A stretch of 64,000 nucleotides of DNA from Bosea vaviloviae (GTDB lineage: Bacteria > Pseudomonadota > Alphaproteobacteria > Rhizobiales > Beijerinckiaceae): NCBI RefSeq assembly GCF_001741865.1, contig NZ_CP017147.1, positions 372,001-436,000 on the forward strand, read 5' to 3'. Under the pieces are notes generated by a model, which worked only from the letters and a program-made list of their open reading frames with translations, was not told the DNA's origin and made no database searches. Position numbers and translations under genes: made by a program. Within the stretch, counting starts at the first letter, position 1; every line of letters starts with the position of its first letter. Shown here in pieces: positions 1-64,000 of this stretch.

Positions 1-61
1 GTTTTTCGCATAGACCCTGCTCTCACTCTATAGATGAGAGCCGATCCTGACCGAATGTCAG

Positions 62-1258
62 TCACGGCTCGACCTGATATCCGACGGACACTTCGCGTCC
101 CGAGCCGGCCGATTCGAGAATGGCGAGGCAGACTTCCAGCGTCGCCATGCCCCATTCGCCGGAATGCCGGGGCGCAACATTTCGCCTGACCGCGGCATGG
201 AGTTCGTCGAGCACCTCGGCACGGGGAACCTGCGGCGCCGGCAAGGCTTCGAGCCAACGCCGGTCATCGCCATAGATCATGACGCCATCGGCCATTGGCC
301 GCAGGTCGGCCTTTTCGCATGACACGACGATATGGCCGAAGTGGTTGTGCGCCGCCGGAGCGGCCCGTGTCCCCGCCGTGCTCTTGGCGATGCCATACGC
401 GCGAGTATTCTTGAGCGCTGCTTCCTCTTCCGGGGTCGCGACGCCGGCGAGCCCGCGGCGCGCTGCGCCATAGCTTTCGGGATCGCGCTTCTGGCCGAGT
501 TCTCCGAACCAGCCGAGCTGCTCGTCGCTGTCATAGCGGCCATAGCCGCTATAGGTCAGGGTCGCGCTGACGCCGTCAGCGAAGGTGAGAAAGGCCTGAT
601 AGGCGCCTTCCGTCGGACGCGCGGGATCGAACCGGCCGGTGGTGGCGCGGACGGTCGAGACCAACCCGCCCGCCAGCAGGCGCACCACGTCGACCTGGTG
701 CGCGGCCTGGCTGAAGACGACGCCGCCGCCCAGCGACGTGTCGAGCTCTTCGGGACGGCGCGGCCGGTAGAGAAAATCGGTGTAGTTCATGGCGACGATC
801 ATCCGCGGGGCGCCGAAGCGACCGGAGCGGATCAGCTCGGCCGCGCGCAGATAGGGCGCGTCGAACGAGTGGCTATGGCCGACCATGAGATGGATGCCGC
901 CCAGGCGCGCCGCTTCGATCATTGCCTGGCAATCCGCGAGCGTCAGTGCCATCGGCTTCTCGACCAGGATGTGCTTGCGGTGCTTCGCCGCCAGGCGGAC
1001 ATGCTCGACATGGAACTGATGCGGCGAGGCGATGTAGAGCGCCTCGACGCCCGGGTCGGCGCAGAGCATCTCGGCATCGGCATAAGTCCGCGCGGCCGCA
1101 TCCGGGGTCGAGAAATCCTGCTCGAACTGCCGGCGCGCTTCCGCTCGCGGGTCAGCCGCGGCGACCAGCCGGGCGCGGGGGTGTTGCGCCAAAGTCGGCA
1201 GCATCAGCATGAAGGCGCGGCCGAGGCCAACCACGCCAAGTCGCAAGGGGGTGTTCAC
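62..1258 (-). CDS. Gfo/Idh/MocA oxidoreductase, phthalate 4,5-dihydrodiol dehydrogenase-like
   Basis: A 398-residue NAD(P)-dependent dehydrogenase. The N-terminal Rossmann motif GVVGLGRAF, the EKPMAL motif typical of Gfo/Idh/MocA enzymes and a central segment around PRRPEELDTSLGGGVVFSQAAH are visible. This arrangement is what I recall for Pht4, which oxidises cis-4,5-dihydro-4,5-dihydroxyphthalate to 4,5-dihydroxyphthalate. The start is GTG with AGGAG upstream, 9 bases after the stop of the reductase gene, so the two form one operon. The neighbouring Rieske oxygenase, reductase and decarboxylase homologues support the assignment. The family is broad, so a dehydrogenase for a related aromatic diol remains possible. 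Confidence 0.8.
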   Translation of the reverse strand: MNTPLRLGVVGLGRAFMLMLPTLAQHPRARLVAAADPRAEARRQFEQDFSTPDAAARTYADAEMLCADPGVEALYIASPHQFHVEHVRLAAKHRKHILVEKPMALTLADCQAMIEAARLGGIHLMVGHSHSFDAPYLRAAELIRSGRFGAPRMIVAMNYTDFLYRPRRPEELDTSLGGGVVFSQAAHQVDVVRLLAGGLVSTVRATTGRFDPARPTEGAYQAFLTFADGVSATLTYSGYGRYDSDEQLGWFGELGQKRDPESYGAARRGLAGVATPEEEAALKNTRAYGIAKSTAGTRAAPAAHNHFGHIVVSCEKADLRPMADGVMIYGDDRRWLEALPAPQVPRAEVLDELHAAVRRNVAPRHSGEWGMATLEVCLAILESAGSGREVSVGYQVEP

Positions 1259-1267
1259 GGCGGGCTC

Positions 1268-2227
1268 CTACAGGTCCAGCACCAGTTCCCGGGATTTCGC
1301 CCTGGAGACGCAGATCATGATGTTGCGGGCACGCTCGTGCTCGGCCAGGGCCAGGTCGCGGTGATCGGCTTCGCCGGCGACGAGCTTCGTCCGGCAAGTG
1401 CCACAGGTGCCGCTCTCGCAAGAGCTCGGCAGCACCTTGCCGGCCGCGCGCAGGACCTCCAGGATCGATTTGTCCGCCGGCACGGCATAGGTCTCGCCGC
1501 TATTGGCGAGGCGGACGGAAAACGGAACATTGTCCTCCGCGCGGACCCTGGCCGCGCCGAAATCCTCGAAATGCACGGCGGCGGACGACCAGTGCCCGGT
1601 CATGTCGCGGACCGCCTCCATCAGCCCGCGCGGGCCGCAGCAATAGAGATGCGCGCCTTTCGGCTCCTCCAGCACGGACCAGAGATCATAGGCTTTGTCG
1701 GGGTCGCCGCCATCGTGATGGATCACGACCTTGCCGCGGAATTCCGGTCCGGAGAATTCGTCGCGGAAGGCCATCATCTCTGGGGTGCGGGTGAAATAGT
1801 AGAGCTTGAACGGCTTTGCCTTGGTGGCCATGAGGTGCCGGATCATGGCGCGGATCGGGGTGATGCCGATGCCGCCGGCGATGAAGATGTAGCTAGCCGG
1901 GCCGGACTTGAGCTCGAAATCGTTGCGAGGCGGCGCAATCGCGATCTCGTCACCTTCATTCGCCTGCTCGATCAGGCTGATCGATCCGCCGCGCCCGCCA
2001 TGCTCTTTCTTGACGGCGATGACATAGCGGTCCGTCTCGTCCGGGCTGTTGCAGAGCGAATATTTCCGCATTTCTCCGTTCGGAACGCGCACACCGAGAT
2101 GCGCGCCCGGCGTGAAGGGCGCCAGCGGCCCGCCGTCCGGCAGGCGCAGCTCGAACAGGCAGATATCTTCCGCGACCGGTCTTTTCTCGGTGATCCTGAG
2201 CCGGATGGTCTCTGTTTCTTCTGCCAT
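1268..2227 (-). CDS. PDR/VanB-type oxygenase reductase, phthalate dioxygenase reductase-like
   Basis: A 319-residue electron-transfer flavoprotein. Its order is flavin-binding barrel (HLGVRVPNGEMRKYSLCN), NAD-binding domain (FIAGGIGITPIRAMI) and C-terminal plant-type [2Fe-2S] domain with cysteines in SSCESGTCGTC. This FMN/NAD/ferredoxin order is the class IA phthalate dioxygenase or vanillate demethylase reductase layout. It should pass electrons from NADH to the divergently encoded Rieske oxygenase. ATG at 2227 is preferred because GGAGG lies 6 bases upstream; an in-frame GTG at 2233 is possible. It is the first gene of the leftward two-gene operon. Confidence 0.9.
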   Translation of the reverse strand: MAEETETIRLRITEKRPVAEDICLFELRLPDGGPLAPFTPGAHLGVRVPNGEMRKYSLCNSPDETDRYVIAVKKEHGGRGGSISLIEQANEGDEIAIAPPRNDFELKSGPASYIFIAGGIGITPIRAMIRHLMATKAKPFKLYYFTRTPEMMAFRDEFSGPEFRGKVVIHHDGGDPDKAYDLWSVLEEPKGAHLYCCGPRGLMEAVRDMTGHWSSAAVHFEDFGAARVRAEDNVPFSVRLANSGETYAVPADKSILEVLRAAGKVLPSSCESGTCGTCRTKLVAGEADHRDLALAEHERARNIMICVSRAKSRELVLDL

Positions 2228-2280
2228 TTCCACCTCCGCCCGCCTCCCTCGACAAGCGTTTCAAACCGGACTAATCTCAT

Positions 2281-2296
2281 ACTTAGATATCTAAGT
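2281..2296. promoter_or_regulatory. Perfect 16-bp palindrome ACTTAGATATCTAAGT in a divergent promoter
   Basis: The sequence is identical to its reverse complement. It lies in the 114-bp gap between the leftward reductase/dehydrogenase operon and the rightward Rieske oxygenase gene. AT-rich perfect dyads of this kind are typical MarR-family operators, and a MarR gene ends the same cluster (7228-7794). A near match (TTCGATATCTAA, 11 of 12 core bases) lies at 9771-9782 before the LysR gene. Control by that MarR protein is inferred. Confidence 0.65.
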
Positions 2297-2341
2297 AATA
2301 TACTGCTGGCTAGCCCCGGCCGTGAACTGGAGGAACCGATT

Positions 2342-3679
2342 ATGCTGAACCACGAGGAAAACGAGCTGCTCTGCCGCGTCGAAGGCGACGCCCCGATGGG
2401 ACAGCTGATGCGCCGCCATTGGGTGCCGGCGCTGCTCTCGGAGCAGCTGGTCGAGATCGACGGCGCGCCGGTCAGGGTCCGCTTGTTTGGCGAGGATCTT
2501 GTTGCTTTCCGCGATACGGACGGCCGTATCGGTGTTCTGGGAGAGTATTGCCCGCACCGGAAAGCATCGCTGTTCTTCGGCCGCAACGAGGAATGCGGCC
2601 TGCGTTGCCTCTATCACGGCTGGAAGTTCGACGTGGACGGCAAGGTGCTGGAAATGGTCTCCGAACCGGCCGAAAGCGGGTTCGCGGACAAGGTCCAGCA
2701 CAAGGCCTATCCGACGCAGGAGGCCGGCGGCTATATCTGGGTCTATATGGGCCCGAAGGAGCTGATGCCGGAATTCGAGGCTCCGGCCTGGGCGCCGACG
2801 CCGGAGGCCAAGGTCTCGATCGTCAAGATCGACCTGCCCGTCAACTGGGCGCAGATCATGGAAGGGCAGATCGATTCCGCCCATTCATCCAGCCTGCACT
2901 CCTCCGACATGAAGCCGGCGCGCGTCGCCACGGCCGGCGCGACGGCGACGCATTGGACACGACCCTCGACCGACAAGAACCCGCGCATCCAGGTGCAGCT
3001 CACGAATTACGGCTTCCGATACGCCGCGATACGCCGGCCGATCACCAATGCGCAGACGCATGACTATATCCGCCTGACCGTCTTCGTCGCGCCCTTCGCG
3101 GCGCTGATCCCGCCCAACGCGTCCTACAATGTCGCGACCGTGATCGTGCCCAAGGACGATGTTTCGAGCTATTTCCACTTTATCGCCTGGGGGAATGACG
3201 ACTGCATCGACCAGGAGAGCTGGCGCAAGTTCTGCGTCGCGCAGGTCGGCATCGACCTCGACAAGACCTACAAGCCGATGATCCGGAACAAGGCCAACAA
3301 CTATCTGCAGGATCGCAAGGCGATGAAGCTCGGCGATTTCACCGGCGTGCCCGGGATTCCCAACCAGGACATCATGATGTGGGAGTCGATGGGGCCGATC
3401 GCCGACCGCACCAGCGAGCGGCTCGGTGCCAGCGACATCGCAATCGTGCAGTTCCGCCGTGTGATGATCGACGCTGCCCGCAAGCACGCCGAGGGCGGCG
3501 AGGCGATCGGGCTGATCGAGCCGCATCTGCCGCAGGCGAAACTGCGCTCCTATCAGGGGATCGTGCCCAAGAGCGAGGACTGGCGAAAGCTTGGCGCCTC
3601 GAACGAGGAGGTCGCGCTGCTCGACGGCATGGAGCAGGACGAGACCGAGGCCGAGATGGCGGCTGCCGCCGGCGGCTGA
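2342..3679 (+). CDS. Rieske oxygenase large subunit, phthalate 4,5-dioxygenase-like
   Basis: A 445-residue terminal oxygenase. The Rieske [2Fe-2S] ligands are Cys70, His72, Cys89 and His92 (CPH ... CLYH). The mononuclear iron motif lies in QIDSAHSSSLHSSD, with its Asp and two His. The N-terminus MLNHEENELLCRVEG is the form seen in phthalate 4,5-dioxygenases. It is expected to cis-dihydroxylate a ring carboxylate using the reductase encoded at 1268-2227. ATG at 2342 is preceded by GGAGG. No small (beta) subunit lies nearby, as expected for the phthalate type. Substrate is inferred from family and neighbours. Confidence 0.87.
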   Translation: MLNHEENELLCRVEGDAPMGQLMRRHWVPALLSEQLVEIDGAPVRVRLFGEDLVAFRDTDGRIGVLGEYCPHRKASLFFGRNEECGLRCLYHGWKFDVDGKVLEMVSEPAESGFADKVQHKAYPTQEAGGYIWVYMGPKELMPEFEAPAWAPTPEAKVSIVKIDLPVNWAQIMEGQIDSAHSSSLHSSDMKPARVATAGATATHWTRPSTDKNPRIQVQLTNYGFRYAAIRRPITNAQTHDYIRLTVFVAPFAALIPPNASYNVATVIVPKDDVSSYFHFIAWGNDDCIDQESWRKFCVAQVGIDLDKTYKPMIRNKANNYLQDRKAMKLGDFTGVPGIPNQDIMMWESMGPIADRTSERLGASDIAIVQFRRVMIDAARKHAEGGEAIGLIEPHLPQAKLRSYQGIVPKSEDWRKLGASNEEVALLDGMEQDETEAEMAAAAGG

Positions 3680-3794
3680 GCGGCTGTCACCGCCATTCGG
3701 GTTTGGCTGCCAAAGCCTAAAAGTCTTGGAGCTGTCGGCTCGCGCGGGGGAAAATCGCGCGCGTCTTTCAGAAGCTGCCGCGAGGTTCCTACCC

Positions 3795-5267
3795 ATGCAA
3801 GACACTCTCGTCGTCCTGGCCGGGAGGAGCCTGTACTATGGCGGTGGCTGGCATCATCCGCGCGCTGGTCGCTATGTCGAGACCCGTAATCCCGGCCTGA
3901 ACGAGCCGATCTGCGCGGTGGCGGAAGCGGATGCGGCGGATGTCGATGCGGTCGTCGCCGCAGCGCGGGCAGGCTTCAAACTCTGGCGCAAGGTCGTGCC
4001 GCTGGAACGGGGCCGGATTCTCAAGGCTATTGCCGAAATCGTCCGCAAGAATGCACGTGAGCTTGCCGCGCTCGACGCTGCGAATTGCGGCAATCCCATC
4101 AAGGAGATGGTCGGCGACGCAGCGATCGCGGCCGCGCAGCTCGACTTCTTCGGCGGGCTCGTCACAGAGATGAAGGGCGATACGATCCCGATGGGGCCGG
4201 ACGCGCTGAACCTGACGGTCCGCCAGCCGCTCGGAGTGGTGGCGCGCATTCTCGCATTCAACCACCCCTTCATGTTTTGCGCGGGAAAGATGGCGGCTCC
4301 GCTGGCGGCAGGCAACGCGATCATCATCAAGCCGCCGGAGCAGGCGCCGCTGTCATCGTTGCGGCTGGCCGAGCTCGTCGAAGGGCTGCTGCCCGAAGGC
4401 GTCTTCAGCGTGGTGCCGGGCGGGCGCGAAGCCGGCGCGGCCCTGGCTTCCCACCCCGGCGTCGACAAGGTCGCAATCATCGGCAGCGTCGGCGCCGGCC
4501 GCGCTGTGATGAAGGCGGCGAGCGACACGATCAAGCCCGTGCTGCTGGAGCTTGGCGGTAAAAACGCGCTGATCGCCTTCGGTGACGCCGATCCCGACAA
4601 GGTCGCCGACGCGATGGTCGCAGGCATGAACTTCACCTGGTGCGGCCAGTCCTGCGGCTCGACGAGCCGGGCCTTCGTACACAAGGACATCTACGAGCAG
4701 GTGCTCAAGCGGCTGCCTCGGAAAGTCGCGCGCTTCGTGCCCGGCATCCCGACAGATGATGCGACCACAATGGGCGCCATCATCAGCGGTGTGCAGCACG
4801 AGCGGATCATGGGTTTCATCACATCGGCGAAAGATGAGGGTGCGCGCCTGATCTGTGGCGGCGCGACGCCGTCTGATCCGCGTCTCCGCAAGGGCTTTTA
4901 CATCGAGCCGACGATCTTTGCCGATGTCGCCCCAACCATGCGGATCGCACGCGACGAGATTTTTGGGCCCGTGCTCGCGGTCGCCCCCTGGGCGGACGAG
5001 GCTGCCATGCTAGAGCAGGTGAACAGTGTCGAATACGGCTTGACCTGTTCGATCTGGACCAACGACCTGACCAGGGCGCATCGCACTGCCATGGAGGTCG
5101 AGGCCGGGTTCGTCTGGATCAACGAGGTCTCGAAGCATTTCCTGGGAGCGCCTTTCGGCGGCTGGAAGCAGTCGGGCATCGGGCGGGAGGAATGTCTCGG
5201 CGAACTCATCTCCTTCACGCAGGAGAAGAACATCCATATCAGCCTGACAGGTGGCGCGCCCAACTAG
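3795..5267 (+). CDS. Aldehyde dehydrogenase (NAD(P)+), aromatic aldehyde type
   Basis: A 490-residue aldehyde dehydrogenase superfamily protein. The catalytic cysteine lies in FTWCGQSCGS and the general-base glutamate in LELGGK; the EIFGPV motif is near the C-terminus. It lies between the Rieske oxygenase and a benzoylformate-decarboxylase-like gene on the same strand, with 115 and 172 bases between genes. In this context it would oxidise the aldehyde released by that decarboxylase, possibly 2-formylbenzoate to phthalate. Superfamily and activity class are firm; the substrate is inferred. Confidence 0.88.
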   Translation: MQDTLVVLAGRSLYYGGGWHHPRAGRYVETRNPGLNEPICAVAEADAADVDAVVAAARAGFKLWRKVVPLERGRILKAIAEIVRKNARELAALDAANCGNPIKEMVGDAAIAAAQLDFFGGLVTEMKGDTIPMGPDALNLTVRQPLGVVARILAFNHPFMFCAGKMAAPLAAGNAIIIKPPEQAPLSSLRLAELVEGLLPEGVFSVVPGGREAGAALASHPGVDKVAIIGSVGAGRAVMKAASDTIKPVLLELGGKNALIAFGDADPDKVADAMVAGMNFTWCGQSCGSTSRAFVHKDIYEQVLKRLPRKVARFVPGIPTDDATTMGAIISGVQHERIMGFITSAKDEGARLICGGATPSDPRLRKGFYIEPTIFADVAPTMRIARDEIFGPVLAVAPWADEAAMLEQVNSVEYGLTCSIWTNDLTRAHRTAMEVEAGFVWINEVSKHFLGAPFGGWKQSGIGREECLGELISFTQEKNIHISLTGGAPN

Positions 5268-5439
5268 GCGCAATCCGTCTGCCCGGCAGGCGTCCTCTCG
5301 CTACGGCGCCCAAAGCAATCGAGCTTGCAGCCAAACCGAATCTCGGCGTACCGGCGCTCTTCCGCCCATGGGAATACTGGTTCAGCCAACGCGCCGCGTG
5401 ATGCGGTGGCGATAGAAGACCGTGCCAGTGAGGAAACCG

Positions 5440-7227
5440 ATGACCGAGACTGTGCTATCTGGAATCGACGCACCGATTCCCTCCGCCGATAATGGGGTCT
5501 GGGGAAGCGACGTGGTCGCGCAGATGCTGCGTAGGCTCGACATTCCGTATGTGGCGCTGAATCCCGGCTCGAGCTTCCGCGGCCTGCATGACAGCCTCGT
5601 CAACCATCTCGGCAACGAACGTCCGCAGATGCTGCTTTGCCTACACGAGGAGCACGCGGTTGCTGTCGCCCATGGCTATGCCAAGGTAACCGAGCGGCCG
5701 ATGGGCGTCATCCTGCACAGCAATGTCGGGCTGATGCATGGAACGATGGCGATCTACAATGCCTGGTGCGACCGCGTGCCGATGCTGATCATGGGCGCGA
5801 CCGGACCGGTCGACGCGGCCGAGCGCCGGCCCTGGATCGACTGGCTCCATACCGCCAAGGACCAGGGTGCGCTGATCCGTCCTTATGTAAAATGGGACGA
5901 TCAGCCGGTCTCGGTGCCAGCGATGATCGACTCGTTCATCCGCGCCGCGAACCTGACCCGAATGACACCGAAGGCGCCGACCTATGTCTGCCTCGACGTC
6001 TCGATGCAGGAGACCCGGCTCGACGAGATGCCCGCTCTTCCCGATCCCGCGCGCTTCGCTGCGGTCTCCGCCTCGATCCCGGCGGCGGCCGATATCGAGA
6101 AGGTGGCCGCGCTCCTGCGCGCTGCGAAGAGCCCGCTCCTGCTGCTCGGCCGGGTTTCGCGCAGCACGCGCGACTGGGCGCGCCGGGTGGCGCTGGCCGA
6201 GCGGCTCCAGGCCGCCGTACTGACCGACATCAAAACGGGTGCGGCGTTCCCGACGGATCACGCGCTCCATGCCGCCAAGCCGGGCTATTTCCTCGACGAG
6301 ACCGCCGCCGATGCGATCCGGGCCGCCGACGTGATCGTTGCCTTCGACTGGGTCGATCTGGGCGGCACCTGCCGCCAGACCGGCGGGCCGCCGACTGCGA
6401 CCGTGATCAACATCTCGCTCGATCACCATCTGCATAATGGCTGGAGCATGGATCATCAGGCCCTGGTTCCGGCCGATCTCCATCTGGCAAGCGAGCCCGA
6501 TCTTGCACTGCATCTGATCGCGGACGCGCTTGGCGTAGGGCCGGGGAAAGAGCCGGACGTGCTGACCGCACAGCCGACCCTTCGGCTGGAAGCCGATCAG
6601 CCGCTCGACGTCGTGTCGCTGGCCGCCGCGATCGGGGCGGTGCTGCGTGATGAAGTCATCAGTCTCGTGCGGCTGCCGCTCGGCTGGGCCGGCGATTCCT
6701 GGCATTTCCGGCACCCGCTCGACTATCTCGGTTCGGATGGCGGCGCGGGTATCGCGTCCGGTCCCGGAATGCTTGTGGGCGCCGCACTGGCGCTGAAAGG
6801 CTCGGGTAGACTTCCGGTCGCGGTCCTGGGCGATGGCGATACGATGATGGGTGTGTCGGCGCTCTGGACCGCCGCTCACTACAAACTTCCGTTCGTAGCC
6901 ATCGTTTCCAATAATCGATCGTTCTTCAATGACGAGATCCACCAGGAGCGCGTGGCGAAGCAGCGCCAGCGGCCGGTCGAGAACAAGTGGATCGGCCAGC
7001 GGATTGACGAGCCAGACATCGACATTGCCGCGATCGCGCGGGCGCAGGGACTGGTCGGGATTGGTCCGGTCCTGACCACCAAGGCGCTGACCGAGGCTGT
7101 CGGCGAGGCGGTCAAGGCGGCCAAGGCCGGCGCCTCGGTTGTGATCGATGCCAGGGTTTTGCCCGGCTACAATCCGGCCATGGCCGCGGGGATGACCCGG
7201 CATGGCGGAGAAGCCGCGAAGGACTGA
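5440..7227 (+). CDS. Thiamine diphosphate-dependent decarboxylase, benzoylformate decarboxylase-like
   Basis: A 595-residue ThDP enzyme of the acetolactate synthase/benzoylformate decarboxylase family. The cofactor-activating glutamate is Glu70 in CLHEEHAVAVAHGYA. The ThDP/Mg motif runs from GDGDTMMG to SNN. Ser44 in NPGSS and His93 in ILHSNVG align by eye with the active-site Ser26 and His70 of benzoylformate decarboxylase; acetolactate synthases lack this pair. That favours decarboxylation of an aryl 2-oxo acid. ATG at 5440 follows GAGG with good spacing; a GTG at 5422 is possible. The stop abuts the convergent MarR stop without a gap. Confidence 0.8.
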   Translation: MTETVLSGIDAPIPSADNGVWGSDVVAQMLRRLDIPYVALNPGSSFRGLHDSLVNHLGNERPQMLLCLHEEHAVAVAHGYAKVTERPMGVILHSNVGLMHGTMAIYNAWCDRVPMLIMGATGPVDAAERRPWIDWLHTAKDQGALIRPYVKWDDQPVSVPAMIDSFIRAANLTRMTPKAPTYVCLDVSMQETRLDEMPALPDPARFAAVSASIPAAADIEKVAALLRAAKSPLLLLGRVSRSTRDWARRVALAERLQAAVLTDIKTGAAFPTDHALHAAKPGYFLDETAADAIRAADVIVAFDWVDLGGTCRQTGGPPTATVINISLDHHLHNGWSMDHQALVPADLHLASEPDLALHLIADALGVGPGKEPDVLTAQPTLRLEADQPLDVVSLAAAIGAVLRDEVISLVRLPLGWAGDSWHFRHPLDYLGSDGGAGIASGPGMLVGAALALKGSGRLPVAVLGDGDTMMGVSALWTAAHYKLPFVAIVSNNRSFFNDEIHQERVAKQRQRPVENKWIGQRIDEPDIDIAAIARAQGLVGIGPVLTTKALTEAVGEAVKAAKAGASVVIDARVLPGYNPAMAAGMTRHGGEAAKD

Positions 7228-7794
7228 TCAGCCCTCCAGGTCGGCGTCCGGCGCAAGGGTGCCTAGGTTCCGCTGAACTGCCGCGAGGTAACCGAGGAAT
7301 CTGGCGCGGTCCTCGACGCTGAAGCCAGCCGTGGCCTGCTGCACGACCTCCGCCGCAAAGGGCATGAGCACGCTTTCGAGCGCCCGGCCCTTCGCGGTCA
7401 AAAGGACATTGAGCTTCCGCCGATCCGTGTCGTCCCGTTCTCGTGTGATAAGCCCGGCGCGCTCCATCGAAGCCAGGGCCGTCAGGGTCGTGGGCTCCAT
7501 CGTCCCGATGCGGCGCGAGAGTTCGCGCTGCGTCAGGCCGTCCTCCTGCCAGAGCGCGCGCAGGAAATACCACATCCCCGGGCTGACACCGTGCGGCTCG
7601 ATTTTGGCCTGGAGGTAGCGCTGCGTCGCGCGGTTCGCCATGCGAAGCTGGTACCCTACGCTGCTCTCGAATGGCAGCTCGGGCTTCGGCTCGGTCTGGA
7701 TTGCAGCGGCAGCCTTGCTTGTCCCGGGCATCCCGTTTTCGATTCGGCTGATCGTTGCGAAGGCGCCAGTATAGACGCTGATGGCTCGGCGCAT
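7228..7794 (-). CDS. MarR-family transcriptional regulator
   Basis: A winged-helix regulator of up to 188 residues. The recognition region LTQRELSRRIGTMEPTTL and the wing RDDTDRRKLNVLLT are typical of MarR proteins, which usually repress catabolic genes until an aromatic acid ligand binds. The true start could be an internal ATG at 7731; neither start has a strong ribosome binding site. It converges on the decarboxylase gene and diverges from the ABC transporter genes. The palindrome at 2281-2296 is its most likely operator, by inference. Confidence 0.88.
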   Translation of the reverse strand: MRRAISVYTGAFATISRIENGMPGTSKAAAAIQTEPKPELPFESSVGYQLRMANRATQRYLQAKIEPHGVSPGMWYFLRALWQEDGLTQRELSRRIGTMEPTTLTALASMERAGLITRERDDTDRRKLNVLLTAKGRALESVLMPFAAEVVQQATAGFSVEDRARFLGYLAAVQRNLGTLAPDADLEG

Positions 7795-8095
7795 CCATGC
7801 CGTTTATGTGCCGCGGCCCGAGGGCCGATTGCCTCGACGGCTGCCGGCCTTTGATTGTGCTGTAGTCTGAGCCGGTTCGGCGAGTACCCATCTCGAAAAG
7901 TTTGAGAGGCCAAGCGAGAAAATCTTGGACCTTGGCGGTGTCCGATCATTAGTTTCGCAACCAAGCAGGCCGCTGCACAGAAGAAGAAGGGCCGCGTTTG
8001 GGGATGATGGGAATGCCGCCATATCCAAAGGACCCTCAGTCTCGCGCGCGATCACGCGTGGCCTCCAGCCGTGTCTCGGCGGTGCGCAGGTTCTG
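7795..8095. other. Divergent intergenic region between marR-like and ABC ATPase genes
   Basis: About 300 bases without a convincing gene. It should hold the promoters of the MarR gene (leftward) and of the transporter operon (rightward). An imperfect dyad, CTCGAAAAGTTTGAG at 7892-7906, is the only ordered element seen. No copy of the TTAGATATCTAA site was found here. Confidence 0.4.
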
Positions 8096-8980
8096 ATGAC
8101 CGATAAGCCAGAGGACGAAAGCAATATGGCCGCTGCAACCGCTAAACTGCGCCTGGCTGCATCCGCCGCCAGCGAGACCGATCTCGTTGTCGATAACGTC
8201 TCCATGCATTTCGATACGCGCGAGGGCAGGGTCACGGCCGTCGACGGAATGTCGTTTTCCGTCGAGCGCGGCGAGTTCGTCTCGATCATCGGGCCATCTG
8301 GTTGCGGCAAGTCGACGGTGTTCAATATTCTCGGCGGCCTGGTCGGGGGCTATGAAGGGAAAGTCAGCGTCAGCGGAGAGACGATTACTGGCCCTCATCC
8401 ATCGATCGGCATGGTTTTCCAGGAGGAGTCGACATTCCCGTGGCGCACGGTCATCGACAATGTCGCGTTTCCGCTCGAGGTGAAAGGCGTTGCCAAGGCC
8501 GAGCGTTATGACGTTGCACGTAAGTTCATCGATATGGTGGGGTTGGCCGGCTTCGAGCAGCGCTATCCTGCGGAACTCTCCGGCGGCATGCGCCAGCGCG
8601 TTGCCATCGCGCGCACGCTGGTGTTCGAGCCGAAGATCCTGCTGATGGATGAGCCGTTCGCCGCCTTGGATGAGCAGACGCGCGTTCTCCTGGGCGACAA
8701 GGTTTTGGCCATTCAACAGGAGCTGAAGCAAACCACGCTCCTCATCACACACAATATCACTGAAGCGGTTCAACTCTCTGACCGGGTCGTGATCATGACC
8801 TTCCGGCCGGGAAAGGTGAAGCGCATCGTCAATATTCGCTTGCCACGTCCGCGCCAGGGCGACGTTGTCGGCAGCGATGCTTTCGGTCGCTATGTCGCAG
8901 AGATCTGGAACGACCTGCGAGAGGAGGCCTCTCGCGGTATGGCCGAATCCGAGGCCGGCGCCCGAAAAGGCCGGAGCTAA
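8096..8980 (+). CDS. ABC transporter ATP-binding protein, NitT/TauT (SsuB/TauB) type
   Basis: A 294-residue ATPase. Walker A is GPSGCGKST, the signature is LSGGMRQRVAIAR and Walker B is ILLMDEPFAALDEQ. The C-terminal segment resembles nitrate/sulfonate/taurine importers. ATG at 8096 (MTDKPEDE) is chosen; the open frame extends further upstream but with non-typical sequence. The permease gene starts 3 bases after this stop, so the two are cotranscribed. With the binding protein and second permease at 12008-13905 it probably imports the aromatic carboxylate degraded by the cluster. Confidence 0.9.
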   Translation: MTDKPEDESNMAAATAKLRLAASAASETDLVVDNVSMHFDTREGRVTAVDGMSFSVERGEFVSIIGPSGCGKSTVFNILGGLVGGYEGKVSVSGETITGPHPSIGMVFQEESTFPWRTVIDNVAFPLEVKGVAKAERYDVARKFIDMVGLAGFEQRYPAELSGGMRQRVAIARTLVFEPKILLMDEPFAALDEQTRVLLGDKVLAIQQELKQTTLLITHNITEAVQLSDRVVIMTFRPGKVKRIVNIRLPRPRQGDVVGSDAFGRYVAEIWNDLREEASRGMAESEAGARKGRS

Positions 8981-8983
8981 GGC

Positions 8984-9739
8984 ATGAAAGGCTTCAATAT
9001 CCCGCCGCTATTCGTCGGATTGGCGACTGTCGCGCTGTTCCTTGGCGTTGTCGAAGTGCTTCTGCTGATCGGCCTGCTGAACCAGTTCGTCATCCCGCAG
9101 CCATCGGCTGTGTTCGCGAGTTTCCGCAGGCTCTTCGAGGAAGAGCATCTGTTCGACCGTCTCATGCTGACGGGAGCCGAAGCTCTCGCGGCAAGCTTTC
9201 TCGTCTCCATCTGCGGCATAGCCATCGGGGTGGCGCTCTACAAGTTTCGAATTCTGCGCCTTGCGGTAGAGCCTTGGGTTGCGGCCGTCGCAGCGGCGCC
9301 AATCGTGTTGGCCTATCCGCTCTTCCTTGTCGTGTTCGGCCGCAGTGCCGCGACGATCGTCGCTATGGGTTTCGCTGCGGGGCTTGGCCCTGTGATCTTG
9401 AAGACCCTCGAAGGCCTCAACGGCGTTAAAAAGAGCCTGATCAACGTTGGTCTCAGCTATAATCTCACAGAAGCTCAGCTCTTCTGGAAAATTCTGCTGC
9501 CCGCGGCGGTCCCAACCATCTTCGTCGGCGTCCGCTTGGGCCTGATCTTCGCGCTGATCAACCTGATTGGCGTCGAGTTCCTGATCAATTTCGGCGGGCT
9601 TGGGCAGCTCATCAACGACCTCGCCGAGCGCTACGACCTGCCCGGTATGTTCGCGACCATCATTTTCGTGGTGCTCGTCAGCGTGGTGATCTTCGTGGTG
9701 CTCGAGCGAATGGAGCGATGGTTCCGTCCGGCTCACTAG
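8984..9739 (+). CDS. ABC transporter permease, NitT/TauT type
   Basis: A 251-residue inner-membrane permease with about six hydrophobic segments and the cytoplasmic coupling loop near GLNGVKKSLINVGLSYN, as in the BPD_transp_1 family (SsuC/TauC). It starts 3 bases after the ATPase stop. A second permease of the same family lies 3.4 kb downstream, so the channel may be a heterodimer. Confidence 0.88.
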   Translation: MKGFNIPPLFVGLATVALFLGVVEVLLLIGLLNQFVIPQPSAVFASFRRLFEEEHLFDRLMLTGAEALAASFLVSICGIAIGVALYKFRILRLAVEPWVAAVAAAPIVLAYPLFLVVFGRSAATIVAMGFAAGLGPVILKTLEGLNGVKKSLINVGLSYNLTEAQLFWKILLPAAVPTIFVGVRLGLIFALINLIGVEFLINFGGLGQLINDLAERYDLPGMFATIIFVVLVSVVIFVVLERMERWFRPAH

Positions 9740-9770
9740 ATCGCGATGAAGGATCCCTTTTGCCGTACGA

Positions 9771-9782
9771 TTCGATATCTAA
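9771..9782. promoter_or_regulatory. Possible second MarR-type site, TTCGATATCTAA
   Basis: Matches the core of the 2281-2296 palindrome (TTAGATATCTAA) at 11 of 12 bases, just upstream of the LysR reading frame. One half of the dyad is imperfect. The resemblance may be chance. Confidence 0.3.
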
Positions 9783-9785
9783 ACC

Positions 9786-10778
9786 TTGCTGTGTGCCCGG
9801 CAGCACGGCATTGTCGCACGCAATGAAAAAGGCGCCCAGGAGGCTGCGATCAATCTCCGGCAACTTCGCTATTTCGCCAAGATCGCCGAAGTCGGCAATA
9901 TTACCCGGGCGGCAGAACAGCTAAACGTCGCGCAGCCCGCTCTCGGTCTCCAGATTCGCCAGCTCGAACAGGAGCTCGGCACGGAATTGCTTCTGCGCCA
10001 CTCCCGTGGCGTCATGCTGACGACGGCTGGTCGCCTCTTGCTGGATCGGGCGAACCGTATCCTGCAGGATGTCGAGGATACGAAGCGTGACATCCAAGCG
10101 ATGTCCGGGTCCGATCAAGAGATCCTGTCTCTGGGTCTTACACCCAGCATCATGCTCCAGATCGGCCCTGACCTGCTGCTTGATGCGAAGACCTTCATAC
10201 CGAGCGTCTCACTCAGCCTTGTCGAGGAGCTGAGCAATGGTCTCGTCCTGGCGCTTGAGCGGGGCGAGGTGCATGCCGCATTTGCGTATGGCGTCGATGA
10301 ACCGCGCCCAAGCATAGATCGGCAGGCGCTCTTCGAGGAAGAGCTGCTTTTCGTCAGGCCAGTGGCGGAAGAAGAGCTCCCAGCCACGATCACCTTGGCG
10401 GAGGCTCTCAGCCACGATCTCGTACAGGCAGGCGAGCGGGATATGGTTCAAAAGCTTTTGAAAACCGCGGCGGAGAAGTTTTCGATGCCATTGCGCGTTG
10501 TTTATGAAGCGCAGTCGATCCCTGCCATGCGAACGCTGGTCGTTCGTGGTGCTGCCGCGAGTTTTATGCCGTACGGCACGGCAATTGAAGCGCTTCGAGC
10601 CGGGAAGTTGGTCTCTCAGCGGGTCTCGGATTTGCCGCTGAAGCGCACCCTCTATCTCATAAAGCCAAGCAATTTTCCCGCGTTTAGGCAGCAGGAAGCG
10701 ATCGACCGGTTTCTCGCTACGGTGACAGAGCGCCTCCTTGAATCACTGGGGTCACTCGCGCACCGCATCGGCTCATGA
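9786..10778 (+). CDS. LysR-family transcriptional regulator (Nac/CbbR-like)
   Basis: A LysR regulator of about 310-330 residues. The helix-turn-helix is in NLRQLRYFAKIAEVGNITRA..QLNVAQPALGLQIRQLEQELG and is followed by the effector-binding domain. The frame has no ATG near the expected N-terminus. The extended start used here is TTG at 9786. The family N-terminus aligns instead at an ATC codon (9849), which has AGGAGG placed 5 bases upstream. The gene lies inside the transporter/decarboxylase gene run and probably activates it. Family is certain; the start is not. Confidence 0.85.
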   Translation: MLCARQHGIVARNEKGAQEAAINLRQLRYFAKIAEVGNITRAAEQLNVAQPALGLQIRQLEQELGTELLLRHSRGVMLTTAGRLLLDRANRILQDVEDTKRDIQAMSGSDQEILSLGLTPSIMLQIGPDLLLDAKTFIPSVSLSLVEELSNGLVLALERGEVHAAFAYGVDEPRPSIDRQALFEEELLFVRPVAEEELPATITLAEALSHDLVQAGERDMVQKLLKTAAEKFSMPLRVVYEAQSIPAMRTLVVRGAAASFMPYGTAIEALRAGKLVSQRVSDLPLKRTLYLIKPSNFPAFRQQEAIDRFLATVTERLLESLGSLAHRIGS

Positions 10779-10900
10779 GCGCGTCGCCATACAGCTCCTG
10801 TCTCACTCTCATTTCGTGGAAGTCTTTGTCCTAGCAGTCACAGGGCGTCATCATTCCGGAAAATCGCATGGCGCTCATCGTCGCCAGCCGGGAGGATCGA

Positions 10901-11893
10901 TTGTCCAATCTGCGCCTTTCCATCGCCATCGGCGACTATGATCGCAATCGACCGCTCATCGACGGTGCCGTCCAGATCGACGGCGTTGATCCGGTCTTCA
11001 TGAAGCTTGTCCCGGAAGAGATTTTCTTCCGGGCCTTCCGTCATGCCGAATTCGACGTCTGCGAAGCGTCACTGTCGAGCTTCACCGTCAAGACGGCGCA
11101 AGGCACGAACCCCTATGTCGGCGTTCCAGCGTTCTTGTCGCGCGCTTTCCGGCACACCGGCATCTTCATCCGCAACGACCGCGGTATCGCGCGGCCGGAG
11201 GATTTGAGGGGCAAGCGCATCGGCTGCCCCGAATACCAGCTCACGGCCTGCGTCTGGATCCGTGCGATGCTCGAGGACGATTACGGCGTGAAGCCCTCAG
11301 ACGTGACCTGGGTGCGGGGCGGCATCGAGCAAGCTGGACGCGCCGAGAAGATCAGCGTCGCGCTCCCGGCGGAGATTCGACTGGAGCAGGCGCCAGCCGA
11401 TCGCTCACTCAATCAGATGCTGGTCGATGGCGACATTGATGGCTTTATCGGGCCCCGCTCCCCGTCCTCGTTCGATGCCGGGCATCCAAAAGTTGCGAGA
11501 CTGTTCCCGGAGCCCACAGCCGCTGCATCGGACTACTATCAGCGAACCAAAATTTTCCCGATCATGCATGTGCTCGGTGTTCGTCAGTCCATTGTCGAAC
11601 AGCAGCCTTGGCTGCCGGCGGCTTTGCTGAAGGCATTTGAGCAGTCGAAGGCGTTGGCTCTCGCCAAGCTCGGCGATACCTCGGCGACCAAGGTTACGCT
11701 TCCCTTCATAGAAGAGCAGCTTCAAGCTGCTCGCGAGTTGATGGGCTCCGACTTCTGGTCTTATGGCGTGGGCCCCAATCGGCATGTGCTCGACGCGTTC
11801 TTGAAGGCTCACCACCGCCAGGGCCTGTCCTCGCGGCAGCTCAAGGTCGAGGAGCTGTTCCATTCGTCGACGCTGGAAGCGTTCAAGATTTAG
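10901..11893 (+). CDS. 4,5-dihydroxyphthalate decarboxylase homologue (periplasmic-binding-protein-like fold)
   Basis: A 330-residue protein resembling the Pht5 family, which decarboxylates 4,5-dihydroxyphthalate to protocatechuate. The N-terminus SNLRLSIAIGDYDRNRPLIDG and the segment PEEIFFRAFRHAEFDVCE match what I recall of this family. There is no signal peptide, which separates it from true transport-binding proteins of the same fold. TTG at 10901 has GGAGG 5 bases upstream and gives the family N-terminus; ATG at 10868 would add 11 residues. It completes the set with the oxygenase, reductase and dihydrodiol dehydrogenase at the left end. Confidence 0.8.
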   Translation: MSNLRLSIAIGDYDRNRPLIDGAVQIDGVDPVFMKLVPEEIFFRAFRHAEFDVCEASLSSFTVKTAQGTNPYVGVPAFLSRAFRHTGIFIRNDRGIARPEDLRGKRIGCPEYQLTACVWIRAMLEDDYGVKPSDVTWVRGGIEQAGRAEKISVALPAEIRLEQAPADRSLNQMLVDGDIDGFIGPRSPSSFDAGHPKVARLFPEPTAAASDYYQRTKIFPIMHVLGVRQSIVEQQPWLPAALLKAFEQSKALALAKLGDTSATKVTLPFIEEQLQAARELMGSDFWSYGVGPNRHVLDAFLKAHHRQGLSSRQLKVEELFHSSTLEAFKI

Positions 11894-12007
11894 CTTCCAG
11901 GGGAAGACCAGATCTAGCTTCCAGAGGAAGATATGGAGTTCGCCGGAAGAAGCGAGCCAGCCGCCACAATAAGAACCCGCCTGAACGGCGCGCTACGGGA
12001 GGACACG

Positions 12008-12973
12008 ATGACAAGATCGAGGACTATTGGATTGGCCCTGGTGGCAGTGGGCCTCGCCATGACCCTGGCGCAGGCAGCGCTGGCTCAAGACAAGCTCAAG
12101 CTGGCCGTCGGGCAGCGAGGAAACTGGGATACGTCGGTAGCGGAAATCGGCACCCGTCTTGGCATCTTCAAGAAGCACAATCTCGAACTCGAGATGCTCT
12201 ACACCCAGGGCGGCGGCGAGACGCAACAGGCTGTCCTCTCCAATAGCGTCGACATCGGCGTTGCCGGCGGCATCATGGGCGCGATGTCGGCGTTCTCGAA
12301 AGGCGCGCCAATTCGCATCATGGGCGCGGAGACGACCGGCGGTCAGGACCTCTTCTGGTACGTGAAGGCGGAATCGCCGATTAAAGCGCTGAAAGATTTT
12401 GACGGCAAAACGGTGGCATATTCGACGAACGGCTCCTCGACCCATGGCGTTGTCAACGCCTTCGTCAAGGAGAACGGCTTGAAGGCGAAGCTCACGGCGA
12501 CCGGAGGTCCGGCGCAAACGTTGACGCAGGTGATGTCCGGTCAGATCGATGTAGGCTGGGCCGCGCCGCCATTCGGGCTTGATCAACTCGATCGCAATGA
12601 GATTCGCATCATCGCCACGGGCAATGACACGCAGGCGTTCAAGAGTCAGACCGTTCGCCTCTTGATCACGAACACCAGCGTTCTTCAGAACAAGAAGCCT
12701 CTGGTCGAGCGCTTCATGCAGGCATATCGCGAAACCGTCGATGCGATGTATTCCAGCGACGAGGCGATCAAAGCCTATGCGTCATTCGTCGGGATTTCCG
12801 AGAGAATCGCGAGGCGGACGCGGGACGACTTCTTCCCGAAGGCAGCACTGGATCCAGATAAGGTTGTCGGCTTGGAGACGATCGTCCCGGACGCCGTGAC
12901 CTTGAAATATACCGCGCAACCTCTGACCAAAGAACAGCTCGCCGAACTGATCCAGATCCCGCCGCGCAAATGA
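12008..12973 (+). CDS. ABC transporter substrate-binding protein, NitT/TauT (SsuA-like)
   Basis: A 321-residue periplasmic binding protein with a Sec signal peptide (TIGLALVAVGLAMTLAQAALAQ, cleavage after AQA/ALAQ). An NMT1/SsuA-like domain follows, with motifs TQGGGETQQAVLSNSVDIG and YSTNGSSTHGVV. ATG at 12008 is chosen because it starts the signal peptide directly. It should bind the aromatic acid or a related anion for the permeases at 8984-9739 and 13099-13905. Confidence 0.88.
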   Translation: MTRSRTIGLALVAVGLAMTLAQAALAQDKLKLAVGQRGNWDTSVAEIGTRLGIFKKHNLELEMLYTQGGGETQQAVLSNSVDIGVAGGIMGAMSAFSKGAPIRIMGAETTGGQDLFWYVKAESPIKALKDFDGKTVAYSTNGSSTHGVVNAFVKENGLKAKLTATGGPAQTLTQVMSGQIDVGWAAPPFGLDQLDRNEIRIIATGNDTQAFKSQTVRLLITNTSVLQNKKPLVERFMQAYRETVDAMYSSDEAIKAYASFVGISERIARRTRDDFFPKAALDPDKVVGLETIVPDAVTLKYTAQPLTKEQLAELIQIPPRK

Positions 12974-13098
12974 GCGCGATAAGCTGAACCGGTTTCGTTG
13001 GTGTCTTAACCCATCGACGAGCGATTGATCGACGGGTTGGATGGAAGCGGTCGCAATTCCATCCGAAGGCATCCGTGCCGAGCAGGAGTGTTGTTTCG

Positions 13099-13905
13099 AT
13101 GACGACGACCGCCGTATCGGGTCGGGCGCGAGTTCGCCCTGCCAAGAGGGACGAAGATCGCGCTGTGCTGCTGACGCGGCTCGGGATCATTGCAGCAATC
13201 CTGCTGTGCTGGGAACTGCTGGCCCGCTCGGGGCTGCTCTACCGGGACGTCGTTCCATCCCTTGTGCTGATTGTCGGCGAACTCGGCCGCCTTCTGATCG
13301 ACCGAACTTTCTATGACAATCTCGGCGTTACGGCCGGCGAAGTGCTCCTGGCGATCGCGATCGGCGGCGGGGCGGGCATCGGCGTCGGGATCATTCTGGG
13401 CCGCAACAAGTTCCTGCAACGCGCCTATGAGCCGCTGCTGCACTATCTCGGGCCGACGCCGAAGATCATTTTCTTCCCGATCATGATCATGTGGTTCGGA
13501 GTGGGGCCCGGCTCGAAGGTCGCGATGGGGGCGCTGTCGTCGTTTTTCCCGGTGGCCATCAGCATCGCTGCGGCGATGCGCGAGATCGACACCGTGCTGA
13601 TCCGGGTCGGCTTGAGCTTCCGCCTGAACAACGCGCAGATGATCCGCAAGATCTACCTGCCGGCGATGCGGGCACCCGTCATCAATGGGATCCGGATCGG
13701 GCTCGGGGTCGCTATCATCGGCACGCTGCTGGCCGAGACCAAACTCGCCAATCAGGGTCTGGGCTATGCGGTGATCCAGACTTACGCGACCTTCAATATG
13801 CCTCGCATGTATGCCCTGTTAACGGTCGTCTTTTTACTCGCCGTCGGTGTCAACACGGTCCTGGGTCGCTATACGGAATTGCGCGCGACCCGCGCTTTCA
13901 GATAG
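13099..13905 (+). CDS. ABC transporter permease, NitT/TauT type (second subunit)
   Basis: A 268-residue BPD_transp_1 permease with five to six hydrophobic helices and coupling loop region REIDTVLIRVGLSFRLNNAQM. ATG at 13099 is chosen; a GTG at 13075 in the same frame is less likely. It follows the binding-protein gene by 125 bases and ends the transport part of the aromatic cluster. Confidence 0.87.
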   Translation: MTTTAVSGRARVRPAKRDEDRAVLLTRLGIIAAILLCWELLARSGLLYRDVVPSLVLIVGELGRLLIDRTFYDNLGVTAGEVLLAIAIGGGAGIGVGIILGRNKFLQRAYEPLLHYLGPTPKIIFFPIMIMWFGVGPGSKVAMGALSSFFPVAISIAAAMREIDTVLIRVGLSFRLNNAQMIRKIYLPAMRAPVINGIRIGLGVAIIGTLLAETKLANQGLGYAVIQTYATFNMPRMYALLTVVFLLAVGVNTVLGRYTELRATRAFR

Positions 13906-14373
13906 GCGATAGGCTTCAGAGCATGGCGGGCTCAGGATTTCGGCCGGATGCTCCGCCAGAGCAGCCTACGTCCTGGCCTTCTTGCGTTTGGCCCCATCAT
14001 CGGCGGCTCCGGTCCCGCTTTCCGGCGTCGGCCGCAATGTGCGGTTGTCGATGATGGCCGCACGCGGCTGCTCGTTTCGTCCGGCCGCCAGGCGCAGGAT
14101 GGTCGGAAAATCCCTCGCTACATCAGACGGATGTGATTGGCGACGGCTTCATCGCACAACCTCGGAAATCAGCGTCAGCCTTTAGGCTCGTCAACTGTGT
14201 TGCGAAGGACTGCGCCGCCAACCTTGCTCGCGACGGTCTGACACGATCGTGAAAGACGAGACCTTCGAACTCTTCCAAAAAAGAGATTATCACCATGATC
14301 CCGCCTTGCGGGTTTGTTGCTCTCAAGCTGCGGCTGTGGGGCGGCAGACTGAAGACTGTGACAGGAGTCTGGC
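13906..14373. other. Gene-poor junction between the aromatic and sulfur clusters
   Basis: About 470 bases without an intact gene. The middle holds a decayed IS5-type transposase fragment on the minus strand (13969-14136). The right part, upstream of the cytochrome gene at 14374, presumably carries its promoter, but no clear motif was identified. Confidence 0.5.
13969..14136 (-). pseudogene. IS5-family transposase remnant
   Basis: On the minus strand this stretch reads through ARDFPTILRLAAGRNEQPRA, then AAIIDNRTLRPTPESGTGAA and DDGAKRKKAR before a stop. It resembles the central part of IS5-family (IS427-like) DDE transposases, where the Asp of the ILDSRTLQSTPESG-like motif is catalytic. Only some 55 residues remain, with stops at both sides and no terminal inverted repeats seen. 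It is a scar of an old insertion at the edge of the aromatic cluster, not an active element. Confidence 0.7.
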
Positions 14374-14724
14374 TTGGGTCGGGACGGGATAAAGCTGCGT
14401 CAGGCGCAAAGTCCTGCGGGTTTTGCCCTGCTGGGAGCCCTCGGCTTGCTTTTCGCAGCGGTACCGGCCCGGGCGGCAGGGGATCGAGCATTGGGCGAAT
14501 ACCTCGCCTCTGAATGCACCTCGTGCCACCAGCTCTCGGGCCGCAGTCCCGGCGGCATTCCGCCGATCGTCGGCTGGCCGGAGGAGCAGTTCGTCGCAGT
14601 GCTCAACGCCTATGCCCGCAAGGAGCGGGACAACCAGACGATGCAGGCCATTGCCGCGCGCCTGAGCCGCGACGACGTGACAGCGCTTGCCACTTATTTC
14701 GCCTCGCTGACGTCGAAGCCCTGA
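14374..14724 (+). CDS. Monohaem cytochrome c, likely sulfide dehydrogenase cytochrome subunit
   Basis: A 116-residue exported cytochrome. A signal peptide (GFALLGALGLLFAAVPARAAG) is followed by one haem-binding motif CTSCH; the Met in DNQTMQAIA is a candidate axial ligand. It is immediately upstream of a flavocytochrome c-type flavoprotein (20-base gap), so the pair resembles FccA/FccB, where the cytochrome takes electrons from the FAD subunit. FccA proteins with one haem are known. The start is TTG at 14374 by frame; the exact start is uncertain. Confidence 0.78.
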   Translation: MGRDGIKLRQAQSPAGFALLGALGLLFAAVPARAAGDRALGEYLASECTSCHQLSGRSPGGIPPIVGWPEEQFVAVLNAYARKERDNQTMQAIAARLSRDDVTALATYFASLTSKP

Positions 14725-14743
14725 ACCAGTGGAGAATGTGCTG

Positions 14744-16021
14744 ATGAAACTCACGCGACGTGATGTGACAGCCGGCCCGATCGCCCTGCTGGCCGCGAGC
14801 ACGATCGGTGCACCCGCAGTCCTTGGCCAGGCCAAGGCGCGCGTCGTCGTTGTCGGTGGCGGTCCTGGAGGCGCCACGGCGGCAAAATACCTCGCCAGGG
14901 ACAGCAACGGCGCGATCGCGGTGACGCTGGTCGAGGAGAACGAGACCTACCAGACCTGTTTCCACTCCAACCTCTATATCGGCGGCTTCAAGAGCTATGA
15001 CGCGATCGTCCATCGCTATGACGCGCTGGCCCGGGCCTATGGCATCGCGCTCGTCCGCAGCCGCGCCACGCAGATCGACCGGGACCGCAAGGAGGTGGTG
15101 CTCGCCGATGGCCGGCGCCTGCCCTATGACCGGCTGGTGCTCTCGCCCGGCATCGACCTGAAATACGATTCCGTGCCCGGCTGGTCGAAGGAGGCCGAGG
15201 AGGTCATGCCGCATGGCTGGAAGCCCGGCCGGCAGACGCAGTTGATCCGCGAGAGGCTCGACGCTGTGCCCGATGGCGGCACCATCGTGATGATCGCACC
15301 GCCGAACCCTTATCGCTGCCCGCCCGGCCCCTATGAGCGCGCCTCGATGTTCGCGCATGTGCTGATGGGGACAGGTCGCAGCAAGGCCCGCATCGTCATC
15401 CTCGATCCCAAGGAGAGCTTCTCCAAGCAGGGCGTGTTCATGCCCGACTGGGAGAAGCGCTATGGCACAATGATCGAATGGCTCGGGCCCAAGGTGCATG
15501 ACGGCATCAAATCGGTCGATCCGAAGACCGGAACCGTCGTCACCGGCTTCGAGACCTACGAGAACTGCGCCTTCGTCAACGTCATTCCGGCCCAGATGGC
15601 CGGCGCGATCGCGCGCGATGCCGGGCTCGCCCCGGCCGGGGGCTATTGCGCCATCGATCCCGCGACGATGAAGTCCGTGGCGGATGCCAACATCGTCGTG
15701 CTCGGCGATGCCTGCAATGCCGGCGACATGCCGAAATCGGCCTTCTCCGCCAACAACCAGGCCAAGGTCGCGGCAATGATCCTGCGCGGCGAACTCGTTG
15801 ACGCCCCGACCTTTCCGGCGCGCTATCTCAACACCTGCTGGAGTCTCGTCGACACCGACGACGCCATCAAGGTCGGCGGCCGCTACGAGCCCAAGGACGG
15901 CCGCATTGCCGCGGTCGAGACCTTCATCTCGCAGCCGGGCGAAAGTGCCGAGATCCGCCGGCAGACCCAGGCCGAGAACATCGCCTGGTACGACGCCATC
16001 TGCGCCGACATGTTCACGTGA
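14744..16021 (+). CDS. Flavocytochrome c sulfide dehydrogenase flavoprotein subunit (FccB/SoxF-like)
   Basis: A 425-residue FAD-dependent oxidoreductase with a twin-arginine signal (TRRDVTAG) and an FAD motif VVVVGGGPGGATAAKYL. A cysteine in YQTCFHSNLYIGG sits where the redox cysteine of sulfide dehydrogenases is found. The C-terminal motif MPKSAFSANNQAK is also typical. The role is periplasmic oxidation of sulfide with transfer to the adjacent cytochrome. ATG at 14744 is used because GGAG lies 9 bases upstream; GTG at 14729 is possible. Confidence 0.86.
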   Translation: MKLTRRDVTAGPIALLAASTIGAPAVLGQAKARVVVVGGGPGGATAAKYLARDSNGAIAVTLVEENETYQTCFHSNLYIGGFKSYDAIVHRYDALARAYGIALVRSRATQIDRDRKEVVLADGRRLPYDRLVLSPGIDLKYDSVPGWSKEAEEVMPHGWKPGRQTQLIRERLDAVPDGGTIVMIAPPNPYRCPPGPYERASMFAHVLMGTGRSKARIVILDPKESFSKQGVFMPDWEKRYGTMIEWLGPKVHDGIKSVDPKTGTVVTGFETYENCAFVNVIPAQMAGAIARDAGLAPAGGYCAIDPATMKSVADANIVVLGDACNAGDMPKSAFSANNQAKVAAMILRGELVDAPTFPARYLNTCWSLVDTDDAIKVGGRYEPKDGRIAAVETFISQPGESAEIRRQTQAENIAWYDAICADMFT

Positions 16022-16110
16022 CGGCCGCCCTGCGAGGCCCAGACCCCGCATTCAAAGCCGATCGACTGCCACGCCGCTTTTTGCGGCTCCATACCGCCGA
16101 CAAGGAACAG

Positions 16111-16515
16111 ATGATGACGATGATGAAATCCATGCTTGCCAGCGCCCCGATCCTTGCCGCAGCGCTGCTGCTCGGGACTTCCGCCCATGCCCAGGACGTC
16201 TCGGCCGGCGAGCGCTCGTTCAACAAGTGCCGCGCCTGTCACCAGCTCGGCGAAACCGCGAAGACCACGATCGGCCCGGTGCTGAATGGGTTGTTCGGCC
16301 GGTCCTCCGGCTCGGTCGAGGGCTACAGCTATTCCCCGGCCAACAAGGCTGCCGGCCTGACCTGGGACGACGCGGTCTTTGCCGACTACATCAAGGACCC
16401 GAAGGCGAAGATGCCCGGCACCAAGATGATCTTCGTCGGCATCAAGAACGAGCAGGAGATCAAGGACCTCACCGCCTATCTCAAGCAGTTCGACAAGGAC
16501 GGCAAGAAGCTCTGA
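16111..16515 (+). CDS. Class I cytochrome c (cytochrome c2/c550-like)
   Basis: A 134-residue soluble cytochrome: signal peptide (ILAAALLLGTSAHAQ), haem motif CRACH and C-terminal segment KMPGTKMIF with the distal Met ligand. AAGGAA lies just before the ATG at 16111. It follows the flavoprotein on the same strand and could carry electrons from the sulfide dehydrogenase and Sox proteins to a terminal oxidase. The specific partner is inferred. Confidence 0.87.
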   Translation: MMTMMKSMLASAPILAAALLLGTSAHAQDVSAGERSFNKCRACHQLGETAKTTIGPVLNGLFGRSSGSVEGYSYSPANKAAGLTWDDAVFADYIKDPKAKMPGTKMIFVGIKNEQEIKDLTAYLKQFDKDGKKL

Positions 16516-16533
16516 GGCCGCATTCAGGCCTCA

Positions 16534-16614
16534 CCGTCATTGCGAGCGTAGCGAAGCAATCCAGGGACGTCGAGCGCGCGGCTCTGGATTGCTTCGCTGC
16601 GCTCGCAATGACGG
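16534..16614. repeat. Long inverted repeat, dispersed palindrome type
   Basis: Two 31-base arms (16534-16564 and 16584-16614), differing at one position, enclose a 19-base loop. The arm begins CCGTCATTGCGAGCG and continues to the AGCAATCCAG end. Sequences of this type are scattered through many Hyphomicrobiales genomes, as I recall. It lies exactly between the convergent cytochrome c and soxA genes, so it could act as a bidirectional terminator. Confidence 0.85.
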
Positions 16615-16643
16615 AGGCGTTCGCACCACGAAGGCGGATGCCA

Positions 16644-17420
16644 TCAGCGCCGCATGCCCGGCGTCTCCACGGGCAGGCCCTTGGCCCGCCCGGCCAGGTA
16701 AAGCTCCAGCGCAAGGTATTCCGGCGAACCGTAGTCGAACTGCGTCGCGCGGACGCCGAGCGAGCAGGCGCGCAGGCGCCGGTGCAGCGAGCCGACATCG
16801 TTCCATTCGAGGCGATAGGCCGGGTAGCCCGTGCCCGCGCCATGGCTGACGGTATCGCCGCGCAGCTTCTGGCCGACGAGGCCGTCATGGCATTGCTGGC
16901 AGGACAGGTTGAGCTGGCCCTGCCGGCGCTCGAAGAAAGCCTTGCCCGCCTCGTAATAGGGCCTGGCCGCGCCATCGGTCTTCACCTCGACCGGCAGGCC
17001 GCGTGAAAGCGAGCCGAGATAGGCGGTCATCGCCAGAAGTTCGGGGCTCTCGTAGCCGAAGGCCGGCTGCCCCTGCCGCTCGACGCGGCATTGCTCGATC
17101 CGACCTTCGAGGTTGAGCAGCTTGGCCGTCGCCGCATCGACCTGCGGATAATGCGTCGCGGCGCCGCGCAGGCTCTGCTGCGGGTCGGCATGGCAGGAGA
17201 CGCAGGCCTGCCCGTCGGGCGTCGGCTTGCGGCTGAACAGCTCGCGGCCCTGCTCGACCCAGAAGAAGGCCGGATTGCGGGTCTCGTCCGCCTGCTGCCG
17301 GCGCATGTCGGGTGAGAGGAACTCCGTGCCGGACTTGATCTCCGACAGGGCCGGGACGGCGGCAAACGCGGCCAGCGCGAGCGCAACGGCTCCTTGGGTC
17401 AAGCGTCGTCGCCCACTCAC
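16644..17420 (-). CDS. soxA: SoxA, dihaem c-type cytochrome of the thiosulfate-oxidising complex
   Basis: A 258-residue exported dihaem cytochrome. The haem motifs are CVSCH and CQQCH, and the conserved cysteine ligand lies in LRACSLGVRA near the C-terminus. With SoxX it attaches thiosulfate to the SoxY cysteine. The start is GTG at 17420, overlapping the soxZ stop as GTGA, so translation is coupled. The signal peptide is RRRLTQGAVALALAAFAAVPALS. It is the last gene of the operon and is followed by a large palindrome. Confidence 0.93.
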   Translation of the reverse strand: MSGRRRLTQGAVALALAAFAAVPALSEIKSGTEFLSPDMRRQQADETRNPAFFWVEQGRELFSRKPTPDGQACVSCHADPQQSLRGAATHYPQVDAATAKLLNLEGRIEQCRVERQGQPAFGYESPELLAMTAYLGSLSRGLPVEVKTDGAARPYYEAGKAFFERRQGQLNLSCQQCHDGLVGQKLRGDTVSHGAGTGYPAYRLEWNDVGSLHRRLRACSLGVRATQFDYGSPEYLALELYLAGRAKGLPVETPGMRR

Positions 17421-17740
17421 GTCACGGTCAGCCTTGCGGTTCGCGTGTAGGTCGCGCCGCCGTCCTCGCGCCATTCGAAGACGATGTCGCCGGTCGCGAC
17501 CGCCCGTGTCGTGAAAGAGACGAAGGGATTGGCGGCGACGCCCGTATGCATGTCGAACCGGAAGATCGGCTCGCCGGCATAGGTCGCGGTCAGGCGGTTC
17601 AGGATCTTGCGCGGCACGGTGCCGCCCCGGCCGTCGGACTGACCGCCGCGATCCATCGGATGGCGGGTCAGCACCTTGATCTCGACGATCTCGCCGGCAC
17701 GGACGTCCGTGGGCATGGTGATGCGGGCGTTGAAGCTCAT
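17417..17740 (-). CDS. soxZ: SoxZ, thiosulfate oxidation carrier-complex subunit
   Basis: A 107-residue protein matching SoxZ throughout: MSFNARITMPTDVRAGEIVE at the N-terminus, the HPMDRGGQSDGRGG region and FVSFTTRAVATGDI. It forms the SoxYZ heterodimer that carries the sulfur substrate. It has no signal of its own and is normally exported with the Tat substrate SoxY. The gene starts 10 bases after soxY and overlaps soxA by four bases. Confidence 0.94.
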   Translation of the reverse strand: MSFNARITMPTDVRAGEIVEIKVLTRHPMDRGGQSDGRGGTVPRKILNRLTATYAGEPIFRFDMHTGVAANPFVSFTTRAVATGDIVFEWREDGGATYTRTARLTVT

Positions 17741-17750
17741 CTTACTCTCC

Positions 17751-18245
17751 TCAACCGCCGTCGATGCAGGCGCTCAGCGTCACCACGATGTCGGCATCGG
17801 CCATGACGAAGCCGCCGCCGCTCAGCGCCGCGACAGCCGTGACCGTCTGCGACTGCGACAGCCGCAAGGTGGTCGCAACCTCGGCGCGGCCGGCGCGGGG
17901 GCCGAGATGGAACCGTGCCATGTCCGGAAACGGGTTCTTCTCGGCGATCAGGTGGATCCAGCGGACATGATCGGCATCCGTCATCGGGCTTTCGACCACG
18001 ATCCGGGTGTCGACCGAATTGCCGTTCTCGACCAGAGCAGGGACGTCGAGCGTGATGCGGCCGCGCTCCGGCAGCGCGCCCTCGGTGATGCGCGCGATCA
18101 GTTGCGCGCGCTCGGGCGAGATGTCGGTGGCCGCACGCGCTGGCAGAGCCGCAACCACCAAACCCGCCGCTGCGCCTGCGAGCAGGCTGCGCCGGTCGTG
18201 GCCGGCTTCAGAACGTCTTGAGCGAGGCGAGATAACTGACGACAT
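17751..18245 (-). CDS. soxY: SoxY, sulfur carrier protein, with an atypical C-terminal cysteine tail
   Basis: A 164-residue protein with a Tat signal (HDRRSLLAGAAAGLVVAALPARA) and a SoxY immunoglobulin-like fold. The family normally ends in GGCGG, whose cysteine holds the sulfur substrate. Here the end reads VTLSACIDGG: one cysteine is present, but four residues follow it and the flanking glycines are changed. ATG at 18245 has AGGAG upstream and overlaps soxX by 38 bases. Assignment is supported by soxX, soxZ and soxA on either side. Confidence 0.88.
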   Translation of the reverse strand: MSSVISPRSRRSEAGHDRRSLLAGAAAGLVVAALPARAATDISPERAQLIARITEGALPERGRITLDVPALVENGNSVDTRIVVESPMTDADHVRWIHLIAEKNPFPDMARFHLGPRAGRAEVATTLRLSQSQTVTAVAALSGGGFVMADADIVVTLSACIDGG

Positions 18246-18663
18246 CCTCGATCTCCTGGGCCGAGAGGGCCGGCTTGCCCCGGTATGGCGGGGCGACATC
18301 ATGCAGGTTTTCCGTCCGAAAATAGGGCGGCATCACGGTTTGCGGGTTGAGCACGGAGGCATCGACCAGCCGCAACCGGATCTGGCCTGCATCGAGGCGG
18401 GCTCCGACGCCGGCAAGCGGCGGGCCGATCGTGCCTTGGAAGGGCTCGGTGGCATCCGTGCCCTGGTGGCAGATCAGGCAGTTGCCGCGTTCGCGGTCGC
18501 GCACCAGCGCCGCGCCGCGCGCCGGGTTGCCGGCAAGCCCGCCGAGGGGACGCGGAATGGCGTCGCCTACAACCGTGTAGGTTTCGAGCGCCGAGGCGCC
18601 GCCGGATGCCAGAACGGCACCGACGAACGCCCGACGCAACATCACTCCGGCCGTCGCTCTCAC
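18208..18663 (-). CDS. soxX: SoxX, monohaem c-type cytochrome
   Basis: A 151-residue exported cytochrome with haem motif CLICH and the axial methionine in NPQTVMPPYF, as in SoxX. It pairs with SoxA. The start at 18663 is GTG overlapping the stop of the upstream molybdenum hydroxylase gene (GTGA), with AGGAAG upstream; an internal ATG at 18642 is possible. The overlap ties sox expression to that enzyme. Confidence 0.92.
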   Translation of the reverse strand: MRATAGVMLRRAFVGAVLASGGASALETYTVVGDAIPRPLGGLAGNPARGAALVRDRERGNCLICHQGTDATEPFQGTIGPPLAGVGARLDAGQIRLRLVDASVLNPQTVMPPYFRTENLHDVAPPYRGKPALSAQEIEDVVSYLASLKTF

Positions 18664-20870
18664 GCCTTCCTGAGATCGGCGTTCTTGATCGGCAGGTTGC
18701 GGATGCGCTTGCCCGTCGCGGCGAAGATCGCGTTCAGCACGGCCGGCGCCGCGACCGCGATCGTCGGCTCGCCGACACCGCCCCAGAAGCCGCCCGACGG
18801 CACCAGGACCGTCTCGACTGCCGGCATCGCCTCCAGCCGCATCACCTCATAGGTGTCGAAATTCTCCTGCTCGACACGGCCGTCCTTGATGGTGATCTCG
18901 CCATAAAGCGAGGCCGAGAGGCCATAGACGAAGGAGCCCTCGACCTGGCGCGCGATCTGCGCCGGGTTGACCGCATGGCCGGGGTCGGTCGCAGCAACGA
19001 TACGGTGGATCTTGAGCTTGCCGTCAGCGCTGACCGAGACCTCGGCGACGGCCGCGACATAGGAGCCGAACCCCATGGTCTGGCAGATGCCGCGGAAAAC
19101 ACCCGCCGGCAGCGGCTTGCCCCATTCCGCCTTCTCGGCGGCGGCATTGAGCACGGCCAGATGCTTGGGATGGTTCTTCATCAGGGCGCGGCGGAACTCC
19201 AGCGGGTCCTTGCCCGCGGCATGGGCCAGTTCGTCCATGAAGGATTCGAGATAGATCGCGTTCTGGTTCAGGTTGACCCCGCGCCAGAAGCCGGGTGGCA
19301 CATGCGGGTTGCGCATGGCGTGGTCGATCAGCAGGTTGGGCACCGAATAGCCGATCGAGGCTTCCGGTCCCGGCGGGTTGAGACCCTGGAAGACCACCGG
19401 ATCGCGCCCGTTCTGGATGTTCTGCGGGAAGATGCCGGCGACAATCGATTGGCCGGAGATGCGCATGTGCAGCCCGGTCAGGTTGCCGTCCTTGTCGAGG
19501 GCACCGGTCAGCTTGCACTGCGTCAGCGGGTGGAAGCGGCCATGCAGCATGTCCTCCTCGCGCGACCAGATCAGCTTGACCGGCGTGCCAGGGATCTGCT
19601 TGGCAATCGCGACGACCTGGCGGACCCAGTCATGCACCGCGCCACGCCGGCCGAAGCCGCCGCCAAGGTCGATCTTGTAAGCCTCGCATTTGGCGATCGG
19701 CAGGCCCGACGCTTCGGCCGCGGCGGCAAGTGCCGCCTCGCCATTCTGCGTCGGCGTCCAGACCTCGCATTTCTCCGGCGTGTAGAGCGCCGTCGCGTTC
19801 ATCGTTTCCATGCAGGCATGGTTCTGGAACGGATAGGAATAGACCGCCTCGATGGTGCGGGCGGCGTTGGCGATCGCCGCCTTGACGTCACCGTTCTGGT
19901 TGCCGACGACGGCGTTGGGCGCGTCGAGCCCTTCCTTGAGCCAGGCCGCCAGGCTTTCGCTGGACACCTTGGCATGCTCGCCTTCGTCCCAGACGATCGG
20001 CAGCGCATCGAGCGCCGTCTTGGCCTGCCACCAGGTGTCGGCGACGACGGTAACGGCGCTGTCTCCGACCGGCAGCACATGCTTGACGCCCGGCATGGCC
20101 TTGATCGCGGCGGCGTCGAAGCTCTTCACCTTGCCACCGAAGACCGGACAATCCTTGATCGCGGCATTGAGCAGGCCGGGCATGGTCAGATCCATGCCGT
20201 AGATCTTCTTGCCGTTGGTCTTGTCGACCGTGTCGAGGCGCGGCAGCGGCTTGCCGGCAATGATCCAGTCCTTCGGGTCCTTCAGCGGGACATCCTTGGG
20301 CGCCTCGATCTTGGCGGCGGCGGCGGCGACCTGGCCGTAGCGCAGCGAGCGGCCCGAGGCCTTGTGCGTGATCACGCTCTTCTCGGCCGCGCATTCGGCG
20401 GCAGGCACCTTCCATTCGTTCGCCGCCGCCTGGATCAGCATCATCCGCGCCGCCGCACCGCCCTTGCGGACATACTCATGCGATTCGCGGATGCCGCGAC
20501 TGCCGCCGGTCGAGAAATTGCCCCAGACTCGGTTGCGCGCCACGCTCTGGCCCGGCGTCGGATATTCGGTCGTGACCTTGGTCCAGTCGCAGTTCAGCTC
20601 CTCGGCGACGAGCTGGGCGAGGCCGGTCAGCGTACCCTGCCCCATCTCGGAGCGGGCGATGCGGATCACCACCTTGTCGTCGGGATGGACCACGACCCAG
20701 GCGTTGATCTCAGGGACAGCGCCTTGCGCCTGCGCTTCGCTCCCGAACGGGATCGTGAAGCCGAAGCTGAAGGCGCCGGCCGCAGCGGCCGAGCCTGCGA
20801 GCAGGCCGCGACGGGACAGGCTGGTCTTCGACGAAGGGGTCTTGGAAGAAGCGGTCGAGGCGGATGTCAT
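18660..20870 (-). CDS. Molybdopterin-binding subunit of a xanthine dehydrogenase-family hydroxylase (isoquinoline 1-oxidoreductase beta type)
   Basis: A 736-residue exported molybdenum enzyme subunit. A Tat signal (LSRRGLLAGSAAAAGAFSFG) precedes domains with SEMGQGTLTGLAQLVAEEL, GGGFGRRG and the C-terminal GGFWGGVGEP, which place it in the IorB/aldehyde dehydrogenase large-subunit group. ATG at 20870 has GGAGG upstream. The small Fe-S subunit gene lies 97 bases upstream and soxX overlaps the stop. Such enzymes often pass electrons to c-type cytochromes. The substrate cannot be told from sequence. Confidence 0.88.
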   Translation of the reverse strand: MTSASTASSKTPSSKTSLSRRGLLAGSAAAAGAFSFGFTIPFGSEAQAQGAVPEINAWVVVHPDDKVVIRIARSEMGQGTLTGLAQLVAEELNCDWTKVTTEYPTPGQSVARNRVWGNFSTGGSRGIRESHEYVRKGGAAARMMLIQAAANEWKVPAAECAAEKSVITHKASGRSLRYGQVAAAAAKIEAPKDVPLKDPKDWIIAGKPLPRLDTVDKTNGKKIYGMDLTMPGLLNAAIKDCPVFGGKVKSFDAAAIKAMPGVKHVLPVGDSAVTVVADTWWQAKTALDALPIVWDEGEHAKVSSESLAAWLKEGLDAPNAVVGNQNGDVKAAIANAARTIEAVYSYPFQNHACMETMNATALYTPEKCEVWTPTQNGEAALAAAAEASGLPIAKCEAYKIDLGGGFGRRGAVHDWVRQVVAIAKQIPGTPVKLIWSREEDMLHGRFHPLTQCKLTGALDKDGNLTGLHMRISGQSIVAGIFPQNIQNGRDPVVFQGLNPPGPEASIGYSVPNLLIDHAMRNPHVPPGFWRGVNLNQNAIYLESFMDELAHAAGKDPLEFRRALMKNHPKHLAVLNAAAEKAEWGKPLPAGVFRGICQTMGFGSYVAAVAEVSVSADGKLKIHRIVAATDPGHAVNPAQIARQVEGSFVYGLSASLYGEITIKDGRVEQENFDTYEVMRLEAMPAVETVLVPSGGFWGGVGEPTIAVAAPAVLNAIFAATGKRIRNLPIKNADLRKA

Positions 20871-20967
20871 GTCGTCCTCCGAATCTGCATGGACGCGAGG
20901 GATGCGGCGGTCCTCAAGGACCTGCCGCGTTCGACCCCGCGCTGGGGAATATGAAACAGGCGAAGGC

Positions 20968-21435
20968 TCAGCCGCGGCCGAGCGTACCGCCGGCGACGAC
21001 GTCGAGGATCGCGGTCTTGACCCGCGCATAGGTGCCGCAGCGGCAGATATTGGTGATCTCAGCAGCGATGTCGGCCTCGGTCGCCTTGGGGTTGGCCTGC
21101 AGCAGGGCTGCTGTCGCCATGATCATGCCGCTCTGGCAGAAGCCGCATTGCGGCACGTCGTGCTTGATCCAGGCCTGCTGGACCGGATGCGTGCCGTTGG
21201 GCGAAAGCCCCTCGATCGTGACGATCTTCTGGTCCGCCGTCACAGCCTCGAGCGGCAGCGAGCAGGAGCGCGTCGCGACGCCGTCAATATGGACGGTGCA
21301 GGCGCCGCATTGGGCGACGCCGCAGCCATATTTCGTGCCGGTCAGGCCGATCTGCTCGCGGATGACCCAGAGCAGCGGCGTATCGCCGGCCGCTTCGACA
21401 TCGAGCATCTTGCCGTTCACATTAAGCTTCGCCAC
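20968..21435 (-). CDS. [2Fe-2S] subunit of a xanthine dehydrogenase-family hydroxylase (IorA-like)
   Basis: A 155-residue iron-sulfur subunit. The first cluster cysteines are in [17 protein letters not shown] with a further one in RSC; the second cluster uses QCGFCQSGM and NICRCGTY. It is the usual partner of the molybdopterin subunit encoded next. The start is taken as GTG at 21435 (VAKLNVNG) with GGGAGG upstream; the frame is open to 21504. It is the first gene of the leftward operon that continues into sox. Confidence 0.9.
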
Positions 21436-21586
21436 CGCAAACCTCCCGGTTTCGATCAAGAAGGACGGCGAGAGGGCCAACGCGCCTCGCCGCAAGGCCG
21501 GCACGCCGCGCGGCGTGCCGGTCAGAATTGAATTGGAACTGATTGAAACTCAGATATGCGGATCAGCCAATGCCCGATGATCGGCT

Positions 21587-21603
21587 GATCACGCCGCGTG
21601 ATC
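21587..21603. promoter_or_regulatory. 17-bp dyad GATCACGCCGCGTGATC upstream of the iorA-sox operon
   Basis: Two 8-base arms that are exact reverse complements around a central C, about 150 bases before the first gene of the operon. It is a reasonable operator candidate for a sulfur- or substrate-responsive regulator. No regulator gene lies nearby, so the role is speculative. Confidence 0.35.
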
Positions 21604-21889
21604 GGCCGCCGGAGACGAGGGTTCCTGGGCCAGAACAGCCGATTTGGCCGCCCAGCCGCCGTGTTCGAGCGCAGCGGCCCCCGATCATGGCGAGATGAGA
21701 TGCAGGAGGGCTATCACGGCAACGTGATAAGGCCTTAGCCGGAGCGACCCTTTCGGCTGCTTTTCGATGGCCGACGCCTCGGCTTGCCGGGTCCTCTACA
21801 ACATTGCAGGCAATCTCTCACGCCACCTCGACCAAGGCACCTCAATAACGGCTTTGGTCTAACAGCCCTACAAGAGGGCCAAATCCAGA

Positions 21890-21932
21890 AATTACGTCCT
21901 GCCCAGACACGGAAGCGACAACGGACGTAATT
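21890..21932 (-). terminator. Inverted repeat downstream of the dpp-like operon
   Basis: AATTACGTCC and GGACGTAATT are perfect 10-base arms around a 23-base loop, some 185 bases after the end of the leftward permease gene at 22117. No T-run follows, so this is not a classical intrinsic terminator. It could be a processed 3' end or an operator. Confidence 0.25.
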
Positions 21933-22116
21933 GGCAAGAAAAATCATACGCTTGCGATAGGTTTAAATTCCGTGCCGCGCGGCGGTAATCGATACTCACA
22001 TTCCGTGAGAAATCTCGACCCCAGGCTCAAAGCTCGTAAGAGTGAACCCGCCAGGCTCGTGGAGGCACGGAGTTTGAGCCTGGACCGAGTGCGATTTATG
22101 TACGGCGCACAACTCC

Positions 22117-23001
22117 TTATCGAGAGCGCGGATCAAGCATGTCACGAAGGCCGTCGCCGATGAAGCTGAAGGCGAGCGCGAGCGAGAGGATCGCAAGGCC
22201 CGGCCCTGTGGCGATCCACCAGTTGTAGAAGTTCGTGGCGCCCTCGGCGATCATCTGGCCCCATTCCGGGGTCGGCGGGCGCGCGCCGAGGCCGATGAAG
22301 CTCAGCCCCGCGACGAGCAGTATGACCTGGCTGATATCGACCGTGGCGTTGACCAGGATCGGCGTCCAGCACAGCGGCAGCACGTGCCGGACGAGGATGC
22401 GCGGGGATGAGGCGCCCATCGCCACGGCCGCGTCGACATGCTCCAGCGAGCGGACCGAGAGCACCTGCGCCCGCATCAGCCGGGCATAGATCGGCCACCA
22501 GACGATGACCATCGCCAAGCCGGCATTGAACAGTCCCGGCCCGAGCGAGGCGGCGATCGCCATGGCCAGCAGCATGGGCGGGAAGGACAGCGTCACATCG
22601 GCGAGCCGCATCAGCGCGCCATCCAGAAGCCCGCCGAAATAGCCCGCCAGCGCGCCCAGGAAGCACCCGATCGCGACCGCCGTGACCAGGACACCGACCG
22701 CGATCGGCAGGGAGAAGCGCACGCCGTAGAGCGTGCGCACCAGCACGTCGCGCCCCAGCGCGTCGGTGCCGAGCCAGTGGGCGGCGCTCGGCGGCTGCAG
22801 GCGGCGGCCGGCCAGGGCGACCGGATCGTAGGGCGCCCACAGGTCGATGGTCGCGCCGACGACGACCCAGCCGAGGATCGTCGCGAGCGCAATCAGGATC
22901 GGCCAGCGCGCGGGGCGCGCGCGCGGATCGAGCAGCGCGGCGAGCCGGCGCAGGCGGCCGGGGCGCGCAACCGCCGCCGCTTCGGGAAGGGCTGCGCTCA
23001 T
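22117..23001 (-). CDS. Dipeptide/oligopeptide-type ABC permease (DppC-like)
   Basis: A 294-residue membrane protein with the DppC/OppC layout: N-terminal cytoplasmic stretch, a first helix at LIALATILGWVVVGA, the motif HWLGTDALGRDVLVRTLYG and the coupling loop VDAAVAMGASSPRILVRHVLP. ATG at 23001 overlaps the upstream permease stop by four bases (ATGA). It is the last gene of a three-gene operon. No DppD/DppF ATPase genes lie in the operon, so ATPases must come from elsewhere. Confidence 0.9.
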   Translation of the reverse strand: MSAALPEAAAVARPGRLRRLAALLDPRARPARWPILIALATILGWVVVGATIDLWAPYDPVALAGRRLQPPSAAHWLGTDALGRDVLVRTLYGVRFSLPIAVGVLVTAVAIGCFLGALAGYFGGLLDGALMRLADVTLSFPPMLLAMAIAASLGPGLFNAGLAMVIVWWPIYARLMRAQVLSVRSLEHVDAAVAMGASSPRILVRHVLPLCWTPILVNATVDISQVILLVAGLSFIGLGARPPTPEWGQMIAEGATNFYNWWIATGPGLAILSLALAFSFIGDGLRDMLDPRSR

Positions 23002-24014
23002 CTGCGGTCCCTCAGGCGCGGATCGACGAAGGCATAGGCGATGTCGGTCACGAGGTTGGTCAGCAGGAAGGCGGCGCCACCGATGATCGTCACGCCGATG
23101 ATGGCGGGATAATCGAGCTGGCGCGCGGCCTCGACCGCGTAGGAGCCGATACCGGGCCATGAGAAGATCGTCTCGGTCAGGACGGCCCCGGTGATCAGAT
23201 AGGCGAAGGTGAAGCCCAGGATCGTCAAGGTCGGCATCAGCGCGTTGCGCAACGCGTGCGTCAGCAGGACACGGCCCTCGCCCGCCCCCTTGGCGCGCGC
23301 GACCAGAATGTAATCCTGCGACAGCACCTCGATCATGCTTGCGCGCACCAGACGGGCGACGATGCCCACCACCGTCCAGCCCAGTATCAGGGCCGGCAGC
23401 ACGAGATGGGACAGCGCCTCGCGCAATATGCGCCCTTCGCCGGCGAGCGCCGCGTCGATCGTGAAGAAGCCGGTCACGAAGGGCGGTGGCAGGGAGCGCG
23501 TGTCGAGCCGGCCGGGCCCTGGCGACCAGCCCAGCGTGGCGAAGAAGATGAAGAGCGCGATCAGCCCGAGCCAGAACATCGGCACCGACGAGCCGACGAG
23601 CGCAAAAATGCGGATAGCCGTGTCGCCCGGCCCGTCGCGGAATTTCGCCGCCAGGATGCCGAGGATGACGCCGACGCTGCCGCCGAGCAGGACCGAGGCG
23701 ACGACGAGTTCCAGCGTCGCCGGCAGCCGCTGGGCCAGATCGCTCGCCACGGGCTGGCGCGTGCGGAACGAGGTGCCCATGTCGCCATGCAGCAGGTTGC
23801 GGACATAGACGACGTAGCGCTCGGCCAGCGGCCGATCGAGGCCCCAGCGCTCCTTGGCGGCGGCGACCACGACAGGATTGTTCATCTGCCGCTCGCCGAT
23901 CAGGGCGACCAGCGGGTCGCCCTTGGTGAACTGCGAGAGGAAAAAGGCGACGGTGACGATGCCGAGCAGAAGAAACGGCATCATCGCCAGTCGTTGCAGC
24001 GCGACCTTGAGCAT
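22998..24014 (-). CDS. Dipeptide/oligopeptide-type ABC permease (DppB-like)
   Basis: A 338-residue permease with the DppB/OppB N-terminus (LQRLAMMPFLLLGIVTVAFFL), the GLDRPLAERYVVYVRNLLHGDMG region, and the coupling loop IEVLSQDYILVARAKGAGEG. It lies between the binding-protein gene (21-base gap) and the DppC-like gene (four-base overlap). Confidence 0.91.
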   Translation of the reverse strand: MLKVALQRLAMMPFLLLGIVTVAFFLSQFTKGDPLVALIGERQMNNPVVVAAAKERWGLDRPLAERYVVYVRNLLHGDMGTSFRTRQPVASDLAQRLPATLELVVASVLLGGSVGVILGILAAKFRDGPGDTAIRIFALVGSSVPMFWLGLIALFIFFATLGWSPGPGRLDTRSLPPPFVTGFFTIDAALAGEGRILREALSHLVLPALILGWTVVGIVARLVRASMIEVLSQDYILVARAKGAGEGRVLLTHALRNALMPTLTILGFTFAYLITGAVLTETIFSWPGIGSYAVEAARQLDYPAIIGVTIIGGAAFLLTNLVTDIAYAFVDPRLRDRR

Positions 24015-24035
24015 CGGCTCTGCCGGTCAGGCGCG

Positions 24036-25658
24036 CTATTGCCGCCCGACCTGACTGAGCGCGAGATTGCAGCAGGCGCTGTAGCGCACGCCGGTCACGC
24101 CCTTGCGCGAGGCCAGGATCAGATCCGGGCTGACGACGGGAATGATGACCTTGTCGCCGATCATCTCAAGCGCGATCTCGCGATAGATGCGGTCGGCCTC
24201 AGTCGGCGTGGCGGCCAGCGCCTGCTTGAGGAGCTCGCCTTCCTTTTCGTTGACGACACCCTGCACCTTGTCGGCATGGGAGCGCTTGACCCAGGAACTC
24301 GAGCTCATCATCGAGAAGAACTGGACATATTGCACCGTGCCGAAATAGTCGGGTGCATAATAGGACGCGGTGATCGGGATACCGTCCTTGGCGACGCGCT
24401 CGCGCCAGACCGCGAAGGTCACCGGCTCGAGCTCGAGCTTGATGCCGACGCGGCCGAGATCCTGCTGCAGCTTCTGCATCATCAGCGAGAGATCGACGCC
24501 GTAGGAATTGACCGCCGGATAGGCCGATTTCATCGTGAAGCCGTTGGGCTGCCCGGCCTCGGCCAGCTTGGCGCGCGCCAAAGCGAGATCCTGCTTGGGC
24601 ATCGGCAGGTCGGTCGTACCGGGGAAGCCGTTGGGGATCGCAACCGGCTGCGGCCGGCCCTTGCCGCCCACCGTGAAGTCGATCAGCCCCTGATAGTCGA
24701 TCGCCGCCGCGATCGCCTCGCGGACAGGCCTGGTCAGCGGAACCGTGTTGGCCTTGGAGCCAACGCCCAGCGCCAGATAGATGAAATTATAGCTCGGCAC
24801 CGTATCGAGCACGAGGTTCTGATCCTTGGCCGAGGCGGCCGTATCGGGATCGATCTGCATCGCCACATCGGCGCCGCCCGTCTGCAGCATCTGCAGCTGC
24901 GCCACTGCGTCGGGCACCTGCTTGATGATGACCTCGGCGACCTTCGGCGCCGCGCCCCAGAACTTGTCGTTCGAGACCAGGCGCAGCTGGTCGCCATTGC
25001 GATAGAGCGCGAGCTTGTAGGGGCCGCTGCCGGCCGAATTGGCGAAGAACCAGTTGTCGGCCTGGTCGGCCGTGCTGGCATTCTCGCCGCCCGCCGCGCC
25101 GTTGGCCTCCGCGACCTTGCGGTTGATGATGCCGGCATAGGACGAAGCCAGCATGTTTAGGAACTCGGAATTGGACTGCGCCGTGCGCAGCACGACGGTC
25201 TTCTCGTCGGGCGTCTCGACGGCCGTCAGGGCCTCCATCAGGAATGACGCATCCGACTTCATGTTCTTCAGCCGCGTCAGCGACCAGGCGACATCGGCCG
25301 AGGTGACGGGCGCACCATCGGAGAAGACAGCGCCCGGCGCCAGCTTGAAGACGAAGCGCGTCTGGTCGGGGCTGACCTCCCAGGAGGTGGCAAGGTTGGG
25401 CGCAAGCGTCCTGTTGTCGGCGGCCAGCGTGACCAGCGTCTGGTAGACCGCCGAGAGGTAGATCTGACAGGTGTCGCAGAACGATCGCGCCGGATCGAGC
25501 GAGGTGATGTCCATGTTCCGCGCCACGACGAGCGGGCGCGTATCGGCCGCCCGCGTCGGCGCTGCCAGTCCCGCCAGCGATACGGCAATGCCGAGCACCA
25601 AGGCCGCCTTCATCTGTCCTGCCCGCAAGTGTCCTGCCCGTATGTGTCCTGCCCGCAT
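24036..25658 (-). CDS. Peptide-type ABC transporter substrate-binding protein (SBP family 5)
   Basis: A 540-residue periplasmic binding protein. The signal peptide (KAALVLGIAVSLAGLAAPTRAAD) precedes a family 5 domain with DITSLDPARS and FKLAPGAVFSDGAPVTSADVAWSL. Its N-terminus is extended by RAGHIRAGHLRAGQ, encoded by three 15-bp tandem copies. ATG at 25658 or the internal ATG at 25613 could start translation; the second removes the repeat. It is the first gene of the operon with the DppB/DppC-like permeases and shares a promoter region with the aminotransferase gene. The ligand is unknown. Confidence 0.88.
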   Translation of the reverse strand: MRAGHIRAGHLRAGQMKAALVLGIAVSLAGLAAPTRAADTRPLVVARNMDITSLDPARSFCDTCQIYLSAVYQTLVTLAADNRTLAPNLATSWEVSPDQTRFVFKLAPGAVFSDGAPVTSADVAWSLTRLKNMKSDASFLMEALTAVETPDEKTVVLRTAQSNSEFLNMLASSYAGIINRKVAEANGAAGGENASTADQADNWFFANSAGSGPYKLALYRNGDQLRLVSNDKFWGAAPKVAEVIIKQVPDAVAQLQMLQTGGADVAMQIDPDTAASAKDQNLVLDTVPSYNFIYLALGVGSKANTVPLTRPVREAIAAAIDYQGLIDFTVGGKGRPQPVAIPNGFPGTTDLPMPKQDLALARAKLAEAGQPNGFTMKSAYPAVNSYGVDLSLMMQKLQQDLGRVGIKLELEPVTFAVWRERVAKDGIPITASYYAPDYFGTVQYVQFFSMMSSSSWVKRSHADKVQGVVNEKEGELLKQALAATPTEADRIYREIALEMIGDKVIIPVVSPDLILASRKGVTGVRYSACCNLALSQVGRQ

Positions 25659-25659
25659 G
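25615..25659. repeat. Three tandem 15-bp repeats at the 5' end of a binding-protein gene
   Basis: Units 25615-25629, 25630-25644 and 25645-25659 share TGTCCTGCCCG and end in CAAG, TATG and CATG. They encode the repeating residues RAGH(I/L/Q) before the signal peptide. Copy number could vary by slippage. Confidence 0.85.
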
Positions 25660-25870
25660 ATGTGATCCCCTCTCCTTATTGATTGCTCAAGCTTCGGTTG
25701 ATTGCTCAGGCTCCGGCGCTGTGCGCAGGGGCCCGTGCTCGGCATGTCGTTTGCCACGCCGCTGTTCTGGCGTGCTGCAGTCGTGCCGGCCTCGGGAGCG
25801 TGGCCTTTTTCGCCATCATTGCGGAGACCGTCCCCTCCTGCGCAAAACCCGCTTGCCAAGCCAAGAGTAC

Positions 25871-25886
25871 TATATGATATATCGAA
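25871..25886. promoter_or_regulatory. GntR-type operator candidate, site A
   Basis: TATATGATATATCGAA, with core GATATATC at 25876-25883, lies 15-30 bases before the aminotransferase start and in the divergent gap to the binding-protein gene. The same core recurs at 34679-34686, 37501-37508 (one change) and 44335-44342, always in promoter regions of this island. The GntR gene at 34820 is the likely binder. Confidence 0.65.
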
Positions 25887-25900
25887 ATCGGAGGAAAGCC

Positions 25901-27142
25901 ATGTCCGAGGTCAAGAATTCCGTCGATGCGGCGCTGCGGGATCGGGCGCTGCGTGTGGTTCCAGGCGGCATGTGGGGGCATCTCCACGCCAACAGGCTGC
26001 CGGAAGGCTACCCGCAGTTCTTTGCGCGCGCCGAGGGCTGCCGGCTCTGGGACGTGGACGGGCGCTCCTATCTGGACTTCATGTGCAGCTGGGGCCCCAA
26101 TCTTCTCGGCCATCATCATCCCGAGGTCGAGGCTGCGGCCGAGCGCCAGGCCCGCCTGGGCGACTGCATGAACGGGCCTGCCGAGGTGATGGTCGAACTC
26201 GCCGAACTCCTTGTCGATACGGTGGCGCATGCCGACTGGACGCAATTCCAAAAGAACGGCACCGACGCCACCACGAGCTGCGCGACCATTGCGCGCGCCG
26301 GCACCGGGCGGCGCAAGCTGCTGGCGGCACGCGGCGCCTATCATGGCGCCGTGCCGTGGTGCTCGCCCTCGGTCGTCGGCGTGACCTCGGAGGATCGCGC
26401 CCATATCCTCTATTACGATTTCAACGATGCCGAGAGCCTGCGCGCGGCCGCCACTGAGGCTGGCGACGACCTGGCCGGCATCATCGTCTCGGCCTATCGC
26501 CATGACCTCGCGCGCGACCAGGAATTGCCGACGCAAGGTTTCGCCACCGCCGCGCGCGCGATCTGCGACGAGACGGGCGCCGCGCTCATCCTCGATGAGG
26601 TCCGGGCGGGCTTCCGGCTCGACCTCGCCGGCAGTTGGGAGCGCTTCGGTGTCAGGCCCGATCTCGCGGCCTGGAGCAAGTCCATTGCCAATGGCCACGC
26701 GCTTGCCGCCGTCACCGGCCGGGACTGGCTGCGCCAGGCGGCCTCGCAGGTCTTCGTGACAGGCTCGTTCTGGTGCGCAGCGGTCCCGATGGCGGCCGCC
26801 GTGGCAACGCTCACCGTGCTGCGCCGCGACAACATCGTCGCGCGGCTGGAGGCGATGGGAACGCGCCTGCGCGACGCGATCGATGCATCGGCCGCACGCC
26901 ACGGGGTCGCCCTGCGCCAAAGCGGCCCGGTGCAGATGCCTTTGATCCTGTTCGAGGACGACGCCGATTTCGCCAAGGGCAATCTGTTTTGCCAGACAGC
27001 ATTGGCGCGCGGGGTCTACTTCCACCCGCGCCACAACATGTTCCTGTCCGCCGCACATGGCGAGGCCGAGATCGACGAGGCGATTGCCGCCGCGGATACC
27101 GCCCTGGCGGCGGTCGCTGCGGGCAGCCGCACCGCCGCCTGA
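25901..27142 (+). CDS. Class III PLP-dependent aminotransferase (glutamate-1-semialdehyde aminomutase-like)
   Basis: A 413-residue fold-type I PLP enzyme. The cofactor lysine is in LAAWSKSIANG, the PLP aspartate in LILDEVRAGF, and the region QKNGTDATTSCATIARA corresponds to the phosphate-binding part. It resembles GSA-like transaminases used in catabolism, not the haem-pathway enzyme. ATG at 25901 follows GGAGG with ideal spacing. A GntR-type site lies just upstream. The next gene starts 27 bases later. The amine substrate is unknown. Confidence 0.85.
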   Translation: MSEVKNSVDAALRDRALRVVPGGMWGHLHANRLPEGYPQFFARAEGCRLWDVDGRSYLDFMCSWGPNLLGHHHPEVEAAAERQARLGDCMNGPAEVMVELAELLVDTVAHADWTQFQKNGTDATTSCATIARAGTGRRKLLAARGAYHGAVPWCSPSVVGVTSEDRAHILYYDFNDAESLRAAATEAGDDLAGIIVSAYRHDLARDQELPTQGFATAARAICDETGAALILDEVRAGFRLDLAGSWERFGVRPDLAAWSKSIANGHALAAVTGRDWLRQAASQVFVTGSFWCAAVPMAAAVATLTVLRRDNIVARLEAMGTRLRDAIDASAARHGVALRQSGPVQMPLILFEDDADFAKGNLFCQTALARGVYFHPRHNMFLSAAHGEAEIDEAIAAADTALAAVAAGSRTAA

Positions 27143-27169
27143 ACCCGATCGCTTGTCCGAGACCGTGCC

Positions 27170-27964
27170 ATGACCCGCATCACCGGCAAGACGCGGATCC
27201 TGTTCATTCTGGGCGAACCAGTCGCGCATATCATCGGCTCGACACTGCTCAACGAGCATTTCGCCGGGCGCGGCATCGATGCGGCCGTCTCCCCTCTCCA
27301 CGTCGCCCCAGTTGACCTGCCCAAGGTTCTCGCGACGCTGCGGATCCTGCGCAACGTCGCCGGGTTCGGCGTCACGATCCCGCACAAGATCGCCGTCCTC
27401 GACCTACTCGATTCGGTCGGTGAGCGTGGGCGGCTGGTGGGCGCGGTCAATTTCGTGCGCCGCCACCCTGACGGCAGCCTGCACGGCGACAATGTCGACG
27501 GCCTCGGCTTCGTCGGCGGACTGATCGCGGCCGGCGTGGAGATCCGGGGCGCCCGGGTGCTGCAGGTTGGGGCCGGCGGCGCAGGCCGCGCTATCGCTTT
27601 CGCGATGGCGGAGGCAGGCGCGGCGGAATTGACCATCATGAATCGGTCTGCCGACAAGGCGCGCGAACTCGCTGCCGCGGTCGGCCGTGCCTATCCCACC
27701 TGCCGCACCGATGGCGGCGAGCCCGATACCGCCGCCTGCGACATCGCGATCAACACCACCTCGCTCGGCATGAAAGACGGCGATGCGCTGCCGCTGGATG
27801 CGTCTCGCCTTGCTCCCGGCGCGGTCGCGGCCGAAGTCGTCATGACACCGGAGGTCACGCCGTTTCTTGCCGCCGCGGCAGCACGCGGTTGCAAGACGGT
27901 TCCGGGCAAGGCGATGCTCCTGGCGCAGTTGCGTGCGGCATCCGATCTCGTCGGCCTTGCCTGA
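27170..27964 (+). CDS. Shikimate dehydrogenase-like oxidoreductase (AroE paralogue)
   Basis: A 264-residue NAD(P)-dependent protein. The substrate-domain motif GFGVTIPHK holds the catalytic lysine; the Asp is in HGDNVDG; the nucleotide loop is VGAGGAGRAIAFA; TTSLGM is also present. It is a paralogue used outside the aromatic pathway, to judge from its pairing with an aminotransferase in a catabolic island. It may oxidise or reduce a polyol or hydroxy-acid intermediate. Activity on shikimate itself cannot be excluded. Confidence 0.82.
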   Translation: MTRITGKTRILFILGEPVAHIIGSTLLNEHFAGRGIDAAVSPLHVAPVDLPKVLATLRILRNVAGFGVTIPHKIAVLDLLDSVGERGRLVGAVNFVRRHPDGSLHGDNVDGLGFVGGLIAAGVEIRGARVLQVGAGGAGRAIAFAMAEAGAAELTIMNRSADKARELAAAVGRAYPTCRTDGGEPDTAACDIAINTTSLGMKDGDALPLDASRLAPGAVAAEVVMTPEVTPFLAAAAARGCKTVPGKAMLLAQLRAASDLVGLA

Positions 27965-27999
27965 GCCAGCGAGCAGCCGGGATCCCAGCCGCCGCAAGT

Positions 28000-30252
28000 T
28001 CAATCGTCAAAGCCCTCGAAAGGCGCGGGATCGAGGAAGCGACGCAGGACATTGCCTGTCACGCGGCTGACCGAGTTGTCATAGCCGTTGCAGGTCAGCG
28101 CGCAGCACCAGGCGATCGAGCCGGTCGCGAACACCGCGCCGCCGGCTGCGGTCGGAAAGAAGGCGATATCGGCGCGCACCAGCGCGTTCTGATCGCCCAT
28201 CGTGCCGCGATGCAGGGTGCGCAGCTCCTCCAGCGTCGGTACGCCGCCATAGTCGAGCCGGTCGGCCGTCGCCAGGCGCAGGAGATGCGGCGGCGAACCC
28301 AAGGTCGGCTCGACGCGGTCGACCTCGAGCCCGGCCGCCCCGCCGCCGCGTAGTCCGAAATCGCCGAGCGGTTTTGCCAGGTCGATGCCTTCGACCAGCC
28401 AGGACACGCGCGGGTCGCGCGCATCCTCCAGCCACTCATAGGGATAGGAGCGCGTGAAGACCTGGGCGTCGAAGCCGACGCCGACCAGGCGCTGCGGCGG
28501 GCGCCCATGGGTGCGCCAGAGGCCCGAGGGCTCGCCATTGAAGGACAGGCCGTTCTCGCCGGGTTCGCCCTCCCAGGTGCGCAAGCCACTCATGCCGCGG
28601 CGGATCTCCATCTGGAAGGGCTGCGTGGGGTGCCAGGCGATGCGCCAGTAGAAGCCGTTGCCGCCGAGATAGATGTGCCGGCCGCCGCCGCGCTGATAGG
28701 CGTCGAAGGCGTCGATCATGTTGCGGCTGTAGTACTCGGGATGTGACGGCGTGATCACGCAGTCATAGGCCTCCAGCAGCTGCGCGCCGTGCCGGTCGAT
28801 GTCGCAATCGGTGATGACGTCGTAGTCGAAGCCGAGCTCCTCCAGCCAGTCGATGATGTGCGTGTCGTTGACGTAGTTGAAGGTGTTGCCGAGCGGCCGC
28901 ATGTTGAGGATCGGGCGTTTGGCCGTCGAGTAGCACCAGCCGCTGCCGTCGCTGTGGGTGTCGTAGGTCGAGAGCCCGAGTTCGCGATGCTCCTGGATAT
29001 AGACGTCGTCGCGCGAGAGCGCGATGACGCCCTCCAGCATGGCCTCGGCATGGACTTGGTCGAGCCGCAGCGCGCTGTTGGCATAGGCGAGGAAGGTCGC
29101 CGTCGTCGCCACCAGAGCGAGCTTGGCCTTGGCCTGACCGAGCGGAGCCCGCACGAAGAAGGAGACATAGCTTTCGACGGGATCGTCGCTGCTCTCGCGG
29201 GCGGTCAGCTTCAGCGCGTAGAAGCCGCTGCGCCAGTCGGCTGGAATCTTAAGCGCCAGATCGGGCTGCCAGCCGCAATCGGCCATGTCGTCGCTGTGGA
29301 AATGAATCGCGCCATAGAGCTCTGGCCGTTCCGTCCATTGCACCACCGAGCCGTCCCAGTTGGCGCCGGCGATGGCGCGCATGGGCATGTGCCTGAGCTG
29401 GCCGTCGAGCCGGTTCGTCGAGAGGTCGCGCACCTTGTCGCTGGCCATCTCCTGCGAAAAATCCCAGGCGCCGACCAGAGCGGGATCGGCGGGCGAGGGC
29501 GCCAGCATCTCGCAGGCCCGCCGCAGGGTCTCTTCGGACAAGGGCTCGCGAAACAGGCGCGGCCGATCGATCTTGCCGTCGAAATGGCCTGAAGTGAGCG
29601 GGTCCGCGCCACTTTCAAAGGCGTGGGCGGCGAAGACGAGCGCGGTCTCAGTGGGCCAGGCCAGGCTGGCGGGTGCCTGGCCCGTCGTGAGGCTGCTGCT
29701 GTCGCGCCCGCCCAACCTGTCCAGGCTGCGCTGGATCAGCGTGATCGCGCCGCTGGCGGCGTCATAGCTGGCGCCGACGAACACCCATTCGCGCTCGAGC
29801 ACCGGCCTGGCGGATGTGAGGGTCGCAGCGCCTGCGGCACCGGCGACCTCGAAGACGAGATGCCCCGCCTGGTCGAGCCCCAGGCGCCAGCCCTGGCCGA
29901 GATCGGCGCGCCAGCGCGACATCACGGTCTGCGGGCCGGCAAGCGGGGCCGTCGGGTAGATGAAGCAGCCGGCCGCCAGGCTCGGCGCGTTCAACGCCGG
30001 CCTGTCGGCGATGATCGCGGCGGAGCCGGGATGGACCGGCTGGTCGCGCAGCGCGACACGGCCGTCGATGGCGCTGCCGGGCTCACTCAGCTTCAGGCCC
30101 GGGCCGTCCGGATCGGGATCGGCGCAGCGCACCCGGACGATGCGGACTTGGGCCGCATCGAGCGTCGGGCTGGACAGGTGAAAGCTCACGGTCTCGCCCG
30201 GCGAGACGACGAGCGGCCAGGCATAGCCGAGGACGGCGGTGGTATCTCTCAT
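28000..30252 (-). CDS. N,N-dimethylformamidase large-subunit-like amidohydrolase
   Basis: A 750-residue protein with the layout of the large subunit of N,N-dimethylformamidase. An N-terminal beta-rich and LamG-like part (to about residue 250) is followed by a glutamine-amidotransferase-like part with AYANSALRLDQVHAE, STYDTHSDGSGWCYSTAKRPILNMRP, DYDVITDCDID, TPSHPEYYS and HIYLGGNGFYWRI. Known enzymes use a mononuclear iron held by tyrosines and a glutamate; candidates lie in the PEYYS and adjacent region. A small-subunit-like gene is directly upstream. The natural substrate is probably a small or branched amide, not necessarily dimethylformamide. Confidence 0.82.
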   Translation of the reverse strand: MRDTTAVLGYAWPLVVSPGETVSFHLSSPTLDAAQVRIVRVRCADPDPDGPGLKLSEPGSAIDGRVALRDQPVHPGSAAIIADRPALNAPSLAAGCFIYPTAPLAGPQTVMSRWRADLGQGWRLGLDQAGHLVFEVAGAAGAATLTSARPVLEREWVFVGASYDAASGAITLIQRSLDRLGGRDSSSLTTGQAPASLAWPTETALVFAAHAFESGADPLTSGHFDGKIDRPRLFREPLSEETLRRACEMLAPSPADPALVGAWDFSQEMASDKVRDLSTNRLDGQLRHMPMRAIAGANWDGSVVQWTERPELYGAIHFHSDDMADCGWQPDLALKIPADWRSGFYALKLTARESSDDPVESYVSFFVRAPLGQAKAKLALVATTATFLAYANSALRLDQVHAEAMLEGVIALSRDDVYIQEHRELGLSTYDTHSDGSGWCYSTAKRPILNMRPLGNTFNYVNDTHIIDWLEELGFDYDVITDCDIDRHGAQLLEAYDCVITPSHPEYYSRNMIDAFDAYQRGGGRHIYLGGNGFYWRIAWHPTQPFQMEIRRGMSGLRTWEGEPGENGLSFNGEPSGLWRTHGRPPQRLVGVGFDAQVFTRSYPYEWLEDARDPRVSWLVEGIDLAKPLGDFGLRGGGAAGLEVDRVEPTLGSPPHLLRLATADRLDYGGVPTLEELRTLHRGTMGDQNALVRADIAFFPTAAGGAVFATGSIAWCCALTCNGYDNSVSRVTGNVLRRFLDPAPFEGFDD

Positions 30253-30267
30253 GATGCGGGCAGTCCT

Positions 30268-30594
30268 TCAGTCGAGCTTCTGTCCCGTCAGCGCTTCCCA
30301 GCGCATGGCGAAGACGGTCCATTCGGCCTCAATGAGGCTCGTGAACACGCGGTTGGGGAAGGTCTCGACCGGAGCGCCGCGCTGCCCCGGCAGGCGGGCC
30401 AGCATCCAGCGCCGCCCGGGATCGAGCGTGATCAGGACGTGGCGCTTGCCGACGCCGGTCCAGCGCATGCGGTGCAGCAGCCGCTGCAGGTCATGGCTGT
30501 GGGGGCCGCGCGGGCGGGCGCGCATCTCGTCGACCAGGTCCTGCCGCGACGGGTCGACCTGCCAATGCGCGGCCTCGGGATAATTGACGAGCAT
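30268..30594 (-). CDS. N,N-dimethylformamidase small-subunit-like protein
   Basis: A 108-residue protein 15 bases upstream of the large-subunit gene. Residues around PRGPHSHDLQRLLHRMRW and the C-terminal EAEWTVFAMRWEALTG match the pattern I recall for the small subunit (DmfA1, about 130 residues). ATG at 30594 is chosen; the frame extends upstream without family similarity. The small subunit is required for the known enzyme's activity. Assignment rests on position as well as on weak similarity. Confidence 0.65.
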   Translation of the reverse strand: MLVNYPEAAHWQVDPSRQDLVDEMRARPRGPHSHDLQRLLHRMRWTGVGKRHVLITLDPGRRWMLARLPGQRGAPVETFPNRVFTSLIEAEWTVFAMRWEALTGQKLD

Positions 30595-30690
30595 GCGGGC
30601 TTCATTCCTGCGCAACGAGATCCTGCCGAACGAGATAGCCGGCGCCGCTTGGGCGGCGCTGGCCAAGGGGCGATTGATGGGCGACCGGGC

Positions 30691-31797
30691 CTATTTCGTC
30701 AGCCAGGTGACCCAGCGCTCGCGCAGGGCGTTGCGGTTGACGGCAATCCACTCGTAATCGGCGATGACGAGTTTCGACCAATTGTCGGGCCAGGACGGCC
30801 GGAACCGCCGTTCCTCCGGCGGCACCAGACCGGGCGCCTCGCGGTTGTTGGAATCGAACGAGACCTTCTCGCTGAAGGCGACGTGCTCCTTGCCGTTCTG
30901 CACGAAGAAATCGAGGAACTTCACGCCGTTCTGGACATTGGGACTGCCCTTGAGCACGGCCCAGTTGCCAACATCGCGGATGGCCTGGTTCCAGGTGAAA
31001 TCAAACTCGCCGCTCTTGGCGAGCGGGACCGAGCGGCTCGAATAGACCATCATCATCACGGCATCGCCGCCGCGCATGATCTGCATCGCGTTGTCGCCGC
31101 TCTTCCACCAGGCCGCGATATGGGGCTTGAGCGCGTCGAGCTTCTTGTAGGCGCGGTCGACATCCATCGGGAACGCCTTGTCGGGCGCAACGCCGTCGGC
31201 CAGCAGCGCGGCCAGCGGCACCCACCATTCGCGGTCGCCCGTATCGGGCAGCGAACGCGGACCCGGAAACTTCGCGACGTCGAAGAAATCGGCCCAGGAT
31301 TGCGGTCCGCCATTGGGGAACGCCTTCTTGCTCCAGGTCAGTGCCATGCCGCCGGCGGTCCGGATGATGCCGCTCGGGAAGCAGCCATTGGGTAGCGCAT
31401 GGGCCGCGATGCCCGGCAGGCCGGCACAGTCGATCGGCGCGAGCAAATCAGCGTGCTGGATCAGGTCCGGCGGCGTCGCTGTGACGACGTCGAAGGGAAT
31501 GTTGCCGCTGCGCTGCCCGGCGCGCGCCCGGGCCCACTGGTCGGGGAGTTCGATCGGAACCGAGCGCACTTTGATGCCGGTCTCGGTCTCGAAGCGCTTG
31601 TAGAAATGCTCCTGCAGGCTGCGCTCCATCAGGCCGCCGGTCGTGGCAATGATGACCTCCTTCGATTGGGCCAAGGCGCGGCCTCCGATCGCGAAGGTCG
31701 CCGCCCCCAGTGCTCCCGCGAGCACGTCGCGCCGAGTCGCTTGGCGTCGCGACGTCTGGCGTCGTGTCGTCGTCGAAGTCTTGCTGTCGATGCTCAT
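30691..31797 (-). CDS. PotD-like ABC substrate-binding protein, Tat-exported
   Basis: A 368-residue extracellular solute-binding protein (family 1, spermidine/putrescine or ferric type). The N-terminus TTTRRQTSRRQATRRDVLAG contains three RR pairs and a Tat motif (TRRDVLAG). The mature part starts near KEVIIATTGGLMERSLQEHF. ATG at 31797 has GGGAG upstream. It belongs to the leftward operon with two permeases and a PotA-like ATPase, followed by the dimethylformamidase-like genes, so the ligand may be the amide they hydrolyse. Confidence 0.88.
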   Translation of the reverse strand: MSIDSKTSTTTRRQTSRRQATRRDVLAGALGAATFAIGGRALAQSKEVIIATTGGLMERSLQEHFYKRFETETGIKVRSVPIELPDQWARARAGQRSGNIPFDVVTATPPDLIQHADLLAPIDCAGLPGIAAHALPNGCFPSGIIRTAGGMALTWSKKAFPNGGPQSWADFFDVAKFPGPRSLPDTGDREWWVPLAALLADGVAPDKAFPMDVDRAYKKLDALKPHIAAWWKSGDNAMQIMRGGDAVMMMVYSSRSVPLAKSGEFDFTWNQAIRDVGNWAVLKGSPNVQNGVKFLDFFVQNGKEHVAFSEKVSFDSNNREAPGLVPPEERRFRPSWPDNWSKLVIADYEWIAVNRNALRERWVTWLTK

Positions 31798-31848
31798 CGC
31801 GAGGCTCCCCTTCTGTTGCGTTTGGACCAATGGGACGGCTGTCATGGC

Positions 31849-32679
31849 TCAGGGCTCGGCCGATCGCGTGCGCGCGTCGAGACGACTTCTGACGAGGTGG
31901 CTGCCGACCAGCGCGGCGACGGTCAGGAGCGTCAGCATGGTCGCGACCGCCGCCAGCGTCGGCGAGATGTTGTAGTCGATGTCCTCGAACATCTTGCGCG
32001 GCAGCGTCTTGCGGTCGAGGTTCGAAATGAAGAACGACACCACCGCCTCGTCGAAGGAGATGATGAAGGCAAACAGTGCCGCCGAGACGACGCCCGGCGC
32101 GATCAACGGCAGCGTGACATGGCGGAAGGTGCGCAGCGGACTTGCCCCGCATGACACAGCGGCGCGTTCTAGATCGGCATCGAAACGGTAGAGCGCCGCC
32201 AGCACGGTGAAAACGACGAAGGGCAGCGCCAGGATGGTATGCGCCATCGCGAAGCCGAGCAGCGTACCGGTCAGGCGCAACTGCTCGAAGACGAGGAACA
32301 TCGCCACGGCCAGCGCGATATGCGGCACGATGACGGGCCCGATCACCAAGAGCTCGATCAGCCCCTTGCCGGGCAGGCGGCCGCGGACGAGCGCCAGCGC
32401 CAGCATCGTGCCGATCACCGTCGCCGCCAACGTCGCGATGACGCCCGCCTCCAGGCTGAACAGCGTCGCGTTCACCCAGTCGGAATCGGCGAAATACTCG
32501 GCATACCAGCGCAGCGAAAAGCCGTTTGGCGGAAAGCGCAGATAGCGCTCGGGACCAACCGACATCGGCGCGATCACGAGCGTCGGCAGCAGCAGGAAGA
32601 TCGTCACGGCATAGGCCGTCGCACCGAGCATGGCGCGGCCTGCATGGCGCGGAGAGCCGGCTCGCCGGGGCGCGCTCAT
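31849..32679 (-). CDS. PotC-like ABC transporter permease
   Basis: A 276-residue BPD_transp_1 permease with six hydrophobic helices and coupling loop LERAAVSCGASPLRTFRHVTLP. ATG at 32679 overlaps the stop of the upstream permease by four bases. Confidence 0.91.
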   Translation of the reverse strand: MSAPRRAGSPRHAGRAMLGATAYAVTIFLLLPTLVIAPMSVGPERYLRFPPNGFSLRWYAEYFADSDWVNATLFSLEAGVIATLAATVIGTMLALALVRGRLPGKGLIELLVIGPVIVPHIALAVAMFLVFEQLRLTGTLLGFAMAHTILALPFVVFTVLAALYRFDADLERAAVSCGASPLRTFRHVTLPLIAPGVVSAALFAFIISFDEAVVSFFISNLDRKTLPRKMFEDIDYNISPTLAAVATMLTLLTVAALVGSHLVRSRLDARTRSAEP

Positions 32680-33545
32680 GCCGACCCCACGAAGCGGTCA
32701 AGCCGCACGGCGCGCTTGAAGATCAATGCGAGCAGCAGCACGAAGGCGAGCATCACCCCGACCAGCGCGCCAGCGAAGGACCAGTCGAGCATCTCGCGGA
32801 CCTGCTGGGAGACCAGCGTCGCGATCATCATCTGCTGCGGCCCGCCGATGAGCGCCGGGGTGACGAAGAAGCCCAGCGCCAGCAGGAAAACCATCAGGCA
32901 GCCCGAGGTCACGCCCGGCAACGAGAGCGGGAAGATCACCTCCCTGAACGTCGCCCATTCCGAGGCGCCGAGCATCTGCGCCGCCCGGCTGTAATCATCC
33001 GGAATGCCGCGCAGCGCCGAATAGATCGGCAGCACCATGAAGGGCAGCAGGACATGGCTCATCGCGATCACCACCGCCGTCTCGGTGTAGAGCAGCTTGA
33101 GCGGCTCATCGACGAGGCCCGAAGCCATCAGCATCTGGTTGATGACGCCGTTCTTCTGCAGCAGCACCATCCAGGCATAGGTCCGCACCAAGACCGAGGT
33201 CCAGAGCGGCAGCAGAACCGAGGCGACGAGGATCGCGAGCTTGAGCCCTGTGCTGCGCGCCATCACCAGGGCCAGCGGCCAGGCCAGCAGCAACGCCAGC
33301 ACGGTCACGATCGCCGCGATGCGCAGGGTGCGCAGCATGACGCGCAGATAAACCGGCGCCGTGACCGCGCGCTCGTAATGCGCCAGCGTCGGCGTCGGCA
33401 GGAACAGGCTCTCATGCAGCAGCGAGCCCAGCGGCAGCAGGAAGGTCACGAAGGCGAGAACGAGGAACGGCGCCGCCAGCGCCAGGCTGGCGGCGCTGCT
33501 GTAATGGCGCCCGCCGAGCAGCCAGCGATGCGGCCGCGCGCTCAT
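32676..33545 (-). CDS. PotB-like ABC transporter permease
   Basis: A 289-residue permease of the spermidine/putrescine importer type. The coupling loop is DDYSRAAQMLGASEWATFRE. Four-base ATGA overlaps join it to the ATPase gene upstream and the second permease downstream, so the subunits are translationally coupled. Confidence 0.91.
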   Translation of the reverse strand: MSARPHRWLLGGRHYSSAASLALAAPFLVLAFVTFLLPLGSLLHESLFLPTPTLAHYERAVTAPVYLRVMLRTLRIAAIVTVLALLLAWPLALVMARSTGLKLAILVASVLLPLWTSVLVRTYAWMVLLQKNGVINQMLMASGLVDEPLKLLYTETAVVIAMSHVLLPFMVLPIYSALRGIPDDYSRAAQMLGASEWATFREVIFPLSLPGVTSGCLMVFLLALGFFVTPALIGGPQQMMIATLVSQQVREMLDWSFAGALVGVMLAFVLLLALIFKRAVRLDRFVGSA

Positions 33546-34648
33546 GCGGCGGACCCAAAAGCGCGCGCGTCCTGCGGCGCCCAGCGCAAGCCGACGAGGT
33601 CGCCGATCGCTGGCCCCCGCGATACGCTGCCGGCCGGCAGGCGCAGCTTCAGGCCCTGCCCGCTCGCCGTGCCCAGGAGCAGCGTCGTCGCGTTGCCAGC
33701 GTAGATCTCCTGCTGCACGCGCGCCGTGAGCAGCCCCTGCTCGGGTGCCGTCAGGGTCAGGCGCTCCGGCCTGATCGCGACGCGGAGTTTTGCCCGCTCA
33801 GTCACGGCATCGACGGCTGTCGCCTCGACCACGGTGCCCTCAGCGAGTTCGACCGACACGGAGCCGCCCGCCGCTGCCGCGCCGCGCGCCACGCCCTGCC
33901 AGAAATTGGTCTCGCCTATAAAACCGGCGACGAAGGCGCTCTTCGGCGCCTCATAGAGATCGTGGGGCGTGCCGATCTGCTGCAGTCGGCCATGGTCGAG
34001 CACCGCGACGCGATCGGCCATGGTCAGGGCCTCGGTCTGGTCATGCGTCACGAAGACGACGGTGACGCCGATCTCGCGCTGCAATTGCTTGGTCTCGATC
34101 TGCATCTCCTCGCGGAGGTTCTTGTCGAGCGCCGAGAGCGGCTCGTCCATCAGCAGCACGCGCGGCTTGTAGACGATGGCGCGGGCGATCGCGACGCGCT
34201 GCTGCTGGCCGCCCGAAAGCTGGGACGGCTTGCGATCGCCAAAGCCGTCGAGCCGGACGGTGGCGAGCGCGGTCCGCGCCCGCTCCTCGCGCTCGGCCCG
34301 GCCGACGCCGCGCATTTTGAGCGGGAAGGCGATGTTCTCCAGCACGCTCATATGCGGAAACAAAGTGTATTTCTGGAAGACCATGCCGAGATTGCGCTGG
34401 TAGGGCGGCGTCCACGTCACGTCCTCGCCACCGACCAGAATCTGACCCTCATCGGGATATTCGAAGCCGGCGATCGCCATCAGGATGGTCGTCTTGCCGG
34501 AGCCGGACGGGCCCAGCAACGCCAGGAATTCGCCCGGCTCGACCGCAAGCGAGACCCCGTCGACAGCCGTCACCGCTCCGAATCGCTTGACGATTCCGCG
34601 GATCCCGATCCCCACGGATCGGCTGGATAGCTCGACCGGCTGCACCAT
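33542..34648 (-). CDS. PotA-like ABC transporter ATP-binding protein
   Basis: A 368-residue ATPase. Walker A is GPSGSGKTT, the signature is [14 protein letters not shown] and Walker B is [14 protein letters not shown]; a TOBE domain occupies the last 90 or so residues ([12 protein letters not shown]). AAGGGG precedes ATG at 34648. It heads the operon ATPase-permease-permease-binding protein-dimethylformamidase-like pair. A GntR-type site lies about 30 bases upstream. Confidence 0.92.
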
Positions 34649-34671
34649 GCGTTCCCCTTATTGCCGCATAG

Positions 34672-34687
34672 AATATTTGATATATCC
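34672..34687. promoter_or_regulatory. GntR-type operator candidate, site B
   Basis: AATATTTGATATATCC, core GATATATC at 34679-34686, lies in the gap between the PotA-like gene and the divergent GntR gene. This position fits control of the transporter operon and autoregulation of the GntR gene. Confidence 0.65.
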
Positions 34688-34819
34688 GTCTTGGCAAGCA
34701 GGTTTAGGACCGTGATGGCACCGGTCGGCGACCGCACCCTGCCCCGGCACGTTTTGCGCGTTTCGAACCGCGCCGATTTGCTTTAAGGCTGCAGCGATCG
34801 GCGAAAGCCCTCGGGAGAC

Positions 34820-35587
34820 GTGATAAAAGTGGCGAGCGCCGACGACAACTTCCTGCAGGGTGGCGCGATAGGGCCGGTCGCGCGCGATAGCCTGACGCGC
34901 ATCGTCTACAACAATCTGCGCCTCGCTTTGATGGAGGGCCGGTTCTGGCCGGGCCACCGCTTCAAGATCCGCGAACTCGCAGCTTCGATGCACGTCTCCG
35001 AGACGCCGATTCGCGAGGCGTTGATGCAGCTGGTGCGGGCGCGCGCGCTCGAACTGATCGACGGCCGCTCGATCATCGTCGCCCATATGTCGCTCGCCCA
35101 GTATCTCGAGCTGAGGACGATCAGGCTGTTCCTCGAAGGGTTGGCAGCCGAGCGCGCGACCGCCAGGATCGACGACGAGGGCATCGCCCAGATGACCGCC
35201 CTGCACGCCGAACTTGCCGCGGCCGAGGACGAGGGCCGCTGGTCGGACGCCGTGCGCGCGAATTGGCGCTTCCATCATCGGCTCTATGAAGCCGCCGACA
35301 TGCCGGAGCTGCTCGCGCTCCTCGACGACATCTGGATGCGCAACGGCCCGCTGCTGAACTACCATTATCCCCATGCGCGGCCGACCTATCCGGGGCCGCA
35401 TGAGCACTTACGCATCCTCGAGCGCCTGCGCGCCCGCAACGGCGAAGGCGTGCGCGAGGCCGTGCAGACCGACATGATCCAGGGCGGCGAGAAACTGGTC
35501 AAGCTGCTGGAATCGGGCGGCGATACGCGCAATCTCGCCCGCGAGGCCGGCCCTCAGACCGAGCCGCGCCCGCGCGCCTCGCGGTAG
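34820..35587 (+). CDS. GntR-family transcriptional regulator, FCD (FadR-like) subfamily
   Basis: A 255-residue regulator. The winged helix (FKIRELAASMHVSETPIREALMQLVRARALELI) is typical, with the PIREAL recognition helix, and an FCD ligand domain follows (YLELRTIRLFLEGLAAERA; NWRFHHRLYEAADMP). FCD domains often bind a metal and a small carboxylate. The start is GTG at 34820. The 3' end overlaps the convergent transketolase gene by 34 bases. It is the only regulator in the 22-44 kb island, where four copies of a shared site occur. Confidence 0.91.
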   Translation: MIKVASADDNFLQGGAIGPVARDSLTRIVYNNLRLALMEGRFWPGHRFKIRELAASMHVSETPIREALMQLVRARALELIDGRSIIVAHMSLAQYLELRTIRLFLEGLAAERATARIDDEGIAQMTALHAELAAAEDEGRWSDAVRANWRFHHRLYEAADMPELLALLDDIWMRNGPLLNYHYPHARPTYPGPHEHLRILERLRARNGEGVREAVQTDMIQGGEKLVKLLESGGDTRNLAREAGPQTEPRPRASR

Positions 35588-36552
35588 GCCTGCGCGATCG
35601 CCTCGGCGTCCAGCCCATAGCGCGCGAACAGATAAGGCGTCGTGCCGCCCTCGGCGAAGACGTCGCGCACGCCGATGCGGCCAAAGCCCGTGCGGACGCC
35701 CGCCTCCATAAGCTGCTCGGCAACCGCGCTGCCCAGACCACCGATGATCGAATGGTTCTCGCAGGTCACGACCGCCCGCATGCCCTGCGCCATCGTCGCG
35801 ATGCGCGGGTCGAGCGGCTTCAGCGTCGGCACGTCGACGACGCCGACCGCGATGCCCTCCGCGGCCAGGAGATCGGCCGCCCGCAGCGCCTGCTCGACCA
35901 TCATCCCACAGGCGAGGAGCAGCCCCTCCCCCGGCGGGCGCAGCATGCGGGCCACGCCGATCGGGAGCGACCATTCGTCGGGGCCCAACGCGGTCTCGGT
36001 GCCGTCCGCGCGCTTCAACCGGAGATAGACCGGGCCGTCATGGGCGGCGGCGGCCCGGACGGCGGCGGGAACCGCGGCGGGGCCGCTGGGCTCGATCACG
36101 GTCATGTTGGGCAGCGCCCGCATCAGCGCGATGTCGTCGATCGCCTGGTGCGAGACGCCCAGCAGCGTCGTCAGCCCCGGGATGACGCCGACGATCTTTA
36201 CGTTGAGGCGGGGATAGGCGACCTGCATGGCGATCTGATCGTAGCAGCGGCGCGTGGCAAAGACGCAGAAGGAATGGACGAAGGGGATCTCGCCGCTTCG
36301 GGCCATGCCCCCGGCGATGCCGATCATGTTGGCCTCGGCGATGCCGACCTGCAGGAAGCGTTCCGGCAGGGCGTCGCGGAATAGATCCGTCTCGGTCGGC
36401 AGTGTGAGGTCGGCGGTCAGGCAGACGATGCGCGGGTCCTGCCGCGCCAGTTCGAGCAGCGTCTCGCCATAGAACTTGCGGCTGGGTGCGACGGCCGCAC
36501 CGCGCTGGTTGAAATCCTGAACCGTCAGCGTATCGGGCGTCACGGACGTCAT
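35554..36552 (-). CDS. Transketolase C-terminal half (pyrimidine-binding and C domain subunit)
   Basis: A 332-residue subunit with ADLTLPTETD, FLQVGIAEANMIGIAGGMARSGEIPFVHSF and the C-terminal VTCENHSIIGGLGSAVAEQLMEAG, as in the second subunit of split transketolases and DXPS-like enzymes. ATG at 36552 overlaps the N-half gene stop by four bases. The pair moves two-carbon units between sugar phosphates. In this setting a specialised sugar or sugar-acid catabolic role, as for apulose-4-phosphate transketolase, is more likely than a role in central metabolism. Confidence 0.9.
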   Translation of the reverse strand: MTSVTPDTLTVQDFNQRGAAVAPSRKFYGETLLELARQDPRIVCLTADLTLPTETDLFRDALPERFLQVGIAEANMIGIAGGMARSGEIPFVHSFCVFATRRCYDQIAMQVAYPRLNVKIVGVIPGLTTLLGVSHQAIDDIALMRALPNMTVIEPSGPAAVPAAVRAAAAHDGPVYLRLKRADGTETALGPDEWSLPIGVARMLRPPGEGLLLACGMMVEQALRAADLLAAEGIAVGVVDVPTLKPLDPRIATMAQGMRAVVTCENHSIIGGLGSAVAEQLMEAGVRTGFGRIGVRDVFAEGGTTPYLFARYGLDAEAIAQAYREARGRGSV

Positions 36553-37427
36553 GGCGCGTCCTCCGCGTTGGACAAGGCCGCCATCGCAGCCGCGGCGACA
36601 TCGGCGGGCAGCTTCAGATTATGCGCCAGAATGCCTTCGAGCATCGGCACGCCCTTGCCGGCCAGGGTGCGCACGACGAGGCAAGTCGGACGGGCAGGCG
36701 TCGGGCGGGCGGGTGTCGCGCGGGCCCGGTCGAGCGCGCCGAGCAGGCCAGGGATGTCGTGACCGTCCACCACCTCCTGCGCCCAGCCGAAGCTCGCGAA
36801 CTTGCCGGCGATGGGCTCGAGCTTCACCACGCCGTCGACATGGCCTTCGACCTGCATGCGGTTGTCGTCGATGAGCAGGCAGAGATTGTCGAGGCCGAGG
36901 CTGCCGGCAAGCAGCGCCGCCTCCCAGACCTGCCCTTCCTGAAGCTCGCCATCGCCCAGGATGACATAGACACGGCTGGCATCCGCGCGCCGACGGGCCG
37001 CCAGCGCCATGCCGATAGCCACCGACAGGCCCTGCCCCAGCGAGCCGCAGGTCGCCTCGACGACGGTCCCGACCCGCTCCGACGCATTCACCTCGAAAGG
37101 CGAGCCGTCCTTGCAATAATCGCTGATTTCGGCCGCCGGCACGAGCCCGCGCTGCGCCAACGTCGCATAGAAGATCGCCGTGTTGTGCGCGGTCGAAAGC
37201 AGGAGCCGGTCGCGCGCCGGCCAGTCGGGATCGGCCGGGTCGAGCCGCAATTCGGCAAAATAGAGCACCGCGAAAAGATCGGCCGCGCCCAGGCCCTGCT
37301 GGACATAGCCCTGCCCGGTCGGTGCCACCAATTCGATCACCTTGCGCCGCAGCTGCAAGGCGATCTCGGTGAGTTCCTGGGGATCGCGGACGCGCAGCGC
37401 CGGCTGCCGCTCGGCGCCGCCGCTCAT
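36549..37427 (-). CDS. Transketolase N-terminal half (ThDP-binding subunit)
   Basis: A 292-residue subunit. The ThDP/Mg motif runs from GDGELQEGQVWEAALLAGSL to LLIDDN, and STAHNTAIFYATLAQRG corresponds to the substrate-channel His region. ATPARPTPARPT in the C-terminal part is a small internal duplication. ATG at 37427 is chosen; the frame is open further upstream without family sequence. It diverges from the sugar-acid kinase gene over a gap that holds a GntR-type site. Confidence 0.91.
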   Translation of the reverse strand: MSGGAERQPALRVRDPQELTEIALQLRRKVIELVAPTGQGYVQQGLGAADLFAVLYFAELRLDPADPDWPARDRLLLSTAHNTAIFYATLAQRGLVPAAEISDYCKDGSPFEVNASERVGTVVEATCGSLGQGLSVAIGMALAARRRADASRVYVILGDGELQEGQVWEAALLAGSLGLDNLCLLIDDNRMQVEGHVDGVVKLEPIAGKFASFGWAQEVVDGHDIPGLLGALDRARATPARPTPARPTCLVVRTLAGKGVPMLEGILAHNLKLPADVAAAAMAALSNAEDAP

Positions 37428-37495
37428 GGTGTCTTCGCCTGGCGCATCGCGTCTCTCCCGGTCAGGGCTTGTGCCAGCCCATGGACCGTTGCGAG

Positions 37496-37510
37496 TATAT
37501 GATATATTCA
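37496..37510. promoter_or_regulatory. GntR-type operator candidate, site C
   Basis: TATATGATATATTCA lies between the divergent transketolase and four-carbon sugar-acid kinase genes. It matches site A at every core base except the last C, which is T. Confidence 0.6.
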
Positions 37511-37534
37511 AACCCCGTCTAGGGAGAGAAGGCG

Positions 37535-38806
37535 ATGAGTCTCGTATTTGGTGCGGTCGCCGACGACTTGACCGGCGGTCTCGAATTGGCCGCGATGATC
37601 CGGGCCGGCGGCGTGCCATGTGCTTTCGTCACCGAACTGCCGGATTCCGTGAGCGATCCGGCGATCGTGGTGGCACGGCGCACGCGCGTCGCCGAGCCCG
37701 CTCTGGCTGTGGCGGATATCGGCCGCGTCGGCGCCTGGCTGATCGAACGCGGAGCGCGCCAGCTCTTCTTCAAATACTGCGCGACCTTCGATTCGACGCC
37801 GCATGGCAATATCGGCAACTGCGCCGACGTGCTGCGCCAACTGACCGGCAGCCGGCTCGCGGCGTTCTGCCCGTCATTCCCCGAGGCCGGACGGCGTGTC
37901 TTCCAGGGCCACCTCTTCGCCGACGACAGGCTGATCTCGGAGTCGCCGAAGCGATACGATCCACTGACGCCGATGACCGATCCCGACCTCGTGCGCGTGC
38001 TGCAGCAGCAGACGGCGACGCCGGTCGGATTGATTCCGCAGCAGATCGTGCGCGCCGGACTGGGGGCCATGACGCAGCATTGCGAGCGCCTGATCGCCGA
38101 CGGCATCGGCTTTGCGCTCACTGACGCCGCGGTGCCCGACGATCTCGCTGCACTGGCGGCGCTGACCGTCTCCTGGCCGCTGATGACCGGCAACTCCTCG
38201 ATCGCCGCCTATTATCCGGCGCTGTGGCGCGAGCGCGGGCTCGTCGATGCCAATGATAGCGTGACCCGCCTGCCCCCGGTCCGAGGTCCGGGCGTCGTGC
38301 TCGCCGGCAGTTGCGCGGAGAAGACCATGCGGCAGCTCGAAGTCTTCGCCCGCGATCGCCCGGTGCTGATGCTCGACCTCGCCGCCGTCAGCGACGCCGA
38401 TGCGGCCGTCACGGCGGCGCTCGACTGGGCCCTGCCCCGCCTTGCCGACGGCCCCGTCGCGATCGCCACCTCGGCCGATCCCGACGCGGTCGCGGCCGTG
38501 CAAGTCAAGCTCGGCCAGCGTCGCGCCGCCACGCTCGCCGAGGAGATCCTGTCGAAGCTGGCGCAGGCGCTGCGGATAAGCGGCGTGCGGCGTTTCCTGA
38601 TCGCCGGCGGCGAGACCTCGGGCGCCGTGCTGGATCGCCTTGCGATCCACTCGCTGCGGGCCGGCGCTTACCGCGCGCCGGGCGTCTCGCAGGCCCTGTC
38701 GGAGGGGGCGACGCCGCTGGCCTTCTGCCTCAAATCGGGCAAGCTTGGCCCCGAGGACATGTTGCTGCCGATGCTCGCAAGTATGGAACAAGGAGAGCAG
38801 CCGTGA
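37535..38806 (+). CDS. Four-carbon acid sugar kinase family protein (3-oxo-tetronate kinase, OtnK-like)
   Basis: A 423-residue DUF1537-type kinase. The N-terminal substrate domain starts FGAVADDLTGGLELA, has the KYCATFDSTPHGNIG and FCPSFPEAGRRVFQGHLF motifs, and the nucleotide domain has VLAGSCAEKTMRQ and FLIAGGETSGAVLD. Enzymes of this type phosphorylate 3-oxo-tetronates or related acids such as 3-oxo-isoapionate at O4. The next gene, overlapping by four bases, encodes the decarboxylase/aldolase partner, giving the usual OtnK-OtnC pair that yields dihydroxyacetone phosphate. Confidence 0.89.
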   Translation: MSLVFGAVADDLTGGLELAAMIRAGGVPCAFVTELPDSVSDPAIVVARRTRVAEPALAVADIGRVGAWLIERGARQLFFKYCATFDSTPHGNIGNCADVLRQLTGSRLAAFCPSFPEAGRRVFQGHLFADDRLISESPKRYDPLTPMTDPDLVRVLQQQTATPVGLIPQQIVRAGLGAMTQHCERLIADGIGFALTDAAVPDDLAALAALTVSWPLMTGNSSIAAYYPALWRERGLVDANDSVTRLPPVRGPGVVLAGSCAEKTMRQLEVFARDRPVLMLDLAAVSDADAAVTAALDWALPRLADGPVAIATSADPDAVAAVQVKLGQRRAATLAEEILSKLAQALRISGVRRFLIAGGETSGAVLDRLAIHSLRAGAYRAPGVSQALSEGATPLAFCLKSGKLGPEDMLLPMLASMEQGEQP

Positions 38807-39462
38807 CCGCCGCGATATCGGAAGCCGATGCCCGCGCTGAGCTGTGCAATATCTACCGGAAGATCGAGGGTTCGGGCCTGAGCCTCGGCAATGCCGGCAA
38901 TATCAGCCTGCGCCTGAATGAGGCCATGCTGATCAGCCCGACCGGCGCCGACGGGGCGACCGTGGCGCCGGAAGATTTCGTGCTGACGCGCTTTGACGGC
39001 ACGGCGCTATCACCCGGCACACCGTCCAGCGAATGGGCGATCCATGGTGGAGTCTACGCGGCGGGGCTCGCTCAGGCTGTGATCCATGCCCATCCCGATT
39101 GTTGCGTCGCGCTGTCCTGCCTGCGCCGCCCGATGCCGCCGTTCCACTATATGGTAGCGGCCTTCGGCGGGCACGAGATCCCCTGCGCACCCTATGCGCC
39201 CTTCGGCACGACGGCGCTCGCCGAAGGCGTCGTGGCGGCGCTGGCGGGTCACAGCGCCTGCCTGATGGCCAATCACGGCATGGTCTGCATCGGCTCCACA
39301 CTGGCGCAAGCCTTTGCGCGCACGGTCAAGCTCGAAATGCTGGCGCGGCAGCTGCTGCTCGCGCGCCAGGCCGGCGAGATCGTCCATCTCACCCAAGACG
39401 AGATGAATACGGTACTCGGACGCTATGCCGAATACGGTCGCGGCCGCCTGTCGAGCGGCTGA
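38803..39462 (+). CDS. Class II aldolase/adducin family, 3-oxo-tetronate 4-phosphate decarboxylase (OtnC-like)
   Basis: A 219-residue metal-dependent aldolase-fold protein. Metal ligands are in HAHPDC and ANHGM; SLGNAGNISLR and ISPTGAD are the phosphate-binding motifs. GTG at 38803 overlaps the kinase stop as GTGA, with AAGGAG upstream. It would decarboxylate the phosphorylated 3-oxo acid. A four-carbon substrate is the default, but a branched sugar acid is possible given the split transketolase. Confidence 0.88.
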   Translation: MTAAISEADARAELCNIYRKIEGSGLSLGNAGNISLRLNEAMLISPTGADGATVAPEDFVLTRFDGTALSPGTPSSEWAIHGGVYAAGLAQAVIHAHPDCCVALSCLRRPMPPFHYMVAAFGGHEIPCAPYAPFGTTALAEGVVAALAGHSACLMANHGMVCIGSTLAQAFARTVKLEMLARQLLLARQAGEIVHLTQDEMNTVLGRYAEYGRGRLSSG

Positions 39463-39468
39463 ACGCTG

Positions 39469-39566
39469 GAGCCCTTCCGCGTTCCTCCGAACCGCAGAAG
39501 GGCTCTAGGCCTTTGATTTATCGCATTTTCTTCACGTGAACCGGTATCCACTTCACTCGAAAATGC
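39469..39566. repeat. Dispersed two-hairpin repeat, copy 1
   Basis: The first hairpin has arms GAGCCCTTC (39469-39477) and GAAGGGCTC (39497-39505). The second has GCATTTTC (39523-39530) and GAAAATGC (39559-39566) with CACGTGAACCGGTATCC inside. It follows the OtnC-like gene. Copy 2 at 51117-51160 has the same 44-base spacing but arms GCGTTTTC/GAAAACGC: both sides changed together, so pairing is kept. Confidence 0.8.
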
Positions 39567-39595
39567 GCGGTTTCACCGATATCTGGAGGGATGAG

Positions 39596-40345
39596 ATGAT
39601 CATCGTCACGGGCGGCACCCATGGCATCGGCCGGGCCTGCGTGGAGCGCCTGGGGCCACGCGGCGTCGTCTTCATCGGCCGCGACGTCGCGGCTGGCGAA
39701 GAGCTGGCAGCGCAGGTGCCGGGCGCGCATTTCGTCGCCGGCGATGTGACGAGCGAGCAGGATTGTCGGCGCGTCGTCGAGGCCGCCCTCGACCGTGGCG
39801 GCGGCCGCCTTGCGGGCCTGGTCAACAATGCCGGGCTGGGACGGCGCATGGTCTTCGCCGAGGCGACCCTCGAGGATTGGGACGCCGTGATGAACGCCAA
39901 TGCCCGCAGCGCCTTCCTGTTCACGCGTCATGCGCTGGCGGGCCTGCGCGCGGGCAAGGGTGCGGTCGTCAATGTCGCCTCCGTCGCGGGCAAGTTCGGC
40001 GAGGAGGGGCTGGCGGTCTATTGCGCCTCCAAGGCCGCCGTGATCGCGATGACGCAGGCGCTGGCGCTCGAATTCGGCGAGGAGGTGCGCTTCAACGCGA
40101 TCTGCCCCGGACAGATCGCGACCCGCATGATGTCGAAGGTGCTGGCCGATCCGCTGCGGCTGCGGCAGCTCGAACTGCGCATTCCCGCCGGCCGCCTCGG
40201 CGACCCCGGCGAGGTCGCCGACGTCGTCGAATGGCTACTCTCGGACAAGGCGAGCTATGTCAACGGCGCCGTATTGACCGTCGATGGCGGCGAGACGGCC
40301 GGGTTGCGGACGCCGCGCCTGCCGGAAGGATTTGTCGCGGGCTGA
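39596..40345 (+). CDS. Short-chain dehydrogenase/reductase (SDR)
   Basis: A 249-residue classical SDR. The cofactor motif is TGGTHGIGRA, NNAGLG follows, and the catalytic Ser, Tyr and Lys are in VASVAGKFGEEGLAVYCASKAA. The C-terminal region ends PEGFVAG. ATG at 39596 has GGAGGG upstream. It may oxidise the C3 hydroxyl of the sugar acid to the 3-oxo acid for the kinase, a step done by a 3-hydroxyisobutyrate-dehydrogenase relative in the classical otn pathway. That role is inferred from position. Confidence 0.87.
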   Translation: MIIVTGGTHGIGRACVERLGPRGVVFIGRDVAAGEELAAQVPGAHFVAGDVTSEQDCRRVVEAALDRGGGRLAGLVNNAGLGRRMVFAEATLEDWDAVMNANARSAFLFTRHALAGLRAGKGAVVNVASVAGKFGEEGLAVYCASKAAVIAMTQALALEFGEEVRFNAICPGQIATRMMSKVLADPLRLRQLELRIPAGRLGDPGEVADVVEWLLSDKASYVNGAVLTVDGGETAGLRTPRLPEGFVAG

Positions 40346-40354
40346 GCCGCCGCG

Positions 40355-42684
40355 TCAATCGCGGTCCGGCACAAGCTCCTGCACCGTCCTGGCCTCCGCC
40401 GCGATACGCCCCCAGTCATAGAGCATCGGCACCATCTCGCAGGCACTCCAGGGCGTATTCTGGTCGGCGTAATGTGGGCTTGCCGGATGTCCGGAAGTGC
40501 CGTGGAAGACGACCCAGCGGCTGTTGTCCCAGTTGCCGACATCGAAGACATAGCGCGACAGCGCGCCATAGGTCGCCACTGGGCCGACTGAGGGCACGAT
40601 CCCATTCGCGAGCACGGTGTCGCCGTCTCCGCCGACCGGCAGGGAAGGCGGATCGAGCCGCTGCGCCCAGTCAGGGAACTGCGGCGAGAGCGGATGGGCA
40701 AAGCGCGGCCGATGCTCCTCGCCCCAACTCCGGCCGGTCAGGGTCGCCGCCGCTTCCGACAGCGCCTCCGACAGCACGTCGTCCCAGGTCGAGCCGTTGA
40801 GCATCCCGGCATCGTCGTCGCGCAGCAATGTCGGCACCGCCCACCAGACCTGGCCCTGCGGCGAGACGCCGGGCGCCACCGCGGCGAAGCGATGCATTGT
40901 GGCCCGCTCCAGCCTGCTGCGCAGGGTGACGATCCGCGTCAGGGCTCGCCGGAAGGCATTATAGGCGGCAGCCGCGGTCGAATCCGCGTCCATGCGACCG
41001 TTCCAGGCCATCAGATCCTGCCGCAGCCGCTCCGCACCGGCCTGCTCGCGCTGGCCCAGCGCCGCGAGACGAGTGCGGAACAGCTCGAGATGCGGGGATT
41101 GCGTATCGGCATGGATAGCCGCCGCATCGGCAACAGCGAAGGGCGCACCCGACTCCAGTCGCTGCAGGATGCGTTCGGCGCGATAGGGCGGGTGGCAATC
41201 GGTGGAGAGATAATCGGGATGATCATCCGCCACGACCCGGTTATTGGCGGTGACGATCAGGCCGCCGGGCGGGTCGATGACGCAGGGCATCGCCTCATGC
41301 GCGAACCAGCCCTGCCATTCATGTTCGCCGGTCCAGCCAGGCACGGGTAGCCAGCCATTGTCGCGCGAGCGCACCGGCACGCGGGCGCGCACCAGATGGC
41401 CGATCGCGCCGGCCGTGTCGCCGGCCACGAGATTATGGTCGATCAGGCCCCAGCCCCGCGTCGCCTCATAGAGTTCCAAGACGGTCGAGGCCGCAGGCAT
41501 CCGCGTCAGGCAATCGAAGGAGAGGTCGGTCTCGGCGAACTGGACGGAGCGCAGGGACAGGCCGACCCCCTCGCGCGGATCGCCCGCTATCACAGGACCA
41601 TGGCGCGTCTCGAAGATATCGAACTCCCGGTCGACCCCGCCCCTGACGGCGATCCGGTCGCGCCGATGGATGACGGGCTCGAAGCCCTCGCCGAAGCGCA
41701 CCGCCATGCCCTCGTCAATGAACTGTTCGAGATAAAGGTCGTGGATGTCCATGAAGGCATGGGTGACGCAATAGGCGACGCTGCCGTTATGGGCGAAATG
41801 CGGGAAGCCCGGCACGCCCGGCACGGTGAGGCCGATCATGTCGAAGCGATCGCAGGCGAGATGGTGCTGCGCATACATGCCGGGGATCTCGAAGAGGCAT
41901 GGGGATCGCCCGCGAGAATGGGCCGCCCCGTCGCCGTCCGACCCGGACCGACCGCCCAGTTGTTGCTGCCGCCTCCGGCCGCATCCGAGGCATCGCCGCC
42001 CATGGCCTTGAGCAGGTGGTCGACGAATGGGGCCAGCGCCGCCAGATCGGCTTCGAAGCGGTCGGCCTGGGCACCAGGGGGAATGCAGAGCAGGTCGCGT
42101 CCGCCATCATCGTAGCGCAGCTTCAGCGCGTTCTGCGCGCCCACGACCGGCAGCGCCAGCATCCGCCAGAGCTTGAACCAGATCGAGCCCATCAGCAGGC
42201 CAAGCCGCCGCATCACCGCAATGCTGTGCCAGGGCTCCCAGGGTTCCGGCGTTGCGCCAAGGAGCGCGTATTCGCAAGGGTGCGCCGCACCGGACTCCAG
42301 GAACGCATTCACGCCGGAGGCGTATGCCTTCAGCATATCCTTCGCCTCACCGGCAAGTGCCTCGTAGTCGCGCCGGCAGGCCTGCTCCAGGCCCAGCCGC
42401 CGCACCAGGATGTCGGCCTCGGCCGCCTCGGCCCCGAGCCATTCGGCAGCGCGGCCCAGCGCCTTGCGGCGCGTCAGCTCCATCTGGAAGAGGCGGTCTT
42501 GCGCATGCACGAAACCGAGCGCCCTGTAGGCATCCGCCTCGCCCACCGCCTTGATATGCGGGATGCCCCAGGCATCGCGCCGGACGGAAACGGAAGCCTC
42601 CAGACCAGGCAGGGACAAGGAGCCTGACAGCGGCGGCAGGGCCGCCTCGAGGGCGTCGCGATCGGCATCGGTCGTCATAGGCAT
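40355..42684 (-). pseudogene. Penicillin acylase family Ntn-hydrolase, interrupted by a single-base frameshift
   Basis: Two overlapping frames together make one penicillin acylase of about 775 residues. The first (42684 to 41836) contains the alpha-chain region GIPHIKAVGEADAYRALGFVHAQDR, then the maturation and nucleophile site GGGSNNWAVGPGRTATGRP and AGDPH. The second (to 40355) continues in the other frame with FEIPGMYAQHH and the beta chain. One base is missing near 41897-41898: after GDPH the expected (x)LFEIPGMYAQ is reached only by a frame change. The rest looks intact. It may be recently inactivated or a sequence error. No signal peptide is visible. Confidence 0.85.
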
Positions 42685-42709
42685 CTCTCGTCAGGCGCGT
42701 TTTGGCGGT

Positions 42710-44284
42710 TCAGGCGTCGAGGGTGAGCTGCCAGAACATCGGGAAGCTGGACTGCACGATCGACTTGACGCGCGAGCGATAGCCCGCCGGTCGGCTGAAC
42801 TGGCCCCACATAACCGAGGGCGTGTCCTTGTAAGCCTCGACCTGGATCTCGGCCGCGATGCGCTTGCGCATGACGGGGTCGGGCGCCTTGGCATAGGCTG
42901 TGAGCTTCTCGCTGATGGCCGCGTCGCAGCTCCAGCCGGCATAGTTGGCGCAGTTGTTGCCAATGTAGAAATGTGTCAGCGGCGACATCATGTCGATGTC
43001 GTTGGCATAGACCGGGAAGATGCCCCAGCCGTCCTTCTTGGCCCGGCGCGCGAGAACCGTACCCCAGTCCATCACCTGCTCATCGACGGTGAAACCGGCC
43101 TTGCGCATGTTGTCCGCCAGCACGGCGCCAGCCGTCTGCGAGATCGAGCCCGCGACCGTCAAGAAGACGATGGGCTCACCCTTGTAGGAGGTCTTCTTGA
43201 GGGCGGCGCGTGCCTCGTCGATAGCGAGCCTTGCGGTACCCGCGCCCTCCGAGCTGCTGAGAGGTGCATCGCACATGAAGAAGGACGGGCAGTTCTTGAC
43301 CAGATAGCGATCGGGGATGCCGATCGCCTGCAGGACCTCGCCTTGGTCGACCAGTTTCCAGAGCACTTCGCGGACCGCCCTGTCGGCGAAGGGACCGGTC
43401 GCGTGATTGAGACGGAAATTGCCCTGGAACATGTCGAGGCCGGTCAGGGCCATGACGTTCACGTTCGACGCCTTCTCAAGCTTGTCGAGCCAGTCGAAGG
43501 GCAGATACTGCATGTAATCGATCTCGCCGGCGATCAGCGCGGTCGCCGCTGTCGCGTCGTCGGGCATGACGCGCAAGACCACCTCGTCGACTTTGACCAC
43601 CTTCGCACCGGCCAGGAAGTCGGGCTTCTCGGAGCGCGGCTTGTACTGCTCGAAGCGCTCCAGAACGGCGCGGTCGCCCGGGCGCCAGGCGCTGGCCTTG
43701 AACTTGAACGGCCCCGATCCGATGATCTCCTTGATGCGCTCGTCACCAGGCGGGAGGATGCGCTCGGGCATCATCGCCGGCACCGGCGCATTGGGCTTGC
43801 CCAGCACGTCGAGCATCAGTGGAAAGGGTTCGCGCAACACGATCCTGAAGCTGCGCTCGTCCACCGCCTCGATCCCGGTCACAGCGGCCATGAGCATCTT
43901 GCCGAGCGCATCGCCGCGGGCCCAGCGCTTGAGCGAGGCCACGCAGTCCGAGGCCTTGACCGGCGCGCCATCATGCCAGGCGAGACCGTCGCGCAGCTTG
44001 AACTGCCAACTCAGGCCATCGGACGCGGTCGAGAACGTGTCCACCATCTGGGGGTGGATCGTTCCCGCCATGTCCATCGAAAACAGCGTATCGAAGACGT
44101 GATAGGCGAAGGTGCGCGTGATCGCGGCCGTCGTGGCATGCGGATCGAGGATCACCACCTCGGATTCGAGCACGGCGATCATCGACTTCGGCGCCGCCCG
44201 GGAGGCTGTGGGAACAGCGACGCTCACCAGCGCCGCCGCGCCGCCCAGGAGAACACCGCGTTTGCTCAGGTCCCGTCGCAACAT
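42710..44284 (-). CDS. Peptide-type ABC transporter substrate-binding protein (SBP family 5)
   Basis: A 524-residue periplasmic binding protein with an N-terminal export signal (KRGVLLGGAAALVSVAVPTASRA). Family 5 motifs include VVILDPHATTAA and FKLRDGLAWHDGAPVKASDCVASLKRW. It is followed after 25 bases by the acylase pseudogene, so the two form a leftward operon: import and hydrolysis of an N-acyl compound. No permease genes accompany it; it may use the DppB/DppC-like permeases at 22117-24014. A GntR-type site lies 50 bases upstream. Confidence 0.88.
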   Translation of the reverse strand: MLRRDLSKRGVLLGGAAALVSVAVPTASRAAPKSMIAVLESEVVILDPHATTAAITRTFAYHVFDTLFSMDMAGTIHPQMVDTFSTASDGLSWQFKLRDGLAWHDGAPVKASDCVASLKRWARGDALGKMLMAAVTGIEAVDERSFRIVLREPFPLMLDVLGKPNAPVPAMMPERILPPGDERIKEIIGSGPFKFKASAWRPGDRAVLERFEQYKPRSEKPDFLAGAKVVKVDEVVLRVMPDDATAATALIAGEIDYMQYLPFDWLDKLEKASNVNVMALTGLDMFQGNFRLNHATGPFADRAVREVLWKLVDQGEVLQAIGIPDRYLVKNCPSFFMCDAPLSSSEGAGTARLAIDEARAALKKTSYKGEPIVFLTVAGSISQTAGAVLADNMRKAGFTVDEQVMDWGTVLARRAKKDGWGIFPVYANDIDMMSPLTHFYIGNNCANYAGWSCDAAISEKLTAYAKAPDPVMRKRIAAEIQVEAYKDTPSVMWGQFSRPAGYRSRVKSIVQSSFPMFWQLTLDA

Positions 44285-44327
44285 GGCTTACCCTTTGGCT
44301 GCGAGATCGCGTGAAAGGCGCGCGATA

Positions 44328-44345
44328 AATATACGATATATCGAA
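44328..44345. promoter_or_regulatory. GntR-type operator candidate, site D
   Basis: AATATACGATATATCGAA, core GATATATC at 44335-44342, lies 44-61 bases upstream of the leftward binding-protein gene. It is the right-most member of the set and marks the likely edge of the regulon. Confidence 0.62.
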
Positions 44346-44625
44346 CTCACAGTGTCAAGCCTATGCGCAGCGTCGATCAGGGCGACCAAGAAAGCCGAAG
44401 TTGTGGCCAGGTCGGGTCGTGGCTCTGCTGGTGGTGTCGCTATTGTTACCCACCAAGCTCACCGGCCAGGCCGGGACGGTCAGGCTTTCGGCATATGTTT
44501 AATGATGAGAATGGCGGGCAGGCATGAGGAATAGACATCTAGTCCGATAATGGCGCGATCATCATTCTCAAGTTAACTGGGTCTGCCTCACTTGTGTGGT
44601 GAGCAACCCGGTGGAGAGAGGGAGC

Positions 44626-44745
44626 ATGCGAGCCCTCAGGAATTCGGCGCCCATTAATCTGCCCTTCTACCTGCCGTTGCCCGAACATTCCGCCACACGT
44701 CAGGTCTGGCGCGCATACGGCGCAGCGACGTCCGGCAGTTGGTGA
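44626..44745 (+). CDS. Possible small ORF, 39 aa, unknown
   Basis: ATG at 44626 follows GGAGAGAGGGAG with good spacing. The product starts MRALRNSAPINLPFYLPLPE and ends in GSWQ-free AATSGSW. No family is recognised. The only support for translation is the ribosome binding site, so this may be a chance frame. Confidence 0.2.
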   Translation: MRALRNSAPINLPFYLPLPEHSATRQVWRAYGAATSGSW

Positions 44746-44768
44746 AGAAAACGCGTTAAAACAAAGGC
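44741..44768. repeat. Partial copy of the dispersed repeat, inverted
   Basis: Read on the minus strand, this stretch contains CTTTGTTTTAACGCGTTTTC followed by TTCAC, nearly identical to 51105-51130. The second half of the element, including the GAAAACGC arm, is degenerate. It sits directly before the hutD start and may affect its leader. Confidence 0.6.
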
Positions 44769-44780
44769 CAGGGTTGCACG

Positions 44781-45401
44781 ATGAGCGATGCGAACTTCAC
44801 CCCGCTTCCGCCCGAGAGCTTCCGGCGCACGCCCTGGAAGAATGGCGGCGGTGTCACCATCGACATCGCCGACGCCTATCGCGAGGGTGCGGCGCCGGGC
44901 AGCTGGGAGGGCATGATCTGGCGCTTCGGCCGCACCAGCATCGTCGCGCCCGGGCCGTTCTCCGATCTGACCGGCTATGAGCGCCTGCAACTCGTCATCG
45001 CCGGGAGCGGCCTCGTCCTCGAAACGCCGGCAAGCCTCGAAATACCGGCAAGCGAGATCGACCTGCGCAAACCCTTCAAACCCGTCCGCTATGATGGCGG
45101 CACACCGATCGTCAGCCGCCTCGAGAACGGCCCGGTCGAAGTGGTGAACCTGATCGCCGACAGAGCGCTCTGCGAGATCGACCTCATCGTCGCAACGACG
45201 GGTCAGAACGCCGTGCTGAGCGCGGGAAACCACGTCATCTACGCGCCGGAGAATGCCTTCACGGGCTCCTGCGATGGAAAGCCTGTCCGGATCGAGCCAG
45301 GGCACGCACTCCTGATCGAAGCCAGGATTGCCGTATCGCTCCAGGCCGCGACAGGGCTCGCCCTCGTTGCGACCATCGCCCAACGGTCTCCCGCGGCCTG
45401 A
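44781..45401 (+). CDS. HutD/Ves family protein
   Basis: A 206-residue cupin-like protein. The signature FRRTPWKNGGGVTIDIA near the N-terminus and WEGMIWRFGRTSIVAPGPFSDLTGYERL are typical of HutD/Ves. HutD is linked to histidine use in pseudomonads and may bind formylglutamate; other family members are cold- or stress-linked. No other hut gene is nearby. The exact role is unknown. Confidence 0.85.
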   Translation: MSDANFTPLPPESFRRTPWKNGGGVTIDIADAYREGAAPGSWEGMIWRFGRTSIVAPGPFSDLTGYERLQLVIAGSGLVLETPASLEIPASEIDLRKPFKPVRYDGGTPIVSRLENGPVEVVNLIADRALCEIDLIVATTGQNAVLSAGNHVIYAPENAFTGSCDGKPVRIEPGHALLIEARIAVSLQAATGLALVATIAQRSPAA

Positions 45402-45408
45402 CGCCGCC

Positions 45409-45591
45409 TCAATGCGCGCGCTTCTTCGCGCCAGGCTTGGTCGCGGTCTGCGACGCGACGGGATCGCTCGCGGGGAATGTCCCCTTCAGCGCCTCATCCA
45501 GCTCGGCATCCCGGCCCTTGCCGCGACTGGCCTGCCGCTGCTCCTGCTGTTCCTTGCGTAGGCTTTCCTTGGCCCGATTGACGGTCGCCAT
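45409..45591 (-). CDS. Small conserved hydrophilic protein with FPASDPVA motif
   Basis: A 60-residue, lysine-rich protein, MATVNRAKESLRKEQQEQRQ at the start and GTFPASDPVASQT in the second half. The FPASDP motif recurs in short hypothetical proteins of alphaproteobacteria. AGGAG lies upstream of ATG at 45591. The function is unknown. It ends 7 bases from the convergent hutD stop. Confidence 0.7.
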   Translation of the reverse strand: MATVNRAKESLRKEQQEQRQASRGKGRDAELDEALKGTFPASDPVASQTATKPGAKKRAH

Positions 45592-45653
45592 GTGAAATCT
45601 CCTCTTCTGAGGGGTGAACGCGCAAAACCTATGCGCGTTCCACGGCAGCAGGC

Positions 45654-47003
45654 TCACCAGTGCCGTGGCCAGGCGATCCGCGCCACGAGCCCACCGCCCG
45701 GCCGCTCGGACAGCGTCAAACCACCGCGATGCGCCTCGGCAATAGCGCGCACGATGGCGAGCCCCAGACCGAAACCGCTGCTCTCGCGCAGGGTGCGGGC
45801 GAGATCGGCCCGGTAGAACGGCTCGAACACCTTCTCGCGATGCTCAGGCGCAATGCCCGGTCCATCATCCTCGACCACGATGGCGATAGTCTCGGCCTCG
45901 CCATCCTCGAGCCGCACCACGGCCTTGCCGCCGAACTTGATCGCATTGTCGACGAGGTTGGTGACGGCGCGCGTCATCTGGTCGGCATCGCACAAGGCCG
46001 AGGCGCGGATCGGCCCTTCATAGACGACGATATGGCCGAGATCAGCGAAATCATCGCAAACTGTCTGAAGCAAAGCCGGAACATCGGTCGCGACCATGCT
46101 GCCCGAGGCACGCCCCTCGCGCAGATAGGACAAGGCGCCGCTGACCATACGCTCCATCAACGCCAGATCCGCAAGGATGGCGCGGCGCTTGCCGTCATCG
46201 CCGATCTCCTCGGCGCGTAAGCGCAGCCGCGTGATTGGCGTGCGCAGATCATGGCTGACGGCTGCCAGCATCCGCGTCCGCTCATCGACGAGCCGCCGGA
46301 TGCGCGCCGCCATCGCCCCGAAGGCGGCGGCGAGCCGCTTGACCTCGACAGGGCCATGCTCGAGCGAGACCGCCTCATCGCGATCGGGATCAAAGCGGTC
46401 GGCGGCCGTCGCCAGTTGCGACAGCGGCGAGACCACCGCTCGCGTCGCCCAGAGCGACAAAAGCCCGATCAGCATGGCAAGCGAAGCCAGCGTCGTGATC
46501 AGGTAGAAAATGAAGGCCGTGCCGCGCGGCGGCGGCGTCATGGCGGGCGGCTCGACCATCAACCCGGTTCCGTCGGTAAAGCGCAAGGCCGCGGCGGGCG
46601 GCAGCTCCCGCCTGGACTGCGCACCGGTCTCAAGCAGTTGCGCCTGCCCGAGGCCGGAAAGGTCCTGTTCGAGCAGCTCCAGCAAGGCCTCGTCATGCCT
46701 GTTCGGGTTGCGCAGGGGCGTGCCCTGCCCCGGCTGCAGCCGCGACAGTCGCGGATTTGCCCTGGTGGCGGCCTCGATGATGGCGGCCTTCAATTCCGGC
46801 GTCGCCGCTGCGTTGTGCAACTGGGCCAGCGAGACCAGCTCGGTCACATAGGAGAAGCGCGGAACCCGGCGCAGCTCCGCGGGCAGAAGCGTCAGCAGCA
46901 CGGCCACCGTGACGAGATTGGCGAGGATCAGCGAACCAACGACGATGACCGCGATCTGCGCGGCAGCCCGGGCCGGCAGCAGGCGCAGCAGGAAACGCTT
47001 CAT
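45654..47003 (-). CDS. Two-component sensor histidine kinase
   Basis: A 449-residue membrane kinase. One transmembrane helix (AAAQIAVIVVGSLILANLVT) precedes a periplasmic domain of about 120 residues and a second helix (IFYLITTLASLAMLIGLLSL). Then come HAMP, the H-box VSHDLRTPITRLRLRAEEI, N-box NLVDNAIKFG, G1 VEDDGPGIAP and G2 GFGLGLAIV. ATG at 47003 overlaps the response-regulator stop by four bases. The signal sensed is not apparent from the sequence. Confidence 0.92.
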   Translation of the reverse strand: MKRFLLRLLPARAAAQIAVIVVGSLILANLVTVAVLLTLLPAELRRVPRFSYVTELVSLAQLHNAAATPELKAAIIEAATRANPRLSRLQPGQGTPLRNPNRHDEALLELLEQDLSGLGQAQLLETGAQSRRELPPAAALRFTDGTGLMVEPPAMTPPPRGTAFIFYLITTLASLAMLIGLLSLWATRAVVSPLSQLATAADRFDPDRDEAVSLEHGPVEVKRLAAAFGAMAARIRRLVDERTRMLAAVSHDLRTPITRLRLRAEEIGDDGKRRAILADLALMERMVSGALSYLREGRASGSMVATDVPALLQTVCDDFADLGHIVVYEGPIRASALCDADQMTRAVTNLVDNAIKFGGKAVVRLEDGEAETIAIVVEDDGPGIAPEHREKVFEPFYRADLARTLRESSGFGLGLAIVRAIAEAHRGGLTLSERPGGGLVARIAWPRHW

Positions 47004-47716
47004 CCCGCCTCGATCTCCGGCGAGAACATGTAGCCGCCCGACCGGATGGTCTGGATCATCTCCGGTTCGCGCGGATTGCTCTCCATCTTCTGCCTGAGGC
47101 GGCTGACGAGCACGTCGATCGAGCGCTCGAACGGCGCAGCCGCGCGGCCTTGCGTGAGGTCGAGCAGCTGGTCGCGCGAAAGCACCCGGCGCGGCCGCTC
47201 GCAGAAGGCGAGCAGCAGATCGAGCTCTGCTCCGGTCAGCGCCACGCGCTCCCCTGCGGGGTTGAACAGCCGCCGGACCGCCTTGTCGAGCTTCCAGCCG
47301 GCAAAGCTGAGGAAAACGCTCTCGCCGATCTCGGGTTGCCCCTGGGCGGAGGCCCGCCTGAGCACGGCGCGGATGCGGGCGAGCAATTCGCGCGGGTTGA
47401 AGGGCTTCACAAGATAGTCGTCGGCCCCCATTTCGAGGCCGAGGATGCGGTCGATCTCCTCGGCCTTGGCCGTGAGCATGATGATCGGCATCGCACCGTC
47501 CGACCGCAGCCGCCGGCACAGGCTCAGCCCGTCTTCGCCCGGGAGCATCAGGTCGAGCACGATCAGGTCGAAACGGCCGTCGCGTAGCGCGACATCCATC
47601 TCGCGCCCGTTCGCCACGGTCTTGACGCGGAAGTCATTGTTACGAAGGAAGCGCGAGACGAGCGTCGCGATTTCGCGGTCGTCCTCGACGATCAGGATAT
47701 GTGCGGTTCGGTTCAT
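47000..47716 (-). CDS. OmpR-family response regulator
   Basis: A 238-residue regulator. The receiver domain has acidic residues in VEDDRE, the phospho-acceptor Asp in DLIVLDLMLPGEDG and Lys in YLVKPFNPREL. The C-terminal winged helix includes LTGAELDLLLAF and RSIDVLVSRLRQKME. It is cotranscribed with the kinase. Targets are unknown. Confidence 0.93.
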   Translation of the reverse strand: MNRTAHILIVEDDREIATLVSRFLRNNDFRVKTVANGREMDVALRDGRFDLIVLDLMLPGEDGLSLCRRLRSDGAMPIIMLTAKAEEIDRILGLEMGADDYLVKPFNPRELLARIRAVLRRASAQGQPEIGESVFLSFAGWKLDKAVRRLFNPAGERVALTGAELDLLLAFCERPRRVLSRDQLLDLTQGRAAAPFERSIDVLVSRLRQKMESNPREPEMIQTIRSGGYMFSPEIEAG

Positions 47717-47862
47717 CGGGCGGCCTTAAACCCAGCACGCAGCACGGTCGCGACGGAATTGTTTCCAGTTGTTTCTATACGAGCTCCTGGAAAAGCACCG
47801 ATACCAGATACCCGAATCCCGGACGTCATTTCGCAAAATACAGCGCCGACAATCCGGCTCGA

Positions 47863-48177
47863 ATGATGACCTCGATCCAGATCATATCGAATCCTGTCTG
47901 CACCGGCAGCCTTTCCGGCAAGATCCTGCCCGTCAAGCCGCATCGATGGCTTCGGCGCGCCGCCATCCAGCTGCTGCTGTTCGCCGGCGCCTCGCTCTGG
48001 CTGATGATGCTGCCAGCCCTCATGGCCTCCGACGGCTTGTCCGCGGGCGAGAACGGTTGCGGTCGGCGTGGCTTTCGCGATCCAGTGACCGGCCGACCGG
48101 TGCAGCTCTCCGCCGCACCAGCGGGGCCGGCCGATGCCGATGGCTGCCCCCTCTCGCCACGGGGACGCGCCCGATGA
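47863..48177 (+). CDS. Small membrane-anchored protein of unknown function
   Basis: A 104-residue protein (alternative start 3 bases later) with one hydrophobic segment, IQLLLFAGASLWLMMLPALM, and a Gly/Pro-rich tail. Its stop overlaps the next gene start as ATGA, which supports it being a real, cotranslated gene. No family is recognised. Confidence 0.55.
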   Translation: MMTSIQIISNPVCTGSLSGKILPVKPHRWLRRAAIQLLLFAGASLWLMMLPALMASDGLSAGENGCGRRGFRDPVTGRPVQLSAAPAGPADADGCPLSPRGRAR

Positions 48178-48944
48178 TCCCTCGCCGCCTGTTGGACGGC
48201 GCCTTGCGTTTGCCACCCGTGCTCGAAGGTCTCGGCAAGATCGTGCTGCGCCATCCCCTCACTTTGGCGCTCATCGTCCTGCCCCTCGCCTTGCTGCTCG
48301 GCTCGCTCGCGGGCTACGGGTTCGGTCGTGCCGGCTCGGCGCCGCCCTATCGCGCCACCCGGCTTCAGGCCGTCACTGCCGATCTCGGCCGGATCGAGGG
48401 CGATTACCTGCTGGCCGCCGGCGATTCCCATATCGAGCGCTGGCCCACGCGCAAGCTCTGCGGCCTGCCGCTCGTCAATGCCGGGGTTTCCGGAGCGACC
48501 GCCGGCGCCTATGCCGATTTTCTCGCGGAACTACCGCTGCCGCATCCACCGCGCGCCGTGATCTTGACCATCGGCACCAATGACGCCAACGCCAAGCGTT
48601 TCAGCGACGCATACGAGGCGGCGATGCGTTTCGAGGCGAGCTTCGAGCCGCTGCTCGGAACCTTGCAACGCGCATCCCACATCGTGCTCGTCACCGGCGT
48701 CCCGCCCATCGACACAGCCAGGGCCGAGGGCTTCTCTGCGGAAGCGGCCGAACGTATCGGGGCGCTGGCGGAAAGCACCTGCAAGGCAACAAATGGCTGC
48801 CTGGTCGCCAACCCCTTCACACCCGGCCTGCCCATGGTCGACGGCGTCCACTACAGGGATTACGCCGCTGTCTATCGCCGGATCGGCCCTGCGCTCTGCA
48901 CCGCGCTCGAACGGGAGCACGCCGTCACAGCCCGCTCGAGATGA
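48174..48944 (+). CDS. Membrane-anchored SGNH/GDSL hydrolase-like protein
   Basis: A 256-residue protein. A transmembrane anchor (LTLALIVLPLALLLGSLAGYGF) is followed by an SGNH domain: block I AAGDSHIE, block III TIGTNDAN and block V DGVHY with the catalytic Asp/His pair. Such enzymes remove acetyl or acyl groups from envelope polysaccharides. It is coupled to the small membrane protein just upstream. The substrate is unknown. Confidence 0.82.
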   Translation: MIPRRLLDGALRLPPVLEGLGKIVLRHPLTLALIVLPLALLLGSLAGYGFGRAGSAPPYRATRLQAVTADLGRIEGDYLLAAGDSHIERWPTRKLCGLPLVNAGVSGATAGAYADFLAELPLPHPPRAVILTIGTNDANAKRFSDAYEAAMRFEASFEPLLGTLQRASHIVLVTGVPPIDTARAEGFSAEAAERIGALAESTCKATNGCLVANPFTPGLPMVDGVHYRDYAAVYRRIGPALCTALEREHAVTARSR

Positions 48945-49139
48945 ACCGAGGCAGCAGGATCATAAAGACGGTGCGGTCGGCCGCCGCGCCATGAAGCTGA
49001 CGCAGACGCGCCATGACACGCACGGCCACGCATTGGATTGCCTGGCCGCCACACCCATCTGCATGGTCCTTTCAGGATTCGCGCCTCGGCCTGCGGCACA
49101 GCCGTGGTTTCCCGCCGACGCGCCAGAACAGAGGCCGCC

Positions 49140-50147
49140 ATGGTCGCCATTTCCGTTCTCGACCTCGTTCCCGTCATCGAAGGCCAGGAGCCGGGTGACG
49201 CGCTCCGGAACTCGATCGAGCTCATCCGCCATGCCGAAACCCTGGGCTATCGGCGCTACTGGGTCGCCGAGCACCACAACATGACCGGCATCGCCAGCGC
49301 TGCGACCGCCGTGGTGATCGGCGCGCTCGCCGGAGCGACCAGCACGATCCGCGTCGGCGCCGGCGGCGTGATGCTGCCCAACCACGCCCCGCTGGTCATC
49401 GCCGAACAGTTCGGTACGCTGGAAGCGCTTTTTCCCGGCCGCATCGATCTCGGCCTCGGCCGCGCGCCGGGGACTGATCAGCGTACATTGCGGGCGCTGC
49501 GGCGCGACCCGATGGCCTCGGACCAGTTTCCGCAAGACGTGCTCGAGGTGCAGGCCTTTTTCGAGCCGGCCGGGCCGAACCAGGCGGTCCAGGCGGTGCC
49601 GGGCGCGGGCCTGCGCGTGCCGCTCTGGATCCTCGGATCGAGCCTGTTCGGCGCGCAGCTCGCAGCCGAACTCGGCCTGCCCTACGCCTTCGCCTCGCAT
49701 TTCGCTCCGGATGCACTGATCCAGGCCCTGGCGATCTATCGCGAACGCTTCAAGCCGTCGGAGCAGGCGGCAAAGCCCTACGCCATGCCCGGCATCAACG
49801 TCGTCGCCGCCGAGACCGACACTGAAGCGCGCTATCTCGCGACCTCCCTGCAGCAGCGCTTCGTCGGCATGGTCCGCGGTGCGCGCGGCAAGCTCCAGCC
49901 GCCGATCGCCGATATCGAGCAATACTGGTCGCCGGCCGAGAAGGCGCATGTCTCGCAGATGCTGCGCTACGCCTTCATCGGCTCTCCCGAGACGATCAAG
50001 CGGGAGCTTAGCGCCTTCATCGCAGCGACATCCGCCGATGAGATCATGGTCACCGCGCCGATTCACGACCAAGCGGCGCGCAAGCGGTCCTACGAGATCC
50101 TGGCGCAGATCGCCCCGGAGATCGGTCTGGCACGCTCGGCAGCCTGA
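49140..50147 (+). CDS. LLM class flavin-dependent oxidoreductase (bacterial luciferase-like)
   Basis: A 335-residue TIM-barrel FMN monooxygenase-like protein of the YhbW/MsnO8 kind. Motifs are [43 protein letters not shown] and [17 protein letters not shown] at 49140 with GAGG upstream is chosen. Its neighbours do not indicate a substrate. Confidence 0.88.
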
Positions 50148-50221
50148 CGCCGCGACGGAACTTCAATCCCGGGACGGCATTTGACCGTCACGTTCTCACA
50201 CGCATGCCCCCGGGGAATTTC

Positions 50222-51028
50222 ATGAAGCTCTCGATCGCGGCGACGCTGACCTATGGTTTTGGCGGCGCGACACAAATCATCGCCGCGATCGAAGCCGCGC
50301 GCTCGCCCGACCAGGCGATCCTCTCGGAAGAGCTCAGCATCGCGCCGGGAGCCGCGCTGATCCACGACGAGGACCCCGCTACCGGCGAGAGGCGCTTTCG
50401 CGCGGCGCTCTCCGGCCAGGTCGAGATCCGCTACAATGCCATCGTCGATAACGGCATGCGGGCGCCGCTCTCATCCAGCGCCCGCCAGCACGACTGGTCG
50501 GAACTGCCCCGCGACGTGTTGCCTTACCTGCTGCCCAGCCGTTTCTGCCCCTCAGACGAATTCATGCGCTTCGCCCAGCGAGAATTCCGCATGGTCCAGG
50601 GCGGTGGCGCGCGCGTTCTCAGCGTCCTCGACTGGCTCCATACCCATCTCGACTATGTCCATGGCGTCAGCCACGCACTGACCACCGCCGAGCAGACCTT
50701 CATCGACCGGGCCGGCGTCTGCCGCGACTTCACCCATCTCGGCATCGCTTTGACCCGGGCCCTGAACATCCCGGCGCGCGCGGTCAGCGCCTATGCGCTC
50801 GACCTCGACCCACCGGATTTCCACGCCGTCTACGAGGTGTTTCTCGACGGGCGCTGGTGGCTTGTCGACCCGACCCGGCTCGCTCCCGTCGAAGGGCTGG
50901 TCAGGATCGCAAGTGGGCGCGACGCCGCCGACATCGCTTTCCTGACCAGCGAGTACAACTGCCAATGCCTGAACCAGAGCATCACGGTGGTGCGCCTATA
51001 CGACGAGGCCGACCAGCAGGCCGCCTGA
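50222..51028 (+). CDS. Transglutaminase-like domain protein
   Basis: A 268-residue protein. The catalytic triad is visible: Cys in AGVCRDFTHLG, His in PDFHAVYEVF and Asp in WWLVDPTRLAP. The N-terminal part is a beta-sandwich-like domain. Proteins of this type are predicted cysteine proteases or transglutaminases. ATG at 50222 (MKLSIAATL) has GGGGAA upstream; 50204 is possible. Confidence 0.85.
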   Translation: MKLSIAATLTYGFGGATQIIAAIEAARSPDQAILSEELSIAPGAALIHDEDPATGERRFRAALSGQVEIRYNAIVDNGMRAPLSSSARQHDWSELPRDVLPYLLPSRFCPSDEFMRFAQREFRMVQGGGARVLSVLDWLHTHLDYVHGVSHALTTAEQTFIDRAGVCRDFTHLGIALTRALNIPARAVSAYALDLDPPDFHAVYEVFLDGRWWLVDPTRLAPVEGLVRIASGRDAADIAFLTSEYNCQCLNQSITVVRLYDEADQQAA

Positions 51029-51097
51029 CAGATCAGCCCGGCGGCTGAACCGCGCTCGAGCCGTTTCCGATCCCATTGGATCGTTCAACAGCTCTAG

Positions 51098-51994
51098 CTA
51101 TGCTCTTTGTTTTAACGCGTTTTCTCCACGCGAACCGGTGTCCACTTCGCTCGAAAACGCTCTCGTCCGCCGCGAGGCGCGCATCAGATTGCCGGCCAGC
51201 GCCATCAGGAAGAACGCGGCCTGTACCACCACGATGCAGGGGCCGGTGGCGGCATCGAGATGGAAGCTCAGGATGGTGCCGAATACGCTCGACAGCGTCG
51301 CAACGCCGACAGCGACCAGCAGCATCCGATCGAACTGCCGTGTCGTCAGATAGCCGATGGCGCCGGGCGCGACCAACATCGCCACCACCAGGATGATACC
51401 GACCGCCTTCAACGCCGCGACGATGGTCAGCGCCAGCAGCATCAGCAGGCCGAAATGCAGCATCCGGACATTCAGGCCGATAGCGCGGGCGTGAGCCGGA
51501 TCGAAGGCGTGCAGCAGGAAATCCCGGCGCTTGGCCAGCATGATCGCGATGGTCGGAACCGCGATGATGGCGGTCTCTGCGATATCGGCCCAGCGTACGC
51601 CGAGCATGTTGCCGAACAGGATATGCATCAGGTGCTGGTCGCTATCGACCTTGACGAAGAGCACGAGACCGAGCGCGAACATGCCGGAAAACACGATGCC
51701 CATCACCGTGTCCTCCTTCACCCGGCTGTTCTCCTTGAGATAGCCGATGCCGAGCGCGCAGCTGAGGCCGGCGGCGAAAGCTCCCAGCGCCAATGGCAGC
51801 CCCGTCATGGCGGCGAGCACGATGCCGGGCAGCACCGCATGCGAGACGGCGTCACCCATCAGCGACCAGCCCTTCAGCACCAGGAAGCAGGACAGGACGG
51901 CGCAGACCACGCCGACGAGCGCCGCCACGATGAGCCCGCGCAGCATGAATTCATGCGACAGGGGCGTGATCAGCCAGATGTCGATCAAACTCAT
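51098..51994 (-). CDS. Manganese-type ABC transporter permease (SitD-like), with a repeat-encoded C-terminus
   Basis: A 298-residue ABC-3 family permease with eight or so hydrophobic helices ([30 protein letters not shown] at the start). It is the fourth gene of the sit operon and overlaps sitC by four bases. The last residues, FSSEVDTGSRGENALKQRA, are encoded by the dispersed repeat copy at 51117-51160, so the native stop has been replaced. Confidence 0.89.
   Translation of the reverse strand: MSLIDIWLITPLSHEFMLRGLIVAALVGVVCAVLSCFLVLKGWSLMGDAVSHAVLPGIVLAAMTGLPLALGAFAAGLSCALGIGYLKENSRVKEDTVMGIVFSGMFALGLVLFVKVDSDQHLMHILFGNMLGVRWADIAETAIIAVPTIAIMLAKRRDFLLHAFDPAHARAIGLNVRMLHFGLLMLLALTIVAALKAVGIILVVAMLVAPGAIGYLTTRQFDRMLLVAVGVATLSSVFGTILSFHLDAATGPCIVVVQAAFFLMALAGNLMRASRRTRAFSSEVDTGSRGENALKQRA
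51117..51160. repeat. Dispersed repeat, copy 2, inside the 3' end of the sitD-like gene
   Basis: Arms GCGTTTTC (51117-51124) and GAAAACGC (51153-51160) enclose CACGCGAACCGGTGTCC. Spacing is identical to copy 1 at 39523-39566. The outer sequence to the left (GATCCCATTGGATC, 51070-51083) adds a second small hairpin. Confidence 0.8.
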
Positions 51995-52851
51995 GTCATG
52001 GGCTCCACGACACTGCGCGCGGCCCGGCGCGCCGCGAGCCGGCCATGCTTGGGCGCGAACAGGAAGGCAGCCAGGAACAGGATGGTCTGGAAGACGACGA
52101 TCAGGCCGCCGGTCGAGCCGTCGAGGAAATAGCTCGCATAGGCTCCGACCGCGCTCGTCGTCACCCCCATCGCGACCGCGATGATGATGAGCCGCCCGAA
52201 ACGATCGGTCAGAAGATAGGCGGTCGCGCCCGGGGTCACCACCATGGCGATGACGAGACAGGCGCCGACCGTCTGCAGCGCCGCGACCGTGCAGGCGCTG
52301 AGCAGGACGAAGAACAGGATCTTCAACCGCGTCGGCGAAAGGCCGACGGCGCGCGCCTGATTCTCGTCGAAGAAGACCAGCATCAGATCCTTCCAGCGCG
52401 CGATCAGGATGGCGAGCGAGATCGCGGCGATGATTGCGACCTGGAGAACGTCCTCATCCGAGATGCCAAGGATGTTGCCGAGCACGATCGACTGGACATT
52501 GACCGAGGTCGGATTGATCGAGACGATCAGCAGGCCCACCGCGAAGAAGGTGGTGAAGACGATGCCGATGACCGCATCCTCGCGCAATTGCGTGCGCACC
52601 CTGACCAGCGCCATGGCGAGCGCGGCCAGGAGGCCCGAGAAGAAGGCGCCGGCGGCGTAGGGAACTTTCAGCAGATAGGCGAAGGCGACGCCCGGCACGA
52701 TCGCATGCGCCAGCGCATCCCCCATCAGCGACCAGCCCTTCAGCATCAGATAACAGGACAGGAAGGCGCAGACGCCGCCCACGAGAGCCGAGACCCAGAT
52801 GGCCTTGACCATGTATTGGTAGCCGAAGGGCTCCAGAAGCAGCTCGATCAC
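51991..52851 (-). CDS. Manganese-type ABC transporter permease (SitC-like)
   Basis: A 286-residue ABC-3 family permease. The start [20 protein letters not shown] and [26 protein letters not shown] region are typical of SitC. It overlaps the ATPase gene upstream and the second permease downstream by four bases each. Confidence 0.9.
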
Positions 52852-53801
52852 GACGAACTCCCCTCCTCGCCGGTCGCCCTCTCGCCATTCGCCTTGCCGC
52901 GATTGGCCTTGCCGCCATCGGCCAGCTTCTCATGGTCGCGCTCGCCATAGAGCACCAACGGCCGCTCATCGTCGCTGATGACGGTAACGCGGCGCGCATC
53001 CGCATCCTCATGCAAGGCGTGCCCTTCCAACCGGAAATGCCTGAGCGCACCACCGAAGGCGCGCTGCAGATTGGCATGCGTGAAGGTTGTGTCGGTCGGC
53101 CCGGCGGCCAGCACCGTCTTGTTGACCAGCACGACCTGATCGCAGAAATCGGGGATGGAGCCGAGATTATGCGTCGAGACCAGCATCAGCCGGCCCTCAG
53201 CGCGCAACTCCCGCATCAGGTCGACGATCTGGTCCTCGGTTTTGACGTCGACGCCGGTGAAGGGCTCGTCGAGCAGGATGATCCGCCCGCCCTGCGCCAG
53301 GGCGCGAGCCAGGAAGACGCGCTTGCGCTGGCCGCCGCTGAGCTCGCCGATCTGCCGGCGGCGAAACTCCAGCATGTTGACCCGCGCCAGGGCGTCGTCG
53401 ACGGCATCACGATCGGCTTTGCCGGCGATGCGCAGGAAACCCATATGCCCGTAGCGGCCCATCATCACGACATCGTCGACCAGTACCGGGAAGCTCCAAT
53501 CGACCTCTTCCGCCTGCGGCACATAGGCGACGAGACCGCGCTTCAGCGCCTGGCGAACCTCCATTCCGGCGATCGAGACCATACCCTTTGCCGGCTTCAG
53601 AAACCCCATCAAGGTCTTGAAGAGGGTCGATTTGCCGGAGCCGTTGATGCCGACGAGCGCGCAGATCGTGCCCGGCCCGAGCGCGAACGAGGCGTCGTGC
53701 ACCGCCGTGACGCCGTTGCCGTAGCGAACCGTGACCCCGGCGACGACGATCGAGGGGGTCGGGCCGGCGGCCATGCTCGAGCTCAGCTCAGACGTCTTCA
53801 C
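52848..53801 (-). CDS. Manganese-type ABC transporter ATP-binding protein (SitB-like)
   Basis: A 317-residue ATPase. Walker A is GINGSGKST, the signature [14 protein letters not shown] and Walker [13 protein letters not shown]. The C-terminal 60 or so residues are a hydrophilic extension ([20 protein letters not shown]) beyond the usual end. The start is taken as GTG at 53801, overlapping the binding-protein stop as GTGA; ATG at 53774 is an alternative. Confidence 0.9.
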
Positions 53802-54733
53802 TGGCCGAACCCCTTGGCGATCGTCTCCACGGTCACCTCCAGCAATTTGGCGAAGGTCGGCACCGGCCCGTTTGCGGCAGAGAGCGAGTCGACATAGAGC
53901 ACCCCGCCATATTTCGCGCCGGTCTCGCGCGCGACCTGCTTGGCCGGCTTGTCCGAGATCGTGCTTTCGCTGAACACGGCCGGAATCTTGCTCTTGCGCA
54001 CGAGGTCGATCAGCTTGCGGACCTGCTGCGGCGTGCCTTGCTCGTCGGCGTTGATCGGCCAGAGATAGGCTTCGCGCCAGCCATAATCGCGAGTGAGATA
54101 GCTGAAGGCACCCTCGCTGGAGACGAGCCAGCGCCTGTCGGCCGGCACCTTGTCGAGCCGGGCGCGCAGCGGCACGTCCATCGCCTTGATCTCGTCGGCA
54201 TAGGCGGCGGCATTCTTGGCGTAGGTCGCAGCGTTGGCGGGATCGGCCTTGGCCAGCGCCTTCCTGATGTTCTCGATATAGATCAGCGCGTTTTTGGTCG
54301 ACATCCAGGCATGCGGATTCGGCTTGTCCTGATAAGGACCTTCCTTGATGCCCATCGGCTCGATGCCGTCGGTCAGCACCGCGCTCGGCACATTCTTGAC
54401 GTTCTCGAAGAATTTTTCGAACCAGCGCTCCAGGTTGAGCCCGTTCCACAGCACCAGATCGGCCGATTGCGCCTTCACCACGTCGAGCGGCGTCGGCTGG
54501 TAATCATGGATCTCGGCGCCGGGCTTGGTGATCGACTCGACGATCGCGACATTGCCGGCGACGTTCTGCGCCATGTCCTGAATGATGGTGAAGGTCGTGA
54601 CCACCCGCAGCGGCTTGCCCGGCGCCGGCTGCGCCAGCGCCGGAACTGCCGCAGCGCAAAGACCACCCACGACAGCGAGGGCCGACCAGAGGCCCAAGAA
54701 ATACAGACCCATGAAATGACGACGCGAATGCAT
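53798..54733 (-). CDS. Manganese-binding periplasmic protein (SitA-like)
   Basis: A 311-residue metal-binding protein of the ZnuA/SitA cluster with a signal peptide ([21 protein letters not shown]). Candidate metal ligands are His in EIHDYQPTP, His in NPHAWMS and Glu in [14 protein letters not shown]; the last is a His in zinc-binding ZnuA, and no His-rich loop is present. That favours manganese or iron. It is the first gene of the sit operon, downstream of Fur/Mur-type boxes. Confidence 0.9.
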
Positions 54734-54772
54734 GCTCTCTCCTGCTGGCTATCAAATCCCTTCAATAGCTAT

Positions 54773-54787
54773 TGCAAACGAATTGCA
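54773..54787. promoter_or_regulatory. Fur/Mur-type box 1, TGCAAACGAATTGCA
   Basis: Partly palindromic 15-mer with TGCAA...TTGCA ends, in the divergent gap between the sitA-like and fur-family genes. It resembles the manganese-responsive Mur operators of rhizobia. Confidence 0.6.
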
Positions 54788-54801
54788 TCTGTCAATGCAA
54801 T

Positions 54802-54816
54802 TGCAAATGATTTGCA
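54802..54816. promoter_or_regulatory. Fur/Mur-type box 2, TGCAAATGATTTGCA
   Basis: Perfect dyad TGCAAAT-G-ATTTGCA, 15 bases after box 1. A further half site (TGCAAATGC) follows near 54829. Two boxes in a divergent promoter suggest control of both sitABCD and the regulator gene. Confidence 0.75.
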
Positions 54817-54862
54817 TTATCTCTGTTTTGCAAATGCGTCGCAGCCTTGCTATCTGCGGATA

Positions 54863-55321
54863 ATGATCGGAACCGAGCAGCGCGTGGCCATTTTCGAGGG
54901 CCAGTTGAAGCAGGCGGGCTTGCGGATGACGCAGCAGCGCCGGCTGATCCTGCGCATTCTCGCCGAGGCGCATGACCACCCCGACGCCAAGGGCATCTTC
55001 ACCCGCGCCTTCGAGCACGACCCGACCTTGTCGCTCTCGACGGTCTACCGGACCATGAAGCTGCTGGAATCGCAGGGCGCGATCGAGCGCCACGCCTTCG
55101 AGGACGGCGTCTCGCGCTACGAGCATGCCGACCAGCAGCATCACGACCATCTGATCGATGTCGAGACCGGCCAGGTGGTGGAGTTCTCATCGCCGGAGAT
55201 CGAGGCGCTGCAGGCGAAGATCGCAGCCGAGCTGGGCTACGAGATCGTCCGCCACCGGCTCGAGCTCTATGCGCGCAAGCTGCCCAAGGCCGGGCGGAAG
55301 CGCGTCAAAAAAGACGTTTGA
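54863..55321 (+). CDS. Fur-family regulator, probable Mur (manganese uptake regulator)
   Basis: A 152-residue Fur-family repressor. The winged helix is [23 protein letters not shown]...[22 protein letters not shown]; metal-binding histidines are in [15 protein letters not shown]. The divergent sitABCD operon and the TGCAA/TTGCA boxes point to Mur, the manganese-sensing Fur of alphaproteobacteria. The CxxC zinc motifs of other Fur proteins are absent, as in many Mur sequences. Confidence 0.86.
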
Positions 55322-55328
55322 CACGCGC

Positions 55329-55404
55329 CGTCATGCTCGGGCCTGCCCCGAGCATCTCATGACCAGAGCCCCCCGAGATGGCCGGGACAAGCCCGGCCAT
55401 GACG
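55329..55404. repeat. Clover-like dispersed palindrome between convergent genes
   Basis: An outer stem CGTCAT/ATGACG encloses three internal hairpins. They are ATGCTCGGG (55333-55341) with CCCGAGCAT (55347-55355), CATCTC (55353-55358) with GAGATG (55375-55380), and ATGGCCGGG (55378-55386) with CCCGGCCAT (55392-55400). It lies between the convergent fur-family and acs genes and could terminate both. Confidence 0.8.
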
Positions 55405-55417
55405 TGCGACGATTCGC

Positions 55418-57364
<1,947 letters not shown>

Positions 57365-57554
57365 TATAGGCGTCTCCCCAGACCTGGGCCGTCTGAATAC
57401 TTGGGCCGTCTGAATTGCGGCTTCGGGGGCGCATCGCGGGATTCGCCTCGTCCGCTTGGTTTGAATGCGCTGCATCATAGTCCCGGCAGCCAAGGCGGCA
57501 AGCTGGGCGACCTCGCACTTTCGTTTCAAAGACTTTCGGCTGCCGCGCCGGAGT

Positions 57555-57962
57555 TCAGAGCCCACCCATCTTGCAGACCAGCGCCCATTCCTCGTCGGTC
57601 ACCGGCTGCACCGAGAGGCGAAACGAGGTGACGAGCGCCATCTTGGCGAGCTTCGGTTCCGCCTTGACCTGCGCCAGCGTCACAGGCTTCGGTAACGGCT
57701 TCACCGCCTTGAAATCGACCAGCACCCAGGGCTCGCCCGGAATCCAGATATAGGCCTCCTTGATCACCTCGACGATGCCGACGACCTCGAGCCCCTCATT
57801 GGAGTGATAGAAGAAGACTTGATCGCCCTGCTTCATCGCCATCAGGTTGAGCTTGGCGGTGTGGTTCTTGACGCCGTCCCAATGCGTGCCCTTGGCGCCG
57901 GCCGCGACCTGCTGGTCCCAGGACCACTTCACCGGTTCGGATTTGATCAGCCAATGTGCCAT
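57555..57962 (-). CDS. EVE domain-containing protein
   Basis: A 135-residue PUA-like EVE domain, almost the entire protein: [45 protein letters not shown] and the C-terminal [22 protein letters not shown] domains bind modified nucleotides. It is the typical short housekeeping-type EVE protein; no defence genes are nearby. Confidence 0.92.
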
Positions 57963-57991
57963 GAGATGCTCGCAAGGATGGAGAAGCTAAT

Positions 57992-58053
57992 AGCGAGTGG
58001 CGAATGGCGAATGGAAAAGCAAGACGCACTCCACTCGCTATTCGCCACTCGCT
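57992..58053. repeat. Short inverted repeat overlapping a gene end
   Basis: AGCGAGTGGCGAAT (57992-58005) and ATTCGCCACTCGCT (58040-58053) are perfect 14-base arms. The right arm encodes the last residues (ASGE) and part of the stop of the leftward gene at 58038. It is probably another dispersed palindrome of this genome. Confidence 0.75.
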
Positions 58054-58370
58054 TCGGTGTCCGGGCTCGGCGGTTTCGAGGCCGCCTGCCCCTGCTCGTT
58101 CCAGAACCGCACCATCTCGCGCGTCAGGGCGGCATAATCCTGCGGATCAAGCTCGACCCGGACCTCACCCTCGCCGAAGGGCAGGATCAGCACGAAGCGA
58201 TGCGTATCCTCGGCGCGGCGGCGGCGATGCTGGATCACCGGGCCAGCCGGCACACGGCCCGCCAGCGCCACCGGCAGGCTCTCGGCGACGAGCTCGGAGC
58301 CCGTCGTCTTGCGGACTTCAGCGATGCCGCGCGCCACGCGCTTCGTCAGGTCGGACCAGTCATTGGCCAT
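58038..58370 (-). CDS. Conserved hypothetical protein, 110 aa
   Basis: Starts MANDWSDLTKRVARGIAEVR with GGGAGG 5 bases upstream of ATG at 58370. It has a central beta-rich stretch (HRFVLILPFGEGEVRVELDPQDYAAL) and a charged C-terminus. I do not recognise a family. It lies 24 bases after the L,D-transpeptidase gene on the same strand, so it may be cotranscribed. Its last codons are part of an inverted repeat. Confidence 0.7.
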   Translation of the reverse strand: MANDWSDLTKRVARGIAEVRKTTGSELVAESLPVALAGRVPAGPVIQHRRRRAEDTHRFVLILPFGEGEVRVELDPQDYAALTREMVRFWNEQGQAASKPPSPDTEASGE

Positions 58371-58394
58371 TGCCACCTCCCTCGCCCCGACGCC

Positions 58395-58925
58395 TCATGG
58401 CCGGATCTCCACGCGCGTCCCGTACGGAACACGCGACCAAATCTCGCGAATCTCGGCATTGGTGACCGCAATGCAGCCATCCGTCCAGTCGCGGTTGCGA
58501 TGCAGCCCAGCGAGCCAGCCGAGGCCATTGCGGATACCATGGATCATGATGTCGCCGCCGGGCGAAACGCCGGCCCGCAGCGCTGTCTCGCGCGCCTGCC
58601 GATCCGGATAGGAGATGCGCAAGGCCAGGTGATAGCGGCTGCGCGGATGCTTGAAGTCGACGGCATAGACACCTTCCGGAGTCCGGCCGTCACCTTCCCC
58701 CTGCTTTTGGCCAATGGGATCGGAGCCGAGGGCCACCGCATAGCGCGCCAGCACTTGACCATCCCGCTCCAAGGTTAGCTGCCGCGCGCCCTTCTCGATC
58801 AGGATGCGCGTCGCCTGCTCGTTTTGAGCTGCAAGCGCCGGCGTTACCCGCAAGAACTGCGAAAACTCCAAGCCCAAGGCAAGGGCGAGCCCGACGGAGA
58901 GCAAGATCGCAGCTCGCTTCAGCAT
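58395..58925 (-). CDS. L,D-transpeptidase family protein (YkuD domain)
   Basis: A 176-residue exported protein with signal-like helix (LKRAAILLSVGLALALGLEF). The YkuD domain ends with IMIHGIRNG...DWTDGCIAVTN, which contains the catalytic cysteine and histidine. Such enzymes form 3-3 peptidoglycan cross-links or attach proteins. ATG at 58925 is chosen because it starts the signal helix. gpsA lies 13 bases upstream. Confidence 0.88.
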   Translation of the reverse strand: MLKRAAILLSVGLALALGLEFSQFLRVTPALAAQNEQATRILIEKGARQLTLERDGQVLARYAVALGSDPIGQKQGEGDGRTPEGVYAVDFKHPRSRYHLALRISYPDRQARETALRAGVSPGGDIMIHGIRNGLGWLAGLHRNRDWTDGCIAVTNAEIREIWSRVPYGTRVEIRP

Positions 58926-58938
58926 GCTCCGGCCCGCC

Positions 58939-59937
58939 TCAATTCTCGGCGCGGATCGGTCGTGCCAGAAGCCCGGCCACCGCCTCGCGCACGCCGATCT
59001 CGCCTGCGATGATCGCCGCGACCGCGTCCGCGATCGGCATCTCGACTTTGTGCTCACGCGCGATCCGCGCCAGCACCGAAGCGGTGAACGCTCCCTCCGC
59101 CAGCTTGCCGCCCGAAGCGTCCGCAATCGGTCGCCCCTGCCCCAGCGCCAGGCCGAAGGCGAAGTTGCGCGATTGCGGCGAGGCGCAACTCAGCACGACA
59201 TCGCCCAGCCCCGACAGCCCCATCAGCGTTTCGCCTTGCGCGCCAAAAACCTCGCCGAAGCGGCGTAATTCGGAGAAACCGCGCGCCACCAGCGCCGCCC
59301 GAGCGCTCTCGCCATAGCCGAGGCCAATCGCGATCCCTGCTGCGATGGCGAGCACGTTCTTGGCCGCCCCGCCGACCTCGACGCCGCGCGGATCGGCGCT
59401 GTGATAGATGCGAAAGGCCGATGAGCTCAGCGCCTCCGCCAGGGCCCGCGCCAGATTTGCGTCCTGCGCGGCCAGCGTCACCGCCGTGGGCAGGCCGCGT
59501 CCGATATCGGCGGCGAAGCTCGGTCCCGACAGGATCGCAGCCGGTGAGCCGGGCCAGGCCTGCGCGATCACTTGCGTGGTGAACAGGCCGGTCGCCTGCT
59601 CGATACCCTTGGCGGCCGAGATCACCGGCCGGCCGGCCGACAGCGCCTGCGCCAGCCCCTCGCAGACCTGCCTCAGGCTCTGCGTCGGCACCGCGACCAC
59701 GAAGGCGCCAACAGCGCTCAACGCCGCGAGTGAGGATGTCGCGGAGATCGCCTCCGGCAAGATCACGCCCGGCAGATGCGGCGTTTGGCGGGTCTCCCGG
59801 ATCGCCGTGACTATCGCCGCGTCGCGAGCCCAGAACAGAACCTCGCGCCCCGCCCGCGCAGCGGCCAGCGCCAAGGCCGTGCCATAGGCGCCACCACCGA
59901 CAATGCCAATGACGGAAGAGGCGGTGAGCCCGCTCAT
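58939..59937 (-). CDS. gpsA: NAD(P)H-dependent glycerol-3-phosphate dehydrogenase
   Basis: A 332-residue enzyme that makes sn-glycerol 3-phosphate for phospholipid synthesis. The cofactor motif [39 protein letters not shown] and the catalytic lysine in [13 protein letters not shown] are present. ATG at 59937 overlaps the tsaD stop by four bases. Confidence 0.96.
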
Positions 59938-61022
59938 TCCCCGGCCTTGGCATCGCGTGGCGCAAGATCTTGCGGTACGAGATCTTGCGGCCTGAGCTCG
60001 TCCAGCGGCCAGCGCGGGCGCGCAACCGCGCTCATATCGTCGATCAGCCCCAGGCGCAGCCGCTCCAACCCGGCCCAGGCGATCATCGCGCCATTGTCGC
60101 CGCAGAGCGCGACCGGCGGTGCCACCATCGGCAGGCCGGCCTCGGTCGCAAGCCGCGTCAGCCCGCGCCGGATCGGTTGATTGGCGGCGACGCCGCCCGC
60201 CACGACCAGCGCCGATGGCGTGATGCCGGCGGCGCGGCAGGCGCGCAGGCCAGCCCGTGTCCGGTCGACCATCACATCGACGACCGCCGCCTGGAAGGAG
60301 GCGCAGAGATCGGCGACATCGCGATCCGACAAGGGCGCGATCCGCTCGGCGACGAGACGCACCGCCGTCTTGAGGCCAGACAGCGAGAAATCCGGATTCG
60401 GCCGGCCGCTCATCGGACGGGGAAAGTCGAAGCGCTCGGGATCGCCCTTCTCCGCCTCGCGCTCCACCGAAGGGCCGCCCGGATAGGCCAGGCCCAGCAT
60501 CTTGGCGATCTTGTCGAAGGCCTCGCCGACGGCGTCGTCGATCGTGCCGCCGAGCTTGAGATAGTCGCCGACGCCGCGCACGGCGAGCAATTGCGTGTGC
60601 CCGCCCGAAACGAGCAGCAGCAGATAGGGAAAGGCGAGATCGTCGGTCAGTCGCGCCGTCAGCGCATGGGCCTCAAGATGGTTGATCGCGATGAAGGGCT
60701 TGCCCGTCACCAGCGCAATGGCTTTTCCCGTGGTCAGCCCAACCATGACGCCCCCGACCAGCCCTGGACCGGCAGCGGCAGCAACCGCATCGATATCGGC
60801 AGGCTTGAGCCCCGCTCTCTCGAAGGCACTGCCGACGATACGGTCGATCGCCTCGACATGGGCACGCGCCGCGATCTCCGGCACGACGCCGCCAAAGGCC
60901 GCATGTGCGGCGATCTGACTCAGCACCTCGTTCGACAGGATTTTCGCTTCGCCGGAGCGCGTGACCTCGACGATCGCAGCCGCGGTCTCGTCACAAGTCG
61001 TCTCTATGCCCAAAACTCGCAT
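59934..61022 (-). CDS. tsaD: tRNA N6-threonylcarbamoyladenosine transferase TsaD
   Basis: A 362-residue protein of the Kae1/TsaD family. Metal-binding histidines are in [11 protein letters not shown], and [37 protein letters not shown] and [10 protein letters not shown] are the family motifs. It transfers the threonylcarbamoyl group to A37 of ANN-decoding tRNAs. The C-terminus is extended by [15 protein letters not shown], a small internal repeat. Confidence 0.96.
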
Positions 61023-61432
61023 GATCGGCCGATTGGTCTCGCAGCTGTGATGGAATAGACGGGCGCAGGAATTCGGTCGTGAAGAACCGGCAGTTTCGCG
61101 CCGGGAATTCCCCCGTATAGTGCGCGAGCGAGCATAAGGCCAAGAGGCCGTTATGCGGCCCGGGCGCCGAGCTTGGAATACCAAGTCTGGGATGCCGGTC
61201 TGGGACGACGCATCCGGAGCCGCCGGCAGAGCGGCCATTTGAGGGGGACCTAAGGCATGGCCGGAATCGCAACCCCGCTCCGCGACAAAACCCCGGACTG
61301 CGTCGCCGCTGGTCCCAATGACGGCTCAGCCGCGATCGCTAACCAATTCGACGGTGAAGGCGGGCGCGGATTGCGTGTTCATGCTTCAGATGGGAGCTCT
61401 GTCTGATGATACCCGGCGCGAAAGGAGACCGC
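61023..61432. other. Divergent gap between tsaD and hemD, where hemC is often found
   Basis: About 410 bases. It holds a hairpin GCATAAGGCC...GGCCGTTATGC (61132-61156) and a 49-codon open frame (61257-61406) without recognised similarity. hemC, which commonly lies here in related genomes, is not present. Confidence 0.45.
61257..61406 (+). CDS. Possible small ORF upstream of hemD, 49 aa
   Basis: Reads [15 protein letters not shown] from ATG at 61257, preceded by GAGGGGGACC. Its stop lies 27 bases before the likely hemD start. No family is recognised. It may be a leader peptide or a chance frame. Confidence 0.2.
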
Positions 61433-63493
61433 ATGCGCATACTCGTCCTGAGGCCGCAGGCCGATGCCGAGCGTAGCGCCCGCGCGGTCGCCGCGCGCGG
61501 CTGCGAGCCGTTGATCGCGCCGCTGTTCACGGTCGTGCGCCTGCCCGAGCCGGCGCCGGCCGGAGATTTCTCCGCGCTCGTCCTGACCAGCGGCAATGCG
61601 GTGAGCGCGCTCACTGAGGCTCCCCTGGGCTGGCGCGACCTGCCCGTCTTCAGCGTCGGCGCGCGCACCGCCGGCAAGGCCCGCGAGGCCGGTTATGCCG
61701 ATGCCCGCAGCGCCGACGGCAATCGCCATGACCTGATCGATCTGATCAGCCGCAATCTGCCGCCGCCGTCGCGGCTGCTCCTGATCGCCGGCCGGGACAA
61801 CCATGAGGATGTCCCGCAGCGCCTGCGGGACGCCGGTTACGACGTGACGATATGGACGGCGTATGCAGCCGAGGCCGTGACCGCGCTCCCGGCGAATGCG
61901 ACTGAAGCCCTGCGCGACGGCAAGGTCGATGCCGCCCTGCATTATTCCCCGCGCGGCGCCCGAACCTTCCTGGCGCTGGCGCGGGAGGCCGGCCTCGCCG
62001 AGCCTGCTTTGGCGCTGACCCATGTCACGCTCTCGGCAGATGTCGCGGCGCCATTGATCACGGCCGGAGCCAGCACGGTGCTGGTCGCCGAACATCCGGA
62101 AGAGGCCGGTCTGCTCGCCGCCCTCGATCAAGTGTCCGCTCGCAATCGCCTGCGCGACGATGTTAGAGACGAACCGGCTGCGACGACAGGCGTCGAGACG
62201 GAGACAGGCCCGATGACCGAGCCCGATGCTGAAGCCGAGCCCCATGCTGAAATGATGAAGCGTGGCCGCGCCCGGCGCACGCCGCCGACCATCGATTTGA
62301 AGGCACAGGACACGTCAAAGGCGCAAGACACGTCGAGGGCGCAAGACACGTCGAGGGCGCAAGACACGTCGAGGGCGCAAGACGCCCAGCCAGCCGGAAC
62401 GGACACGGCGTCCGCAAGCGCAGCCGCGTCCGAGGCCGTGCTGCCGACCGAGGCGCTGCCCCAGGAATTCGTCGCGCCCGATTTCACCGCGCCCGAGACC
62501 AAGCCTTCGACCGGGCGTGCCGGCCCGGACGATGAAGGATCGCACCGCGCGGGCGCTGCCCAAACACCCTCTCTTCCGGAGACGAAATCGCGCCTGCCCT
62601 GGCCGGCCCTGGCGCTTGCCGGCATCGTCGGCGGCGTGGTTGGCGCCGGGCTTACCATGCTGGCCTGGAGCCGCGCGACGCCTGCCGTCGACGTTACGCA
62701 GATCGCCGAACTCCGCGCCCGGCTCGACAGCCTGCAAGGCGCCACCGCCGCGCTCGACCGCAAGGCGGATGCCGCCGTCAAGGCCGGAACGGAGGCGCAG
62801 GCCGCCGCGACCCGGTTTGGCGAACAGGCGAAGGCGCAAGGCACCCAGAGTGCCGATGCCGGTGCCATCGCAAGTTTGAGTGCCCAGGCCCAGCGCGCCG
62901 AAGCCGCCGCCAACGCGCTCGGCCAGCGGCTCGGCACGGTCGAGACCCTCGCCAAGACAGCCTCCGCACCCAGCCCGCAGGCCCTTGCCGCGGCACGCAT
63001 CGTCCTGGCCGAGCGCATCCAGAGCGCCATCGCCTCAGGCCAGCCCTTCGCCGGCGATGTCGCAGCGCTCGCCAAGGGCGGCGGCGCGCCCGAGCAGATC
63101 GCGGCGCTGAGCGCGGTCGCGACGACCGGCGCCCCGACCCGTGACACGCTGCTTACGCAGTTCCGCACGCATCGAGCGATGTTCGCCAGGGAAATGACGC
63201 CGGCAACCGCCAGTTGGCAGGACCGCGTGCTCGGGCTCGCCAGCCGCATCGTCACGATCCGCCCCGTGGGCGACACCGGCTCCAACGATCCCGCCACCTT
63301 GCTGATCCGGCTGGAAAACGCGCTGGCGAGCGGGAATATCGTCGTGGCGGCCGGCCTCTGGAACCAGCTGCCCGAGCCGGCGCGGCTCGGCAGCGTCGAT
63401 TTCGGCGCAGCTTTGCAAAAACGGGCCCAGGCAGATGCCGCGATTGCAAAAATCGCACAGGATGCCGTCGCCGCGCTCGGCGCGGCGGGCTGA
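61433..63493 (+). CDS. hemD: Uroporphyrinogen-III synthase (HemD) fused in frame to a mitofilin-like membrane protein
   Basis: A single 686-residue frame. The first 235 or so residues are HemD-like (MRILVLRPQADAERSARAVA, FSALVLTSGNAVSALTEA, ALHYSPRGARTFLAL). A linker rich in Ala, Asp and Thr follows, with 18-bp tandem repeats. Then comes a mitofilin-like part: RRTPPTIDLKA, a transmembrane helix (LALAGIVGGVVGAGLTMLAW), coiled coil and a C-terminal domain. ATG at 61433 follows AAAGGAGA. The HemD half closes the hydroxymethylbilane ring; the second half is membrane-anchored. A separate start at 62213 (MTEPDAEAEP) for the second part cannot be excluded. Confidence 0.83.
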   Translation: MRILVLRPQADAERSARAVAARGCEPLIAPLFTVVRLPEPAPAGDFSALVLTSGNAVSALTEAPLGWRDLPVFSVGARTAGKAREAGYADARSADGNRHDLIDLISRNLPPPSRLLLIAGRDNHEDVPQRLRDAGYDVTIWTAYAAEAVTALPANATEALRDGKVDAALHYSPRGARTFLALAREAGLAEPALALTHVTLSADVAAPLITAGASTVLVAEHPEEAGLLAALDQVSARNRLRDDVRDEPAATTGVETETGPMTEPDAEAEPHAEMMKRGRARRTPPTIDLKAQDTSKAQDTSRAQDTSRAQDTSRAQDAQPAGTDTASASAAASEAVLPTEALPQEFVAPDFTAPETKPSTGRAGPDDEGSHRAGAAQTPSLPETKSRLPWPALALAGIVGGVVGAGLTMLAWSRATPAVDVTQIAELRARLDSLQGATAALDRKADAAVKAGTEAQAAATRFGEQAKAQGTQSADAGAIASLSAQAQRAEAAANALGQRLGTVETLAKTASAPSPQALAAARIVLAERIQSAIASGQPFAGDVAALAKGGGAPEQIAALSAVATTGAPTRDTLLTQFRTHRAMFAREMTPATASWQDRVLGLASRIVTIRPVGDTGSNDPATLLIRLENALASGNIVVAAGLWNQLPEPARLGSVDFGAALQKRAQADAAIAKIAQDAVAALGAAG
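62300..62389. repeat. 18-bp tandem repeat in the hemD-mitofilin linker
   Basis: Units start at 62300, 62318, 62336, 62354 and 62372 (last partial). They encode KAQDTS, KAQDTS, RAQDTS, RAQDTS and RAQDAQ. The two middle units are identical, so copy number may vary between strains. Confidence 0.9.
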
Positions 63494-63508
63494 CGGAGGA
63501 TAGAGTTC

Positions 63509-64000
63509 ATGGTTCGGGTTCTGCTCTATCTCCTCGTCTTCGCCTGCCTCGCGGTCGGCGCCGTCTGGCTCGCCGATCGTCCCGGCGATGTTTCGATTCT
63601 GTGGCAGGGCTACCGCATCGAAACCAGCGTCGCGATCGCCGCCATCGGCGTCGTCGTGCTGGCGATGCTGGCGATGCTGGCCTGGGCGCTTGCGCGCTTC
63701 GTGCTCGGCCTGCCCTCGGCCTTCAGCTTCGCCTCGCGGGCACGCCGCCGCGCCCGCGGCTTTGAGGCCGTCTCGCGCGGCATGGTCGCGATCGGTGCGG
63801 GAGATCCCATCGCCGCCGGCCGCCACGCCGTCGATGCCCGCCGCTTCTCCGGCAACGAGCCCCTGACCCTGCTGCTGGAGGCGCAAGCCGCCCAGCTCTC
63901 CGGCGATCGCGGCCGGGCCGAGGCCGCCTTCAAGACCATGCTCGACAAGCCCGAGACCCGCGTGCTCGGCCTGCGCGGCCTCTTCGTCGAGGCCAGGCGT
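63509..64000 (+). CDS. hemY: Heme biosynthesis HemY-type protein, N-terminal part
   Basis: The first 164 codons of a protein with two N-terminal transmembrane helices (LLYLLVFACLAVGAVWLA and IAAIGVVVLAMLAMLAWAL) and then the start of a TPR-like helical region (RARRRARGFEAVSRGMVAIGAGD). This is the HemY_N layout seen after hemD and mitofilin-like genes in alphaproteobacteria. The gene runs past the window. ATG at 63509 lies 15 bases after the previous stop. Confidence 0.88.
   Translation, partial: MVRVLLYLLVFACLAVGAVWLADRPGDVSILWQGYRIETSVAIAAIGVVVLAMLAMLAWALARFVLGLPSAFSFASRARRRARGFEAVSRGMVAIGAGDPIAAGRHAVDARRFSGNEPLTLLLEAQAAQLSGDRGRAEAAFKTMLDKPETRVLGLRGLFVEARR

Follow-up and report, generated by a model that had tools for sequence, protein, structure and literature searches.

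Several described systems share parts with the locus analysed here. FumI of Sphingopyxis MTA144, an enzyme of fumonisin catabolism, acts on a long-chain amino-polyol and uses pyruvate as acceptor for the amino group at C2 of a 2-amino-3-ol, according to the accessible part of the source (PMC2933618). In the L-threonate/D-erythronate pathway (LtnD-OtnI-OtnK-OtnC), OtnK phosphorylates the 4-hydroxyl adjoining the 3-keto group, as stated in the available portion of PMC12540250. The iron ligands of N,N-dimethylformamidase (DMFase) have been named (PMC7686228). Class III cephalosporin acylases are engineered industrial enzymes (PMC6712217, PMC13049609) that favour glutaryl over aminoadipyl side chains (PMC6712217), and the Bosea OK403 enzyme (CCA) is reported without a signal peptide (PMC13049609), as far as the accessible parts of these sources go.

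Profile searches of the cluster proteins confirmed the gene set that an earlier sequence-only reading had named at positions 22117-44284 of the window, i.e. the whole 64,000-nucleotide stretch of DNA analysed. The host, Bosea, is a soil-type bacterium. The cluster holds two SBP_bac_5 binding proteins, OppBC permeases, a PotABCD-type importer, a DMFase-like pair, an Aminotran_3 enzyme, a shikimate-dehydrogenase-like protein, an FCD GntR regulator, a split transketolase, a DUF1537 kinase, a class II aldolase, a short-chain dehydrogenase (SDR) and a penicillin-amidase-family gene. No paper on this set as a whole was found in the open-access PMC literature, in agreement with the earlier statement that no described pathway with it was known to the reader.

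A cluster-confined promoter motif

An operator-like motif without assigned strand lies in four intergenic positions: TATATGATATATC between sbp5a and the aminotransferase gene (25871..25883), TATTTGATATATC between potA and gntR (34674..34686), TATATGATATATT between tktN and otnK (37496..37508), and TATACGATATATC upstream of sbp5b-acylase (44330..44342); the second and third overlap sigma-70-like matches. Allowing up to two mismatches, TATATGATATATC matches the window four times, against a mean of 0.05 in shuffled sequences, none of 100 of which gave four or more. The pattern TATNYGATATATY has four matches in the 6.7 Mb genome, every one in a promoter region of the cluster, compared to a single genome-wide match for the reversed control pattern. 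Across 12 genomes that carry such a cluster, the pattern has 33 matches, 32 of them inside clusters (reversed pattern, 5 matches), a count from a biased sample because these genomes, namely the own one and 11 of the 26 with fetched regions, were chosen after earlier inspection of the loci; the own-genome count is unbiased. The motif recurs in related clusters, not in all: the regular expression found no match in loci L150, L152 and L155, nor in 11 of the 14 loci, discussed below, that have the aminotransferase but no close DMFase.

The sequence-only reading had proposed a single regulon, to be abandoned were the genes not co-regulated. Confinement of the shared motif to cluster promoters supports the proposal, and the cluster is probably one co-regulated catabolic unit. 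The presumed binder is the GntR/FCD regulator (34820..35587, plus strand; PF07729 80.5 bits, PF00392 47.9 bits), for which the motif would function as an operator. By consensus scan, promoter-like (4 against 1.5 expected) and terminator-like sites (7 against 7.7 expected) are weak signals. An Rfam scan of 20000-46000 gave no match, and two minus-strand open reading frames (25706-27385 and 34658-35407) matched no family; at both places the real gene reads on the plus strand.

Importers, amidases and central enzymes

Accessory ABC permeases of the OppC/DppC (22117..23160, minus; PF00528 113.7 bits) and OppB/DppB types (22998..24014, minus; PF00528 139.7 bits) accompany two peptide-type binding proteins, sbp5a (24036..25859, minus, start uncertain; PF00496 242.9 bits) and sbp5b (42710..44284, minus; PF00496 191.8 bits, 8vdx 306 bits). 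The OppC/DppC permease was matched in the relatives G951, G954 and G908, and had no match in the regions fetched for G912 and G955. The second importer comprises a PotD-type binding protein (30691..31845, minus, start uncertain), PotC-type (31849..32679, minus) and PotB-type (32676..33545, minus) permeases assigned by profile match, and a PotA-type ATPase (33542..34648, minus; TIGR01187 374.8 bits, above its cut-off of 355.6). Polyamine uptake by this system was rejected, as the match of the binding protein to PotD is weak (24.6 bits; PotD equivalog NF007048, 20.5 against a cut-off of 582). Among solved chains the protein is nearest to opine-binding proteins (5l9s, named mannopine-binding, 166 bits; 6hly, agropine-binding, 112 bits), compared to 99.5 bits for 4eq7, named polyamine-binding.

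The large amidase subunit dmfL (28000..30252, minus; PF20254 324.8 bits) has 6lvb (447 bits) and 8huy (440 bits), an N-acetyl-(R)-beta-phenylalanine acylase in the DMFase family, as its nearest solved structures. Its two tyrosines and one glutamate corresponding to the iron ligands Y390, Y430 and E506 were checked and are conserved. The 108-residue small subunit (30268..30594, minus, most likely starting at 30594) lies upstream of dmfL in relatives; phmmer against the PDB gave nothing meaningful, and Foldseek with its AlphaFold model ranked 6lvb_B, the small subunit of DMFase, first (E 1.5e-3, probability 1.00). With PF20254 and the iron ligands in the large subunit and a predicted DMFase fold in the small one upstream, the pair appears to belong to the DMFase family.

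The “penicillin acylase” of the sequence-only reading holds for the family, but the gene is a class III glutaryl/cephalosporin acylase and is frameshifted in the window: the upstream piece (41836..42684, minus; alpha chain and beta start with the SNNW motif, PF01804 217.1 bits) and the downstream piece (40355..41878, minus; most of the beta chain, 405 of 504 residues identical to 4hsr_B) lie in two different frames. It occupies a single frame in G951, G954 and G908, and is absent from G912 and G955. The beta chain of the industrial N176 enzyme is 80% identical to the window copy over 504 residues and 92% identical to that of G908, a Bosea-genus copy from a related cluster. Based on a single match in G954, the OK403 enzyme is presumably the cluster acylase. 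The motif context of class III acylases appeared in no open-access paper found.

The class III aminotransferase AT3 (25901..27142, plus) has FumI as its closest solved structure (6hbs, 443 bits; next 178), with 197 of 396 residues identical (49.7%). Several sources call AT3 relatives glutamate-1-semialdehyde aminomutase, an assignment rejected here as FumI is much closer. It should be noted that FumI chemistry may not transfer to AT3 because the AT3 family is large (6820 of 7999 scored candidates match). Gene associations were compared in 14 AT3 loci (53-67% identity) having no dmfL of at least 45% identity in the stretch fetched, where L182 and L183 are short (10 and 12 kb) and L184 shows a partial DMFase-like match of 24%. 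A TPP enzyme (split transketolase or fused E1) occurs in 8 of the 14, the kinase in 5 and the aldolase in 2, with neither TPP enzyme nor kinase in 6; the transketolase match in L175 is only 34-35%. Among 22 named dmfL loci, AT3 was absent from the stretches fetched for four (L010, L011, L025, L026), of which L011 has the split transketolase and sdhL. The other 18 show a TPP enzyme in 14 cases and the kinase in 8; L007 and L023 have neither. Three kinds of amidase (DMFase, Ntn acylase, amidase-signature) stand beside AT3 across loci, and two types of TPP enzyme adjoin it in different lineages, as expected if the AT3 product is an alpha-hydroxyketone.

The DUF1537 kinase (otnK; 37535..38806, plus) is 31% identical to E. 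coli YgbK and was rightly named a 3-oxo-tetronate kinase at family level, scoring 377.6 bits on the OtnK model NF043035 (cut-off 350). Conversely, the name “3-oxo-tetronate decarboxylase” did not stand for the class II aldolase (38803..39462, plus), which reaches 99.8 bits on the OtnC model NF043034 against a cut-off of 250 and has FucA-like residues. FucA S72, F131 and Y209 are kept in all six cluster aldolases compared, while E. coli OtnC (YgbL) has K, P and nothing at these positions; E73, H92, H94, Y113 and H155 are common to the cluster aldolases, FucA and YgbL. Overall identity is 34% to FucA and 32% to YgbL for the window aldolase, and 34-46% and 26-35%, respectively, across the six. 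The plain OtnK-OtnC threonate pathway was rejected as a full match on aldolase model and residues.

The transketolase is encoded in two halves, tktC (35554..36552, minus; PF02779, PF02780) and tktN (36549..37427, minus; PF00456 139.8 bits), the latter open from an ATG chosen from the sequence. Two oxidoreductases complete the set, the SDR (39536..40345, plus, start uncertain; PF13561 189.7 bits) and sdhL (27170..27964, plus). A true shikimate dehydrogenase (AroE) was rejected for sdhL, which misses the equivalog cut-offs (e.g. TIGR00507, 156 against 200.2); its nearest solved structures are 4k28, 2egg and 7cok, 5-ketofructose reductase.

Proposed pathway and alternatives

The general logic of the sequence-only reading, from import through amide cleavage and deamination to DHAP and pentose phosphate, is supported. 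We infer that the cluster probably serves to take up a compound held together by an amide bond, to hydrolyse this bond and to use the amine half as fuel in much the same way as a sugar. Since AT3 resembles FumI, the aldolase has FucA-like residues, and AT3 occurs with a TPP enzyme or the kinase also in loci that lack a close DMFase, carbon more likely comes from the amine part than from a sugar-acid part. That the GntR-controlled regulon catabolises N-acylated (amide-conjugated) amino-polyols or vicinal amino-alcohols has, in our judgement, somewhat less than an even chance. In such a scheme, the ABC importers would take up the conjugate, and the ferric DMFase-type amidase, as well as the cytoplasmic glutaryl/cephalosporin-type acylase where intact, would hydrolyse the amide. 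FumI-like AT3 would then take the amino group off a carbon beside CHOH, yielding a ketose-like hydroxyketone. This product could be phosphorylated by the DUF1537 kinase at the CH2OH next to the keto group and split by the FucA-like aldolase in a retro-aldol reaction to DHAP and an aldehyde, and/or undergo transketolase-type cleavage, with SdhL and the SDR adjusting oxidation states. The OtnK site, a hydroxyl by a keto group, chemically resembles ketose C1, which counts for this scheme. Several observations count against the amino-polyol reading: the kinase exceeds the 3-oxo-tetronate cut-off, the aldolase is nearly as identical to YgbL as to FucA, the motif is missing from most AT3-only loci and from L150, L152 and L155, four dmfL loci lack AT3 in the stretches fetched, and L007, L023 and six AT3-only loci lack both TPP enzyme and kinase, besides the low transketolase identity in L175. 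To our knowledge, characterised DUF1537 kinases act on acids, and we know of no N-acyl amino-polyol plentiful enough in nature to account for how widely the cluster is distributed.

The sequence-only reading had instead placed a four-carbon sugar acid in the conjugate, to be converted via 3-oxo-tetronate and its 4-phosphate to DHAP by OtnK and OtnC, with the amine deaminated separately. The fit of the kinase to the OtnK model, shared by a Roseomonas kinase (411 bits), and the membership of the aldolase in the OtnC superfamily speak for it; the failed OtnC match, the FucA-type residues of the aldolase, the lack of LtnD and OtnI families among the cluster proteins scanned and the co-occurrence of AT3 and kinase in 5 of the 14 loci that lack a close DMFase leave this part of the earlier claim less well supported, and we consider it unlikely. 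The same kinase fit would suit an N-acyl 3-amino-tetronate, a beta-amino acid that DMFase-like deacylation and AT3 would turn directly into 3-oxo-tetronate, with OtnK and the aldolase-family enzyme leading to DHAP. Here, the beta-phenylalanine acylase 8huy and a distant likeness of AT3 to beta-phenylalanine aminotransferase (4ao9, 108 bits) are favourable, but AT3 is far nearer to FumI and the aldolase residues are FucA-like. We know of no source of such a compound, and the idea appears improbable.

Opine or Amadori-type catabolism, in which glutamine-like acids carry a mannityl or fructosyl group, is suggested by the opine-binding neighbours of the PotD-like protein and, as far as the available text of PMC6712217 goes, by the glutaryl preference of class III acylases. 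The binding-protein likeness is at family level only, however, and no amine-oxidase-type family was present among the cluster proteins scanned. Mannityl and fructosyl opines are secondary amines rather than amides, and we regard this explanation as distinctly unlikely. The activity of FumI on a long-chain amino-polyol, given in the accessible part of its description, would instead point to N-acylated long-chain 2-amino-1,3(,4)-polyols, sphingoid or fumonisin-like, that are deacylated, deaminated and cleaved. Importers of peptide and PotD/opine type, the absence of fatty-acid and esterase families among the cluster proteins scanned and a kinase/aldolase route unusual for a lipid make this very improbable.

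In its widest form, the amino-polyol reading would define an undescribed alphaproteobacterial pathway for amide-conjugated amino-polyols, with a core of FumI-like aminotransferase, TPP lyase, DUF1537 kinase plus FucA-like aldolase and a GntR regulator with a TTGATATATCAA-like operator; the amidases would be interchangeable, and industrial cephalosporin C acylases might have their native job there. We put this forward tentatively and with considerable doubt. If true, a transaminase and a FucA-like aldolase would be the partners of a DUF1537 kinase, and the kinase family would reach beyond acid sugars. The class III acylase, an industrial enzyme for processing antibiotics, stands here under the same promoter motif as a small and well-defined group of genes, which opens its natural substrate to direct tests.

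Comparison with described systems

With the L-threonate/D-erythronate pathway, the cluster has in common the kinase family, a partner of class II aldolase fold and DHAP as the likely product; it differs by the absence of LtnD and OtnI among its scanned proteins, by the residues and model score of the partner, and by the ties of the kinase to aminotransferase, amidases and TPP enzymes. Resemblance to FumI does not extend to fumonisin catabolism, as no esterase or other fumonisin gene was recognised in the Bosea cluster. Paracoccus DMFase shares the small-large pair and the 2-Tyr-1-Glu iron ligands, but is a distant relative (447 bits across some 740 residues), and the Bosea pair sits in an uptake/aminotransferase regulon with no pointer to DMF as substrate. 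The class III acylases of Pseudomonas N176 and Bosea OK403 are close relatives of the window gene, which is, however, frameshifted and lies under the cluster motif. Finally, the E. coli L-fucose pathway (FucK-FucA) likewise combines a kinase with a class II aldolase leading to DHAP, and its aldolase residues are kept, whereas the Bosea kinase comes from another family, the cluster has no isomerase, and its route would feed from an amine.

Gene content and a shared promoter motif

The genes of the cluster (22117–44284; host genome of 6.7 Mb in two contigs) were assigned from HMM scans of the window proteins. The entire span recurs with the same gene order in three of the relatives whose regions were compared (G951, G954 and G908), and two others (G912 and G955) have the order in common only from the short-chain dehydrogenase gene sdr to AT3, which encodes a FumI-like class III aminotransferase. 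Searches of both for the acylase, and of their examined regions for the peptide-type binding protein sbp5b and the OppBC permeases, gave no match. Across the genus Bosea, 12 of 67 genomes hold a match to dmfL, the large subunit of a dimethylformamidase (DMFase)-like amidase, at E = 1e-100 or better; identity is at least 81% in six of these, the window genome included. No paper describing the gene set was found in the open-access literature. Flanking the cluster, at 44781–47716, are a HutD-like protein and a paired sensor kinase and response regulator. In G951, the match to tktC of the split transketolase switches frame (L140:10663–11657); the cluster of this close relative also seems to carry a broken frame, additional to that of the window acylase (see below).

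The pattern TATATGATATATC, at up to two mismatches, has four matches in the window, where 0.05 would be expected, and none of 100 shuffles reached that count. In the whole genome, TATNYGATATATY matched four times, versus once for the reversed pattern, and each site sits between or upstream of divergent or first genes of the cluster. Twelve genomes chosen for carrying the cluster or its core (the window genome and 11 of 26 examined) contain 33 matches, 32 of them within clusters, as compared to five for the reversed pattern. Extrapolation seems to place one in-cluster match (G731, contig C33:42961) within oppB, the sole match outside clusters is on contig C22 of the same genome, and G582 was without any match. 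A regular-expression search for the motif gave no result in loci L150, L152 and L155 and in 11 of 14 AT3-only loci. Sigma-70-like matches overlap two of the four window sites, albeit such matches barely exceed chance in a consensus scan (four found, 1.5 expected). An FCD GntR protein encoded within the cluster is the candidate regulator, and we infer that it binds the operator-like motif. The gene set noted by the sequence-only reading is real and the case for it stronger than that reading claimed, and its notion of one regulon is supported by the shared motif, found genome-wide only at cluster promoters.

Uptake systems and the two amidases

Among solved structures, the chains closest to the PotD-like protein of the PotABCD-type importer are those named mannopine- and agropine-binding; a chain named polyamine-binding comes next at 99.5 bits, and PotD itself scores 24.6. 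The nearest relative of sbp5b is 8vdx, an unnamed binding protein. Beyond the window oppBC, on the same strand (18660–21504), lie the large and Fe–S subunits of a molybdopterin aldehyde/xanthine dehydrogenase-type enzyme, and the next same-strand genes include no ABC ATPase. ATPases follow oppBC in the related loci L179, L181 and L185; no molybdopterin dehydrogenase match was found beside opp in L141, L143 or L145.

The DMFase-like large subunit scores 447 bits to Paracoccus DMFase and 440 bits to N-acetyl-(R)-beta-phenylalanine acylase. The iron ligands reported for DMFase (Y399, Y440 and E521, with H519 nearby; PMC7686228) align with Y390, Y430, E506 and H504 of the window protein, as checked at the residue level. 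The small protein encoded upstream of dmfL, the putative small subunit, has no Pfam or NCBIfam match; the fold search with its AlphaFold model (mean pLDDT 85) returned the DMFase small subunit first (E = 1.5e-3, probability 1.00). In G668, a second, short DMFA2_C-domain protein directly follows dmfL (L156:11360–12150; 263 aa, 189.9 bits).

The second amidase is a class III glutaryl/cephalosporin-type acylase (40355–42684), whose beta chain is identical in 405 of 504 residues to 4hsr_B, the Pseudomonas N176 class III acylase with a single engineered change (PMC6712217). The reading frame of the window gene switches soon after the SNNW motif, and the gene forms one open frame of 778–821 aa in G951, G954 and G908; the break may have arisen by recent mutation or through an error in base calling. 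Because the G908 copy (L144:12200–13711) is 92% identical to the N176 beta chain, strain N176 or its acylase gene may be of Bosea origin; over the same stretch, identity is 80–81% in G951 and G954 and 63–67% in Roseomonas-type copies. Bosea OK403 (G954) has a single acylase match in its genome, and thus its published acylase, reported to be an intracellular enzyme lacking a signal peptide (PMC13049609), is presumably the product of the acylase gene in its cluster.

Aminotransferase and gene associations

FumI is the nearest solved relative of AT3 (443 bits, next 178; 197 of 396 residues identical), and is reported to deaminate hydrolysed fumonisin, a 2-amino-3-ol, by passing its 2-amino group to pyruvate (PMC2933618). 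Of 249 genomes of the order, 16, the window genome among them, hold an AT3 match with an E-value of 1e-140 or lower. One of these, G668 (L156), has kinase, aldolase, the shikimate-dehydrogenase-like sdhL, potABCD, dmfSL and AT3 together; the locus holds three motifs and no TPP enzyme. The loci of the 14 others (L173–L186) hold no dmfL of at least 45% identity in the stretch examined (L184 has a 24% partial match); a TPP enzyme is present in eight (in L175 at 34–35%), the kinase in five, the aldolase in two, and neither TPP enzyme nor kinase in six. Eighteen of the 22 named loci with dmfL of at least 58% (L005–L026, some incomplete at contig or region ends) carry AT3, 14 of these 18 with a TPP enzyme and eight with the kinase. 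L011 has the split transketolase and sdhL with AT3 absent, and L010, L025 and L026 have neither these two nor AT3. Eight more distant dmfL loci (L027–L034) show no AT3 of at least 45%, no TPP enzyme and no kinase. In Roseomonas-type and Elioraea loci, dmfL and AT3 have a fused TPP enzyme of 2-oxoacid-dehydrogenase E1 type between them; the split transketolase of Bosea is placed elsewhere in the cluster. Amidase-signature enzymes are found near AT3 in L176 and L024. On these locus counts, there is a tendency for AT3, the TPP enzyme and the kinase to occur together, and the amidase looks like an exchangeable component.

In the AT3 cluster of L179, a family III CoA-transferase and an aldehyde dehydrogenase (3757–6489) come after oppBC and two ATPases, which hints at what becomes of an acyl or aldehyde product. 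In Bradyrhizobium LHD-71, the position of sdhL beside AT3 is occupied by an M24 (creatinase/prolidase-type) peptidase (L007:12323–13645).

Proposed pathway, kinase and aldolase

Catabolism of an amide conjugate, as the sequence-only reading proposed, is supported; its conversion of the acid part by kinase and decarboxylase is less well supported, and the most likely pathway type is catabolism of the amine half. The kinase (DUF1537) reaches the cut-off of the OtnK model, yet is 31% identical to YgbK. It would phosphorylate the CH2OH adjacent to the ketone, yielding a substrate for a ketose-1-phosphate-type aldolase. As retro-aldol cleavage also needs a hydroxyl group placed two carbons away from the ketone, our guess is a 2-amino-1,3,4-polyol as the amine substrate. 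The reported OtnK product bears its phosphate on the CH2OH adjoining the keto group (PMC12540250), which is the position needed by a ketose-1-phosphate aldolase.

The class II aldolase of the window falls below the NCBIfam cut-offs for both FucA (TIGR01086, 139 vs. 400) and OtnC (99.8 vs. 250). Its overall identity to E. coli FucA (34%) and YgbL (32%) separates the two less than do the residues we take to matter. E73, H92, H94, Y113 and H155 are common to the cluster aldolases, FucA and YgbL. The six cluster aldolases compared are 34–46% identical to FucA and 26–35% to YgbL, and all six keep S72, F131 and Y209 of FucA, where YgbL has K72, P131 and no Y209.
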